Source: Diplonema papillatum
Taxonomy: Eukaryota > Euglenozoa > Diplonemea > Diplonemida > Diplonemidae
Direction: 5' to 3'
Assembly (NCBI GenBank): GCA_030068145.1
Contig: JAPJBO010000201.1
Coordinates: 124,001 to 188,000, forward strand
Length of the DNA: 64,000 bases
How positions within the stretch are numbered: the first letter of the stretch is position 1; each line of letters starts with the position of its first letter. Positions 1 through 64,000 of this stretch are shown one piece after another. Both the position numbers and the translations under genes were made by a program. Below the pieces are notes generated by a model that did not search any database, was not told where the DNA came from, and worked only from the letters and a program-made list of their open reading frames with translations.

Positions 1-2752
1 AATCGCGCGATACCGGCCCTCAACCCTCCACAACGACGGGTCCGACACCCGCTCGACAGCGATGTCGGGCGGCACCTGCGGGACGTCGGCCCGCGGAAAA
101 GGGAAGCTGCAGGGATACCCCGCGATCGCGAACGACCGCCACTCGCCGGCTGGCTTCGCCGGGAGGACGGGCGGGATGTTTGGGGGCAGCAGCGTGGAGC
201 AGAGGTGCGCGAGGCCGTGGTCCGTCTTCAGGAATACGGGCGAAAAAGTAGTCAGGGTCAGGTGCTGCGAAGCGGACAGCGCCGACGCGACTGCCTGTGA
301 CCGAGCCTCGATGTTGTAGTTAAGAAAAGTCGGGGACCTCGCGAGGGAGAGAACCTCGTGCCCATGGTGGGTCAGGAACACCGAACCGGCGGCCAACTCG
401 ATGCACAGCGACGAGTGCGGCAGGTTGTTGGCGACGCCATGCGCCGCGCACAGCCGCCGCAGCCCGTTCAGCAGCAGCGGCCGCTTGTTCCACGGCAGGG
501 CGACCGTCCTGCCAGAGGCACCGACCGCGAGGTTCCCCTTCGCGTCGACCTTCACCTCCCGGACGCCTCTAAAATGCTCCCCGGCAATCCAGCAGACGAC
601 TGCGCCGTCGACGATGGTGAGCCGCACGTGGTTGCTGGTGCCTTCTTCCAAAAAAGTGACGTCCTCGTCGTCTCCGTCCGTTCTGGCGCCAAACGCGTGG
701 CTGCCCTCGATCTCCACCTTCGACACTTTGAACGCTGTCAGCACATTCGATGGCGCGCCCGTCTGTCCGCTTCCCCACAGAGCAACCTCGATCTGCGGCG
801 TCCGGTCGCCGAAGGAGGGCCGCGCTGGCTCCACGTGGAATACCCCGACGTAGTTCTTGATGTGGTAGGGCCGGTCAGCCGCCGACTGCAGCACGCCCGT
901 CACCCAACCCGCCGTCTTCGCGTCTTCGACTTCTTCCAGCACGCGCGTCCACTGCCGCCGCAGGAGGCGCAGGGAAATGTTGTACTCGTACTCATCGAGC
1001 AGCCGCCTCTCCATGCTCGACATCCGCGAGCCCAGCTGCTGCGCCACCTGTATACAGTAGCGAATGCATATTTCAGTAAAAGAGTAGAAGCATCACTACG
1101 CCAAATTGTTCACGCTATCCAGCAGTGGAGCTCAGTACAAAGGGCGCACGTCTCCCTACGCCGAATTGTTCACGTTGAGCTATCCAGCGTTGGAGTTCAG
1201 TGAACGGGCGCCAGTCTCACTACGTCAAAGTGCTCCATCCATTCAGCAGAAGCGAGCCCGTGGTTGGTAACATGGGACTTAACACAAGTGATCACATGTC
1301 GTGTCTTTTCAGTACTAACAATCTTGCGGGGTTGCCCTTCAATGTATTGTGCAGGCTAAAAAGACGTAGGCAGCGTGTTTTGGTGGTTGATCAGAATTCC
1401 CTACCTGAATACGCACAGGGTAAACACAAGTGGGAAAACGATCAACCGGCACGCACAAACAAAACGAAGCGCCTGTCTTTTTCGCGTCAGCTCACCATAT
1501 ACGCGTAACGAGGCCCAGATTCACAAGAGGGAAGAAGACCACCGTAAGCACCCCAACCCACCCCAGGCTTCGATCTAACTGCACAAGGAAAACTTCCCCC
1601 CGCGCCGTACGAGTCAAGCGGAGGCTTTAAAATGTCACACACCTTGAGGCGGCGGTACTCGGCAAAAAGCGTCTCCTGCGCCTCGAGCATCTTGTAGCTG
1701 CACGTGCCGGAGTACCGGGAGGCGCGCGCGTGGTGGGCGATGACGATGCACCGAATCGCGTACTGCCACAGCTCGCGCTTCCAGCGCGGGTTGGCGACCG
1801 GGTTGAGGCTCGGCCGGGTCGGCCGCTGCTGCACCCTGACCGCGGCTCGCTTGATGGCGGACACTAAACTGACGTCGCTGAGGCAAGCGGCGCACTGGCA
1901 GCACTGGAACCCCGGGTCCGACGGGTACTTCGCGCACGGCGGCTGCAAGATGTACTTGGTCTGCACGTTCACGCGGACTTGCCCTAACAGGACCCGGACG
2001 TTGGCCTCCACGGGATCAGACCGAAACCGCGCCCGCGCGTCGACCTGCGAAAGATGGAACAGCGGCAGTTCCTCCCCGCGTTCAACCTCCTGCAGCCGAT
2101 CGGCGAGGCGGAGCGCCAGGTCCCACACGACGAGCCTCTTCATGAAGATCAGCTCGGTCGACGGTTTTTCCGTGTCCAGCCACTCCGGGCCCTCCGCCGA
2201 AAAGAGCGAGATTGCCTTGAGCGAGAGCTGGATGGGCGGGGCCTGCTCGCGGTCGGTGTGCGTGTACAGCACGCGCACGTCGTTGAGGATCAGGTGGATG
2301 TTCCGCAGGACCTTGTCCGCGATGCCAAACTGCCCGTTGGCGTACTGGATGAGGCGCTTTTGGAGCTTCAGGGCGTCCTGCACCGTGTCGATGTCGTCGA
2401 ACCGCTTGGCAGCCGCCTCCTCCGCGGTCCTCGGGAACGGTTTGTTGCTCTCGCGCGCCCGGAGCTTGACGTTCACCCCCGCGACTTCGACGAACCAGGC
2501 GTTGGAAAACACATTTGCGATGGGGACGGTGATCTCTACGCGGTCTATCGTCACCTCGTCGATCGTCGCGACCAGGGAAAGCTTGCGGAGGCGGGACTGC
2601 CGAATCGAGATGTTCCGCAGGGAGAGCCGCCCCTTGTGCAGTTCGACCTTCAGCGCCTCGACGTCGTGCTCACCGTCCAAAAACTTGTCGATGAAGCGCG
2701 TCACGATCTGAACGACCACCGTCCGCACGACGAACCGGTATAAGGCCGACAT
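1..2752 (-). CDS. VPS13: VPS13/chorein-family lipid-transfer protein, 5' part
   Basis: This is the N-terminal part of a VPS13-like bridge protein. The family carries lipids between membranes at organelle contact sites. Exon 1 is 2752-1643 (370 codons) and exon 2 is 1047-1 (349 codons), still open at the window edge. The start gives MSALYRFVVRTVVVQIVTRF followed by a chorein-N pattern (a hydrophobic first helix, then LSLRNISIR and VEITVPI at about residues 40-80). A tryptophan-rich block (NPRWKRELWQYAIRC, about residue 320) matches the RxWWxYAI region that closes the VPS13 N-terminal unit, and the basic helix expected after it is present. The joint is phase 0: donor AAG/GTGTGTGAC at 1642 and acceptor ATACAG at 1048, reading YRRLK then VAQQLGSRM. 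VPS13 proteins exceed 3000 residues, so most of the gene lies left of the window. ATG2 is a less likely alternative. Confidence 0.85.
1048..1642 (-). other. Intron 1 of the VPS13-like gene
   Basis: This 595-bp intron runs from GTGTGTGACATT to a CTGTATACAG acceptor and joins two phase-0 exons. It carries stops in the exon frame. About a third of it (1312-1490) is a dispersed repeat that occurs in inverted orientation at 24427-24604. A smaller internal duplication is visible near 1085-1200, where phrases built on CTACGCCRAATTGTTCACG recur. Confidence 0.75.
1312..1490 (+). repeat. Dispersed repeat D, copy in VPS13 intron
   Basis: About 175 bp, starting at AGTACTAACAATCTTG and passing through GTTTTGGTGGTTGATCAG, is nearly identical to the reverse complement of 24427-24604. 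No coding potential or terminal inverted repeat is evident. In the other copy, D follows directly on a type E retroposon. Confidence 0.75.
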
Positions 2753-3930
2753 TCATCGTGTCTCCGCACGCAGCTGCTACGGAGGAGAACGGTTTAAGGA
2801 GGGGAAGACGAAGAGGCACGGGTCGAGAGTGTTGGTTTCGGTGCAAAGGCCTCTCAAAAAGGAGGAGGCGCCGCACTCGGCGGAGGGGTACTGTTTTCGC
2901 GCGGTCTGGGGGGGGGGGTCGTTTTCAAACTGCTGTCGGTGTCGCTCTATTTGCGGAGGAGAGGGAGGGGGAGGGGGGCGGGGGAGCAGGTCTCTTTCAC
3001 ATACAAACGAGAGGTGCGAGCGAAAGAGGAGGCTCCCGTCGTCGGATTTCTATGACTACAACTGGGGGCGGGTGCGCGGAGGAAAAGAGAAGGAAGGTCG
3101 AAGGACGGTCTTCTCTCTTTTTTTTTTTTTTTTTGTGCTGCGATCCCGAGGGACGATCAGTTTTTGGTGTCGCTGCGACTTTTTCTGTTATTTTCTTGTT
3201 TGCTGCCAACCCGGACTGTTTTGTCAGCGCGTGGTAAGCGTGCGGCGCGTCGTTCGGCCCTACGGAAACCCCCCCTTTGGCGGGTGAACACCGTTTTTTG
3301 GGGGGCTTTTCACGGCGGTCCGCGGGGTTGCTTCGGGTGACAAGTTCGCTGGAGGGGGGGCGACTCTTTTTATTTGCGTGGGTTCGCTACTTTTGTGTTG
3401 CCGAAAATCAACTGGGTGTTGATGTACAGTCTTTTTTTTTTATTCTTCTTTTCCTTTCGTCCGCTGGCCGGCAGAAATGACGAAGACGGAGGGTGGGTGC
3501 AGGTTTCCTCTGCTGCCGTCGCTCTAAGTTACGTATTGAGTTGAGATCACACACACACACACACACACACGGGGGGTCCGGTGCTTGCTTTTCCCAAACG
3601 CGGGGAGGCGGCCTTCAGTCTCGTATTCGCAGTGCCACGCCTGGCCCCTTCTCTCTTATTCTTTTTTTGTGGTGGCTTTGACGGACCAGGGGGGGTGGCA
3701 ACGGGCCTCGGTGTTTTCTTTTGGGGTGGGAGGGGGGGCGCGATGGCTTCCGTATTCCCTGATGCGTGTAACGTTGGTAGCTTGACAAGTGCGAGGAGCG
3801 GAGGGTTAGGGCCATTTTGGGTCTTTGCTACTGTTGAACTGCGGGAGTTAGAAATGCGCAAGGGACAAGCTTGACCTGGGCGCAACATTCTCACTTTCAC
3901 TGTGACGCACCATGAAAGTCAATAAAAGTT
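2753..3930. other. Gene-free G/T-rich spacer upstream of the VPS13-like gene
   Basis: The stretch has long runs of G and T on the plus strand, including a 17-bp T run near 3118 and a (CA)n tract at 3548-3571. I see no conserved coding frame. It probably holds the promoter and 5' untranslated region of the minus-strand VPS13-like gene, but no TATA element or other motif can be assigned. Confidence 0.5.
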
Positions 3931-4330
3931 TGGGTTAGAATGCAAAGAATCTGTGTTGATAATCTGCATCGCCGGCGGCGCGGTTTTCTCTTCGCACGCG
4001 TGATGTGTCATGCCTTCGCCTCGTTAGCTCGTCTTGATCGTCGCACTCAGGCGCGCTTGGTGCCTCGCTTCTCTCTTCTTCCACGACTGCTCGTCCAGGT
4101 GCATCGGTTGTGTGTCGATTTCTGCTTCTTCACGGCGCTTCAAGGGCGATGCCCGCGCTTCGATGGGCGCTCCTCTACGCCGTTTTGTTGTCGGCTCCGA
4201 CGCAGAGTTCTTCGCTCGCGTCGGTGCTATCTTTTTGACCCTCGCCGCTGGTTTCGATGTTGATGTTGCGGGTCTCTGATTCGATGGGCGCTCCTCTACG
4301 CCGTTTTGTGGTCGGCTCCGACGGTATCAT
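3931..4330 (+). repeat. Dispersed repeat B, long copy
   Basis: It starts at GGGTTAGAATGCAAAGAATC and continues through ATCTGCATCGCCGGCG and CTCGTCTTGATCGTCGC. The same phrases, in the same order, recur at 13958-14085, 51357-51600 and (start only) 61371-61410. The 3' part, GATGGGCGCTCCTCTACGCC, is repeated internally at about 4158 and 4282. The short open frames in it are not conserved between copies, so I treat it as a non-coding dispersed repeat. Confidence 0.65.
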
Positions 4331-5479
4331 CATCAGGAACCGGGGACAAATGGCGTTGATCGGGCTGCGCCCTCCTGCCGGCCCGGCCTCCCACGACTCT
4401 GCCCGCAGCCGGCTCCCCCAACAACTCACCTGCCGAATGCACCGGTCCCGAAAATGGATGATGCTCAAGCGATCCACCCATAGTTGGCCGCGTACTGGTA
4501 TCACAAAGCCAGGCGTGCGTGGGAGTGCGTGGTCCACGCCGCGAAGTCGTTGGCGTGAGCCTCGATGGAGCGTGGATGAGTGTAGATCTTGGTTGTAGTA
4601 GCGAATATTCAACGGAGAACATTGAAGGCCGAAGTGGAGAAGGTTTCCGTGTTGACAGCAATTGGACACGGGTCAGTCGGTCCTGAGGCATGGTGTAATT
4701 GCTCGCCCCAAAGCTGCCACTGACCCCCGGCGGCACCGGACTGGTCCCGCCGCAGCATCTCGGCCGGTGAAACCCGAACGCAGGCACCCCGCGACACGCG
4801 TCAACCGCGGAGTTCTGGGATTCCCCGCAGGGGACAGCTGCTGTGAGGAGGAGGTCTCTCCGGACGGACATCTGCCGAAAAAGTGGGCCCGAGCGGCGAC
4901 GCCGGTCTCGCGGCGGAAAAGAGCAAGCGAAGATTCCGCTTACTCTGATTACGAACTTGTCACTAGCTCACAGCAACAGTTGCAACCGACAATGGTTGCT
5001 CCACGACGAAACGCGGCCAAAGTGACCCTTCTGGAGTCGTAGCGAAAAGTTGGCATAGTGTGGTACTCATTTGCTTGCTCCCCACTAACGCAACAAGAAA
5101 ACGAATGGCGTTCGTTGTAAGTGCCTGGAGGTATGAGTGTAGCCGCAGCTACGAGTAAGGCTACCTTCAACCACTACTTCCTCAGGTGGCTTTCGTTGTC
5201 ACGCTCTCGTGCGCGGCGCCCGTGCGCCTCACGCAGGTGTACCGTGTACTGCACGTGAATTGAATTGGTGCTCGCGGTTCTCGTTCTTTAGCGGTCTCGG
5301 CCATTCTCCACAGACTGGTTTTTCGTAAAGAAGTGGCCACGTTGCCACGTCAACATGAAATAGGATTCTACTCGGGCGGTTCGGTTACCTCGCACTTTCC
5401 AAGTGGCGAAACCCCTGAAGACCCTTGCGGGCCATACTCCAGCCCTTAGTGATACTTCCCTTGCTTGAAGGCACTTCCA
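4331..5479. other. Spacer, nothing recognised
   Basis: There are open frames of up to 191 codons on either strand, but none shows a recognisable motif or splice-compatible continuation. I see no RNA gene and no repeat shared with the rest of the window. Confidence 0.4.
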
Positions 5480-8400
5480 GGCCAACACCCAACCCGCAAA
5501 CCCGCCAAACCCGCCAAACCCGCAAAACCGCCAAACCCGCAAACCCGCCAAACCCGCAAACCCGTCACCTTTCACGCACAAAACTCATCGTAGGGTGACC
5601 CAGGCGCACGAGTGAATCCACCTCAATACGCGCAAACCCGTCACCTTTCACGCACAAAACTCATCGTAGGGTGACCCAGGCGCACGAGTGAATCCACCTC
5701 AATACCCGCAAACCCGTCACCTTTCACGCACAAAACTCATCGTAGGGTGGACCAGGGCACCCAGGCGCACGAGTGAATCCACCTCAATACCCGCAAACCC
5801 GTCACCTTTCACGCACAAAACTCATCGTATGGTGGACCAGGGCACCCAGGCGCACTAGTGAATCCACCTCAATACCCGCAAACCCGCCAAACCCGCAAAC
5901 CCGTCACCTTTCACGCACAAAACTCATCGTAGGGTGGACCAGGGCACCCAGGCGCACGAGTGAATCCACCTCAATACCCGCAAACCCGTCACCTTTCACG
6001 CACAAAACTCATCGTAGGGTGACCCAGGCGCACGAGTGAATCCACCTCAATACCCGCAAACCCGTCACCTTTCACGCACAAAACTCATCGTATGGTGGAC
6101 CAGGGCACCCAGGCGCACGAGTGAATCCACCTCAATACCCGCAAACCCGTCACCTTTCACGCACAAAACTCATCGTATGGTGGACCAGGGCACCCAGGCG
6201 CACTAGTGAATCCACCTCAATACCCGCAAACCCGCCAAACCCGCAAACCCGCAAAACCCGCCAAACCCGCAAACCCGCCAAACCCGCAAACCCGTCACCT
6301 TTCACGCACAAAACTCATCGTAGGGTGGACCAGGGCACCCAGGCGCACGAGTGAATCCACCTCAATACCCGCAAACCCGTCACCTTTCACGCACAAAACT
6401 CATCGTATGGTGGACCAGGGCACCCAGGCGCACTAGTGAATCCACCTCAATACCCGCAAACCCGCCAAACCCGCAAACCCGTCACCTTTCACGCACAAAA
6501 CTCATCGTAGGGTGGACCAGGGCACCCAGGCGCACGAGTGAATCCACCTCAATACCCGCAAACCCGTCACCTTTCACGCACAAAACTCATCGTATGGTGG
6601 ACCAGGGCACCCAGGCGCACTAGTGAATCCACCTCAATACCCGCAAACCCGCCAAACCCGCAAACCCGTCACCTTTCACGCACAAAACTCATCGTAGGGT
6701 GGACCAGGGCACCCAGGCGCACGAGTGAATCCACCTCAATACCCGCAAACCCGTCACCTTTCACGCACAAAACTCATCGTAGGGTGACCCAGGCGCACGA
6801 GTGAATCCACCTCAATACCCGCAAACCCGTCACCTTTCACGCACAAAACTCATCGTATGGTGGACCAGGGCACCCAGGCGCACGAGTGAATCCACCTCAA
6901 TACCCGCAAACCCGTCACCTTTCGCGCACAAAACTCATCGTATGGTGGACCAGGGCACCCAGGCGCACTAGTGAATCCACCTCAATACCCGCAAACCCGC
7001 CAAACCCGCAAACCCGCAAAACCCGCCAAACCCGCAAACCCGCCAAACCCGCAAACCCGTCACCTTTCACGCACAAAACTCATCGTAGGGTGGACCAGGG
7101 CACCCAGGCGCACGAGTGAATCCACCTCAATACCCGCAAACCCGTCACCTTTCACGCACAAAACTCATCGTATGGTGGACCAGGGCACCCAGGCGCACTA
7201 GTGAATCCACCTCAATACCCGCAAACCCGCCAAACCCGCAAACCCGTCACCTTTCACGCACAAAACTCATCGCAGGGTGGACCAGGGCACCCAGGCGCAC
7301 TAGTGAATCCACCTCAATACCCGCAAACCCGTCACCTTTCACGCACAAAACTCATCGTATGGTGGACCAGGGCACCCAGGCGCACTAGTGAATCCACCTC
7401 AATACCCGCAAACCCGCCAAACCCGCAAACCCGTCACCTTTCACGCACAAAACTCATCGCAGGGTGGACCAGGGCACCCAGGCGCACTAGTGAATCCACC
7501 TCAATACCCGCAAACCCGCCAAACCCGCAAAACCCGCCAACCCGCAAACCCGCAAAACCCGCCAAACCCGCAAACCCGCCACACCCGCAAAACCCGCAAA
7601 CCCGTCACCTTTCACGCACAAAACTCATCGTAGGGTGGACCAGGGCACCCAGGCGCACTAGTGAATCCACCTCAATACCCGCAAACCCGTCACCTTTCAC
7701 GCACAAAACTCATCGTATGGTGGACCAGGGCACCCAGGCGCACGAGTGAATCCACCTCAATACCCGCAAACCCGTCACCTTTCACGCACAAAACTCATCG
7801 TATGGTGGACCAGGGCACCCAGGCGCACTAGTGAATCCACCTCAATACCCGCAAACCCGCCAAACCCGCAAACCCGCAAAACCCGCCAAACCCGCAAACC
7901 CGCCAAACCCGCAAACCCGTCACCTTTCACGCACAAAACTCATCGTAGGGTGGACCAGGGCACCCAGGCGCACGAGTGAATCCACCTCAATACCCGCAAA
8001 CCCGTCACCTTTCACGCACAAAACTCATCGTATGGTGGACCAGGGCACCCAGGCGCACTAGTGAATCCACCTCAATACCCGCAAACCCGCCAAACCCGCA
8101 AACCCGTCACCTTTCACGCACAAAACTCATCGCAGGGTGGACCAGGGCACCCAGGCGCACTAGTGAATCCACCTCAATACCCGCAAACCCGTCACCTTTC
8201 ACGCACAAAACTCATCGTATGGTGGACCAGGGCACCCAGGCGCACTAGTGAATCCACCTCAATACCCGCAAACCCGCCAAACCCGCAAACCCGTCACCTT
8301 TCACGCACAAAACTCATCGCAGGGTGGACCAGGGCACCCAGGCGCACTAGTGAATCCACCTCAATACCCGCAAACCCGCCAAACCCGCAAAACCCGCCAA

Positions 8401-8700
8401 ACCCGCAAACCCGCAAAACCCGCCAAACCCGCAAACCCGCCACACCCGCAAAACCCGCAAACCCGTCACCTTTCACGCACAAAACTCATCGTAGGGTGGA
8501 CCAGGGCACCCAGGCGCACTAGTGAATCCACCTCAATACCCGCAAACCCGTCACCTTTCACGCACAAAACTCATCGTAGGGCACCCAGGCGCACGAGTGA
8601 ATCCACCTCAATACCCGCAAACCCGTCACCTTTCACGCACAAATCATCGTAGGGTGGACCAGGGCACCCAGGCGCACTAGTGAATCCACCTCAATACCCG
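5480..8700 (+). repeat. 3.2-kb higher-order tandem repeat array
   Basis: The basic unit is about 85 bp: GTGAATCCACCTCAATACCC, a CGCAAACCCG segment, CACCTTTCACGCACAAAACT, then CATCG and a GGGTGGACCAGGGCACCC segment. Units differ mainly in how many 8-9 bp CAAACCCGC blocks they carry. Longer blocks repeat too: the stretch beginning at 6121 recurs at 6886 (765 bp on) and again at 7746 (860 bp on). The frames read through it (PPQYPQTRHLSRTKLIV) simply reflect the repeat. The array ends sharply at about 8700. Confidence 0.95.
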
Positions 8701-9704
8701 ACTGGTTTGCTGGGGCTCCTGGTTCAGCGGTTTCCGAATGGAGAAGGAAGGATAGCAACTCACGGAGTGCGGTTTTGTATCTTCACACGGAATGGGATAG
8801 GCTGGGAGGGCGCCGTCAATCATGAAGGAGGCAAGCCAGACAAAATACGCGGGCTAGAGGGACTCATGTGGAAACGGGCTTTTTGCCTCAGGCGTTTCGT
8901 GTTATTCTGCCGATGCTTTCGGCGTTGTTAGTGAGAGTCAAAGTTTTCGTACGTCTTGAAACAAACACGACTACAACTGGGTCCTATTTGTTTAACGCTT
9001 GCGCCCATCCCGTGACACCTGTTTTGTAGTAGTTGGACTTTGTGATTTACCTACTGTGCGGAAAGAGGAGTGTTGGTACTCTTTATGCTAGCTCGCCGGG
9101 AAAGGGCAGTGGTACCGTTTCAGGCTTGAGTTCAAAGGGCATTGTCTTCTGTCGATTCAGCATATATTGGAGAGGGTGGGAGGCGCAATACACCTCTCGT
9201 GTCACTGCACAAAGTCAGACTAGAGTCAAACTCAAGAGGGTCGTCTTTCCGCTGACAGTTTCAAGCCCGTTCCTTGACTGCTGTTTCGCCAGACAGTAGG
9301 TAGAGACAGAAGGAACCGCATTAGGTGCACGTTTGCAAAAGCCAACGGACCCATATATGACTTTCCATCTGGAGGAGGAAAGTAGAAAAAGCACTAGCTC
9401 AAAGAAAGGTGTCCTCCTATTTCCATAGCAGCTAGACACCGACCGCCCCAGCTTCGCGCTAGCGCCCGTGGCCGTCGGAGTGATCACTTTGCCACAACCT
9501 CGTGATGGGGATGCTGATGCTGCTACAGATGTAGAGCATATCCGTATCCTTCTGTGCACACGTAGTGGTACGGTGTGTACGCGCTGCATGTAGCGCCACA
9601 CGGTGGATGCTATGCATTAGGTATGCATTAGGTGTAATTGTACCGCTACAAGGTCCTAATCGGGGCACGAGACCAGTGATGGCATCGCGGCGACCGGCCT
9701 GCGC
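8701..9704. other. Spacer downstream of the GT15-like gene, nothing recognised
   Basis: There is no supported gene, repeat or RNA here. It should contain the 3' untranslated region of the minus-strand glycosyltransferase that ends at 9705. The short duplication TATGCATTAGGTATGCATTAG near 9610 is a simple tandem. Confidence 0.4.
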
Positions 9705-12700
9705 CTAGCGCTCGCAGAAGCTGAGATCGACTCTGCCAGTGACGTTCATCGGCGGCGCCATGCACCGGACGTACGGCGACGTGATCTTCGACTTGTAGCA
9801 AGCCTTGTCGACATCGGTGGAGCAGTGGCCACAGCACAGCTCGTGCGACGGCCTCGGCCTCTTCCTGTGGTACATGACAGACTTCGGCCGCGGAGCGTTC
9901 GGGTGCCATCTGTACCTCCGAAAGTCCGCCATGGCGCGCACGATGTCCTTGTGGTAGAACCCGACGATCTTGTTCCACAGGGACTGGTCCGTCCAGCGGT
10001 GGCGAAACCAGCTGTATCCGAAATCGCTGTTTCGCAAAAATCGGACCAAGTCGGTGTATTCGTCGCTGAGGGCGAGCCCGGTCCACACGCCAAAAAACGC
10101 CGAGTGCCAGGTCAGCTGTTCATTGTCGAACAACGGGTCCCCAGCGGACGCAGGCCGCACCCCGTTGGCCCTCGCGTACGCGTCGATACCCCTGGTCACG
10201 TCCCTGCTGCAGCCGTTGCCGTTCGCCGCGTACCCCGTGTGGAACCCCCACCTGCCCCCCGAAACGACCTCCGCCATGATGTCGTGGGTCAGCGTTCGGA
10301 ACAGCCGGATGTCCCAGTCGATCTTGATCACGAAGTCGAACGCGCGCAGCCGCGGGTCACGGAGCAGCTCCTGCACGAAGACCGAGGTTCCCTGCACGTA
10401 GCGCAGGGAGCTGATCATGAACGCGTCCGGCGAGTTTCTCGTCGGATACGCGCAAAGAGGCCCGCAACCGCATCGAGGCCGGATGGCTGCGAGCGCCGTG
10501 GCGTTCAAACCTGGCAGAGAGGAATTGGATGGCAGAGAGAGTTCGTAGTAAAGACTTCGACGTGCATTTCCCCTGTACCAACACCGCTGTTGGCTGTCAG
10601 CTGCCAATGAAAGTGCCTAAGTCAAGACCATATCTCCTCCATGGACTCGTTCCCGATCCGAGGTAGCATACCCGTACGCAATGGTGTTCGGTACATTGCT
10701 GCAAACTAGAAAGGCACAATAACCAGCAGTGTAAGAGTAGAAACGTCGGCGGGCAGACGGGAAATGCTTCTTTCTTTGTATAAGGCCCTGTACCACAGTG
10801 TATCATTAGTCGGCTAATATTAATCTTCCGAGACTAGCGTCTCATCATTTTGTTGAACGCTTACACCCGCCACTGAACCCAGATTCACCTGTGTTTTGTG
10901 TGGGCTACAGCACATTTACCTCCTTTGATCTTTTGCAGCTGGCAGCCTCCTCAGGTATTTCCTAGAAAGCAGGTGCTCTTGCGTTGCAAGAAAGGGTAAG
11001 TCGAGAGTGTTCAACGGGTAAGTCGAGAGAGTTCAACGCACACCTTCAGGAAATGCTTCTTTGCGTATAAGACGCTAGTTTTAAAGTACGTGCGCTCGGC
11101 TAAGGCCGGCGCGTGGCGAGACTGGAGGCAACAGTTAAAGTTCGGGGAACAGTAAAGTTCGGGCGAAGCTAAGTTCGGGCAATGCTGGTGAAGCTAAGTT
11201 CGAGTGATGCTTAGTTCGGGCGTTGCTAAGCGCTCAGGCTGCGCTGGTACTAAAAAACAGTTCGGGCACGAAGCGAAGTTCGGCCAGGGTGTAAAGTCCG
11301 GGTGAAGCCAAGGTCGGTGCTCGTACCCGGGGGGGGACACCCCCCCCGGACCCCCCCCGACCCACCGAGTGCGGGAAAAGTTTGGCGCTGGTACCCGGGT
11401 GGGCGCCCCCCCGCCGCCCCCCGGCGAAGCAAAAGTTCGGGCGGAGCTAAGTTCTGGTGAAGCTCAGTTCGGACGATAATGAGTTCGAGTGATCCTAAGT
11501 TCGGGCGGAGCTAAGTTCTGGTGAAGCAAAGTTCGGGCGCAGCTGAGTTCGGGCGAAGCAACGCTCGGGCGAAGTTAAGTTCTGGCGAAGCAAAGTTCGG
11601 GCGATGCTAAATTCTGGTACGGGCGCAGCTGAGTTCGGACGAAGCAAAGTTCGCACGAAGCTGAGTTCTGGTGAAGCAAAGTTCGGTTCTCGTAGCAAGT
11701 TTGGCCTGTGATGGCAAGCTCGGCCGCCCGACTCCGTTTCCCGGGGTGACCCAAATACCGCGAGATACTGAGAAACTCCGCCAAAAACGCAATTTTCGGG
11801 CACATTTGACGCCGAAACGCAACAAACCTCGAAAACAATCTTCGACCGGAAAAATGTCATGGGCGGGGTTCGAACCCGGACTCACCGGCCTGAAGGCCGG
11901 CGCCCGGTCACTCTGCCACCCGCATACCTTCTGCGAGGAAAAAAAAGCTTGCCCGGCTCTTTCCAAAAACAATACACTTTTTCCATGAAGAAAAGCCGGG
12001 TTGGCTCGAATAGAGGCTATTCACATTGCATGTTCATAGGACCTCCAGTCTCGAAAGATTGATTGTAGCCGACTAATGATATACTGTGGTAACAGGGCCT
12101 CTCTCTCCCTCACACAACCGCTCACGCTCTTGCGTTGCATTTTGCGTTGCTGCAGAAAAGGTAAGTCGAGAAAAAAGTTCAACGCACACCTTCAGGAAAT
12201 GCTTCTTTCACGGTGGCAAGGTAAATCGGTGGACTCTCGTGCCCGCTTACTACCGCGGTGTACTCGTCGGTGCCGGGGGTCTTGGTGAGCTTCATTGCGT
12301 CGATCACCGATTGCGCGGTGATGCGCGTCTCCTCTCTGAAGATGAAGAGCGACATGTTCTGCGGCTTGAGCAAGAAGGGCACCCACGATCGGAAGGTTTC
12401 AGCCGTCCCGTCAAGGATGTTCGGGGCGTTGACGTATGATAGGACGGCGGTGCGAACGGTTGCGGAGGAGTGTTTGCCTGGGGTGAGGGTGGGATAGGGT
12501 CTGGCCGGGGTGAACGTGGGGTGCGGGAGGTTGGTTGCCTGCTCAGTGGGCGGGGTCGTGTACGTCAGGCGGGCGATGCACGTCATCGACTTGTCGAGGG
12601 GGGACGGTTGCAGGAGGGTCTCGTGGCCTTCGGGCACGCAGATCAGCACTTTGAGCGCCTTCCGCCCGGACTGGCACTTGCACCAGCGGTACTGCCCGCC

Positions 12701-13198
12701 GCCGAAGCGGCACCGCTCGCGCTCGATCACGTACTGGCCCTTCAGCGTGATGAACCCCCGGCACATCTCGGCGTCGCCGACGCCTTCTACGACCAACTCA
12801 TTCTCCACCCTCCCCCGCAGCGCCCGCACGGTAGCAGCCAGCCAGCCCTGCTCCGGGTGCCGTGCATTTCCCGGGTCCCAGTGCGCATATTTACAATAGT
12901 GGTCCGGGTTGCTTTCGAAGTACGACGCGACGTCAGTGCTGTTCACAAAGTGGACGACCGGCAACGCCGGCGGCTGCCAAGCGGGGGACGCCCTGCCGTT
13001 CCCATCCCCCTTCACCGCAAGCCAGAACCGACACATCACGGGGGTGCTGTACACACTGGCCGGCTCACGGTGCAAGTCCCCCGGGGCCTCTTCATCCACG
13101 ACGCCTTGGAACGACGCCGCGCCCGCTTGCAGCGACGCAGATGCCCCGCATGCCGACAGCGTGAGCAGCACGAAGGCTACAAGTGTACGCAAACGCAT
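9705..13198 (-). CDS. GT15-like (KRE2/MNT1/KTR) glycosyltransferase with Cys-rich N-terminal region
   Basis: This two-exon gene encodes 634 aa: exon 1 is 13198-12190 and exon 2 is 10600-9705, joined in phase 1 (CTGAAG/GTGTGC to TTGGCAG). The product starts with a signal peptide or anchor (MRLRTLVAFVLLTLSACG). A cysteine-rich region follows at about 60-220, with N-glycosylation sites such as NST. The second half follows the order of GT15 mannosyltransferases: a YV.AP start block near 280, SSLRYVQG near 400, the FDFVIKIDWDIRLF block with D431-W-D433 as the likely metal and nucleotide-sugar motif, and FFGVWTGLALSDEY...FRHRWTDQSLW near 505-545, which parallels the family's SNFEI...YERWGD stretch. 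It probably adds a sugar, perhaps mannose, in the Golgi. The GT15 call rests on motif order read by eye. The Cys-rich region is not a standard KTR part. Confidence 0.6.
10851..10980 (+). mobile_element. Type A retroposon, truncated copy
   Basis: It begins inside the consensus at TGTTGAACGCTTACACCCGC and runs through CCTCCTTTGATC to AAAGCAGGTGCT, where the usual TTATACAAA end is replaced by CTTGCG. It lies antisense to the host gene within its intron. The missing 5' third is typical of the truncated copies of this family. Confidence 0.7.
11031..11062 (-). repeat. Copy of the exon 1/intron junction inside the intron
   Basis: On the minus strand, 32 bases here are identical to 12208-12177, the last 19 bases of exon 1 plus the first 13 of the intron. 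The copy therefore carries a second complete GAAG/GTGTGC donor. A shorter relative (AAAGAAGCATTTCC) lies near 10763-10776. The exon end resembles the type A retroposon phrase CAAGCATTTCCT, so part of the exon border may itself derive from a repeat. Confidence 0.7.
11130..11700 (+). repeat. Degenerate GTTCGGGC minisatellite
   Basis: Irregular units of about 15-26 bp are built on AAGTTCGGGCGAAGCTAAG. The array is interrupted at about 11328-11425 by C- and G-rich palindromic runs. It lies wholly inside the glycosyltransferase intron. Confidence 0.75.
11857..11927 (-). other. tRNA-like sequence, probably a pseudo-tRNA or SINE head
   Basis: On the minus strand an A-box-like TGGCAGAGTGA is followed by a strong hairpin (CCGGCCTTCAGGCCGG) and a B-box-like GGGTTCGAACCCC, at tRNA-like spacing. 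The anticodon arm is a near-perfect palindrome whose loop is too short or even-numbered. The D stem does not close and the acceptor stem pairs poorly. I therefore do not call a functional tRNA. Confidence 0.4.
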
Positions 13199-13376
13199 GC
13201 AGCGATGGTGTGCGGGAGTGGAGGGGGGGGGAGGGGGGGGGGGGAAGGGGGGGCGCCTGGTATTTCTCTCTTTTCCTTGACGGGGGGAAGATTGCAAGCA
13301 AACGTGCTTGACAATGGATACGTGCTCAACGCCGTACCGGTCCCGTCGGCGTCGTGTGTCGGTCGTTTAAGCCACG

Positions 13377-13670
13377 AAATACTCGACGTAGCTGCTTCGA
13401 CTCCGAATGGAAGGGGGGAAATATAGAGGTAAGGGGCAAATACAATACAAACACAATCTGATTTGTTCTTCGCTTACACCACCGTGTGTTGTTTTCTCAC
13501 TCAGGACTTTTGACCTGTTGTGTTTGTGTGATTTGTCGTGCAGGGGTAGACCCGCATGACCTCACGTCCGTTCAACACGTGGTTCGGTAGTTACAGCACT
13601 TTGGATCCCTTCTGTTCTTTGTCGGGCAGCATCGGCGAGCATTTCCTTTCAAGCTGGCGCTTATGTAAGG
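13377..13670 (+). mobile_element. Type E retroposon
   Basis: This is a copy of about 295 bp. It begins at AAATACTCGACGTAGCTGC and ends at AAGCTGGCGCTTATGTAAGG. Close copies are at 24149-24438 and 26426-26721. It shares its start (AATACTCGA) and end block (GCATTTCCTTTCAAGC..GCGCTTAT) with the type A family. It lies just upstream of the glycosyltransferase gene. Confidence 0.75.
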
Positions 13671-13957
13671 AACATAAGGCGGACCATCATCAGCGCGGAA
13701 CCTGAGTGTCTGCAGACAGGACCACCCGCGCTCCTAGTGCACAGGAGAATCCGTCACGGGGAGAAGGCCTGTACAACCGTGTCACGCAGTGGCATGCAGC
13801 CCAGGCGGCTGTGGGCAGGGGTCAAGTCTTCCGAGCTGACCCCAGCAGAGACCCCAAGTCTCCCAGTACCTCTTCGTCTACTCCGTCCAATTAAGCCCGG
13901 CTTGAAGCGGCTTGATGCTTCATGTCTCGGCAACGCGAGCCTTGGGACAGAAGCTAC

Positions 13958-14085
13958 GCATGGCTTGGGTTAAAATGCAAAAGACTTGGGGCGATAATCT
14001 GCATCGCCGGCGTCGCGGTTGTCTCTTCGCACCTGATGCGTCATGCTTTCGCATCTTCAGCTCGTCTTGATCGTCGCGTGGGAGC
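13958..14085 (+). repeat. Dispersed repeat B, short copy
   Basis: TTGGGTTAAAATGCAAAAG leads into ATAATCTGCATCGCCGGCG and CTCGTCTTGATCGTCGC, in the same order as the copies at 3931 and 51357. Confidence 0.6.
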
Positions 14086-14312
14086 GAGACAAGTTAGAGT
14101 GCAGGAACCATCTCTCCGGGGAATATCACTGTCGCTCCACTGCCCCGTAGTACTACGGCGGGCGTAAAGTCGATACGTCGGATGCGGCGCGACGTTGATG
14201 CAAAGTCAGGCGGGACCTGGGATCTCGGGGATTCTCCCTTGAGCAATTTAATTCTTCGCAGTGCAGGGTATGCACCTCTCCGGGAGGCTTCGTGCAGCAG
14301 CAGGGCGAGGTC

Positions 14313-14537
14313 GTTTTTTTTTGTATAAGCACCTGCTTTGTAGGAAATGCTTGAGGAGACTGCCAGTTGCGATAGATCAAAGGAGGTAAATGTGCTGTAG
14401 CCCACACGAAACACAGGTAACCCTGGGTTTAGTGGCGGGCGTAAGCGTTCAACAATAAAGACCCACTTTGTAGTTGTATTGTTTTCTCCCCCTCTAGCCT
14501 CCTTCGAAATGAGCACAAGGCAGTCCCTCGAGTATTT
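14313..14537 (-). mobile_element. Type A retroposon, full length, A-tailed
   Basis: On the minus strand it runs from AAATACTCGAGGGACTGCC to GGTGCTTATAC followed by an A tail (a T run on the plus strand). The length is about 225 bp. It has no open frame of its own. Other copies are at 10851, 22349, 36924, 49398, 54467 and 60326. Confidence 0.8.
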
Positions 14538-15150
14538 CCGTGACAAAAAGGTGCGAAGCGTAGAATGACTCGGCCACTTTCGTTTTCGGGCGAGAATCGG
14601 AGGCGACATCAGTGGGTTCCAAAGAGTCACTTAAAAGAAAGAGCGGATGAGAATCGAGAGGGGCGCCAATTCTAGGGGTTTCATTTCCCCTACGCTAACT
14701 GCAACAGCAAGTGAAAAGAAATGCGTAGTTTTGGTTTATTCTTTTGCTTTTCGTTGTCGACAACATTATTTACTTTCAGCGTCTTTTCATGCCTTTAAGT
14801 GACGGAAAATGAAGATTCTCTTTTTATCGATTAGTCGACCTTTTCCTCTACCGCTCAGGAGCACCTTCGGTAAGAAGACTTGTACTCGTGTACAAAAGTT
14901 CCCCGTCGCAGATGTTCGGTCCAACAGTTGCAGTACCCCACTGATGGAATTTGTGTACAGAGGAGGTCCGAAAGTGCACATACGAACAACACAGGTAGTG
15001 GGTTGTTTCTCCTGGTTAACCGTTGGAAAATTGCCAAGGTGCAGAGTTGACCCCGATGATAAAAAGGATTAACGGATACATCGTTGGGCGGGGGAACGTT
15101 CTGGCAGGGAGCAGGAGCCGCATCCCACTCACCGCTGTGACGAAGCGAAT
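14538..15150. other. Spacer, nothing recognised
   Basis: This is AT-richer sequence with no supported gene or repeat. Confidence 0.4.
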
Positions 15151-15510
15151 GATGTGGCATCCTTTCAGTACTGCTGCTCCTGCACCGTAGCAAAATGATG
15201 TGGCATCCTTCCAGTACTGCTGCTCCTGCACCAAAGCAAAATGATGTGGCATCCTTCCAGTACTGCTGCTCCTGCACCAAAGCAAGATGATGTGGCATCC
15301 TTCCAGTACTGCTGCTCCTGCACCAAAGCAAGATGATGTGGCATCCTTCCAGTACTGCTGCTCCTGCACCAAAGCAAGATGATGTGGCATCCTTCCAGTA
15401 CTGCTGCTCCTGCACCAAAGCAAGATGCTGTGGCATCCTTCCCTTACTGCTGCTCCTGCACCGGAGCAAAGTGATGTGGCATTCCCAGTACTGCTGCTCA
15501 GTACCTGCGC
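15151..15510 (+). repeat. 46-bp tandem repeat, about 8 units
   Basis: Units begin GATGTGGCATCCTTCCAGTA and continue with CTGCTGCTCCTGCACC. Starts fall at 15151, 15197, 15243, 15289, 15335 and 15381, a fixed 46-bp spacing, followed by two diverged units. It is open in some frames, but 46 is not a multiple of 3 and no flanking coding sequence is evident. Confidence 0.95.
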
Positions 15511-16170
15511 ACTTTGAGCGCGAGTGGGCCTCTTCGAGAAGGGCTCGCCGCACTTCCTCTCTGGTCCAGTGTACGGTTGGGGTCTTGCGATCCATCGTGG
15601 GAATTCCTACAAAGGCAAACGAACGCTCTCCAGGAATATATCGGTTGGCCGGGTAGGAATTTCTTTTCCCTCCCTCCCACCCCTTTGCACATCTTGCCGT
15701 GCGGCATTCGTCCCCTCGTGCGAGGGAGCATCATTGAGTTCGCGTCCGCTGCATTAGTGGCGAGATCCGGGTGCGCTGGGTTCCCACCCTCCGTCCCCCG
15801 TGACCTCCTGGGCTAGCCTGTTCTCTCAACCGTGGCTATCTCGGGGGGGTTACCCCAACGGAAGTGATTTCTCCCCTTTTCCCCTTTGTCCTGAGCTGGA
15901 AAGACAGTTGAAGTATGGCTAAAGATAAAGTGGTGTCACCTGAGGGGGTAATCTCAGGGCCGCCCACGTGAGCAACAGAAGCATGTCCCCATGCCTGAAT
16001 GAGTAGCCGGCGGAGAATTCTCCGGTTGGCTGCCACCTCCGCGATCTGCGTCTTCTCGTCTTCGTTGTACTGCACGTATGCCCTGGTCTTCGGGTCCCCT
16101 CCTTTTGGGTGCATCTTTTGTGTCTCACTACAGCAGTGTCTAGCCTCAGAAGCTAGAGATAAGCACGGTG
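15511..16170. other. Spacer, nothing recognised
   Basis: I see no gene or repeat that can be supported. Confidence 0.4.
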
Positions 16171-16177
16171 TTTTTAG

Positions 16178-16267
16178 AGTCACACCCGAAAAGCGGGTGT
16201 GCCACAACCCAGACGCGCCTAAATGCGCACCCTAAAAAAGCGGATGTGTCACCCGCTTTTTGTAACT
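16178..16267 (+). repeat. Hairpin repeat H, short copy
   Basis: CACACCCGAAAAGCGGGTGTG is a nearly perfect inverted repeat. It is followed, after CGCGCCTAAATGCGC, by a second arm GTGTCACCCGCTTTTT. Longer relatives with the same hairpins lie at 24642-24826 and 25210-25394. Confidence 0.65.
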
Positions 16268-16644
16268 CCCCATTAGCTTTAGCTCCAGCTGCTGCTGAGG
16301 CTGGACTCCGCCGTGTGGCATGGTTTATCGATCGGACCCACCGCGCGGTTTGGGCACGAGTGGATCTGCTGCCGAGATGGTTCAGCAATCCGGTGGCTTC
16401 TGGTTCGCGCGGAGATTTGGATAATCAGGCCGCCAGTGGGCATGAGAGGAGGTCGAGGAAGCGATTTCCCCAATGCCTCCAATCACTCGCTTTACGTGGC
16501 GTAACTCCTGTTTTGGTTCTAGCTATCCTGAAACTTCGGAGTGAACCAGCTGCTAGATGGTTCGATGGGTCTTTCGCCCCTATACCACCGCAACGGACCA
16601 ATGCACAACAAAATGGGCCGAACTCCCTTCGGTTTATCCCACCT

Positions 16645-19373
16645 TTAGTCAGCCGTTTCTTTGCGGTTCATGTCGACGCGGTAAAGGAACCGCTGCACCA
16701 TGCACACGATGAAGATGATGTCGTCTTTGAAAACGCTCATGCGGTGCATGGTTGGCATGCGGACGATCAGCGCGAACAAGTCGTCGATGAACGTGTTGAT
16801 GAACCGGTACGTCAGCAGCCGCCAAGGCAGATGCGCAACGCTTTTGAGCTTGTAGTTGATGATCACCTGCGGCGTCATGAGCAAGAACCCGGCCGAGTAC
16901 GCGAGACCGGCGAGGGAATGAATGATCCACGAAACCCAGCTGTAATGCTTCGAGTGAACCAAAGAATACCCCGCGACCGCCAAAGCCACGGGCACGAGCA
17001 CCTGCACTGTGTGGCGCATGACGCGCCGGTCAGTTTCGACGGTCAGCCTCGTCAGCTCGTTGCTGCCGGCCCCTTCCAGCTCCACTCTCGTCATTTTGAA
17101 GAAAGGATACGAGCTCGTCATCGTTAACCCCGTCGCTCGCCTGAGCTTCCAAATTTGAATCAGCAATCCGATGGCCCCCGGTAGTAGGATGACAGCGCTG
17201 GCTTGTTCATCCAGGAGGTAGAAGTAGATGAGGACTTGCAGCAACAGGTCGAAGATCAGCGTGGTGAAGCTGAGGCCGCAAAGAGAGTTGTTTTCTTGCC
17301 AGAAGGAGACGTCCGACTTGAACGCGAGGAATTCGAAGAGGCAGTGCAGCACCGTTGCGATGACGGTGATGGTCAGCAGCGGGAGGCTCGTGTTCGCGAA
17401 TCCGTCTATGATCTCTTGAAACTCGCTGTCTTCTATGCCCATCGTCTTCACAGCCTCTGCGCGCGTTTTTTTTTTTTTTTTAGAGCTATAGTTCGCTTAA
17501 GAATCGGGATTTTAGAGTCTCCGGGTGATCTTTGTCGAATGGGTTCTTTTGAAGCTAATACGTACTGGGTGGGTTTGGGAGTGTCGTAATATGGCCTTCA
17601 AAAGAATGTGAGGTCTGTCTTTTAGAGTGCAAGTTCGCTTAGGGATCCGGGGGTTTATAGTCTCCGGGTGACCGTAGTCGTAAAGGTTCCTTTAAGGTAT
17701 AGTATGTTTGTGTGTATATCTTTTGCTGGGGAGCTCTTCTTAGGAAGGGCATCGCGGCCGCTGATGTGCGGTCGTAGCTTGCTGTCCGACTCGGCGAAAG
17801 CGGGTCCGAGAACGACCACCGCATATCTTCTGGAGTTGAATCGCAGGGTTTGATGAAATTTGGATGGTGTTTGGTCCATGGATCTTTAGTGAGAGCGACT
17901 GACGATTTCCCAAAATCGTCTAGTCTCGTGAGGTTCACACTTCAAAGGCATGGATTGATCTTTGGAAAAACAGGTCGTTCGAATGAAACTCGGTTGACGT
18001 TTGGTATCCAAAGGTCACGATTCTGAAGTCTCCCAGTGAATATTTCGTCAAATGGGCTCGTTCAGCCCTTCTTTATGACCGGGAGATCTTCCCCAGAAGG
18101 CTTTCTACGTGCAACCTCCCTCCCCCTCCGTCCGTAAGGATCAGTAGTAGTGTGTCGATAGACTGCACAAACTAGTAGTATGTGTCGTCTGCCGAAGCAG
18201 CAGGCCCTTCCTTCGTTGTTTGTGCGCACTTCCTTCAACCCTGTTTTCTTCATCTAACTGGAGTGAGGATAGTACGCTGCCATGAGTCGGCTCTTGGTTA
18301 CACACAGTGCACGCCAATCCACGTGGTTCGTAGACAAACGAACACCGTGCTTCGACGGGGTATAGGGGACGGGTGCGCGCACCTTTCGTTTTTTCGAAGT
18401 GGTTCATCAGAAGCCACTTGGAAAGGTCGGACGAGACGTCGATCGACAGCCGCAGCGGGAACCCGGCCGTGGTGCCGTTGATGACCTCGACGCCGCCGTT
18501 CGTGTCGAGGCTGGTCGACACCGGCGAACTGTAGACGGGGGGCAGGTATTTTTTGTTGCGGCCGAGCACCCGCAGGAACGGGTGCAGATTCGGGAGGAAC
18601 GCGCGCTCCTTGGCGGGGAGCGGCTCCCCGGCGGCCACTACGCGGGCGAGGATGTCCGACTTCCAGACCCGCGCCTTGTCTCCGCGGGTGTGCGCTTCGA
18701 TGGACGCGTCGGACGCCGCTTTGTACGAGGGAACCCCGCTGAAGTGGCCGAGACCGAGGTCCTGCAGCAGCCACCGTTCCGTCACGTATTTCGGGACGCT
18801 CGAGTTCGCCGTCAATTGAGTGGCCGCTGCCTGCACTGTTTTCGCCCTCAAATCGACCGCGCCCTCCTCCGAGATCAGCGTGACCACGAACAGCTGCGCC
18901 TTCGCCGATTTGTTGACCATCTTCTTCCACATCCCCGCCGACGGCCGGACTACCGGGCGGCCGGCGGCCTTGCGCGCCAGCCGTCGCCACTCCGCCCTCG
19001 CCCAGAGCGAGCGGAGGAGGGGACCGGCGGTCTTCCTCGCAGGGGTTGCCCGCGGGCGGTGGAAGAAGAGGTCGCGGGTGAGCTGGATGCCGTCGGACAG
19101 CTGAAACGGCTGCTTCCACGCCAGGAGGCAGTCGCGGTCGGACGCGCGGCACGCGGCCTCCGACTCGGGGACGCTGGGCGAGGTCGTGATGAAGGCGCGG
19201 ACCTCAAGGGCGGCGCCCTGCTGCCAGTAGGGCAGCAAGGGGTCCGCCATCTGCTCGGCCGTCAGCTTGCTCAGCGGGAAGATCACCGGCCACATCGTGT
19301 TGCACAGCATCACGAAGTAGGCCACCGCCAGCAGCGTCGCCATCGACCCCGTAGACACGGGCAGGTTCACCAT
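16645..19373 (-). CDS. CLPTM1: CLPTM1-family transmembrane protein (lipid scramblase-like)
   Basis: This two-exon gene encodes 600 aa: exon 1 is 19373-18383 and exon 2 is 17456-16645, joined in phase 1 (AAAG/GTGCGC to CGCGCAG). The first ATG is followed by one membrane segment (about residues 10-32), a long lumenal region, and then several membrane segments in exon 2. Exon 2 carries the family signatures FEFLAFKSDVSFW, NYKLKSVAHLPWRLLTYRF and NTFIDDLFA, with a C-terminal FLYRVDMNR. In exon 1, YLPPVYSSPVS and FPLRLSIDVSSDLSKW match the strand-rich lumenal domain. CLPTM1L is known as a glucosaminyl-phosphatidylinositol scramblase of the ER, and CLPTM1 affects GABA-A receptor trafficking. The length fits the family (about 540-670). 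Upstream, 5' copies of exon 1 are arrayed in tandem (19430-21880). Confidence 0.9.
17457..18382 (-). other. Intron of the CLPTM1 gene
   Basis: This 926-bp intron has a GTGCGCGC donor, a T/A-rich tract and a CGCGCAG acceptor. Much of it (about 17482-18060) consists of degenerate units of about 135 bp containing GTTCGCTTA and AGTCTCCGGGTGA. One unit recurs at 59212-59310. Confidence 0.7.
17617..17720 (+). repeat. Dispersed repeat I, intron copy
   Basis: TTTAGAGTGCAAGTTCGCTT through AGTATGTTTGTGTG matches 59212-59310 closely. A diverged neighbour starts near 17482 (TTTAGAGCTATAGTTCGC). Confidence 0.65.
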
Positions 19374-19429
19374 CGTTTTACGTTTCCCCACCACCCCGCA
19401 CCCTTCAAGCGTTTCTAGACTGTGTTTCG

Positions 19430-21880
19430 AGTTTTGAGTATCCGTGTTATTACGACAGTAAAGACAAGTTGGGGTTCTTTCGCCGGGTATGGCTGGTACT
19501 TGTTAGTTCGTCTTTTGGGTGGTCTTTGCAGGAGATTACTTGAGGTTGAACAGTCCGGTGTTTTGGGGTCTCCGGTTGAACATTGAGGCTGTTCATCCTC
19601 GCCCAGAGTAGGCATCCCGCAGCAGGCGGTGGAAGAAGAGGTCGCGGGTGAGCTGGATGCTGTCGGCACAGCTGAAACTGCTTCCACGCCAGGAGGCAGT
19701 TGCGGTCGGATGCCCGACGCTGCTCGGGGTCGCGGCGTGATGAAGGCGCGGACCTCAAGGGCGCCCTGCTGCCAGTAGGGCAGCAAGGGGTCCGCCATCT
19801 GCTCGGCCGTCAGCTTGCTCAGCGGGAAGATCACCGGCCACATCGTGTTGCACACAGCATCACGAAGTAGGCCACCGCCAGCAGACGGGCAGGTTCACCA
19901 TCGTTTTACGTTTCCCCACCACCCCGCACCCTTCAAGCGTTTCTACACTGTGTTTCGAGTTTTGAGGATCCGTGTTATTACGACAGTAAAGACAAGTTGG
20001 GGTTCTTTCGCCGGGTATGGGTATGGCTGGTACTTGTTAGTTCGTCTGTTGGGTGGTCTTTGCAGGAGATTACTTGAGGTTGAACAGTCCGGTGTTTTGG
20101 GGTCTCCGGTTGAACATTGAGGCTGTTCATCCTCGCCCAGAGTGGGCATCCCGCAGGCGGTGGAAGAAGAGGTCGCGGGTGAGCTGGATGCTGTCGGCAC
20201 AGCTGAAACTGCTTCCACGCCAGGAGGCAGTCGCGGTCGGACGCGCGGCACGCGGCCTCCGACTCGGGGACGCTGGGCGAGGTCGTGATGAAGGCGCGGA
20301 CCTCAAGGGCGGCGCCCTGCTGCCAGTAGGGCAGCAAGGGGTCCGCCATCTGCTCGGCCGTCAGCTTGCTCAGCGGGAAGATCACCGGCCACATCGTGTT
20401 GCACAGCATCACGAAGTAGGCCACCGCCAGCAGCGTCGCCATCGACCCCGTAGACACGGGCAGGTTCACCATCGTTTTACGTTTCCCCACCACCCGCACC
20501 CTTCAAGCGTTTCTAGACTGTGTTTCGAGTTTTGAGTATCCGCGTTTTTACGACAGTAAAGACAAGTTGGGGTTCTTTCGCCGGGTATGGCTGGTACTTG
20601 TTAGTTCGTCTTTTGGGTGGTCTTTGCAGGAGATTACTTGAGGTTGAACAGTCCGGTGTTTTGGAGTCTCCGGTTGAACATTGAGGCTGTTCATCCTCGC
20701 CCAGAGTGGGCATCCCGCAGGCGGTGGAAGAAGAGGTCGCGGGTGAGCTGGATGATGTCGGCACAGCTGAAACGGCTGCTTCCACGCCAGGAGGCAGTTG
20801 CGGTCGGATGCGCGGCCTCCGACGCTGCTCGGATACGCTGGGCGAGGTCGTGATGAAGGCGCGGACCTCAAGGGCGGCGCCCTGCTGCCAGTAGGGCAGC
20901 AAGGGGTCCGCCATCTGCTCGGCCGTCAGCTTGCTCAGCGGGAAGATCACCGGCCACATCGTGTTGCACAGCATCACGAAGTAGGCCACCGCCAGCAGCG
21001 TCGCCATCGACCCCGTAGACACGGGCAGGTTCACCATCGTTTTACGTTTCCCCACCACCCGCACCCTTCAAGCGTTTCTACACTGTGTTTCGAGTTTTGA
21101 GGATCCGTGTTATTACGACAGTAAAGACAAGTTGGGGTTCTTTCGCCGGGTATGGGTATGGCTGGTACTTGTTAGTTCGTCTGTTGGGTGGTCTTTGCAG
21201 GAGATTACTTGAGGTTGAACAGTCCGGTGTTTTGGGGTCTCCGGTTGAACATTGAGGCTGTTCATCCTCGCCCAGAGTGGGCATCCCGCAGGCGGTGGAA
21301 GAAGATGGGGGTGAGCTGGATGCTGTCGGCACAGCTGAAACTGCTTCCACGCCAGGAGGCAGTTGCGGTCGGATGCCCGATGCTGCTCGGGGACGCTGGG
21401 CGAGGTCGTGATGAAGGCGCGGACCTCAAGGGCGGCGCCCTGCTGCCAGTAGGGCAGCAAGGGGTCCGCCATCTGCTCGGCCGTCAGCTTGCTCAGCGGG
21501 AAGACCACCGGCCACATCGTGTTGCACAGCATCACGAAGTAGGCCACCGCCAGCAGCCTCGCCATCAACCCCGTAGACACGGGCAGGTTCACCATCGTTT
21601 TACTTTTCCCCACCACCCCGCACCCTTCAAGCGTTTCTAGACTGTGTTTCGAGTTTTGAGGATCCGTGTTATTACGTCTCCGGTCGACAGTAAAGACGAG
21701 TTGGGGTTCTTTCGTCGGGTACGGGTATGGCTGGTACTTGGTAGTTCGTCTTTTGGGTGGTCTTTGCAGGAGATTACTTGAGGTTGAAGAGCCCGGTGTT
21801 GGAGTCTCTGGTTGAACATTGAGGCTTTCATCCTCGCCCAGAGTGGACATCCCGCAGGCGGTGGTTCCACGGAGCATGAA
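19430..21880 (-). pseudogene. Tandem array of truncated CLPTM1 5' ends (4 copies plus a partial)
   Basis: Upstream of the CLPTM1 gene, units of about 530-570 bp repeat the first part of exon 1 together with its upstream sequence. Their ATGs lie near 19901, 20472, 21037 and 21597. Each copy keeps the start MVNLPVSTGS and the membrane segment. It then breaks off around the LTRDLFFHR point and runs into a common linker of about 330 bp (on the plus strand GGAGATTACTTGAGGTTG and CATTGAGGCTGTTCATCC). A last fragment at about 21640-21880 has linker only. The copies carry small private deletions, several of which break the frame. Each unit may include the promoter, since the linker precedes each start in gene direction. 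No copy can encode a whole protein. Confidence 0.85.
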
Positions 21881-22348
21881 GGAAATATTCCGCAACCCGG
21901 ATGCAGAGACCTGAAGTGGTGACCGCTTGACGATACTGTTGACCATGACCAGTCGTCTCTTTTTGAAGGAAGGGTTGACCCTTGAAACGCTTCACGCGGG
22001 GACAGGGTTAACTATCCTGGAAAGCTGCACTTTCTTCGTGTAGTAGGGTGTCTTGTGGATGTGCATGGAAACTCAAAGCAAGGAAATAAATAGTGGGAGA
22101 AACTTCCTCGGCGAGGAGGAGGGGAGGCGAAAAAGCCACCCACTCTCACACGACGCACAGCGAAAAAGAAAGCGTATATTCGTTCTTTTTTTTTTTCCTT
22201 GTCGTCCTATTTTCTTGATCGGTGCCAACGACGCATTTGTTGAGGCTGCATTTAGATGGAAATCTAAAGCTGCGCATCACTTCTTGTTGGCCGCAACCGA
22301 ACGCACCCCCATCTCATTCAATCAGTTTTCACGACCCACTTGTTCTGG
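21881..22348. other. Spacer, nothing recognised
   Basis: I see no gene or repeat that can be supported. Confidence 0.4.
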
Positions 22349-22573
22349 AAATACTCGAGGGACTGCCTTGTGCTCATTTCGAAGGGGGCTAGAGGGGGGA
22401 GAAAACAATACAACTACAACGTGGGTCGTTTTTTTTGTTGAACGCATGCGCCCGCCACTAAACCCAGCTTTACCTGTGTTTCGTGAGGGCTACAGCACAT
22501 TTACCTCCTTTGATCTATCGCAATTGGCTGTCTCCTCAAGCATTTCCTACAAAGCAGGTGCTTATACAAAAAC
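22349..22573 (+). mobile_element. Type A retroposon, full length
   Basis: It runs from AAATACTCGAGGGACTGCC to CAGGTGCTTATACAAAAAC. It has the full order of shared blocks: GGGGGGAGAAAACAATAC, TTGTTGAACGC, CCTCCTTTGATC and CAAGCATTTCCTAC. No clear target-site duplication is seen. Confidence 0.8.
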
Positions 22574-23934
22574 AACAAGTGATGTCACATGCTATGGGAC
22601 ATATAACGTGGCTTAACATGAGACCACAACAAGTGGCGGAATATGTGACAAAAACCACAACATAGCTACATGCTATATAACATGGAATGACATGTACAGA
22701 AATAGTCTCATGACTCTGACGGTACCCCAATGATTACTAGCCGGCTCGACTTCCAGTACAGGTTTGCCACACACACACGTACACGTGCGATCACATGTAA
22801 AAGCTCACAACAAGTGGGTCGTGTATTCCCCAAATTCCTACCTTCTAGGTTTACCGTGGCCATGGGGAAGGAAGAAGCCCATCCGGTGACGCCAACATGT
22901 TGCAGCTCAAAGCCCGTGAGTTCGTGGGTTTGCTGTCGAGGTCTCGGGGTCTACGCCGCGCAGCGTCCCCATCCTGAAGAAGCGGACGGATCTGCGGGGC
23001 GGTGCAGCGCTACTCCTTCTTTGGTTCTAGCTACCGGCCTGGACCTAACGGGAACGTCGTAGAGACCCTGCTACTATATCGTTCGACGGGTCCTTTGTCC
23101 ACGTATCCAGCTTGAACGAGCGAATTGCTCGGCAACGCCACAACGGACCACCACCAAGGGTTCCCCCGGTCGTCCTGTGGCTTAACTCTTTGCGGACGGG
23201 GGACATATATTTATGCTGGAATAGGTAGAACCCGAGCTGGAATTTGGACACTGCATCTACAGGGCGGAGACACGTCAAAATCTATCTGCATTTGCTGCTG
23301 CGGGTAGATTTGCTACGAAGCCTTTCCAACGATGCCCAGGTTCCCCGTGGTGAAGCCATAAAACACTTGGGCACGATCCACAGGTTCCTCCAGAATGCTT
23401 TCCGCACCCTGGGCAGCCTCCATCGCCCTACGTCCGTAAGGGGTTCATGCACCACTTTTCGGGAGAATAAACACACGCGTGTTGGATGTAACCCACTCGA
23501 TTTGCGGACCGCCGTGTGTACAGATGAATCTTGCGGTGTAGCTCTATGAGAGCACAAAGAGGGTAGAGTGGTGTTCGGCGGGCTCGCAGAGCTAAACCGT
23601 TTCCAATTCACCATAAGCAAGTTCGGGGCCAGGTATCCTATTGAGGACGACTTATTGTTGGGGCGGGGAGAGAAGATGCGCAGGAGGGTGGCCGGCAGGT
23701 GTAAATGAGAGAGCCACTTTATCTTTCAAAAAACGTCTTTGTTTCTCGATTTCTCGGGAGGAGCGATTGCGGTACGTCGGATGGGCCGGTCAGTTGGAAG
23801 AACAGGAGGTGGGTCTGTCTCAGAAACCGTTTCGGTCGTTAGGTACAAAAAGATAATATAACGGAAGAAATGCTCTCCAGAGGGCAAGAGCGTCGCGGTC
23901 AACCGCAGCATGCAAACCATGAGTTGAAGTTTGC
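22574..23934. other. Spacer, nothing recognised
   Basis: The open frames present (up to about 112 codons) show no recognisable motif. Near 22590-22700 there are loosely palindromic AT-rich phrases (ACATGCTATGGGACATATAA and ACATGCTATATAACATGG). Confidence 0.4.
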
Positions 23935-24140
23935 ACATGTGCCGCAACCCGTCTGCTCTGCCCTGTGGTTGACCGTCTCTACGGGCATGCATTCAGCGCA
24001 AGCGCCAAGCCCCAAAGTGCACACGCCGTGTTGCTTTGGTTTAGGAAATCGGTAGCCACTTGGCCCTCAGGCCCGTGGCTCCGCAGTACCACCGAACACG
24101 TGAAGCTTGGCTTCCGTGCAGCCTTCCTCGGCACGTTCGT
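23935..24140 (-). repeat. Dispersed repeat G, inverted copy
   Basis: On the minus strand this matches 55269-55518 and 58611-58870 through the phrases CCAAGCTTCACGTGTTCGG, CAGAGCCACGGGCC and CGGTAGCC-type stretches, and CTTGGCGCTTGCGCTGAA. It carries small deletions relative to them. Confidence 0.65.
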
Positions 24141-24148
24141 GCACGCAC

Positions 24149-24438
24149 AAAATACTCAATACTCGACGTAGCTGCTTTGACTCCGAATGGAAGGGGGGAG
24201 ATATGGAGGTAGAGGAGTGAGTACAACACAAACACACTCTGGTTTGTTCTGCCCTTACACCACCGTGTGTTGGTTTCTCACACAGGACCAAAAACTGTTG
24301 TGTTCGTGTGTCTGGTCGTGCAGGGGGTAGACCCGCACGACGTGGTTCGGTAGTTGCAGCACTTAGGATCCCTTCGGTTCTTTGTCTGGCAGCTTTGGTC
24401 GAGCATTTCCTTCTAAGCTGGCGCTTATGTAAAAAAAG
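24149..24438 (+). mobile_element. Type E retroposon, A-tailed
   Basis: It begins CAATACTCGACGTAGCTGC and ends GCGCTTATGTAAAAAAAG. The A run supports retroposition. Repeat D (24427-24604) follows directly. Confidence 0.75.
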
Positions 24439-24604
24439 ACAGGCGCTTCGTTTTGTTTGTGCGTGCCGGTTGATCGTTTTCCCACTTGTAGTTACCCTGT
24501 GTGTATTCAGGTAAGGAATTCTGATCAACCACCAAAACACGCTGCCTACGTCTTTTTAGCCTGCACAATACATTGAAGGGCAACCCACAAGATTGTTAGT
24601 ACTA
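24427..24604 (-). repeat. Dispersed repeat D, second copy
   Basis: This is the reverse complement of 1312-1490 with few differences, including the phrases CTGATCAACCACCAAAAC and GCCTGCACAATACATTG. Confidence 0.75.
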
Positions 24605-24641
24605 AAAAGAGTCGCTGCTCATCCGCCAGATCCATCCAGGT

Positions 24642-24826
24642 GTGGCCGCCTCATCCGGATGGGGAATGCTGCCAGGGGTTCCGTGGTAACAGATCGCCCG
24701 CCTGGGAGTCCAGCCTCGGGAGCTGGAGTTAAAAAGGTGGTGCCTAAGTCACACCCATAAAGCGGGTCTGGTACTGTGGAAGTGCACACCCGAAAAGCGG
24801 GTGTGACACACGCTTTTTAAAATTGG
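24642..24826 (+). repeat. Repeat H, copy 1 of a direct pair
   Basis: GTGGCCGCCTCATCCGGATG runs through a CAGCCTCGGGAGCTGG stem to CACACCCGAAAAGCGGGTGT and CTTTTTAAAATT. It is nearly identical to 25210-25394, with the spaced 12-mer array between the two. Confidence 0.85.
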
Positions 24827-24894
24827 ACAAAGTTCCTTATCCGGAGCCGAAGTTTTGGAATAAACCTTTGTGTGGGCTCACTAGTCTCTAAAAG

Positions 24895-25205
24895 GGCCTT
24901 TGTATGGACAGCAGAGTTTTGCAAAATACCCTTGTATGGACACAAGGTTTGCAAAATACCCTTGTATGGACAGAAGATTCTGAATAAATACCCTTGTATG
25001 GACACACACATTCTCAAAAGGGACCTTGTATGGACAGACTTTTTTGGTCCCTTATATGGACGGCAGATGTTCAAAAATACCCTTGTATCGAGAACCTACC
25101 CTTATACGGACGCCGTACTTTCGAAAAGTCCCTTGTATGGACGACATACTTTTGAAAGGTCCCTTGTATGGTCACCTGACTTTTGGAAAGTCCCTTGTAT
25201 GGACC
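24895..25205 (+). repeat. Spaced short repeats (CCTTGTATGGAC), about 10 units
   Basis: A core of about 12 bp, CCTTGTATGGAC, recurs roughly every 31 bp with spacers that differ but often end in YTTTTGAAAAGT or GCAAAATA. The spacing and variable spacers look superficially like a CRISPR array, but the spacers are themselves related and the repeat is very short. The array sits between the two H repeats. Confidence 0.85.
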
Positions 25206-25209
25206 GGAT

Positions 25210-25394
25210 GGTGGCCGCCTCATCCGGATGGGGAATGCTGCCAGGGGTTCCGTGGGAACAGATCGCCCTCCTTGGAGTCCAGCCTCGGGAGCTGGAGTTA
25301 AAAAGGTGGTGCCTAAGTCACACCCATAAAGCGGATCTGGTACTGTGGAAATGCACACCCGAAAAGCGGGTGTGACACCCGCTTTTTTAAAATT
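25210..25394 (+). repeat. Repeat H, copy 2 of a direct pair
   Basis: It matches 24642-24826 with scattered differences. The start falls directly on the last CCTTGTATGGAC unit, so the spaced array and H may have duplicated together. Confidence 0.85.
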
Positions 25395-25463
25395 CAGCTC
25401 TAGCTTCAGCTTCTGAGGCTGGGACTCCACGTATAGTTTAGTATTTGGGCAGAACGGGGAGGT

Positions 25464-25523
25464 GGGTCTTATTTGTTGAACGCTTACACCCGCCACTAAA
25501 CCCAGATTTACCTGTGTTTTACG
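25464..25523 (+). mobile_element. Type A retroposon, internal fragment
   Basis: Only the central block is present, from GGTCTTATTTGTTGAACGC to TTTACCTGTGTTTTACG. Confidence 0.6.
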
Positions 25524-25607
25524 CTTGAGTTTGTGCTGACCACGATTTGCGGAGTCGGGAGAACCTACAAAGCCAGAAGCAGGACCGACCCTCCCGTTCG
25601 TGATGAA

Positions 25608-25658
25608 GGAAAAACGAAGGTGTCTTTTTTCGAAGAAGAAAGACACCTTCGTTTTTCC
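25608..25658. repeat. Perfect 20-bp-arm inverted repeat
   Basis: GGAAAAACGAAGGTGTCTTT (25608-25627) is exactly complementary to 25639-25658 across an 11-nt loop. It could form a strong hairpin in RNA or a cruciform in DNA. Further GC-rich palindromes (TGCGGGAGTGGCCACTCCCGCA-type) lie near 25851-25872. No T run follows, so it is not a simple terminator. Confidence 0.8.
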
Positions 25659-25889
25659 ATCTGCCTTTGCCAAGAGCTGCGACTCAACGATTCCTACATC
25701 TGGCAACTCTTACCGAGCTTTTCCCGCGCGGGGGAGCAAAGCCAACGAGTGACTTGCACCCCGGACTCCCACTCCGGATTGTGGAGTGGTTTTGCGGTCG
25801 TTTGTGCGGTCGGTCTCACTCCCTCAATGCGGGAGTGGGACCCCCTCAATGCGGGAGTGGCCACTCCCGCACTTTTTCACACCCGCATT

Positions 25890-26425
25890 GGCTTAGTACA
25901 TGGCTGCTGAAGTCCGGGGTGTGGCCATGCAACTACACCAGAGAGCGCGTGCATCGGGCCGGCGCCTTCAGACCCATTTCTGGTCCCAGTTCTATACCTT
26001 GCGATGGGACAGTGCTGTGATGCAACGGAGGAGTAAGCCTGCTTCCCTGACAGAGCCTTGCAGAGCACATAGAGTGCTTCAGACCAGACACAGAGAGTGA
26101 GAGGAGCTAGAATGCAAAGACCACAAGGTTTCCGGTCGGATAGATCCCACAACATGTTGTTGACCACCGCTCACAGTGCTGCCAGCTGTGCTACCCTGGG
26201 TTTTTCGGGTTACGAAAGTTTTGCTTTTTCCCTTTGCAATTTCTTTTCCTTTTCCTTGGACCAGGTGGCTTGCAGAACGAAACGTTATAAAAAAGAAGGA
26301 GCGGGAGGGAGAGAGAGATAACTTGCGGAAGCAAATCAGGCTTTGTTTTTGCTACGAACTGGACTATAGAGGGGTTGGCAGAGGGCGGTGGACATCCATG
26401 CTTGAGAGAGAGAGGGAGAGAGGAG
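25890..26425. other. Spacer, nothing recognised
   Basis: I see no gene or repeat that can be supported. A short GA-rich microsatellite-like run lies just before the type E copy. Confidence 0.35.
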
Positions 26426-26721
26426 AAATACTCGACGTAGCTGCTTCGACTCCGAATGGAAGGGAGGAAATATAGAGGTAAGGGGCAAATACAATACAAA
26501 CACAATCTGATTTGTTCTTCGCTTACACCACCGTGTGTCGTTTTCTCACTCAGGACTTTGACCTGTTGTGTTTGTGTGATTTGTCGTGTAGGGGTAGACC
26601 CGCATGACCTCACGTCCGTTCAACACGTGGTTCGGTAGTTACAGCACTTGGGATCCCTTCTGTTCTTTGTTGGGCAGCATCGTCGAGCATTTCCTTTCAA
26701 GCTGGCGCTTATGTAAAAAAA
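26426..26721 (+). mobile_element. Type E retroposon, A-tailed
   Basis: It runs from AAATACTCGACGTAGCTGC to GCGCTTATGTAAAAAAAG and is very similar to the copy at 13377-13670. Directly downstream comes a CAGCCGGCTG palindrome block (26734-26776), which also occurs at 49258-49300. Confidence 0.75.
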
Positions 26722-26775
26722 GAAATTCTTGGAATACTGACCGGCTGACAATCAGCCGGCTGATTTTTGGAAGGT

Positions 26776-26876
26776 CACTCAGGACTTTGACCTGTTGTGT
26801 TTGTGTGATTTGTCGTGTAGGGGTAGACCCGCATGACCTCACATCCGTTCAACACGTGGTTCGGTAGTTGCAGCGC
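26776..26876 (+). mobile_element. Type E retroposon, internal fragment
   Basis: CACTCAGGACTTTGACCTG to CGGTTCGGTAGTTGCAGC repeats the middle of the adjacent E copy in direct orientation. Confidence 0.65.
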
Positions 26877-28754
26877 GCAGGTGGCTCAGGCTTGATCCGG
26901 GGGCGGCCGTTGGGTGGACCCCCCTCCTCACGTACCGCGATGTGACGTTCGAAGGTAGAATGCAGAATATCCGTAGCGATGACCTGCAATAGCCACCCGG
27001 GTGCCCGCGGGGGCACCCGAAAGCGGTATACATTGCGCCTCTTTTGGGGTGAGCAGTAAATCCTATCAGTATGGAATACCTTCCTGGCTTTTTTCGGTAA
27101 GTCATAGACTAGTAGGCCGTGGTCTGCATAGTACCCGTGCGCAATGCAGTACAGACTGTACACGTGCGCACACTTCGTTGGGCTTTGCTTAGGATGTCGG
27201 TCGCCACTTGACTTGACAGCCTGTGGTCTGCAGGCATCACTATCAATACGCAGTGGACACAGACCGCAATGTGCGCTATTAGCTTGGCTGGGCCAGGCTC
27301 GACGGTCTGCTTAGTACCAGTACAGTGTAGACCGGCAGCGGCGCACATCGATTGGTTTCATTCGAGGGCCCATGCACAGCCTTTACACAACGGTCGTGAA
27401 ACCCAGCGACGTCGAGAGCTCTGATGCCTGCGATTGGTTGGGGAGTGGTGGGTGTGTGTTCTGCACTCTTGTTAAACAAAGACCAATCTTCAGAGCAAAA
27501 GTTCGCTCAAGAGCGCGGGATTCTCAACGCCTTCGGATGACCTTTCCCTTTCAACGTGGCCCCCGGTTGCGTCCACCCGGCGCGCGAACCGACGCAAACA
27601 CGAAGTAACGAGCGAGGAGCCATCCAACGATGGCTCCGGCCGGGAGGCCACAACGACACCCACTCGTAGGCCGCCCCCGCGGCGGCGGAACAGACGCGTT
27701 CCATCTGCTGTGACGTAGACACGGAGTGTGCAGCTCAGGGTAGTCGAAGGCCTGACAAGCACACTAATGCAACAAATCTTGAGCAGCGACACCTCCCGAA
27801 AGTGAGCCAAGGGGCGAAGGACGTATCTGCGGCTGCTGCGGCAGTTGCCCGGTGGTAACCCCACACGCAGAACGCGGGGAAGGGGAACGTGTTTTCCCAA
27901 CTACCTTGAAGCCCCTTCCCGACCGTAGCATCCGAGGAAGGTGCAAACATGGAGGGTGCTACGGTAGCCGTGCACGGGTCTTGGGCGCGTGCCTCATGCA
28001 GAGCGGGTACTTTGTGATCCGCCGCGAAGTTTCTCTCCTCGTGCACTCCGGAGAGACCGGCGTCGAGTTTCGGCTCACCCCTAAGGCGAGAGAGAGCGCC
28101 AGACGCAACCCATCTTAAAAAGGACCACACACTGATGCAACAAATTTACACGTGCCATAGCTCCTGCAAAGTCCCGAAAAACACACCTCGCGCATCTGAG
28201 CCGCGTCGCGCTTGTAGATGCCGTGTCGGAGGAGCAGCCTTTGGTGCAAGAGATTGCAGGTTCCTTTCGTCTCTGCCTTGCACACGGCAACTTCATCTGG
28301 GGACGGCGCTTTCTTTCGTACTGTGTGTGGAGGTCGTATTGTATAAAAGATTTTCGCATATCTCAGCAGATGGGGTGTGCTTCTTTTTCCCTCCTTCTTC
28401 ATGCACGTCACTCAGCGCAGGAACATTTCCGGTGGCAATGTCTTTGCACCCACAACCGAAATACAGAAGCAACGGGCGATGCGCAACAACTGAAGGTATG
28501 CACACGTCCGGAATTGAGGCATGCGCTGATTACAAGGTAACGGGCGACCGGCATCAACCGCCGACGGAAATGATACGGCAAAGACTCTTGCTCTCAGTGG
28601 GCTAAGGTTGCGGGTTCGCTTTCCATATCGGATCTCCTTCAAACCATAACCACATCTTTTAGTTCTCTTGGTCAACTTGACCGTTGAGGGGTTGATGGAA
28701 TATGTGAGATAAGACTGACGACGACGGTCTGTGTTCGTTAAAAAAGAAAATAAG
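26877..28754. other. Spacer, nothing recognised
   Basis: Open frames of up to about 156 codons exist on both strands but show no family motif. If the solenoid gene at 28961-31262 continues past its apparent donor, its next exon should lie in this stretch or further left. I could not identify it. Confidence 0.35.
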
Positions 28755-28940
28755 AGCTCGTCACTCGCACAACCGCGGCTGATACAAAACTAATGATGAT
28801 GATGACGGGAAGAGAGAGTTGTTTTCGTTGAACGCAGCGCCTGATCGTTTTTTACGTAAAGCTGGATTCAGGACGCAAGTGATAACGCCACGACGAGCTT
28901 CTCATTTCCTCCAACATTTCATGTTTGGTGAACAAAAAAA
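28755..28940 (+). mobile_element. Type C retroposon, A-tailed
   Basis: GAGCTCGTCACTCGCAC leads to GTTTTCGTTGAACGC, CCTCCAACATTTCATGTTTGG and an A run. Copies lie at 54725-54915 (inverted) and, more diverged, at 63290-63440. It shares GTTGAACGC and an A tail with types A and E. It is antisense to the solenoid gene and begins 20 nt after that exon's donor. Confidence 0.7.
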
Positions 28941-28960
28941 TATGCTCATAGACGACAGAC

Positions 28961-31262
28961 CTCCGAATGTCGCGAGCTGCAACCGAGCCAAGCACAGCAT
29001 CGGGCGAGCCCAAGCCCGGTACACCTTGGCGGCGACCTCTAAGCACTGCTCTGCTTGCAGCAGGTAGGGCGTTGCCTGCGCCTGCGAGAACGTGCCCTGG
29101 GCGACCAGCCATCCGATGGTGTCCAGGAAGATGAGCACGAACGGGAGCAAGCACGGGTTGAGCGCCGGCGGCAGCACCGCCGACGCCGGCGCCGCGGCGT
29201 CGTCGCCGAACGGCCGCGCGAAGCCGGCCGCCGGCGCCAGCGCGCTTCGGATGGCCAGCGTCACGACGGCGCCGGTGCTGGTGGCGGACGTGTTGGGCTT
29301 GACCTGTGAGAACCGGTGCCGGGGAGGCGGGGTGATGGGCGGGACCGTGATGTCGGAGAGCGGGCGCTCACGCGGGCCGGGGTCGTCGGGCATGCGGTGG
29401 CTAGGCTGGGGGTCCGGCGCGCTGCCCAGCAGTGAGGCTGCCTGCCGGACAAGCGCAGACGGGTCGCGGTGCACGGCATCCGTCGACACACCGTCAACCG
29501 ACATCATCTTCCGGACGGACGAAACCCCCGCCATCGGTTCAGCAGCGGACGCGGACAACATCATGAACAGCAACGACCGAGTCGCCACCTCTTCCCATAT
29601 AGGCTCGTCCAACAGTTGAAGGAGATCTTCGGTGTTGCCTACGACCCGGGGAATCGTGTCTTCGTCCCAGGTGGCGCGCGAGAACAGGAGGTTCACGGCG
29701 CGCCCGAGGCAAATTGCGAGGTGCAGGCAACACTTGTTGCCGTAGGCCTTCGCGTGGTCGAATACGTCGTCGAGCGCGAGGGCGACTGCCTTCGGGGTGC
29801 CGTCCAGCACGGACCCGGCGACTGCGAGCAGCAGCGCGGCCCAGCCGGTGCGGACGTTCCCCGGCTTCGTGAACGCCGTGAAGAACTCCATCCGGCCGCG
29901 ACCCCGGCGGAACGCGAGGTCGCGTCCTTGGCAGCCGTCGATCTCCGCCGAGTCCTCGGCCGCCGCCGCGTCGTCGTCCGCCACGACGTAGTTGCCGCGC
30001 CGCTCAGCGCCGCCGCCGGACTCCCGAAAGCGCCTGCCGCGCGTCCTCCAGTCGCGCGAGAACGACCGGTCGGTCTCGCAGCTTTCGCGGCGCTTCGGGT
30101 CGGTCGTCGAAGAAGGGATGCTGTTCAACGACGGGGTTTTTCGGGGGGTAGTGGCGCTGCGGTGGGGCAGGTCGTCGAGTGTGTAGATGTCGGTAACGGC
30201 GGAGCCAGGTGCCTCGCGCGGGGACGCGGAAGCGTTGTCCGGCAGCGGCGGAGACCGGATGGACGAGACGGCGGTAGCGGTACGCCACTCGTTGGCGACC
30301 GCGACCGTAAACTGCCGCCCGCGGAATGCCGCGTAGCACACCACCATCGGCAGGCACCACGTCCGCCGCCGCACGTCGACGCTCAACCAGTGCTTCGTCG
30401 CCGCCCGCTCGTCCCCCACGAGCAGCAACGCCAACGCCGCGCAGCAATTCGACGCGTTGGCCAAGTCCGTCATCTCCTCCTCGTCCTTCACCCCCGACTT
30501 CCCCGGCTTCCCCGCTCCCAGGGCGCGGCGGACGCCCTCTGTAAACCCGCCGGCCGCCGCCAAGAACAACTCCCCGTCGCTCTGCAGCACCGCGAGGTCC
30601 AACAGCGCTACCAAGTGGTACACGGACCCGATCCGGTCGACCGCCAGCAGCGGCGCCTCGCCGGCCGCCGGCGAGAAGCAGCAGCAGAGCCGAGACAGCA
30701 CCGACGCTTGCTGCCGAAACCGGTCTGCTTCATCGTCCGCGGCCCGGCACACGGCGGCGGCCAGCGCGCTGGCACCCGCGTGCTCGTCCTTCTCCGCGTT
30801 GTCGGCGGGCGCTCCGGCTTTCGCGACGGACTGCGGGCTGTCGAGCGCTGCGAGCCAGGAGTTGTCGTCCTCGAAGAGCTCGGGGACCGCGGCTTGCAAA
30901 AAAGCCTCGCGCGCGGTCTTCCAGGAGCCGAGGGTGGTCTCAAGGTCGACGAGCATGAACACCCAAGTCTTCAGCAGCGTCCGGTCCTTCGGGGACACCT
31001 GGTAGTTCGCCCGGCGAGCGACCGGTGCCGACGCCGGCGTCGGGCACCTGACCGCCATGGAGCTGCCCTCCGACGACCCCAGGCGCGGCTCCCACGCGCC
31101 GTTCGGGGTCGACTGGCGGGCCTTCGGCCCGCCGTCGCCGGCGGTAAGGCCCAGCTCGCTGCGAGAGGCCGCCTTCGCAAGCCCCGGGCGCACCAGCAGG
31201 GTCGTCGGCGGCGGCGGCGGCTGGTCGGGCGGCGGCGGCAGCGGCGGGCCTCCCGGCGGCAT
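28961..31262 (-). CDS. Helical-solenoid (TPR-like) coding exon; possible 3' part of the adenylyl cyclase gene
   Basis: A 767-codon stretch is open from ATG 31262 (GGCACCATGCC context) to a probable donor at 28960 (CGGAG/GTCTGTC). It starts proline-rich (about residues 1-22). Alanine/leucine-rich helices resembling a TPR-like solenoid follow, for example ACLPMVVCYAAFRG-type, KCCLHLAICLGRAVNLLF, and YLLQAEQCLEVAAKVYRAW with LCLARLQLATFGG at the end. A low-complexity charged region interrupts at about 340-450. It lies downstream of, and on the same strand as, the cyclase exons, and soluble adenylyl cyclases end in such a solenoid. It may therefore be a later exon of that gene. Against this, the nearest good acceptor (31303) is out of phase with the last cyclase exon. 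It could also be its own gene. Truncated copies of its 5' end lie at 31620-32445. Confidence 0.6.
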
Positions 31263-31304
31263 GGTGCCGGGGAGGGTCCCGATGGTTTCGCGCCTCTCGT
31301 GCCT

Positions 31305-32445
31305 GTGTATCTTAGTTTCGTGTTCTGGGGGAAAATGTTTCTTGGGTTTGAAGAGCGCGTGGTGCTTGCACCACTGAGGCCACGGTTATTTAACCGCGGA
31401 TTTAGTGAAGGATTGTGCAGGAAACGGTTGCGAGCGAAACCCGGGGGGAGGGAAACCTTATCTTAATGTTTAGGCAGGACACTGCCGTGTCTTTTTCGCG
31501 GGAAGGACGAGTTTTGGCTTATTTTCTTCACTTTTTCCTCTCGTTCATTTGTGCCCTGATATCCCAAACCGGGGATATAAGGGCGCAAAATTGTTTTGAG
31601 TCCATAATATGGGTCTAACATCTGGGTCCTCAGGGCCATGGAGCTGCCCTCCGACGACCCCAGGCGCGGCTCCCACGCGCCGTTCGGGGTCGGCTGGCGG
31701 GCCTTCGGCCCGCCGTCGCCGGCGGTGAGGCCCAGCTCGCTGCGAGAGGCCGCCTTCGCAAGCCCCGGGCGCACCAGCAGGGTCGTCGGCGGCGGCGGCG
31801 GCTGGTCGGGCGGCGGCGGCAGCGGCGGGCCTCCCGGCGGCATGGTGCCGGGGAGTGCCTGTGTATCTTAGTTTCGTGTTCTGGGGGAAAATGTTTCTTG
31901 GGTTTGAAGAGCGCGTGGTGCTTGCACCACTGAGGCCACGGTTATTTAACCGCGGATTTAGTGAAGGATTGTGCAGGAAACGGTTGCGAGCGAAACCTGG
32001 GGGGAGGGAAACCTTATCTTAATGTTTAGGCAGGACACTGCCGTGTCTTTTTCGCGGGAAGGACGAGTTTTGGCTTATTTTCTTCACTTTTTCCTCTCGT
32101 TCATTTGTGTCATCCCAAACCGGGGATATAAGGGCGCAAAATTGTTTTGAGTCCATAATATGGGTCTAACATCTGGGTCCTCAGGGCCATGGAGCTGCCC
32201 TCCGACGACCCCAGGCGCGGCTCCCACGCGCCGTTCGGGGTCGACTGGCGGGCCTTCGGCCCGCCGTCGCCGGCGGTGAGGCCCAGCTCGCTGCGGGAGG
32301 CCGCCTTCGCAAGCCCCGGGCGCACCAGCAGGGTCGTCGGCGGCGGCGGCGGCGGGCCTCCCGTGCCGGGGAGTGTCCCGATGGTTTCGCGCCTCTCGTG
32401 CCAGGGAAACCTTATCTTAATGTTTAGGCAGGACACTGCCATGCC
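31305..32445 (-). pseudogene. Tandem truncated copies of the solenoid exon's 5' end
   Basis: Two extra copies of the first about 70 codons (31620-31860 and 32188-32410) follow the true exon at intervals of about 560 bp. Each breaks off after the SSEGSSMA point and runs into a shared linker of about 340 bp containing GTTTAGGCAGGACACTGCC and GGTTATTTAACCGCGG. The same linker precedes the intact exon. The third copy has lost part of the proline stretch. Architecture and unit size resemble the CLPTM1 array. Confidence 0.85.
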
Positions 32446-32483
32446 TTTTTCGCGGGAAGGACGAGTTTTGGCTTATTTTCTTG

Positions 32484-32625
32484 TCAGTACTAAAGTACTT
32501 TTGGGAATATGGACACGAAGTGTGGCTCCTCGCTGGAAGACTTGTGCAGGTGGACTGATGGGGAAAACACTGTGACAACAGCCTCCAGGCGTCCTCCCCA
32601 TTCACCCCCACCTGTCACCAAGTCC
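32484..32625 (+). repeat. Dispersed repeat F
   Basis: TCAGTACTAAAGTACTTTTG through GGAAGACTTGTGCAGGTG to CATTCACCCCCACCTG is almost identical to 60607-60740. No function is apparent. Confidence 0.75.
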
Positions 32626-33215
32626 GACTCCTCTGAAGATGTCTCTTGGCACTCAACCATCTTCTCGCGAATCTCACCTGCGACATCGCCGTTCTCCATC
32701 ACTGCCGCGCGCAATGCGATGATCTCCGGCTTCAACCGGCGGCGTCTTTTATTCTCTCCGAGTATGTTCAGTGTACTGAGAGCCGAACCCACGTGTGACG
32801 GTCGGTGAAAGCTTGAGATACATTTTAGCGAAGCACTGCAGTGCCGAATGCTCCCCCGTGTAGGATGCCCAATAGTCGTGGGCTGTACCGCGGGTGCTTG
32901 TCAGCGGCCCACTGCACAAACTGCCCGGACACCTCTTCTGACCGACCGGCGAAGCGGCAAACAGAGATCGAGGCACCGTTTGGTTCGCTCAAGGAGGATC
33001 ATTCTTGCAATCCCCCCATGCTTTGCAACTTGTTGGTGCGCGCGGGTGCGCCTCTTCTCTGTTCCGCATCACTTGCCCATCGCGTCCGTGTGTAAGTCGC
33101 CGTTCCGAGTGCGTGAACCCCATCCAACGAGTGCGTGAACCCCATCCAAAGCCGACCACACCTGTCCCCAGACGTTTAGCCCGGACCTTCATTTCTGTGG
33201 CAGCGCGTTCTGAAT
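32626..33215. other. Spacer, nothing recognised
   Basis: I see no gene or repeat that can be supported. Confidence 0.35.
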
Positions 33216-33596
33216 TCCTGAGGTTGCTGGGTGAAGGAACCGAAGACTGAAGAAGATGCCGTAATTCGGTGCTCTGTATAGGCCCTCTTCAGGGTTCTTC
33301 TGGCTGACCAGTGCGTCGAAGTCGTACTTCGATCGGACAGCTGTGCACCAGCTGTCGAAGATAACAACATCTACATCGTAGCCGCCGCCTTTTTAGCCCG
33401 TCCCCGATTTCCTTGTTCTTCAGCAGAAAGCCGTTGGCTGAACAAAACTCCGCATGCTGCTTCACCGCCTCGGAAGCCGAGGCACGTCTTGTGCGACCGG
33501 TCAGCTTTTGCTGCTTTGCGAGTATTTCGCTCAACGCCCGCGCTTCCTTGGCAAACTCCTTGGAAAGCTTTTTCCCAGCCGGTGCACTACAGTGAA
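33216..33596 (-). pseudogene. Decayed, frameshifted unknown coding fragment
   Basis: Read on the minus strand, a charged helical stretch (KKLSKEFAKEARALSEILAK, ending FLLKNKEIGDGLK) is followed in another frame by a protein-like stretch (YDVDVVIFDSWCTAVRSKY and GLYRAPNYGIFF). The frame changes at about 33390 near CTAAAAAGG. The amino-acid pattern looks coding in both halves, but I do not recognise the family. It could be a degenerate mobile-element gene or an exon pair. Confidence 0.3.
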
Positions 33597-33671
33597 ACCT
33601 CCCCGATTTTCCCCGATTTTAAAATCGGGGGGTTTTAGCCCCCGACTTTCCCCGGGTTTCCCCGATTTGTG

Positions 33672-33835
33672 ACCCCGAACGGCGCGTGGGAGCCGCGCCT
33701 GGGGTCGTCGGAGGGCAGCTCCATGGCCCTAAGGACCCAGATGTTAGACCCATATTATGGACTCAAAACAATTTTGCGCCCTTATACCCCGGTTTGGGAT
33801 ATCAGGGCACAAATGAACGAGAGGAAAAAGTGAAG
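33672..33835 (+). repeat. Inverted fragment of the solenoid 5' array
   Basis: In the opposite orientation to the tandem copies, this contains the exon piece (GGGAGCCGCGCCTGGGG...GGCAGCTCCATGGC) joined to the array linker (CTAAGGACCCAGATGTTAGA). The exon/linker junction exists only in truncated copies, so this piece derives from one of them and not from the gene. Confidence 0.8.
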
Positions 33836-34447
33836 AATATCGTATCCACGGGTGTTCGCTGGAAGAGATGGTAATCGTGGTAAACTTTCTTTTTGTTCCT
33901 TTTACGGCTATTCTCTCCTTTTATGCGTCTTTTGCTCTCTATTGCTGGGAATACCGGTATTCCTGGACTTTTGGTGCTGAAGGAAGGGATGAATCCGTTC
34001 ACTTCACCCCCCACGTGGCGCTCGTTTAGCAGGGGCTGCCGAGTCGCACCGTGGCACCGTCCTTCTGTGAAGTAAACATAGTAATAAATACTGTTGTCTT
34101 CATTACCCTCGTAGCTCGCCGGGTCAGCATTGATATCGTATCCACGGGTGCTCGCTGGAAGAGAAAAGAAAACGGAGAAGAAGTAAAACTTGACAGAGAA
34201 TCCAACACTAGGCGAGTGTGCTTTATATTCTCCGCATGAGTAGATGTCATGGCCCGTAAGAAACAGCCGGAGAAAACTTATTCTGAGAGTATCCCATACT
34301 GGCTCCGTCTGCTGCTTCGTCTTTACCGTCGCGGATGATGCAAAAATCGAAAGTAGAAAGGTCGGGCAGTGATTCGGTGTGTTTGTCACAATTGTCGTGA
34401 CGCCTCAGGACACGGCTTCAGAAAAAGGGGGTAACAGTGGGTGGGCA
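33836..34447. other. Spacer with a duplicated splice-acceptor-like segment
   Basis: The phrase CGAGCACCCGTGGATACGAT, read on the minus strand after a T/C-rich CTCTTCCAG, occurs at about 34140, and a diverged form at 33840. The same acceptor-like segment of about 100 bp is at 60740-60840 on the plus strand. A minus-strand frame through 33802-34200 (STRGYDINADPASYEG) looks protein-like but cannot be tied to a gene. Confidence 0.4.
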
Positions 34448-36617
34448 AGCGAGGGGCGAAGGTACGAGTTTTCGGGATAGCGACGGGGTTATTTAGCTTG
34501 TACAAGTGTTAGGTATTCGTCGGATATATTAATCTTCTGCGAGGGGCGAAGGTACGATGTTTTCAGGATAGCGACGGGGTTATTTAGCTTGTACAAGTGT
34601 TAGGTATTCGTCGGATATATTAATCTTCTGCGAGGGGCGAAGTTACGATGTTTTCGGGATAGCGACGGGGTTATTTAGCTTGTACAAGTGTTAGGTATTC
34701 GTCGGATATATTAATCTTCTGCGAGGGGCGAAGGTATGATGTTTTCGGGATAGCGACGGGGATTTTAGCTTGCACAAGTGTTAGGTATTCGTCGGATATA
34801 TTAATCTTCTGCGAGGGGCGAAGGTACGATGTTTTCGGGATAGCGACGGGGTTATTTAGCTTGTACAAGTGTTAGGTATTCGTCGGATATATTAATCTTC
34901 TGCGAGGGGCGAAGGTACGATGTTTTCAGGATAGCGACGGGGTTATTTAGCTTGTACAAGTGTTAGGTATTCGTCGGATATATTAATCTTCTGCGAGGGG
35001 CGAAGGTACGATGTTTTCGGGATAGCGACGGGGTTATTTAGCTTGTACAAGTGCTAGGTATTCGTCGGATATATTAATCTTCTGCGAGGGGCGAAGGTAT
35101 GATGTTTTCGGGATAGCGACGGGGTTATTTAGCTTGCACAAGTGTTAGGTATTTGTCGGATATATTAATCTTCTGCACGATGTTTTCGGGATAGCGACGG
35201 GGTTATTTAGCTTGTACAAGTGTTAGGTATTCGTCGGATATATTAATCTTCTGCGAGGGGCGAAGGTATGATGTTTTCGGGATAGCGACGGGGTTATTTA
35301 GCTTGCACAAGTGTTAGGTATTCGTCGGATATATTAATCTTCTGCGAGGGGCGAAGGTACGATGTTTTCGGGATAGCGACGGGGTTATTTAGCTTGTACA
35401 AGTGTTAGGTATTCGTCGGATATATTAATCTTCTGCGAGGGGCGAAGGTACGATGTTTTCAGGATAGCGACGGGGTTATTTAGCTTGTACAAGTGTTAGG
35501 TATTCGTCGGATATATTAATCTTCTGCGAGGGGCGAAGGTACGATGTTTTCGGGATAGCGACGGGGTTATTTAGCTTGTACAAGTGTTAGGTATTCGTCG
35601 GATATATTAATCTTCTGCGAGGGGCGAAGGTACGATGTTTTCGGGATAGCGACGGGGTTATTTAGCTTGTACAAGTGTTAGGTATTCGTCGGATATATTA
35701 ATCTTCTGCGAGGGGCGAAGGTACGATGTTTTCGGGATAGCGACGGGGTTATTTAGCTTGTACAAGTGTTAGGTATTCGTCGGATATATTAATCTTCTGC
35801 GAGGGGCGAAGGTACGATGTTTTCGGGATAGCGACGGGGTTATTTAGCTTGTACAAGTGTTAGGTATTCGTCGGATATATTAATCTTCTGCGAGGGGCGA
35901 AGGTACGATGTTTTCGGGATAGCGACGGGGTTATTTAGCTTGTACAAGTGTTAGGTATTCGTCGGATATATTAATCTTCTGCGAGGGGCGAAGGTACGAT
36001 GTTTTCGGGATAGCGACGGGGTTATTTAGCTTGTACAAGTGTTAGGTATTCGTCGGATATATTAATCTTCTGCGAGGGGCGAAGGTACGATGTTTTCGGG
36101 ATAGCGACGGGGTTATTTAGCTTGTACAAGTGTTAGGTATTCGTCGGATATATTAATCTTCTGCGAGGGGCGAAGTTACGATGTTTTCGGGATAGCGACG
36201 GGGTTATTTAGCTTGTACAAGTGTTAGGTATTCGTCGGATATATTAATCTTCTGCGAGGGGCGAAGGTACGATGTTTTCGGGATAGCGACGGGGTTATTT
36301 AGCTTGTACAAGTGTTAGGTATTCGTCGGATATATTAATCTTCTGCGAGGGGCGAAGGTACGATGTTTTCGGGATAGCGACGGGGTTATTTAGCTTGTAC
36401 AAGTGTTAGGTATTCGTCGGATATATTAATATTCTGCGAGGGGCGAAGGTACGATGTTTTCGGGATAGCGACGGGGTTATTTAGCTTGTACAAGTGTTAG
36501 GTATTCGTCGGATATATTAATCTTCTGCGAGGGGCGAAGGTACGATGTTTTCAGGATAGCGACGGGGTTATTTAGCTTGTACAAGTGTTAGGTATTCGTC
36601 GGATATATTAATCTTCT
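34448..36617 (+). repeat. 91-bp satellite, about 24 units
   Basis: Highly uniform units begin GCGAGGGGCGAAGGTACGAT and continue GTTTTCGGGATAGCGACGGG, TTATTTAGCTTGTACAAGTG and GTATTCGTCGGATATATTAA. Differences are mostly single bases, and one unit near 35175 lacks about 15 bp. Every unit carries a GGATATATTAATC motif. The array ends within a few bases of the 36621-37207 inverted-repeat element. Confidence 0.97.
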
Positions 36618-36620
36618 AAG

Positions 36621-37207
36621 GGGAACGTCTCAGTTAGACTTTGGCGGACACTTGCCGGCATAGCGGAGAACCCCCCCCCCCTCCCCCACCTTTGTGTTTT
36701 TTTGACGGACAGATGACGGCATGGCAAACCATGGATTTGTCCTATAGGGTCCTATATGGTGTGGAACATGCCCTTTGAGGGTGTGGCGCATGCCCTTTTA
36801 GAACCTCCCGATTTAACTCCAGCTCAGAGGCTGGAGTTCACTGTGTATAGGCCACTGTGGCCGACGCCCCTCCCCCCCCCTTTTTATCCCGGTGGCGGAC
36901 ATATGGCGGCCCGGCAAACCATAAAATACTCGAGGGACTGCCTTGTCCTCATTTCGAAGGAGGCTAGAGGGGGAGAAAACAATACAACTACAAAGTGGGT
37001 CTTTTTTGTTGAACGCTTGCGCCCGCCACTATACCCAGATTTACCTGGGTTTCGTGTGGGCTACATGCACATTTACCTCCTTTGATCTATCGCAACTGGC
37101 AGTCTCCTCAAGCATTTCCTACAAAGCAGGTGCTTATACAAAGAAATAAGGCCCGAGACCCTCCCCAGGCCGGACTTTGTCCGCCAAAGTCTAACTGACA
37201 CGTTCTC
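36621..37207. mobile_element. 587-bp element with 30-bp terminal inverted repeats
   Basis: GGGAACGTCTCAGTTAGACT plus TTGGCGGACA at 36621-36650 is complementary, with two mismatches, to 37178-37207. The interior contains a full type A retroposon (36924-37144) and C-rich runs. The right-hand arm includes the last six bases of cyclase exon 4 (GAGAAC in gene direction) and its GTGTCA donor. No transposase is present. Confidence 0.7.
36924..37144 (+). mobile_element. Type A retroposon, full length
   Basis: It runs from AAATACTCGAGGGACTGCC to AGCAGGTGCTTATACAAAG. It is nested in the 587-bp inverted-repeat element and antisense to the cyclase gene, about 55 nt after the exon 4 donor. Confidence 0.8.
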
Positions 37208-40200
37208 AAGATCTGCGATCTTGTACGACAAAGAAATCTCGTACCGTGTGTCACATCGCTGGTCCACCCGCTTTTGCGACATCGCCAGCGCGAGACATCG
37301 TATGCAGTTGACGAGCAGCTGCTGGACAACCCGGGGTTCCGTAAGCTCGCAGTTCTGCCGGAAGCTTCGCTGCAACGCGCGCTTGTACCAGACAAGCGCC
37401 TGTTCGTGGCCTTCTCCGGTTGAAAAGTGGGACGCGACGGTCATTTCATCGCCCAGCAGCCCGCTTCTGTCGTGCTGAACCAGCCGTTCCAACGCCAAAG
37501 CCACTTGGTAATGCGCGTCTTTTCTGTCGGACGACAGCATGTTGTGGTACTGGACCACCGGAAGGAGAGCAGACTGGAACACGTAGTACGCCGGCTGCTC
37601 GTCGTCGGACTTCGCCAAGATTTTCCGACGGACCAATTCGTTGAGCAGGCTGAGCAGAGACGTGATGTCGTCTTTGTACAGAAGCTCCAGCAGCGGCATG
37701 TACAGCTTCACCCGGACGTCTCCTTGAGCCAATCCAAGACGGTGGCCGGCTTGCCCCGCAACGCAGACCTGTGGCGGTACGAGTTTCGCGTTGTCTCGCT
37801 ATTTTAAGCTTTTTTTGGAAGCTCGGAATGAAAAGCGGGACCAGAGGGGCGGAAGCTTTCCCGTTGGTCTGATGATGCATTTGTCGTCAGTTTATCGGTG
37901 CTGTGTCCTGACGAGCGATTTTGCACGCCAAAACAACGGACCTCCGCCAGGGTTCCCCCGTGAGCTCCGAAACAGGAGCTCAGAACACTCAACTGACCAA
38001 TGAGCTGCATGCGCATGGACGGCCCCCGAACACGAATCAGGATTGCCGTTAGTGCCCGAAGACAGGCACCCTCAGCTCAGGCGAAAGAAGCCGGGGATCT
38101 CGAGATTGAACAGGACCCAAGAACGACAGGCCGCCAATTGAAATGTTATGATATTGAACTCAATAAGGAAGGCGTTTTTGCGCGCAAGTTGATGGGGCAA
38201 GAAGACAACGGCCAAGCCTCGAATGACCTCGAGATGCTCAGGTCAGAAGCATACTCCGAAACAGGAGCTACTCGACTGACCAATAAGCTGCATGCGCATG
38301 GACAGCACACAATCTGTCGGGTACCAACAAGTGTACTTGACTTTGGATCCCTTTCAAGTAAACCAGGATCGGGCTGTGCTGCGTACTCAAGGATTACAGG
38401 TGCCCGGCGAAAACCCCGAAAACCATTATCTGGCCGTGACATGCACTGCGGCTGTGGCCTGAAGTCAAGAAAGTAAGCCGTTGCGGCACACCTGACGAAT
38501 GAAGCGCGAGGCCGCAGAGCCGAGCTCGCTGTCGGCAGCGATTTCGTCGAGTTTCTTCAGGACGGAAGCTTCGATCGCGGTCAGCCGGGACAGGATCAAG
38601 CTGATGTCCTCCTCCTCCCGCCGTAGGTACACTTCCCCCGCAGCTGTGCAACCGAGGTAGGCCCCATTCGCCAGCTGGGTCAGGATCATCGCCGCCATGC
38701 CGGGCACGCCTTCAGAGTAAATGTTGACCATGCTGGCGAGCGACTGGTCGATCGCCTCGCAGCCCAGCACGTCGACGTAATGCTTCGTTGCGTCGGCGAG
38801 GTTCAATGGGGTCAGCTCTATGCGCACGTGCCGCTGCGTGAGAAGCTGCTTCTCCAGCACTGCCTCGAACGTTTCCGATTCGGACGACGAACTGGAACCC
38901 GGCAACAGCGGTCGTCTACCAGCTGTACGTTGTGGACACAGTGGGTACACAGTGGGTACACAGTGGGTACACAGTGGGTACACAGTGGGTACACAGTGGG
39001 TACACAGTGGGTACACAGTGGGTACACAGTGGGTACACAGTGGGTACACAGTGGGTACACAGTGGGTACACAGTGGGTACACAGTGGGTACACAGTGGAT
39101 ACACAGTGGGTACACAGTGGATACACAGTGGGTACACAGTGGATACACAGTGGGTACACAGTGGGTACACAGTGGATACACAGTGGGTACACAGTGGATA
39201 CACAGTGGATACACAGTGGGTACACAGTGGGTACACAGTGGGTACACAGTGGGTACACAGTGGATACACAGTGGGTACACAGTGGATACACAGTGGGTAC
39301 ACAGTGGGTACACAGTGGGTACACAGTGGGTACACAGTGGGTACACAGTGGGTACACAGTGGGTACACAGTGGGTACACAGTGGGTACACAGTGGGTACA
39401 CAGTGGGTACACAGTGGATACACAGTGGGTACACAGTGGGTACACAGTGGGTACACAGTGGGTACACAGTGGGTACACAGTGGATACACAGTGGGTACAC
39501 AGTGGGTACACAGTGGGTACACAGTGGATACACAGTGGGTACACAGTGGGTACACAGTGGATACACAGTGGGTACACAGTGGGTACACAGTGGATACACA
39601 GTGGGTACACAGTGGATACACAGTGGGTACACAGTGGATACACAGTGGGTACACAGTGGGTACACAGTGGGTACACAGTGGGTACACAGTGGGTACACAG
39701 TGGGTACACAGTGGGTACACAGTGGGTACACAGTGGGTACACAGTGGATACACAGTGGGTACACAGTGGATACACAGTGGGTACACAGTGGATACACAGT
39801 GGGTACACAGTGGATACACAGTGGGTACACAGTGGATACACAGTGGGTACACAGTGGGTACACAGTGGGTACACAGTGGGTACACAGTGTGGGGGAGCCA
39901 CAATTAACATTTTGGTAGACATTTTCCACGAAAACCGACCCCCCCCCCCCCAATTTCTGAGATTTTCGGAGTCGATTCCTGCTCTTCGCTTTTTTTCGCA
40001 AAATCCGACGGTTCGATTCCTGCTCCTGGCATTTTTTTCGCAAAAATCCCGCAGTTCGATTCCTGCTCCGAGCATTTTTTCCCATTTTAGTCAGGTGGAT
40101 GCACAAGCGTGTTCTGGCCGAGATCACGCGTGTGCACCTCTCAGAGTAACAGAACTTTGACGTCTCCGTCCAAATTGTGGCTGCACACGCGTGTTCTTTC

Positions 40201-43200
40201 CGAGAACACGCTTGTGCCGCCGGGTGAGAACTGGTTACACAAGCGTATTCTGGCCGGTCCGCTCGCAATTTTGCTGGATGGTGAGCATGCCAGAGACGCG
40301 GGTTCAATCCCGGCAGCTGGACGTTTTTTCCATTTTAGTCAGGTGGATGCACAAGCGTGTTCTGACCGGGATCACGCGTGTGCACCTCTCAGAGTAACAG
40401 AACTTTGACGTCTCCGTCCAAATTGTGGCTGCAAACGCGTGTTCTTGCCGAGAACACGCTTGTGCCGCCGGGTGCGAACTGGTTGCACAAGCGTATTCTG
40501 CAACTTTGTTGGATGCAATTTGGTGCCGTAGACGCGGGTTCAATCCCGGCAGCTGGACGTTTTTAGAGTTAAAGTTCGTTTTTCCATTTTAGTCAGGTGG
40601 ATGCACAAGCGTGTTCTGGCTGAGATCACGCGTGTGCACCTCGCAAAGTGACAGAACTTTGACGTCTCCGTCCAAATTGGGGCTGCACAAGCGTGTTCTT
40701 TCCGAGAACACGCTTGTGCCGCCGGGTGCGAACTTGTTGCACAAGCGTATTCTGCAATTTTGTTGGATGCAATTTGGTGCCGTAGATGCGGGTTCAATCC
40801 CGGCAGCTGGACGTTTTTCCATTTTAGTCAGGTGGATGCACAAGCGTGTTCTGACCGAGATCGGGCGTGTGCAGCTCGCAAAGTGACAGAACTTTGACGT
40901 CTCCGTCCAAATTGTGGCAGCACACGTGTGTTCTTGCCGAGAACACGCTTGTGCCGCCGGGTGCGAGCTGGTCGCACAAGCGTATTCTGGCCGGTCGCAA
41001 CTTTGTTGGATGCAATTTGGTGCCGGGTTCAATCCCGGCAGCTGGACGTTTTTCCATTTTAGTCCGCTGGATGCACAAGCGTGTTCTGGCCGAGATCACA
41101 CGTTTTCCGCCCGCAAAGTGACAGAGTTTTGGTGTCTCCGTCCAAATTGTGGCTGCACAAGCATGTTCTCGGCCAGAACACGCGTGTGCCACCGGTTGTG
41201 AACTGGCAGGGCAGAATGTTGACCGAGGTGCTCCCGGCGGCGGGACTTCTAAATTTTGCCATTTAGTCAGCTGCACAAGCGTGTTCTGGCCGAGGACACG
41301 CTTGTTCAGCCACAATTTGGACGATCAAAGCTCTGTCACTTTGCGAGCAGAGTGCATCCAGTGTGCGAGCGTTCATGCAGCACACTGCTGGCGAAAAAAC
41401 CCTGATCTTTGAAAATAATCAGGTCGCCGGGATTGAACCCGCGTCAGTGGCTCCGAAGTCGCCCACCTTACGACTCAACCACACTGCCACGTAACGGCAG
41501 GAAAAAAAATTGCATCCTCCCATGGTCTTCAGACGATCTTTCGAAGATTACGCAATCTCGTACTTCGAGCGTGCGAGAAGACACACCCCAGATGTTCATC
41601 CCCATCCTGATGCTGCTGCCATCGCGGATTTCTTCGCCTGGTCGGACCTGCCCTGTAAAGCAGGCCAGCCAGGTCGCAGTGAAGGTAGTGTTCACTGTGC
41701 TGAAGAAGCATTCATGTGGACTACATCGGGGTCTACAGCACCCCGCTCGTTCTGCCAGTTCGCACCCGTCGGCACAAGCGTGTTCTCGGCAAGAACACGC
41801 TTGTGCGACCACAATTTGGACGGAGACATCCAAGTTCTGTCAAATTGCGAGGTGCACACGCATGATTTCGGCCAGAACACGCTTGTGCGTCCATCTGACT
41901 AGTTTGGAAAAACGTCCAGCTGGCGGGATTGAACCCGCGTCTACGGCACCAAATTGCATCCAACAAAATTGCAGAATACGCTTGCGCAACCAGTTCGCAC
42001 CCGGCGGCACAAGCGTGTTCTCGGCACGAACACGCGTTTGCAGCCACAATTTGGACAGAGACGTCAAAGTTCTGTCACTTTGCGAGGTGCACACGCGTGA
42101 TCTCAGCCAGAACACGCTTGTGCATCCAGCTGACAAAAATGGAAAAACGTCCAGCTGGCGGGATTGAACCCGCATTCACGGCACCAAATTGCATCCAACA
42201 AAATTGCAGAATACGCTTGCGCAACCAGTTCGCACCCGGCGGCACAAGCGTGTTCTCGGCACGAACACGTGTTTTCAGCCACAATTTGGACAGAGGCGTC
42301 AAAGTTCTGTCACTTTGCGAGGTGCACACGCGTGATCTCAGCCAGAACACGCTTGTGCATCCACCCGACTAAAATGGAAAAACGTCCAGCTGCCGGGATT
42401 GAACCCGCGTCTACGGCACCAAATTGCATCCAACAAAATTGCAGAATACGCTTGCGCAACCAGTTCGCACCCGGCGGCACAAGCGTGTTCTCGGCACGAA
42501 CACGTGTTTTCAGCCACAATTTGGACAGAGGCGTCAAAGTTCTGTCACTTTGCGAGGTGCACACGCGTGATCTCAGCCAGAACACGCTTGTGCATCCACC
42601 CGACTAAAATGGAAAAACGTCCAGCTGCCGGGATTGAACCCGCGTCTACGGCACCAAATTGCATCCAACAAAATTGCAGAATACGCTTGCGCAACCAGTT
42701 CGCACCCGGCGGCACAAGCGTGTTCTCGGCACGAACACGTGTTTTCAGCCACAATTTGGACAGAGGCGTCAAAGTTCTGTCACTTTGAGAGGTACACACG
42801 CGTGATCTCAGCCAGAACACGCTTGTGCATCCACCCGACTAAAACGTCCAGCTGCCGGGATTGAACCCGCGTCTACGGCACCAAATTGCATCCAACAAAA
42901 TTGCAAAATTGCAGAATACGCTTGTGCAACCAGTTCGCACCCGGCGGCACAAGCGTGTTCTCGGCAAGAACACGCGTTTGCAGCCACAATTTGGACGGAG
43001 ACGTCAAAGTTCTGTCACTTTGAGAGGTACACACGCGTGATCTCGGCCAGAACACGCTTGTGCATCCACCTGACTAAAATGGACGTCCAGCTGGGATTGA
43101 ACGTCAACTAACAACAACAACAACAAAATTCCGTCTGGCACTACTGACGAAAAATGAAAAAACTCTGATCGTCCGGGTTTGAACCCGGGTCAGTGGCTCC

Positions 43201-46200
43201 GGAATCGCCAACCTTGCGACTCAGCTACACTGCTGCGTGTCGGCAGGAAAAAAAGAAATGCATCACCGCATAGTCTTCAGACGGATTTTCGAAGATTACG
43301 CAATTTCATACTTCGTGAGCGTGATTCTCGCACACCCCTGGACGTTCTTGTGCCATGTGGACTATGAAATGGTGTTCCAGCACGTTGCTGAGCACATAAC
43401 AGCCTTGTGGGAGATCATCAGGTTGTGTGTAGCCTAAACATCAGGTTGTCGTTCGTTGTCGTTGGAACGAAATCCAAACGTGAATTTTTGGGTGGAAATA
43501 CAGGGGTCGACACAAGGGTCCGCGGTTCGAACCCCACGAAGGACTTTTTTTTGGGTCAATTCCCACAGGTGACATTTTTACCCCCCCCCCCCCGGGACAA
43601 TTCCCATTATAGTACACTTCCTTATGTTTGTGCCCATTCTCGAACACTATTTAACTTTTTGCCCATTCTCGAACACTCGCTAACTTTTTGCCCATTCTCG
43701 AACACTTTTTAACTTTTTGCCCATTCTCGGTAACTTTGTGCCCATTCTCGAACACTATTTAACTTTTTGCCCATTCTCGAACATTCCAGTTTTTGTGATG
43801 AAAATGTCACTTCCCCGAGACATTTGCCTCAAGTTTTACCGCGAGAACAGCTGAGTTCACTGATTCGAAGACGGTACCCTTGCTAACTTCAGGCCGCAGC
43901 CTCTTCGGCATCTACACTCGGGTTCTTGGTTGCTTCAAGCTCTTCTACACGTGACGGTGGTGTGCGAGCTACCCCGTTTAAAAACCCGGCACAGACTTCA
44001 CTGAGTTTGCTCGTCTTGCTTGCAAATTGTGCGGCGGCCATTGAGTGACCTTAGTTCACTGACCTACACCAGGAGAAGCAGCTTGCAAACTTTGCAGCAA
44101 AGTGATTCAAAAAGTGTGACCGAAAGTATTTGGGTCAAATTTTTTGGTCAAAAATTCGGGGTCCAACTTTTTTGGTCAACTTTTTTTCAGAGTTGAAGTG
44201 GCAGCGGTTACACTTGGCACATGGCTGCATGATGGCAGGAGAAATGGCTCCTGCCATGCGCCCTGGCGGCTCGCCGGCAATTCCAGTCTCTCTCTCAGCC
44301 TGCCAGCCTGCGGCAGGGAGGACAAGATCCAGTCACCAGCCGCCAGCTCCTGATTATTTTCAGACGACTGGCACTTTTTCTTTGCAGCTTCTACTGTAAG
44401 AGTAGCATCACTCAAATCTTGATTGGCCCGCTCCTCCTCTGGAGTCATTCGTGACGTCGCGCCCGTCGCTGGTTACTACTCGTGGTAAAACAGTGGCTCT
44501 GATTCTGAAGAGGTTTCGGCACAGAATTTGGAAGCGCTACAAGTAGAACGGGCTGGTCACTCGCGCATACCTGAATTATGCACGAATCTGTGTGCACAAT
44601 ACCTGTAGAAAACCGTTTACCCGTAATCTGCGGTGTCAGTGACCCAGTGCGCAGCCAGGATACCGAGCCGGGACGCAGCAGCCAACCACAATGCTGGCAC
44701 CTTGTTCGAGGTACGGATCCGACGGAAATCGGAATCGGAAATGGCGAACCCAAAAATGGCTGGGATTTTTTGGATGTATGGGTGGTGAGTTCGAATCCCA
44801 CCCTGGGCAATTTTCAATGTTCGAGAATGGGCAAAAAGTTAGGCGACTGTTCGAGAATGGGCAAAAAGTTAAAAAGTGTTCGAGAATGGGCAAAAAGTTA
44901 GCGAGTGTTCGAGAATGGGCAAAAAGTTAAATTGTGTTCGAGAATGGGAATTAGCCCCCCCCCCCCCTATTTTCGGAAATTTGGTGGAAAATGTCTACCA
45001 AAATGTTAATTGTGGCTCCCCCAAAGTATCAGGTTCTTCGCGTGTGCAGAGTATGAACTTCTCTGGAGGGTTTCCTGGTGTATCACCTTGGTTGGCTTCG
45101 GTTTTCTCTTTAACCGTAGTTCCGGAAACAATCCCGTCAGTACAAAATGAACCATCTTCTTCTAAACAGATGGCATGGGGGAAGGTCAGCATACAGGAGG
45201 ATACGATGGAGACACGTGCACTCGATGGGCGGATCAAGGTGGTGGCGACGTTCGAGGGCGAGGCGAGAGGGTGACGGGCCAAGGTGCTGGTGGGGGACAG
45301 GAGGCTGGGGATGTCGGGGGATCCGATGTGGCGCTCGGAGGTCGACCGGAGAGACGGCGAGGTGTGGTGCGGCGCGGGAAGCAGCTTGTTGAGGATCGGC
45401 GGCTCCTGGATGACCACTGGGTTCGGCATCGGGCTCGCCATGGGGTTGTGCGCCGTGAACAGCTTGAGAGGTGCCGGCGTCGACGGAACGGACACCGCTC
45501 GGGATGACGTCGCCATGGAGGCTTCATCCACATCGGCGTCGCCGCCGTCAGACTCGCACGGCTTCTCTGCGACAGGATCTCCCGGCAGTTTCGTGCAGAC
45601 AACCGAGATGACGAAGTCTCGGCTGATTTCGTCGCATTCTCTCTTCTTCAGGTTAAGCTGGTCCTCGTTGGCTAACGGAGTGAACCCGAAGGCGTCGACA
45701 ATCTCGATCAGCACGTCGAGCGAGCAGAGGTCCACGAGGTGGATGTCGTCGAGCAGCAGGCACAGCACGTTCGCCGCGCTGCCCCGGAGGGGCTGTAGCA
45801 GCGCGTGGCAGAAACGGGCGTGCTCGCGCAGCGCCGCGGCCAGCAGGTCGCGGACGACAAGCGGGCTCACGACGCTCCGCCGCTGCGCGTGCCGGCGCGC
45901 CGACACGCCGGGGACAAGCCGCTCGACGACGCTGAACATCGCCTCCGGGTCCTCCATCGTGTTGACGACCGACACCAGCCACGCAGCGCCCGGCGGCGCT
46001 TCCGCCGCCCTCGACGGCGATCGCGCGCGTACCGGCCGCTGAGGCGTCGGCCCGTTCTGCGTCCGGCGCGGAGAGACCCGCGCCGGCTTGCACATCGCGT
46101 CCCCGCCCTCCGGCGACTTCGGCGACCGCGGAGACGGCGGCTGCGCCGAAGGGCTGCCGCCCCTGTCGCCGCCGTCAGTGCCGTTGTCCGCGACGCTGAC

Positions 46201-49200
46201 GAGCACTTTCATGGTCGCGCGGGCTGTTGGAGACGTGCAGCCGCTGGGCGACCGGAGGATCGACTTGCGGGGGGATCCGGTGGGCACGCGGACGTCCTCG
46301 GCGGAGAATTGCTCGCTTTCGTCCCTCGTCAGCGCGGAGTCGTACCCGTCGTGCAACGCCATCAGCGCCTTGAGCCACGAGGTGACGCCGCTGTACTGGA
46401 AGATGTTCCCCTGCCCGCTGGTGAGCGCGACCACGGGTATGCCCGCCGTGCTAGCCGCCGCGGCCGCGAAGTTCGCGCGCCCGGGTTTTTCCGCTGCGCC
46501 GCACGGTTTCACCGGCGCGCCGGCGACAAACCACTCGAACCGCTGGTGGATCCCCAGCAGCAGCGCGGTCTTCCCCGTGCCGGGCGCCCCGTCAACGAAC
46601 ATCCACCGCGCCGGCAGCGACTCCGCTTCGGCGTCATCGCTGGTGGGCTTCAAAAGCGGAGACGACACGTCCCGTCCCGGAGAGCCCGGGTCCGTCCTTT
46701 TCGCCGCCGTGGGCTGCGGGGGGTGCCTGTCACCCTGGGGATTCGAGAAGGGGGAGTGGGCGGGGCTGTGTCCGTCCTGCGGCAGCAGGGTCATCGGCGG
46801 CGGCGAAGGGGTGCGGTCGCGGCCGTCGCCGGGGGGCGAGTCGAACGCGGAAATCCCGCCGATTTGCAGCACCGGCGGCGGCTGCGCGGCGGCGTGCGGC
46901 GGCACGAGGGCCGGGCACGGCTCCTCGAGCGGCGGCGGCTCCGGCGACAGGTTGCCGACAGCCCCCGGGGATATCGGCGGCGCCGGTGGCGAGAAGCACG
47001 ACGGGTGCACCAGTGAGGGGGTCGTCGGGGTCGGATGGTCCGCCCGCACCCGGGCGGCCGCGGCGGCCGCGGCGCGGCGGGCCTCGGCCCGGTGGATGTC
47101 GGAGACGAACTGTTCATACGCAGCGAGCTCCGCGTTGCGGCCGAACACGCTCGGCTTCGGGTAGGCCTGCTCCTCACGAAGCTCGGCCGCCGGCAGCCGG
47201 AATGACCCGCTGGGGCCGTTGCTCTTGAGGGCGAACGACACCGCCAGCGCGCTGCCAGCGATGCTAAACCGCTGACGCGCACCCCCGTCCGCAAACGCGT
47301 TGTGCCTGTCCCCCGACGCGGTTCTAGGGCAGCCCCCCCGCACTCTCGAGTCGTCGGACCGCCGCCCGAGCGAGCGGAACGACCCATCGCTCCGCACCTT
47401 CTTCCCGAGGTGGAACGACAGCCGCGAGCGGTTCAAGGCGCTGAACCCAGGGGACATAGCGGAAAGGGATGGGCTTCCATCCACCCCTGGTATCGATCCG
47501 GTGTTCACCCTCCGGGAGACCGACGACGTCGTGCTCCGGCTGAACCGTTTGTCGTAGAACAGAGAGCCGGCGACCGACGAGCGGTGGCCACGTGTGGCGG
47601 TAGAGTCGATGGACGCCCTGCTTTTCCGGTGGGTCGAGCCTATGTTCGACCCTTGGTTCGACAGCGGCAGCGACGCGCCAGCCCCATACGCGGGGAGGTC
47701 GAGGACAGCCGCGGTGATGGTACCCGTTTTCCCCTTGACGCGGATGTCGAGCGTGGCTTCGAACACGACGACGTCGCTCACCTCCGCGTAGATCGTCTCG
47801 TCGACCACGACGACTCCGTCAAGCACCGGGTTCGAGCCGCCGCCGTCCGACCCGCTTGTCGACGACGCGGGCGGCTGCGCCGAATCGCGCCTGGTGGCCG
47901 CGAACGACATCAGCCGCGACGCGAGGTTGACCGAGTCTCCGAGCACCGTGTATTCCGCCCGGAAGTTGTTGCCAAGCTCCCCGCAGTACACCTTCCCGCG
48001 GGAGATTCCGATGCAGATGCCGCCGACCTCTGGGGACAGGCTCGATATGAGGTCGTGCGCGAGGTTCAGGGCGCGCGTGCTGTCGTCCGCGTGGACGAAC
48101 TGCGGGAGGCCGAAGCAGATGAGCGCGACGAGGCCCTTGTCATCGAACATCGCCTTGTTGCACACGCCGCCGTAACGGTGGCATGACTTCTGCAGCCCCG
48201 CAGCGACCTCGTACAGCGACTCTTCCTCGCCGGCGGTGGCGTCGGTGATCGAGCAGAACTTCACGAAGATGGTCACCACGGACCGTATGTCCGCGGCTCT
48301 ACTGCTCACGGCGGAGCCTTTGCCCGCATTTTTTGTGAGGTTGCGCGGCACGAAGGAACGGAGCAGCATCGCCGCGTCTTCGGACACTTCGACGTCTGGA
48401 ATGCCGCCCGGCTGCTGGTAGACGGGTGCGAACGGAGGAACGAGCATGGTCGATCGGTTTGCCAGGACCTGCTTCCCGGAGAAGCAGCCGTCCATGAACC
48501 CGCGCTTCCGCAGCACCTTTGTGGCGCTGCTGTGCACGACGATGTGCGCGGGCAGGCAGTCCTGGCACGCGGTCGCTGCGTCGTTCCACGTCTCGCCGCC
48601 GGCGAACAGGACCCAGCGGCCCCGGTACCCTCCCGCGATCACTATCGACACCGGTCCCACGGCCACCCCGAGCTTCAGCGAGATATCGACGTGGCGCCCG
48701 AGGAGGTCCACCGTCGCCGTTCCTGCATGTCGTGTTTCGGGGTTTGGGAATCATAGTCTAACGTTTAGGCAGAACACTGCCTCTCATGCATGATTGATGC
48801 TGACATCAAACTTTCTTGGAAGAAGACACGGGAGTGAAAAGTATGAATATAAACGTAGTTCAGTGGTGCCGCGTGAAGGGGTGACACATTTTTATAAGTA
48901 GAGCTCGATTTGTGATTTAACTTCTGCGTGAAAGAGGAGCGTTGTGCCGACGATGTGCGCGTCTTGCCGCCGGCGAACAGGACCGGTACCCTTCCACGGC
49001 CACCCCGAGCTTCAGCGAGATATCGACGTGGCGCCCGAGGAGGTCCACCGTCGCCTTCCTGCATGTCGTGTTTCGGGGTTTGGGAATATTAGTCTAACGT
49101 TTAGGCAGAACACTGCCTCTCATGCATGATTGATGCTGACATCAAACTTTCTTGCAAGAAGACAAGGGAGTGAAAAGTATGAATATAAACGTAGTTCAGT

Positions 49201-50151
49201 GGTGCCGGGTGAACGGGGTAATCTCAGGGCCGCCCACGTGATAAAGTCGTTGAGCGAATACTGACCAGCTGACAATCAGCCGGCTGATTTTTGGAATTTT
49301 TGGTCTGCCGATCGGAAGGTTTTTGCGACAACATCTTGACCTTGCGTCCGTGGGCGGCACAGCCAAAGCTTACACTCTTGAAAGCAGGTAACCAAAATGG
49401 GTCTTTTTTGTTGAACGCTTACGCCGGCCACTGAACCCAGATTCACCTGTGTTTCGTGTGGGCTTCAGCACATTTACCTCCTTTGATCTTTTGCAGCTGG
49501 CAGCCTCCTCAAGGACTTCCTACAAAGCAGGTGCTTATACAAAACCAAAATGGGTGGCACACCGGCAGAAGCGCTGATCATTTGCGCGCATTTGAGGGCG
49601 AACGCGCAGTTGGTGTCGGCGCCGGCGCTGCCGACGTGGAAGATGGCCATGATGGCGTCGCCGGCGAACTGTACGACGTCGCCGCGGAACGCGGCCAGGA
49701 TTTCGAGCACGCGGTCGAAATACGCGTTGAGGACGTTCGATATGCTCTCCGCCCCGTCCCCTGTGCACGACGAGCTCAGGATGCCCGTCAATGCGGTGAA
49801 CCCGACTACATCGATGCACATGACCGCGGTCCCCGGCAGGATGCTCGTCTTGTTCTCGAGACAAGGCTCCTCCAACCGGGAGAGATACTCGAGAATCCAG
49901 CGGGGGAGGTAATGCGCGAAGTTCGCCACGACCGCCGCCGCCCGTTGGCCGGGAGTCCTGTCTTGCGAGGTGCGCGCGGGTGCTTCTAGAGCGGCCAAGT
50001 CTGTGTCCCGGGTGGCCTTCAGCTTCACGAAGCGCATGGCTTTGAAGGGGTCACTGCCTATAGAAGACGATGTCTGCGATAGGCTCCGCTGCGAGTCGCT
50101 CGAGCTGCATCTTGACATGGCCAAGGCACGCGGACCGCTGTTTCCGGACAT
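37202..50151 (-). CDS. ADCY10-like: Soluble adenylyl cyclase (ADCY10-like), exons 1-4
   Basis: Exons are 50151-49563, 48722-45216, 38922-38492 and 37768-37202, about 1698 codons with matching phases (1, 1, 0). Class III cyclase domain C1 (about 105-260) has CIDVVGFTALT with D114 and a FAGDA motif near 164. C2 (about 342-475) reads FVKFCSI at the first metal position, so it may lack that Asp, but keeps YTVLGDSVNLASRL. After a Ser-rich linker comes a P-loop ATPase (GAPGTGKT at 908-915; LLLDDIHLVD near 1185). Exon 3 holds the ATPase lid (IYSEGVPGMAAMILTQL) and exon 4 a solenoid start (ASHFSTGEGHEQALVWYKRA). ADCY10-type enzymes make cAMP and respond to bicarbonate and calcium; that is family knowledge. 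The ATG of exon 1 is the first in frame, and an upstream exon is possible. The exon 2 donor (45215) has alternatives up to about 200 bp downstream. Confidence 0.85.
38932..39890 (+). repeat. 11-bp minisatellite, about 87 units, at the exon 3 acceptor
   Basis: The unit is GGGTACACAGT, with a minority GGATACACAGT variant. Because 11 is not a multiple of 3, every frame yields the same 11-residue repeat: TQWVHSGYTVG on the plus strand and VPTVYPLCTHC on the minus. No frame contains a stop. The array begins 9 nt from the start of cyclase exon 3 and ends exactly at the left inverted repeat of the 39891-45022 element. Read through without splicing, it is in frame with exon 3. Confidence 0.97.
40084..41060 (+). 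repeat. Direct array of about 240-bp tRNA-like units (left arm)
   Basis: Units start at about 40084, 40335, 40587, 40817 and 41055. Each contains GATGCACAAGCGTGTTCTGG, ACGTCTCCGTCCAAATTGTG and a B-box-like GGTTCAATCCCGGCAGC. They also carry short inverted phrases of the type GAACACGCTTGTG/CACAAGCGTGTTC. This suggests they began as a tRNA-related, Pol III-type repeat. Confidence 0.8.
41418..41490 (-). other. tRNA-like sequence in the centre of the composite element
   Basis: On the minus strand GTGTGGTTGAGTCG resembles an A box and GGGTTCAATCCCGG a B box, with a GGGCGACTTCGGAGCC middle arm. The D stem and acceptor stem do not close well, so it is scored as tRNA-like. The sequence and about 120 bp to its right recur at 43165-43340. 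Confidence 0.4.
41740..43100 (-). repeat. Inverted array of about 235-bp tRNA-like units (right arm)
   Basis: CGTCCAGCTGCCGGGATTGA, the reverse of the left-arm end, recurs at about 41914, 42149, 42384, 42619 and 42846, with a partial near 43083. Neighbouring units differ by only a few bases, so this arm expanded recently. With the left arm it forms an inverted repeat of about 3 kb around a centre near 41500. Confidence 0.8.
43165..43245 (-). other. tRNA-like sequence, second copy
   Basis: GTGTAGCTGAGTCGC (A-box-like) and CCGGGTTCAAACCCGG (T arm with a six-base loop) are spaced as in a tRNA. The other stems are weak. Its right flank repeats that of the copy at 41418-41490. Two further half-tRNA-like B boxes lie at about 43515-43545 and 44770-44810. 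Confidence 0.4.
43625..43795 (+). repeat. Short array TTGCCCATTCTCGAACA (left half of inner hairpin)
   Basis: About six units of roughly 28 bp are present. The reverse-complement array, TGTTCGAGAATGGGCAAAAA, is at 44815-44950, so the two can pair across about 1 kb. Confidence 0.85.
44815..44950 (+). repeat. Short array TGTTCGAGAATGGGCAAAAA (right half of inner hairpin)
   Basis: About five units are inverted relative to 43625-43795, ending just before a C run and the right terminal inverted repeat. Confidence 0.85.
48955..49135 (-). pseudogene. Decayed copy of the 5' end of cyclase exon 2
   Basis: Inside intron 1, the acceptor region and first part of exon 2 are repeated (GACGGTGGACCTCCTCGGGC, CACGTCGATATCTCGC, TCCTGTTCGCCGGCGGC), with several deletions inside the exon part and a one-base loss that breaks the frame. 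The upstream intron phrase GTTTAGGCAGAACACTGCC is also duplicated. The spacing from the real exon start is about 355 bp. Confidence 0.85.
49398..49544 (+). mobile_element. Type A retroposon, 5'-truncated, flanked by a 12-bp direct repeat
   Basis: The copy starts within the consensus at TGGGTCTTTTTTGTTGAACG and ends GTGCTTATACAAA. ACCAAAATGGGT occurs at 49391-49402 and again at 49544-49555 and may be a target-site duplication, though the left copy overlaps sequence resembling the element itself. The element is antisense to the cyclase gene, and its tail lies 18 nt from the exon 1 donor. Confidence 0.75.
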
Positions 50152-50522
50152 GGTGCTCTTCACCCCTCCGGCGCCCGGCGGCACGAAGAAAAGGCACGAG
50201 CGGGGGAGCAACGATTGCGGCGCGGGGTGGCTCTCTCAGGGTCCCAGGGACTGCTGAGGCGCGACGAAACCCGGCAGAATCTTTTTTTGTTTCGTGTTCT
50301 CTCTGCCTCTCTGTCTCTCGCACTCGTTCTCTCTCGGAAAGTCAGCGCGATAGCGATGACAACGAGAACACGAAAAAATTACAGGAGGGTGGGACCGGGC
50401 CCTGGGACTGCGAAGGCGTGACAACGTCTCTCTCACTCGCTCACTTACTGCCTGCCACCACACCTTTTTGGCTTGGTTTGATGTGGTCTCTGCCTCTCCC
50501 TCTCTCGAACTTCTTGCCTTTC

Positions 50523-50567
<45 letters not shown>

Positions 50568-51356
50568 TTTTCCGGCGGAGCTGCTGGTTGCGCGCGATGT
50601 TTGTTTGTGTGCTCCGGCCTTGACCAGCCAGCGTCGACCCTCGGTATCAAGTTCGTCTGGAACTTGTCCTTTTTTACCGTCCTTCTCTTCGCACACGTAC
50701 ACACACACGCACACAGCGTTTTTTTTTTTTTTTTTCTTTTTTTTTCCGACGACAGCAAGTGTCAGACTAGCCCACCCGAAGGCAGTTGTTTTCGTTAGGC
50801 AGGTTTACTCTACCGGCAGAAGTTGTTTGGGTTACCGACTTTTTTTTGGGGCGCGTCGGGACCAAGAAGCCTCGCGATGCGAGGTGTTCACCAGCCGTTG
50901 TAGCGAGGTTTTCTCTTCGTCGGATTCTTCTTTGATATAAATTCGCCGGACCTGCTGCACTGCGGGCAGTCTTTTATTTTCTTACCGGCAGATGCCGGGC
51001 AGGTGGAGCTCGGCGGTATTCGGGTGCATGTTTTGGTTTCCCAGTCGGTGTCTGTTCGGCTTTTTTTTTTTTTTTGGTGTGTTTGTTCTTCTACTTATTT
51101 CCTTTTGCCGTGAAGCCGCGACGGTCCCTGGGAGGGTCGTACTGGCTGGTGTCTTTGGACGTTTCTTTCGGTTCCTGTGTGGCTTGGGGTCAGTGCGCGT
51201 TTCCTGAGGGTAAAACTTCGGGGGGAGGGCCCATTCGGAGCCCGCGGCTAGCGGTGTTCGTACAGGCGAATCGCCCAGGCAACACTTGCTCACGCGGTGA
51301 GTGTGAGTTGTCCTTTGACAGAGCGAACCTGTGCCAGCTTTGCACGAAAGTCGATA
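50152..51356. other. Low-complexity spacer upstream of the cyclase gene
   Basis: It has T-rich tracts, a (TA)n run at about 50526-50560 followed by 11 Ts, a (CA)-rich stretch near 50695-50715, and long T runs at 50719-50736 and 51061-51075. It probably contains the cyclase promoter, or a further 5' exon that I could not define. Confidence 0.45.
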
Positions 51357-51600
51357 AGAGTTCGGGTTAGAATGCAAAGAATGGTATCTCTTCGCACGCG
51401 TGGCGTGTCATGCTTTCGCCTCTTCAGCTCGTCTTGATCGTCGCGCTCAGGCGCGCGTTTTGTGACTCGCTTCTCCTTCGACTGCTCGTCCAGGTACATG
51501 GGTTGCGCGTCGATTTCTGCTTCTTCACGGCGCTTCAAGGGCGATGCCCGCGCTTCGATGGGCGCTCGTCTACGCCGTTTTGTTGTCGCTGATGTTGTTC
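51357..51600 (+). repeat. Dispersed repeat B, third copy
   Basis: GGGTTAGAATGCAAAGAATG is followed by CTCGTCTTGATCGTCGC, CGACTGCTCGTCCAGGT and GGGCGATGCCCGCGCTTCGA, in the same order as 3931-4200 but without the ATCTGCATCGCC block. Confidence 0.65.
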
Positions 51601-54236
51601 GTCTTCTGCTGCTTCCGGGAGCAGGAACACGGTACGTTCCCTCGCGTCGCTCGTCTCGGTGCTGACGCGGGGCCCTCCGGCTCCGCTTTCCTCTTCTTCG
51701 TTGTTGCTTCTTCTTCTCTCGCCACGGCCGCCCGGTGGTGCCCCTTCCGACAGCACTGTTTGGACCTTCGACTCCGCAAGTCCGCGTTCCGGCTGCAGAG
51801 CTCGCATGTCGGCATGCCGTGGTCGAAAAACCGGTGGTGACTCGGCATGCGGTGTTGCGTGCAGAATTTTACCGCGAGACCATCGTCTTCCCTGTGATCG
51901 GTCTCACAGCACCAAGCCACCAAATTTCCCCGGCGTTTCGATGAGAGAACTGCACACAGCCTCAAGGGTGCAGTTGGTTCAAAAGAAAAAGTAAGATCTT
52001 GGAAAGTGGATGGAAGGTGGCCCTCGCCCAAGTTCGTTTCCCCGAGTAAAGGCAGTCACTCAACATTTCCTTGCACTAGTGATATCAGCTACAAAGACGT
52101 GTTCTAGCTTCTCCTTTCTTCATCTTGGCAGTTCTCGTCAGACAACGCGAAGAAGAGCAGAAACTTGCTCGCCTTCTTCTGTACGGGGGGCTGTTTGTAT
52201 TTCATTGTGGTGTCTTACCGACTACCGTATGCGGGTTTAATACGAAACGTGTAAATGTTTCTTAGCTACTTTTTTGGCCAAAGTGTTTCTTAATTAACGC
52301 GTTTCGTACTAAAAACATGGGGTCTGACGCACTTAGTGAAATTTGAAAACTGTTGAAACCCCATGATGATCCCCCATTTTTGTTCCCGAAAAACTTGGGT
52401 TTATCGAGCCTTTGAGCAGGAAAAACGTATCGCGGTCAGAGTATTAGCGACAAGAGCTCGCCTTCTTCTGTACGGGGCTGTTTGTATTTCATTGTGGTGC
52501 CTTACCGATTATTTTAACATTTGATCTAGCGCGCACGAGTATGCTAACTCGGATCTGGAACGAGTCCATGGAGAAGGAATGGCCCCGACCTTTGCATTTG
52601 CATTGGCACATGAGGAATTCATTTTGCATCCCCTCCATGTCTTTCGAGTACTGTCATCCATACTCATTCGAATCGGCATCCCTCTTCCTGAAACGCGAAC
52701 CATTGACTGTCATCCGCTGCGTGTTCGTCGGCGGTTGCACGCCTTACTCTTTCGGCTTCACTCTTCTCCCCGTATCGACAGCTCGCAGCCGACGGTGACC
52801 GATACCACACAACTCGAAGGGGATGGGGCAAAGGTAAAGCACAGCGAATTCGAATGCATCCTCTATCTCAGAGTGACGGTCTTTATTTTCATTGCGGGGA
52901 GACGGGGGGCGTGGGGATTGCAAGAACGTGCATGCCCAACACCGCACTGGTCCTGTCTGCACCGTTTCGGTCCTCTAAGCCACGGACGCATAGGCGGACC
53001 AGGGGGCGAACCTGAGGGCGCAGTCGGTCCGCCAGGCAGTTGTTCGTGGCCCGTCACAGCCAAGACCGCCCACGCTACGAGCGCACAGGCACATCCGTGC
53101 GGGGGGAGGGTGAGAAAGGGGGGGGGGCTGTTGCCCGAAACGGAACTATTCCAACTGCGGGATGAAGAGCTCGGAAACTGTGTCCGACCCTGTAGCTTGT
53201 CAAACTGTGCCGCTAGCTCGGAACTGTGTCGGACGACCCTATAGCGACCCTATAGCTCTATAGCTTGTCAAACTGTGCCCGTTAGCTCGGATGGAGAAAC
53301 ACTGGACAAGTGGGTAGTTAAGCGCAAAATTTTCAAGGTTCTTGCCAGCCGTGACGAGACTGTTCTTCCGCGGGTGAAAGAGGTTGCAGTGATCACAGTC
53401 GAGGGTAGGCCTTTGCTACTTGCACAACTCTGTACGTGCTTTGTGTTTCCCTGTATTGACGACAATCAACCGAGGTTGATGTACAGTCTGGTGTCTTTCA
53501 ACCTTTTCTTTTTACTTTGGCGGGCCACGTTCGTGCAGGATTGTAGTGATCGACTCCAGAATGTTCGCAATGTCGCCATTGTGCAGTTCCGACGACGACC
53601 GTGAGCGGTTGCACCCTAAGCGCAAAAAAGACCCGATTGCAGGTACGCTTGTCTCTCCCCCTTTTACCGCGGGTATTTATTTGCTTTTCCCTATCGAAAG
53701 TTTTTTTTTTTTTTTTTCCTCCAGGGAATGGCCACGAACTGTATTAATATTCCAACCAAGTCAGTCTGGGGATCACTCGGCGACATGCTCGAGAGGAAGC
53801 TGATCGCGTTGCTTGGCTTAGAAGCTCAGGAGAATACCGAGACGATAGTTTCGCGTCGTTCTTGCTCCCTCGCTCAATATAATACACGCTCACACCCCAA
53901 AGTCCATTTGGCAGCAATCTCCAGCTCGAGAGGACTCTGTTCGCTTGTTTGAACTGACGCTCGGGAGAACACTGCCATGGTGGCTTCAAGAAGATTCTGA
54001 CGGTATTCTACAGGCTGGGAGGAGAAGGAGACGTGGGGAGGTAGTGAAGCCGGTTTGACACCTTAATCTCGCATTCAGTACAGAAACCGATCCATCTCCA
54101 TCCTGGTAGGACAGCACCAAGCCATCATTTGCAGCTCCAGAAATGGATGACCTGGTGCAACATGCTAGATCGAGGTAGAGCATGCGATGCAGTTCCAGGG
54201 GATGGGGGTGGACCGGTTTAACACGGGTAATTGCAG
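51601..54236. other. Spacer, no supported gene
   Basis: Two copies of CTCGCCTTCTTCTGTACGGG followed by CTGTTTGTATTTCATTGTGG lie at about 52167-52225 and 52456-52512. A short tandem of CTATAGCTTGTCAAACTGTG occurs near 53190-53285. Open frames of up to 221 codons carry no recognisable motif. Confidence 0.4.
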
Positions 54237-54430
54237 CCACGCGCCACACGCACACGCTACGAGGTCCCACCGGCAGCAATGGACCCTCCGAAGAATCATT
54301 TCGCTTTGCTCCGAAGAACGCTTGCGGGAATCATTCTACCACGGTCCACACGGACACACTGCGAGGTCCCATCGGCAGCACGTCCTTTCGCTTCGCTCCG
54401 AAGAACACTTGCGAGAATCATTTCATCACG
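54237..54430 (+). repeat. Two-unit tandem duplication (about 95 bp)
   Basis: CGAGGTCCCACCGGCAGCA ... TCCGAAGAACGCTTGCGGGA is followed by CGAGGTCCCATCGGCAGCA ... TCCGAAGAACACTTGCGAGA, with a few substitutions and a small deletion. Confidence 0.75.
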
Positions 54431-54466
54431 GGTCTCTTGCCCTCTTTCGGAGAGCTCCTCAGCCGG

Positions 54467-54684
54467 AAATACTCGAGGGACTGCCTTGTGCTCATTTCGA
54501 AGGAGGCTAGCGGAGGAGAAAACAATACAAACTACAAAGTGGGTCTTTTTTGTTGAACGCTTACGCCCGCCACTAAACCCAGATTTACCTGTGTTTCGTG
54601 TGGGCTACAGCACATTGACCTCCTTTGATCTTCACAACTGGCAGTCTCCTCAAGCATTTCCTACAAAGCAGGTGCTTATACAAA
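54467..54684 (+). mobile_element. Type A retroposon, full length
   Basis: It runs from AAATACTCGAGGGACTGCC to CAGGTGCTTATACAAAAGC and is nearly identical to the copy at 36924. It is not inside a recognised gene. Confidence 0.8.
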
Positions 54685-54724
54685 AGCAACGTCGGGAGAT
54701 CCCGAAGAGGACTTGACTATTTTT

Positions 54725-54915
54725 TTTACCAAACATAAAATGTTGGAGAAAATGAGAAGCTCGTCGCCGCAAACCGTGGCGTTTTCACTTGCGTCCTGAA
54801 TCCAGCTTTACATAAAAAACGATCAGGCACTGCGTTCAACGAAAACAACTCTCTCTTCACATCATCATCATCATTAGTTTTGTATCAGCCGCGGTTGTGC
54901 GAGTGACGAGCTCTT
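54725..54915 (-). mobile_element. Type C retroposon, A-tailed
   Basis: On the minus strand it runs from GAGCTCGTCACTCGCAC to CCAACATTTTATGTTTGG and an A run. It matches 28755-28940. It abuts the preceding type A copy. Confidence 0.7.
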
Positions 54916-55268
54916 TTTTTTTTTTTGAAGGTCGAAAGAGTTCTACTCGCAATTAGGGGTGAATCGCCCCCCCAAAAAAAATGGAGCATCCAGTTTCGCA
55001 GGGGTCCCTGGTCTCCCGTTGGATTGGTTGCCTGGTTTTGTGAGCGTCTGACCTCTTTTTGGACGATTGTTCGCTTGAGGAGGGTCGTTAGAGTGAAAAT
55101 TCGCTGACGCACCGGGCTGCAGAGCCATCGGATGGCGTTCGGCGATAGCTTTTTTTTTTTTACTCGAATGACGACGCGTTTTTTGTACGATTTGTTTTTG
55201 TACATTTGCGCTGAAGGGAACATTTTCGGACTTGACGCGTGCAGTGTTTCTTTTCTCCCGGTGACGGC

Positions 55269-55518
55269 ACGTACCAGGGAAAGCCTGCTACACGGGAGCC
55301 AAGCTTCACGTGTTCGGCGGTACTGCAGAGCCATGGGCCTACGGGTCTGGCTACCGATTTCCCTAGCAATCAAGGCGTGGCGCACCTTGGGGCTTGGCGC
55401 TTGCGCTGAACACAAGCTTGTCGAGACGGTCAGCCACAGAGCAGAGCGGACGGGTTGTGGCACTGTGCTGCCTCCGACTCAAGCTTTGCAAGCTGTGGTT
55501 GACCGTCACGTTCCTTGA
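55269..55518 (+). repeat. Dispersed repeat G, copy 2
   Basis: GTACCAGGGAAAGCCTGCTA through CCAAGCTTCACGTGTTCGG to GTGGTTGACCGTCACGTTCC is close to 58611-58870 and to the reverse of 23935-24140. Confidence 0.75.
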
Positions 55519-56666
55519 ACCGGAGCAGCCTCTTTCCTTTTCCTTCCGGTGACGGCAAGCGTCGGACTAGCCCCCAGAGCACGGGTGTCCTTGCGTTTTG
55601 CCTCCTGGGCATGCCTGGCACAGGGGATTAGCTAGTATTGCCAAATTCGGACTGCGGTCCAAATCTGGTACAGTAGCTATATATAATCCCCTGCATGCCT
55701 CGAAGTGGCAGGAGCGCCAGTGGGCTTCAGGCGCACTTCCCAGGGGCCCAGCCTGTCGCAGCCGGCCGGTGCTCAGCGCAAACGACGGAAATGTCTGCAC
55801 GTTTCCTGCTATAAGGCAGCGAAGGCGGGCGTCCTCGGCTGTGCCGGGATCGAGACTGAGTAACTCTGGAGCAAGCATAGTGAGCACTGAAAGATGTGAG
55901 TCCCCCAAGGCAGTGCAAACCAAAGCTGCTGCCTGTAGTGTAGAGGAGAAGACGGGAAAAGAGCGCAGGGATGCGCTTGAGTAGGCGGAAGACTGCAGCT
56001 GCTCCAATGTCTGGCGCCGATGGGGCGGCTTCTTGTTTTCCTCATCAACCAATGAATCGAAGATTGTTGTTGGTGGAGATGAGGAGGGCGGTTGGCCAAT
56101 TTCGCCCACCTCCACGTGAATATCCTCTTGCCCTTGCTTGGACTTTCACGTACTCCTTCAGCGTCTTTGGACAACAACAAGAAAACACTCGGCTGGCGCT
56201 GTGAGCTCTCGAGGTGCCACCAGAAGTGTCCAGAAGAAGGTCACCTGCGAGTGACTCTCTATTTTTCAGAGCTCAATACACAAAAGTTGTACACGTAAAG
56301 AAGCTCGTCCGTTATACAGCAGGAGAGTCGGCACCATAGGTCCCGATCAATCGTGAAAGACTTCATCTGAACACCGCGAACTGTAGTCGTTCGTCATCAG
56401 CTAGCTGCTGTATCACAAGCGAGCGCATCCAGTTCCACGTCAAAAGCACGGTGGAACTGGTGGGATGTGAGTCTGCCAGTTGCAGTTGCCACGTACGAGG
56501 GGAACTCACCCACGCCGAGAATTTCCTCTGCCGCTGTATCGGAGTTCATCCTGTTTCATGCCACCAAGCACGATAGAGCTGGTGGGATGTAAATCTCAGT
56601 TGGCAGTTGCTACTTACAAAGGGGGGGCGGTTCACCCCCCGCTGGAACGCCGGGGTTGGGCTGGCG
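55519..56666. other. Spacer downstream of the Rieske gene
   Basis: It should contain the 3' untranslated region of the minus-strand Rieske gene. The phrase AGCTGGTGGGATGTRARTCT appears twice (near 56455 and 56577), suggesting a small diverged duplication. A minus-strand open stretch at 55567-56115 is not supported by motifs. Confidence 0.4.
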
Positions 56667-58130
56667 CTACGGGTCCCGGTCGATCGTGAACGACTCCATG
56701 TGGATCAGGTCCTCGGGGTACGAGGCGCGGACGAGAGCGTCGTGCATCCCAGACATGAACGGGCCGGGGCCGCAGATGTAGGTGTGTCGGGGCGTCGGGC
56801 ACGCCTCGACGACTTGCGAGGGCAGGATGCGGCCGATGTTACGCTCGATGGCGGGTTGGTCAGGGTCCACTCCCGTCCACGCCGCGACGGTCTCCGGCGC
56901 GGCGCGGGTCAAGTGCAAGACCAGCCGCACGCCGGGCGACTGCGCCCACGCCTCCACCTCGTCCCTCGCGATGAAGGCAGCCAGCGACCGGTCGCTGTAG
57001 AACAGGGTGATGTCGCCGATTTTCCGGCCCTCCCGCCGCATGCGGTCCTCCGTCAGCGCCGCGCGCATCATGGCTATTATCGGCGTGATCCCCACCCCGG
57101 CGCAGATGAGCAGAACGGACGCGTTTTCGTGCGGCAAAGGGTGGACAGTGAACCCGAAGTCGCCTCCGAAGCTCAGCAGCCGCAGGTCCTGCCCGACTTT
57201 CACGGCGTCGATCAAGTGCGACGAGACTAATCCGTCATCAACCTTCCGGACGATCAACTCGAGCATGGTGTCCGACGGCCGCGAGACGACTGTCCACATG
57301 CGGGATGCCTTCAACTGCGGGATGTATATCTCCGCGAATTGCCCGGGGATTCCGGTGCGGAGGTCTACGTCCGCGACGCTCGCCGGTTCGGCGTCGAGGA
57401 CGCCGAAGCGGAAGAGGCAGGTCTCGTTGGACTCCGCGATGGGCAACCGCTCTAATAGCTTCACGGGGCGGCCTTTGACCGACTTCGACAGCCGCCGGGG
57501 GGAATCCGGCGCGTCGCGGGCGTCGAGGTCGTTCATGCCGCTGTGGATGCCGGAGTTGCCGCCGCTGAGCATCGCCCGGCTGGCGTACACGTCGCTTTCG
57601 ATGGGCTCCGCGTCGTCGTTGATTTCGATGTACAACTCGTCGGCGTCCAACCCCCGCACCACTCGGTGCGGTCTTTGCTTGCAACCTTTCGACCGCAGAA
57701 CCTTGTCCCGCTTGTTGAGCAGGGTTCCCGCAAAGTCGGATTTGAGCCCCCAATACAGCCCTTCGCCTTCCTTCAGCGTGATTCGATACCCGTGCCATGG
57801 GCAAACCACGCACGTCTTCCCGCCGAGCTCTTCAATGTCCCCGTTCGCGAGGCTCGCCCCGTGGTGGTAGCAAGCGTTGTCGAGGGCGAAGTAGTCGCCG
57901 TCGACCTTCCACACGGCCATTTCGCGCCCGCCGCCGTGCACGATCCGCGCCCCGCGCACGCTTCTGTCGTCGAACGACGACGCCTTGCCCACGTACACCT
58001 TCACGGGCGCCTGGCTGTACGTCTCCTGCGGCGACGCGGGGTTGTCGGCGTTCTTCTCCGCCATGCCTTTCGCCTTCGCAGGGCCGGTGCCATCATCCTC
58101 CGCTTCTCCTTTGAAGCAGACGCCGCCCAT
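56667..58130 (-). CDS. Rieske [2Fe-2S] / ferredoxin-reductase-type fusion oxidoreductase
   Basis: This complete single-exon gene encodes 487 aa. The N-terminus MGGVCF fits N-myristoylation at Gly2 with a possible palmitoylated Cys5, so membrane attachment is likely. A Rieske domain follows (about 43-150), with C87-x-H89 and C110-PW-H113 as iron-sulfur ligands. After a linker rich in Asp/Ser/Arg, a ferredoxin-NADP reductase-like module (about 235-487) shows an FAD-binding RMWTVVSRPSD, a pyridine-nucleotide ICAGVGITP and a CGPGPFM motif, ending FTIDRDP. Electrons would pass from NAD(P)H through FAD to the Rieske cluster or an unknown acceptor. No plant-type ferredoxin domain is present at the C-terminus, and no oxygenase catalytic domain is fused, so it is a reductase-like protein rather than a Rieske oxygenase. 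The substrate is unknown. Confidence 0.9.
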   Translation of the reverse strand: MGGVCFKGEAEDDGTGPAKAKGMAEKNADNPASPQETYSQAPVKVYVGKASSFDDRSVRGARIVHGGGREMAVWKVDGDYFALDNACYHHGASLANGDIEELGGKTCVVCPWHGYRITLKEGEGLYWGLKSDFAGTLLNKRDKVLRSKGCKQRPHRVVRGLDADELYIEINDDAEPIESDVYASRAMLSGGNSGIHSGMNDLDARDAPDSPRRLSKSVKGRPVKLLERLPIAESNETCLFRFGVLDAEPASVADVDLRTGIPGQFAEIYIPQLKASRMWTVVSRPSDTMLELIVRKVDDGLVSSHLIDAVKVGQDLRLLSFGGDFGFTVHPLPHENASVLLICAGVGITPIIAMMRAALTEDRMRREGRKIGDITLFYSDRSLAAFIARDEVEAWAQSPGVRLVLHLTRAAPETVAAWTGVDPDQPAIERNIGRILPSQVVEACPTPRHTYICGPGPFMSGMHDALVRASYPEDLIHMESFTIDRDP

Positions 58131-58289
58131 TTTCTGGCGCGTTCGCCTTCGAGAACCCCTGGGATGCGGTTTTCTTTCCTTTTTTCATGTGAAACGAATG
58201 GATTATTGTACATTATTGTATTTCCCCCGCCGACCAAGAATTATTGTATTTTTATTGTACAATATTGTATATTATCCACCTGGTCCAGA

Positions 58290-58372
58290 CGAAAATATCG
58301 GGGAGTATCGGGGAGTTTCGGGGAGTTTCGGGGAATTTCGGGGAGTTTCGGGGAGTTTCGGGGTATTTCCTT
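58290..58372 (+). repeat. 10-bp minisatellite GGGGAGTTTC
   Basis: About seven units of TCGGGGAGTT, with slight variants, lie between the Rieske gene and the duplicated piece of its 5' end. Confidence 0.85.
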
Positions 58373-58468
58373 TGTGGCGACCACTTTCCCTACAGCCGGC
58401 CTTGGCGAAGGCGGGGAGGGGGCTACGCTATTATGGCCCTACCTTGCGCAGAGCGGTCCCGTGTTTGG

Positions 58469-58602
58469 CTATGCCATGCCTTTCGCCTTCGCAGGGCCGG
58501 TGCCATCATCCTCCGCTTCTCCTTTGAAGCAGACGCCGCCCATTTTATGGCGCGTTCGCCTTCGAGAACCCCTGGGATGCGGTTTTCTTTCCTTTTTTTC
58601 TG
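58469..58602 (-). pseudogene. Truncated copy of the Rieske gene's 5' end
   Basis: This matches 58063-58190: the first 24 codons (start MGGVCFKGEAEDDG, ATG at 58541) plus about 60 bp of upstream sequence, with one or two substitutions. It breaks off at the codon for Ala24. The copy lies about 410 bp upstream of the real start. Confidence 0.9.
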
Positions 58603-58610
58603 AAAAGTAT

Positions 58611-58870
58611 GGCACCAGGGAAAGCCTGCTACACGGGAGCCAAGCTTCACGTGTTCGGCGGTACTGCAGAGCCACGGGCCTACGGGTCAAGTGGCTACCG
58701 ATTTCCCAAAATAAAGCATCAAGGCTTGGCGCACCTTGGGGCTTGGCGCTCGCGCTGAACACAAGCTCGTCGAGACGGTCAGTCGCAGGGCAGAGCGGAC
58801 GGGGTTGTGGCACTGTGCTGCCTCCGACTCAAGCCTTGCAAGCTGTGGTTGACTGTCACGTTCCTGGACC
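58611..58870 (+). repeat. Dispersed repeat G, copy 3
   Basis: It matches 55269-55518 closely and is followed by a two-unit tandem of GTTTCCGACGATCCGAATGG (58895-58970). Confidence 0.75.
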
Positions 58871-59211
58871 AGGTGCGGCCTTTTTCTTTTTGTGTTTCCG
58901 ACGATCCGAATGGACGTACAGATTTTTTTTTTGTGTTTCCGACGATCCGAATGGACGTACAGATTGGTGTCTTTCGACCTTTTGGATGCTTGTGAAGTTC
59001 AGTCATTCTTTTTTTTTTCTTTTTTTTTGTCTCTCTTCTTCTTCTTCTTCTGAAAAGTATGGTTGACTGGACCCCTCTTAAGGTTGTGCTAACCACGATT
59101 GCGGGAGTCGGAGTACCTGACATGACCTGGCGGTCGGTTTTTACTTCATGGTTGCGAGCACATTGTCAACACCCACTTGATCCTCGCCCCGCGTAAAGTA
59201 TCGACGAATCT

Positions 59212-59310
59212 TTAGAGTGCAAGTTCGCTTAGCGATCCGGGGTTTTATAGTCTCCGGGTGTCCATTGTCGTAAAGGTTCCTTTTAGGTGTAGTATGTTAG
59301 TGTGCGTATC
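59212..59310 (+). repeat. Dispersed repeat I, second copy
   Basis: TTTAGAGTGCAAGTTCGCTT to GTAGTATGTTAGTGTGCG matches the unit at 17617-17720 in the CLPTM1 intron. Confidence 0.7.
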
Positions 59311-59596
59311 GTATCGGCTGTAGAGGCGGTACGTGTACTTGTGCGTAATTCTGACAAAGACAGTGTCGGTCACAAGAGCCATGGAAATGGCAAGACACAT
59401 ATAGGAAATAACAGCGCGCGCTAAAATAAGTCGAATGGTCGGCAGTAGGCAACAGAGAAACACGATAGCCAGTTGCCTTCGAAAGCGTCCTTTCGAATGG
59501 CAGCAGGACGGTGACCACGCGAAGTCCGACACTGCGTGCACAACAACTCACGCGCCGGATGATGGTCAAACAATCCACCCGTATTTGGCCGGGTCT

Positions 59597-59738
59597 CCTT
59601 CCTTCCTTCCTTCCTTCCTTCCTTCCTTCCTTCCTTCCTTCCTTCCTTCCTTCCTTCCTTCCTTCCTTCCTTCCTTCCTTCCTTCCTTCCTTCCTTCCTT
59701 CCTTCCTTCCTTCCTTCCTTCCTTCCTTCCTTCCTTCC
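59597..59738 (+). repeat. (TTCC)n tetranucleotide microsatellite
   Basis: About 35 uninterrupted units of TTCC are present. Confidence 0.98.
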
Positions 59739-59826
59739 GCCACTGGAGTCTGAATACGTGCCTAATGACCTCTCTTGCCTCTCTTTCTCCGCGATCTATT
59801 TTTCCTGAACTCAAACTGATAAAAGA

Positions 59827-59970
59827 GGGGGGTCGAATAATAACAGTTATGACACGCGTCTGGTTGCCTAAAAACACTACCACTACTTGATCCTGCTACT
59901 GTTCAGCTACCCGGAACTTTTAGTATTCGACAAATCGAATAACAACACAGGTGTTATTATTCGACCCCCC
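59827..59970. mobile_element. Small element with inverted termini GGGGGGTCGAATAATAAC
   Basis: GGGGGGTCGAATAATAACA at 59827-59845 is complementary to TGTTATTATTCGACCCCCC at about 59951-59969, enclosing about 105 bp. TATTCGACCCCCCCC also occurs near 63133. No open frame is present. It is probably a miniature inverted-repeat element or a remnant of one. Confidence 0.55.
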
Positions 59971-60325
59971 CCCCCCCTGCGTTTGAACCGTGCACGCCGC
60001 GTGAGCAAACACCGAACTCGCAGACCCAACGCACATGGACAAGGGCAACGAACCAAACCGTCAGAAAACACATTTTGAGCATCACAAAGAAAAGACAAGG
60101 AAAGAAGGGGAGGGGGTGGGGAAGTAAGCAAAAGAAACGAAACTGCATGAACGTACGCCGGGGTAAGGGCGAAAGCAGAAAATTGGCGGGAGGGGGGCGG
60201 GGAACCAAAGAAAAGCAGAAGAAATAACAGGGAATGGGAGGGGGAAAGGGTCGCTTTGCGAATGGGCGGGCGGCGACTCGGGGGTGAGAATGGAGGGGAA
60301 AGGGTGTTTGTTTCTTTTCTTTTCC

Positions 60326-60477
60326 TTTTGTTGAACGCTTACGCCCGCCACTAAACCCAGATTTACCTGTGTTTCGTGTGGACTACAGCACATTTACCTC
60401 CTTTGATCTATCGCAACTGGCAGTCTCCTCAAGCATTTCCTACAGAGCAGGTGCTTATACAAAAAAAAAAAAAAAAA
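60326..60477 (+). mobile_element. Type A retroposon, 5'-truncated, with a 17-bp A tail
   Basis: TTTTGTTGAACGCTTACGCC to GTGCTTATAC is followed by 17 As. This is the longest tail in the family here and the clearest sign of RNA-mediated insertion. Confidence 0.8.
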
Positions 60478-60500
60478 GCAACATCAAGAAAGTAGCGATA

Positions 60501-60607
60501 GCGTTCAACAAAAAAGACCCACTTTGTAGTTGTATTGTTTTCTCCCCCTCTAGCCTCCTTCGAAATGAGCACAAGGCAGTCCCTCGAGTATTTTTTTTTT
60601 TTTTTTT
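60501..60607 (-). mobile_element. Type A retroposon, 5' part, inverted
   Basis: On the minus strand, a run of 16 As then TACTCGAGGGACTGCC leads to CTTTTTTGTTGAACGC, where it stops. It lies 24 bp from the 3'-part copy at 60326-60477, so the two halves of one consensus face opposite ways. Confidence 0.75.
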
Positions 60608-60840
60608 CAGTACTAAAGTACTTTTGGGAATATTGACACGAAGTGTGGCTCCTCGCTGGAAGACTTGTGCAGGTGAACTGATGGGGAAAACACTGTGACA
60701 ACAGCCTCCAGGCGTCCTCCCCATTCACCCCCACCTGCGGAAAATAAAAAGCACACTCGCCTAGTGTTGGATTCTCTGTCAAGTTTTACTTCTTCTCCGT
60801 TTTCTTTTCTCTTCCAGCGAGCACCCGTGGATACGATATT
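60608..60840 (+). repeat. Repeat F plus acceptor-like segment, second copies
   Basis: 60608-60740 repeats 32484-32625. From 60740 to 60840 the sequence matches the reverse of 34140-34240, with a TTTCTCTTCCAG acceptor-like end followed by CGAGCACCCGTGGATACGAT. The two blocks are separate at the other loci, so this copy is a composite. Confidence 0.7.
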
Positions 60841-61561
60841 CCCCCCACTATTCTTTTCGCGTTCCCGGGGCCTACTGCATCTCTACGCGTGGCACGCACG
60901 AACAGAGAGATGTTCGGTGGAATTGGTCGTTCGTTTTGCAGATGTGGCGGCCACTATCCTCGAATCCTCGTGTTGAAGGATTGGCCGTCGTACAGTACGG
61001 CACCGTAATCAGGTGATTTTAGCAGCCAAAAGATTGCGAAGAGAGGGTAGGGGGGAGTGGGGAGAGAGAAAACAAGAAAAAAGAAAACGAAAAGAACAAT
61101 TGGCGGGGAGGGGGGGGGGGGGGAAGGGACTCTAGGAACAGGAGAGATGTATAGACGGAAGCTGTGGAAAGGGGTACGTGGTGCGGGGAGGTGGCTTGCG
61201 AGGCGGGACCAGGAAGCCGGCAGCGAACCATTAATGCTGCGCGTCATGCTCGGCGCCTGGGCCACACCTTGCAGCTAAACTGAGACTTTAGGAATAACGA
61301 CTTCGCGCAGCCTTTTTTTTTTTTTTTTTTTTCGTGTGGCAACAAAAACGCAGTCGTCGGTATTCGTTTGGGTTAGAATGCAAAGAATCTGCGGCGATGA
61401 TCTGCATCGCTCGGTACTAGAAAGTGACGGTCGAACAGCGTATTGTGGGGTTACTAGCTGCAAACAGGATAACAAACGGTGTGCACTTCTCGGACGGTCC
61501 ACTTTTCTGCGATCAATTTGCTCGGTTCTGACAGTTTTTTTTTTTTCGGAATGAATGTATG
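60841..61561. other. Spacer, nothing recognised apart from a repeat B fragment
   Basis: GGGTTAGAATGCAAAGAATC followed by GATGATCTGCATCGC at 61371-61410 is the start of repeat B. A 19-bp T run lies near 61314-61332. I see no gene. Confidence 0.4.
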
Positions 61562-61923
61562 CAGGGGACTTTAGCTCTTTGTCTGACCAAGCAAAAAAGC
61601 CGGTTTCAGCCAAAAACCCGGTTTCGGGGCTCTGTGGTGCCTGTGGGTGTCTGAGTCCTGGAACCGTCGCCCCGCGCACACGACGAAGGGGTGGTGAGAA
61701 ATAAGCTTGCGGTATTGGTGTGCTCACTATCAAACTACGGAGATGGTAAGTGAAAAGCTTCGAATTGCAGTGACACACCGTGACGCGCCATGTAACTGCA
61801 GTCACTGTACAGTACAGGGGCCACCTGAAATCATAATTTATAAATTATTTTTATTTTTTTCAAAAACCGAAACCGGAAAAACCCGGTTTCTGAAACCGGG
61901 AAACCGGGTTTCCAAAGTCCCCT
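61562..61923. mobile_element. hAT-like MITE, copy 1
   Basis: The element of about 362 bp begins CAGGGGACTTT and ends AAAGTCCCCTG, and both flanks are the 8-bp direct repeat AATGTATG. CAGGG-type termini and 8-bp target duplications are the hallmarks of hAT transposons. The interior near the right end is rich in AACCGG palindromes. No transposase frame is present. Confidence 0.8.
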
Positions 61924-61933
61924 GAATGTATGC

Positions 61934-62313
61934 CAGGGGACTTTAGCTCTTTGTCTGACCGAGCAAAAAAGCCGGTTTCAGCCAAAAACCCGGTTTTGGG
62001 GCTCTGCGGTGCCTGTGGGTGTCTGAGTGCCTGGAACCGTCGCCCCGCGCACGCAAACAAGGGGACGGAGGGGGGTGGTGAGATATAAGCTTGCGGTGGT
62101 GGTGGTGTGCACGTCTATCAAACTACGGAGATGGTAAGTGAAAAGCTTCGAATTGCAGTGACACACCGTGACGCGCCATGTAACTGCAGTCACTGTACAG
62201 TACAGGGGCCACTTGAAATCATAATTTATAATTTTTTTTTATTTTTTTTGAAAAACCGAAACCGGAAAAACCCGGTTCCTGAAACCGGGAAACCGGGTTT
62301 CCAAAGTCCCCTG
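61934..62313. mobile_element. hAT-like MITE, copy 2
   Basis: It has the same termini and about 95 percent of the same interior as copy 1, with a few short insertions. It starts only 10 bp after copy 1 ends, and its right flank (AGTTATGG) does not match its left. It may have arisen by tandem duplication or by two insertions into one site. Confidence 0.75.
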
Positions 62314-63289
62314 AGTTATGGTAACTCCAGGTTTGTAATGTCCCAAGGCCCCCTGTTCGTAAAGGGTCCCCAGTGTCTGCACTCTCCTTACAGAATCTCT
62401 ACCACCGCGAAGACGACCGGGAGTGCTGGATTCAACTCAACCCCCCCAAAATTTCCCGTCGGGCAGAACTGTGCAGCCAACATCCGAAAGGTTGCCGCTG
62501 GAATAAAATTTTTTTTCTATGGAGAAAAGGTTCGCGGAAGACCACCTTCACTCTATACATCCGGGTGTCGTGAGAGTGGAGGGGCCCATCCTCTCGGGGA
62601 GCATGTGGCAGCGTGCGCATTCAAAAGAAAGGGGTGCATTTTCGGAGTTCGGGGGTCGCGCTGCTTAACAAGAACACCAGGTGATCAGCATCAACTGATC
62701 AGCGATGTGTGACGCGGTGATAGCAATTCTTGCTCGGGGGGGACAAAAACTTCCTGAAACCTCTCTCCCCCTGAAGGAGGGGCACATTGACCGGCTGTTT
62801 TCCAAGCGTGTGTTGACGTCGAAATCGTTGTCCTTGGGACCCTTGCCGCCTTGGGGTATGTTACGTTGGCCCGCTGCTGCACACCCAAAGACGCTGGGTG
62901 TGGTCTCTGATGAGCCTCAACGGGAAAGGGCGACAGACCTTTTTCGGCGAAATTGTGCTCGCGTGCAGCTCCGATGAAAAGAACCGTGAAAAATAGACCC
63001 GGGGACCACAAATTACGTGCGTCTTTCAAGAAGAAGGGAGTTCCCGCGGTTTCCGGGTTTGCGGTACTTCTTTCCATTTCTTTTTCGGGAAAATTGCAGG
63101 ATCGGCACGCCGAATAGAAGAGGTACCTCTTGTATTCGACCCCCCCCCCCAGTAAACGTGAAAGGGGGAGCTCCCGGATTTACCCTTCTCACGCGTGCAT
63201 CCGTTGTCCGGAAATGTCCTTCAGTGCACAACACAGTGCCACGAAAATAAGACCCGTCACTGGCTAACCACGGTTGAAACCGGAAAATG
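62314..63289. other. Spacer, nothing recognised
   Basis: I see no supported gene. CGACCCCCCCCCC near 63138 resembles the terminus of the small element at 59827-59970. Confidence 0.4.
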
Positions 63290-63440
63290 ATGAGGGGAGG
63301 GAATTGTTTTTCGTTGAACGCTTTGCCCTGGACGTTTGTTTCTTGGTACAGGGCGCAAGGAAACGCCGTGGATGGCCTGTGACGCGTTCCGTATTTCCTC
63401 CAACATTGCACGTTTGGCAAAAAGAAAAGAAAATAAAAAT
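63290..63440 (+). mobile_element. Type C retroposon, diverged
   Basis: TTGTTTTTCGTTGAACGC is followed by CCTCCAACATTGCACGTTTGG and an A-rich end, the type C order with many changes. A further 3'-end fragment, TTTCCTCATACATTGCATGTGG plus an A run, lies at 63543-63580. Confidence 0.55.
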
Positions 63441-63764
63441 TTTCGTTGGCCGCACTACCCTGAGCCCAAATCCTGGACGTGGTTTCAGGTGGCAAATTTG
63501 GCAAACGATCATGATCAGAAGGTCCTACTTGAGCGGTTCAGTTTCCTCATACATTGCATGTGGCTAACAAAAAAAAACACAAAAAAAGGAAAAAGGTGAT
63601 TTCACAGTTTTCGCGATTTCTTGTCTTTTTCGTTCCTGAAAGGACTTGCGAGCCGAGGTCCATACTTTTCATCTTCGAGTGGTTGGGCCTCTTCAGGAGC
63701 ACCCAGGTTGGTGATTGATGTTTAGCTATCCCTATGCGGGCAACCCGGGTTGGAAGGTGAAAAC

Positions 63765-63774
63765 CTATATAATA
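63765..63774 (+). promoter_or_regulatory. TATA-like box
   Basis: CTATATAATA lies 28 bp before the ATG at 63802. Its position is plausible for a core promoter with a very short 5' leader. Confidence 0.35.
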
Positions 63775-63801
63775 TGGCCTACACGCTCTGCGGGCAACAG
63801 A

Positions 63802-64000
63802 ATGCCACCCGAAGAGCTGAAGCAACTGTTGCAGGTATTCCTAGCACGCGGGTCGGCAACAAGTCAAAGCAATGCTCAACGACACTACCGGAAGATGCCG
63901 AAAGCAAGGGGTGAAAAGAACAAACTAAACACGCCGTGTTTGATTCTCGAGATAGGGATCTCTACGCAGAGCACAGACATGCAAACTGGACCGAGAGAAC
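63802..64000 (+). CDS. Hypothetical open frame, 5' part, running off the window
   Basis: The frame opens MPPEELKQLLQVFLARGSAT, is basic in the middle (HYRKMPKARGEKNK) and stays open for 66 codons to the window end. It has a TATA-like box upstream. A CAG/GTATTC donor after codon 11 is an alternative reading. I do not recognise the family. Confidence 0.35.
   Translation, partial: MPPEELKQLLQVFLARGSATSQSNAQRHYRKMPKARGEKNKLNTPCLILEIGISTQSTDMQTGPRE

Follow-up and report, generated by a model that had tools for sequence, protein, structure and literature searches.

The 5' ends of four exons, belonging to three genes, carry extra upstream copies within a stretch of 64,000 nucleotides of the Diplonema papillatum genome, referred to here as the window. 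Self-BLAST and unit alignments place these copies at exon 1 of CLPTM1, at exon 2 and the 'solenoid' exon of a cyclase, and at the start of a Rieske/FAD/NAD oxidoreductase gene, as the initial annotation of the window had described. That annotation counted four separate genes; there are three. A joined cyclase model matches the D. papillatum GenBank protein 'Adenylate cyclase 2' (P0023, 2709 aa), and mapping this protein on the window places exon 2 of the cyclase and the solenoid exon in the same gene. We read the four sites as repeat-bounded gene structures, in which a local segment was duplicated in tandem, later decayed, and was tolerated outside the mature mRNA, and we give this reading a probability of about 0.82. 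The phenomenon is already known under this name in D. papillatum, and is real but ordinary for the species. The available text of Valach et al. 2023 (PMC10161547) reports dozens of D. papillatum gene models with tandem repeats of part of the 5'-UTR and coding sequence, an architecture that matches the four sites described here. The general duplication process proposed in the initial annotation is right, and published. The example given in that text has 12-13 copies at one gene, whereas the present sites have 1-4 copies, and two of them are internal exons of one gene. A literature search found no further description of these gene structures besides PMC10161547.

The copied exon starts

All four copied exon starts lie on the minus strand, and the window self-BLAST places their copies in direct order, save for one inverted fragment of the solenoid unit. 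The CLPTM1 and solenoid units adjoin, while the cyclase and Rieske copies are set off from the gene by filler. A protein-level scan of the window, covering 11 exon frames, returned convincing local copies of these four exon starts only. The other scan matches were low-identity compositional noise, or read-through exon ends matching a dispersed repeat family.

The two-exon model of CLPTM1 matches the D. papillatum GenBank protein P0016 with 100% identity and coverage. The intact exon 1 occupies 18385..19373 (minus strand), with its ATG at 19373 and P0016 residues 1-332 mapping to 19373-18378, the exon end being approximate. Self-BLAST and unit alignments resolve the array at 19049-21864 into five units of 534-571 bp each, the last being the gene and the other four its upstream copies. 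The gene-proximal unit (19055..19621) runs on into the gene, and is followed on the same strand by copies c1 (19622..20155), c2 (20156..20719), c3 (20720..21290) and the most distal, c4 (21291..21856). Copy c1 bears a 22-bp deletion and loses the frame after 13 codons; in total it differs from the gene by 9 indels (one, of 3 bp, at a trimmed alignment edge) and 14 substitutions. Copy c2 has 0.9% substitutions relative to the gene unit, and frame-breaking indels in the copies include examples of 22, 8 and 1 bp. The stretch AACACAG, judged by eye to be a candidate acceptor, is kept in all copies some 50 bp ahead of the ATG.

The CLPTM1 array also preserves its founding junction. The most distal unit starts at the eight bases CCACCGCC (21857..21864, minus strand), and the same eight bases stand in the exon at 19055-19062, giving an 8-bp microhomology at both breakpoints. 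By comparison, a run of at least 8 bases common to both sides occurs in 0.05% of random junctions. The block formed by c3 and c2 differs from that formed by c1 and the gene at 10 of 1091 aligned bases, whereas c3 and c2 differ from each other at 19 of 562. As the two blocks are closer to one another than c3 is to c2, a two-unit block was duplicated after the founding microhomology junction.

The Rieske gene (56667..58130, minus strand) has a coding frame from the ATG at 58130 and Pfam matches. A copy that takes in its 5' flank and the first 71 bases of coding sequence, found by self-BLAST and alignments, lies at 58473..58612 on the same strand, and 58060-58201 aligns with 58473-58612 over 142 positions at 95.8%. 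The 71 coding bases are identical to those of the gene, the sole gap (2 bases) lying upstream of the ATG; the copy reaches a stop after 24 codons. Some 70 bp of upstream sequence is included in the repeat, so that part of the 5'-UTR and coding sequence is repeated beside the gene, as it is at CLPTM1. About 260 bp of unmatched filler separates copy and gene.

In Adenylate cyclase 2, exon 2 of the gene occupies 45196..48720 (minus strand; P0023 residues 198-1372). Its copy, at 48945..49217 on the same strand, holds the end of the intron and the start of the exon with internal deletions. Self-BLAST aligns 48657-48881 with 48994-49217 over 225 positions at 96.9%, beginning within the intron, and about 158 bp of intron is repeated along with the exon start. 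When aligned less strictly, the match extends further into the exon, interrupted by deletions of 24, 10 and 44 bp. The copies had been said to stop at a point inside the exon; the cyclase copy instead fades through these deletions, with no sharp stop. It has a 1-bp frame-breaking indel, and about 63 bp of unmatched filler lies between it and the gene.

The solenoid exon of the same gene (28962..31301, minus strand; P0023 residues 1871-2650) stands at the end of an array at 31054-32482, which self-BLAST and unit alignments divide into three units including that of the gene, i.e. two copies. Copy c1 (31622..32092, minus strand) is without the 25 bp immediately before the ATG, and copy c2 (32173..32482, minus strand) shows gaps of 9 and 24 bp in its coding part. 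On its distal side the array is disturbed, ending at a dispersed repeat (32462-32614) with a second copy at 60585-60737. A 171-bp fragment of a further unit, 98% identical, lies inverted at 33671..33840 on the plus strand, and ends at a motif that belongs to the other side of this dispersed repeat. The terminal motif GATATCGTATCCACGGGTG...CGCTGGAAGAG and its relatives occur at 33838 (in the inverted fragment), at 34133, and at both ends of the repeat 60585-60840; this recurrence suggests a small mobile element. A history in which an element entered the solenoid region at a unit junction and was inverted afterwards is no more than a possibility, three copies of one terminal motif being present there and at 60.8 kb.

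The cyclase exon 2 copy and the solenoid copies sit within introns of a single gene by the P0023 mapping, and the duplicated segment crosses the intron-exon boundary at exon 2 and in the solenoid units. A duplication across an intron-exon boundary has been described in potato, where, according to the available text of PMC4974935, the segment likewise spans an intron end and the next exon start. In the potato case a new intron was detected, whereas the present duplications are seen in genome sequence and gene models.

Additionally, every unit at the solenoid exon and at cyclase exon 2 carries GGCAGTGTYCTGCCTAAACRTTA ahead of the exon sequence, so that the motif stands in two introns of one gene. 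Its five matches in the window, at 31464-31486, 32020-32042, 32418-32440, 48759-48781 and 49095-49117 (minus strand), compare with 0 expected in shuffles. The introns of this gene also hold satellites, with a 91-bp unit in 24 copies (34449-36617) and an 11-bp unit in about 87 copies (38936-39889).

Taken together, these alignments qualify two further points of the initial annotation. Small frame-breaking deletions do occur at CLPTM1 and cyclase exon 2, but not at Rieske, where the coding bases are identical, nor in solenoid copy c2, where the gaps are multiples of three. Upstream sequence is indeed repeated in the two larger arrays, but is not limited to them, as cyclase exon 2 and Rieske repeat it too.

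Placement of the duplications and other repeats in the window

All four source segments overlapped exon 5' ends in 2 of 100,000 random placements. With seven local duplications, picked after seeing the data, the probability that at least four fall at exon 5' ends is 0.0002. Placement at exon 5' ends beyond that of a uniform model is thus supported, with the proviso that uniform placement ignores selection removing duplications inside coding sequence. The seven, all from self-BLAST, were the four sites and the pairs 24642/25211, 26546/26775 and 61552/61923. The test left out satellite and minisatellite arrays, pieces of the arrays themselves, 1093/1153 (76%), 11138/11513 and 11154/11432 (68-77%), as well as 24158/26427 (81%, 2.3 kb apart, dispersed family) and 41410/43155 (82%, 1.7 kb apart, satellite region). 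It used thirteen exons, the 5' ends of a VPS13-like gene, the gene at 9705-10616 and the gene at 12179 being guessed from open reading frames, and took the BLAST-aligned part as the cyclase length.

The initial annotation had regarded the architecture as one-sided. The ratio of copied 5' to copied 3' exon ends in the window is 4:0, which is weak (one-sided p = 0.0625, two-sided 0.125; counted by gene, 3:0, 0.125), and the 3' ends of first exons are also repeated in other D. papillatum genes, according to the available text of PMC10161547. Strict one-sidedness is not supported.

The window is rich in repeats of other kinds. A dispersed family of about 145-225 bp has seven copies in either orientation (10848, 14315, 22347, 36924, 49393, 54465, 60326), several of them near exon ends. 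We rejected the idea that the cyclase introns arose from this family in the manner of introners; the start of the element lies about 10 bp from the preceding exon end in one case and about 93 bp in another, and so keeps no fixed splice boundary. At 61552-62314, two head-to-tail copies (92%) have ends CAGGGGACTTT and AAAGTCCCCTG, noted by eye, and are probably small terminal-inverted-repeat elements. A pair of 184-bp direct repeats with 96% identity, at 24642-24824 and 25211-25394, flanks minisatellite-like sequence, and a 235-bp satellite forms two arrays in opposite orientation (40076-41206, 41755-43102). A search of Rfam gave no matches at gathering scores.

Origin and fate of the copies

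Tandem duplication at short microhomology, followed by unequal exchange, is a general mechanism. The CLPTM1 array resembles it in the 8-bp identity at its founding junction and in the later multi-unit duplication, although microhomology was found at this one junction of the four sites only. Under the reading that we prefer, a local segment running from upstream sequence across a candidate splice acceptor into the start of the coding sequence would have been duplicated in tandem. The gene-proximal unit would remain continuous with the remainder of the exon and stay functional, and the upstream units would be truncated by construction. At CLPTM1, the founding junction at the microhomology was followed by the two-unit block duplication, and arrays may have grown further by unequal exchange between units. 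The copies would then decay without function, in a manner rich in indels, and would be tolerated because the mature mRNA contains none of them, each lying ahead of the spliced-leader acceptor or inside a cis-spliced intron.

Two of the sites fit simple tandem duplication less well, as it would not leave the unmatched filler seen at cyclase exon 2 and Rieske. These single copies could instead be captured fragments, inserted in break repair or by a mobile element. The Rieske copy in fact directly follows a dispersed repeat (58614-58891), which is also found by self-BLAST at 55273-55541 and, at 82%, at 23885-24122. However, both copies are in direct order, only about 340 bp (cyclase) and 410 bp (Rieske) from their source, and neither self-BLAST nor the protein-level scan found another copy of these fragments within the window, so that we regard capture as unlikely. 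That the copies are assembly artefacts is far less probable still. According to the available text of PMC10161547, the contigs were merged from two assemblers, and some artificially duplicated or collapsed repeats are to be expected. Against this, the copies diverge from one another by 0.9-4.7% and have distinct indels, the window is without any N, and the same text describes a haploid strain and a similar array elsewhere that is supported by PacBio reads. Haploidy also speaks against haplotype duplicates, and retroposed copies were rejected on account of the intron or intergenic sequence that the units carry.

The explanation we consider least probable is that selection maintains the duplicated 5' units, whether as additional promoters or as first exons of an alternative kind; the selection for duplicated promoters suggested in the initial annotation is unlikely. 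One feature that such selection might produce is the unusual uniformity of the 5' part of CLPTM1 exon 1, where a 95-base block is 99-100% identical across all five units. Yet the copies are broken, and the available text of PMC10161547 describes D. papillatum genes as transcribed jointly in clusters, their mRNAs maturing through spliced-leader trans-splicing, which makes gene-specific promoters unlikely; the PacBio-supported array studied there is missing from mature mRNA.

The view that copies stay outside the mRNA is opposed by the public gene model, which takes two solenoid copies as exons. P0023 uses 31867-31619, in c1, for residues 1788-1870 and 32409-32122, in c2, for residues 1692-1787, with GT-AG introns between the units. 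All three units might then be spliced in and translated, as a true tandem exon duplication yielding a cyclase with a triplicated proline-rich segment. The coding gaps of c2, all multiples of three, agree with this, as does the use of assembled transcripts as input to the annotation pipeline behind P0023 (available text of PMC10161547). But three nearly identical units would use three different acceptors, and the reading phase is equally kept if the preceding exon (end 37244) is joined straight to the one at 31301. Four aligned homologues, of nine others found, have no such repeated segment, a short, unrelated-looking stretch being aligned there in P0026. Moreover, the available text of PMC10161547 warns that such repeats give over-long models and spurious introns. 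True exon duplication is possible but doubtful, and the extra exons of P0023 are more likely an annotation effect than real.

Consequences for the genome of D. papillatum

A stronger proposal is that exon 5' ends of this trans-splicing genome are genuine hot spots where tandem duplications survive, either by virtue of an acceptor-carrying segment being invisible in the mature mRNA or by breaks clustering there. New exons and introns would then be supplied steadily by the arrays, the triplicated proline-rich segment of Adenylate cyclase 2 being one in the making. We consider this proposal quite improbable as a whole, although new or alternative exons may arise from the solenoid array. A survival filter is plausible, in which a duplicated unit with a splice acceptor would leave the mature mRNA unchanged, while a repeat at the 3' end of a gene would enter a long 3'-UTR.

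Arrays of this kind distort gene models in the D. papillatum genome, and two of the repeat units in the public Adenylate cyclase 2 protein may be superfluous. Should a 5' bias hold across the genome, it would show cleanly how the architecture of splicing determines which duplications are retained.
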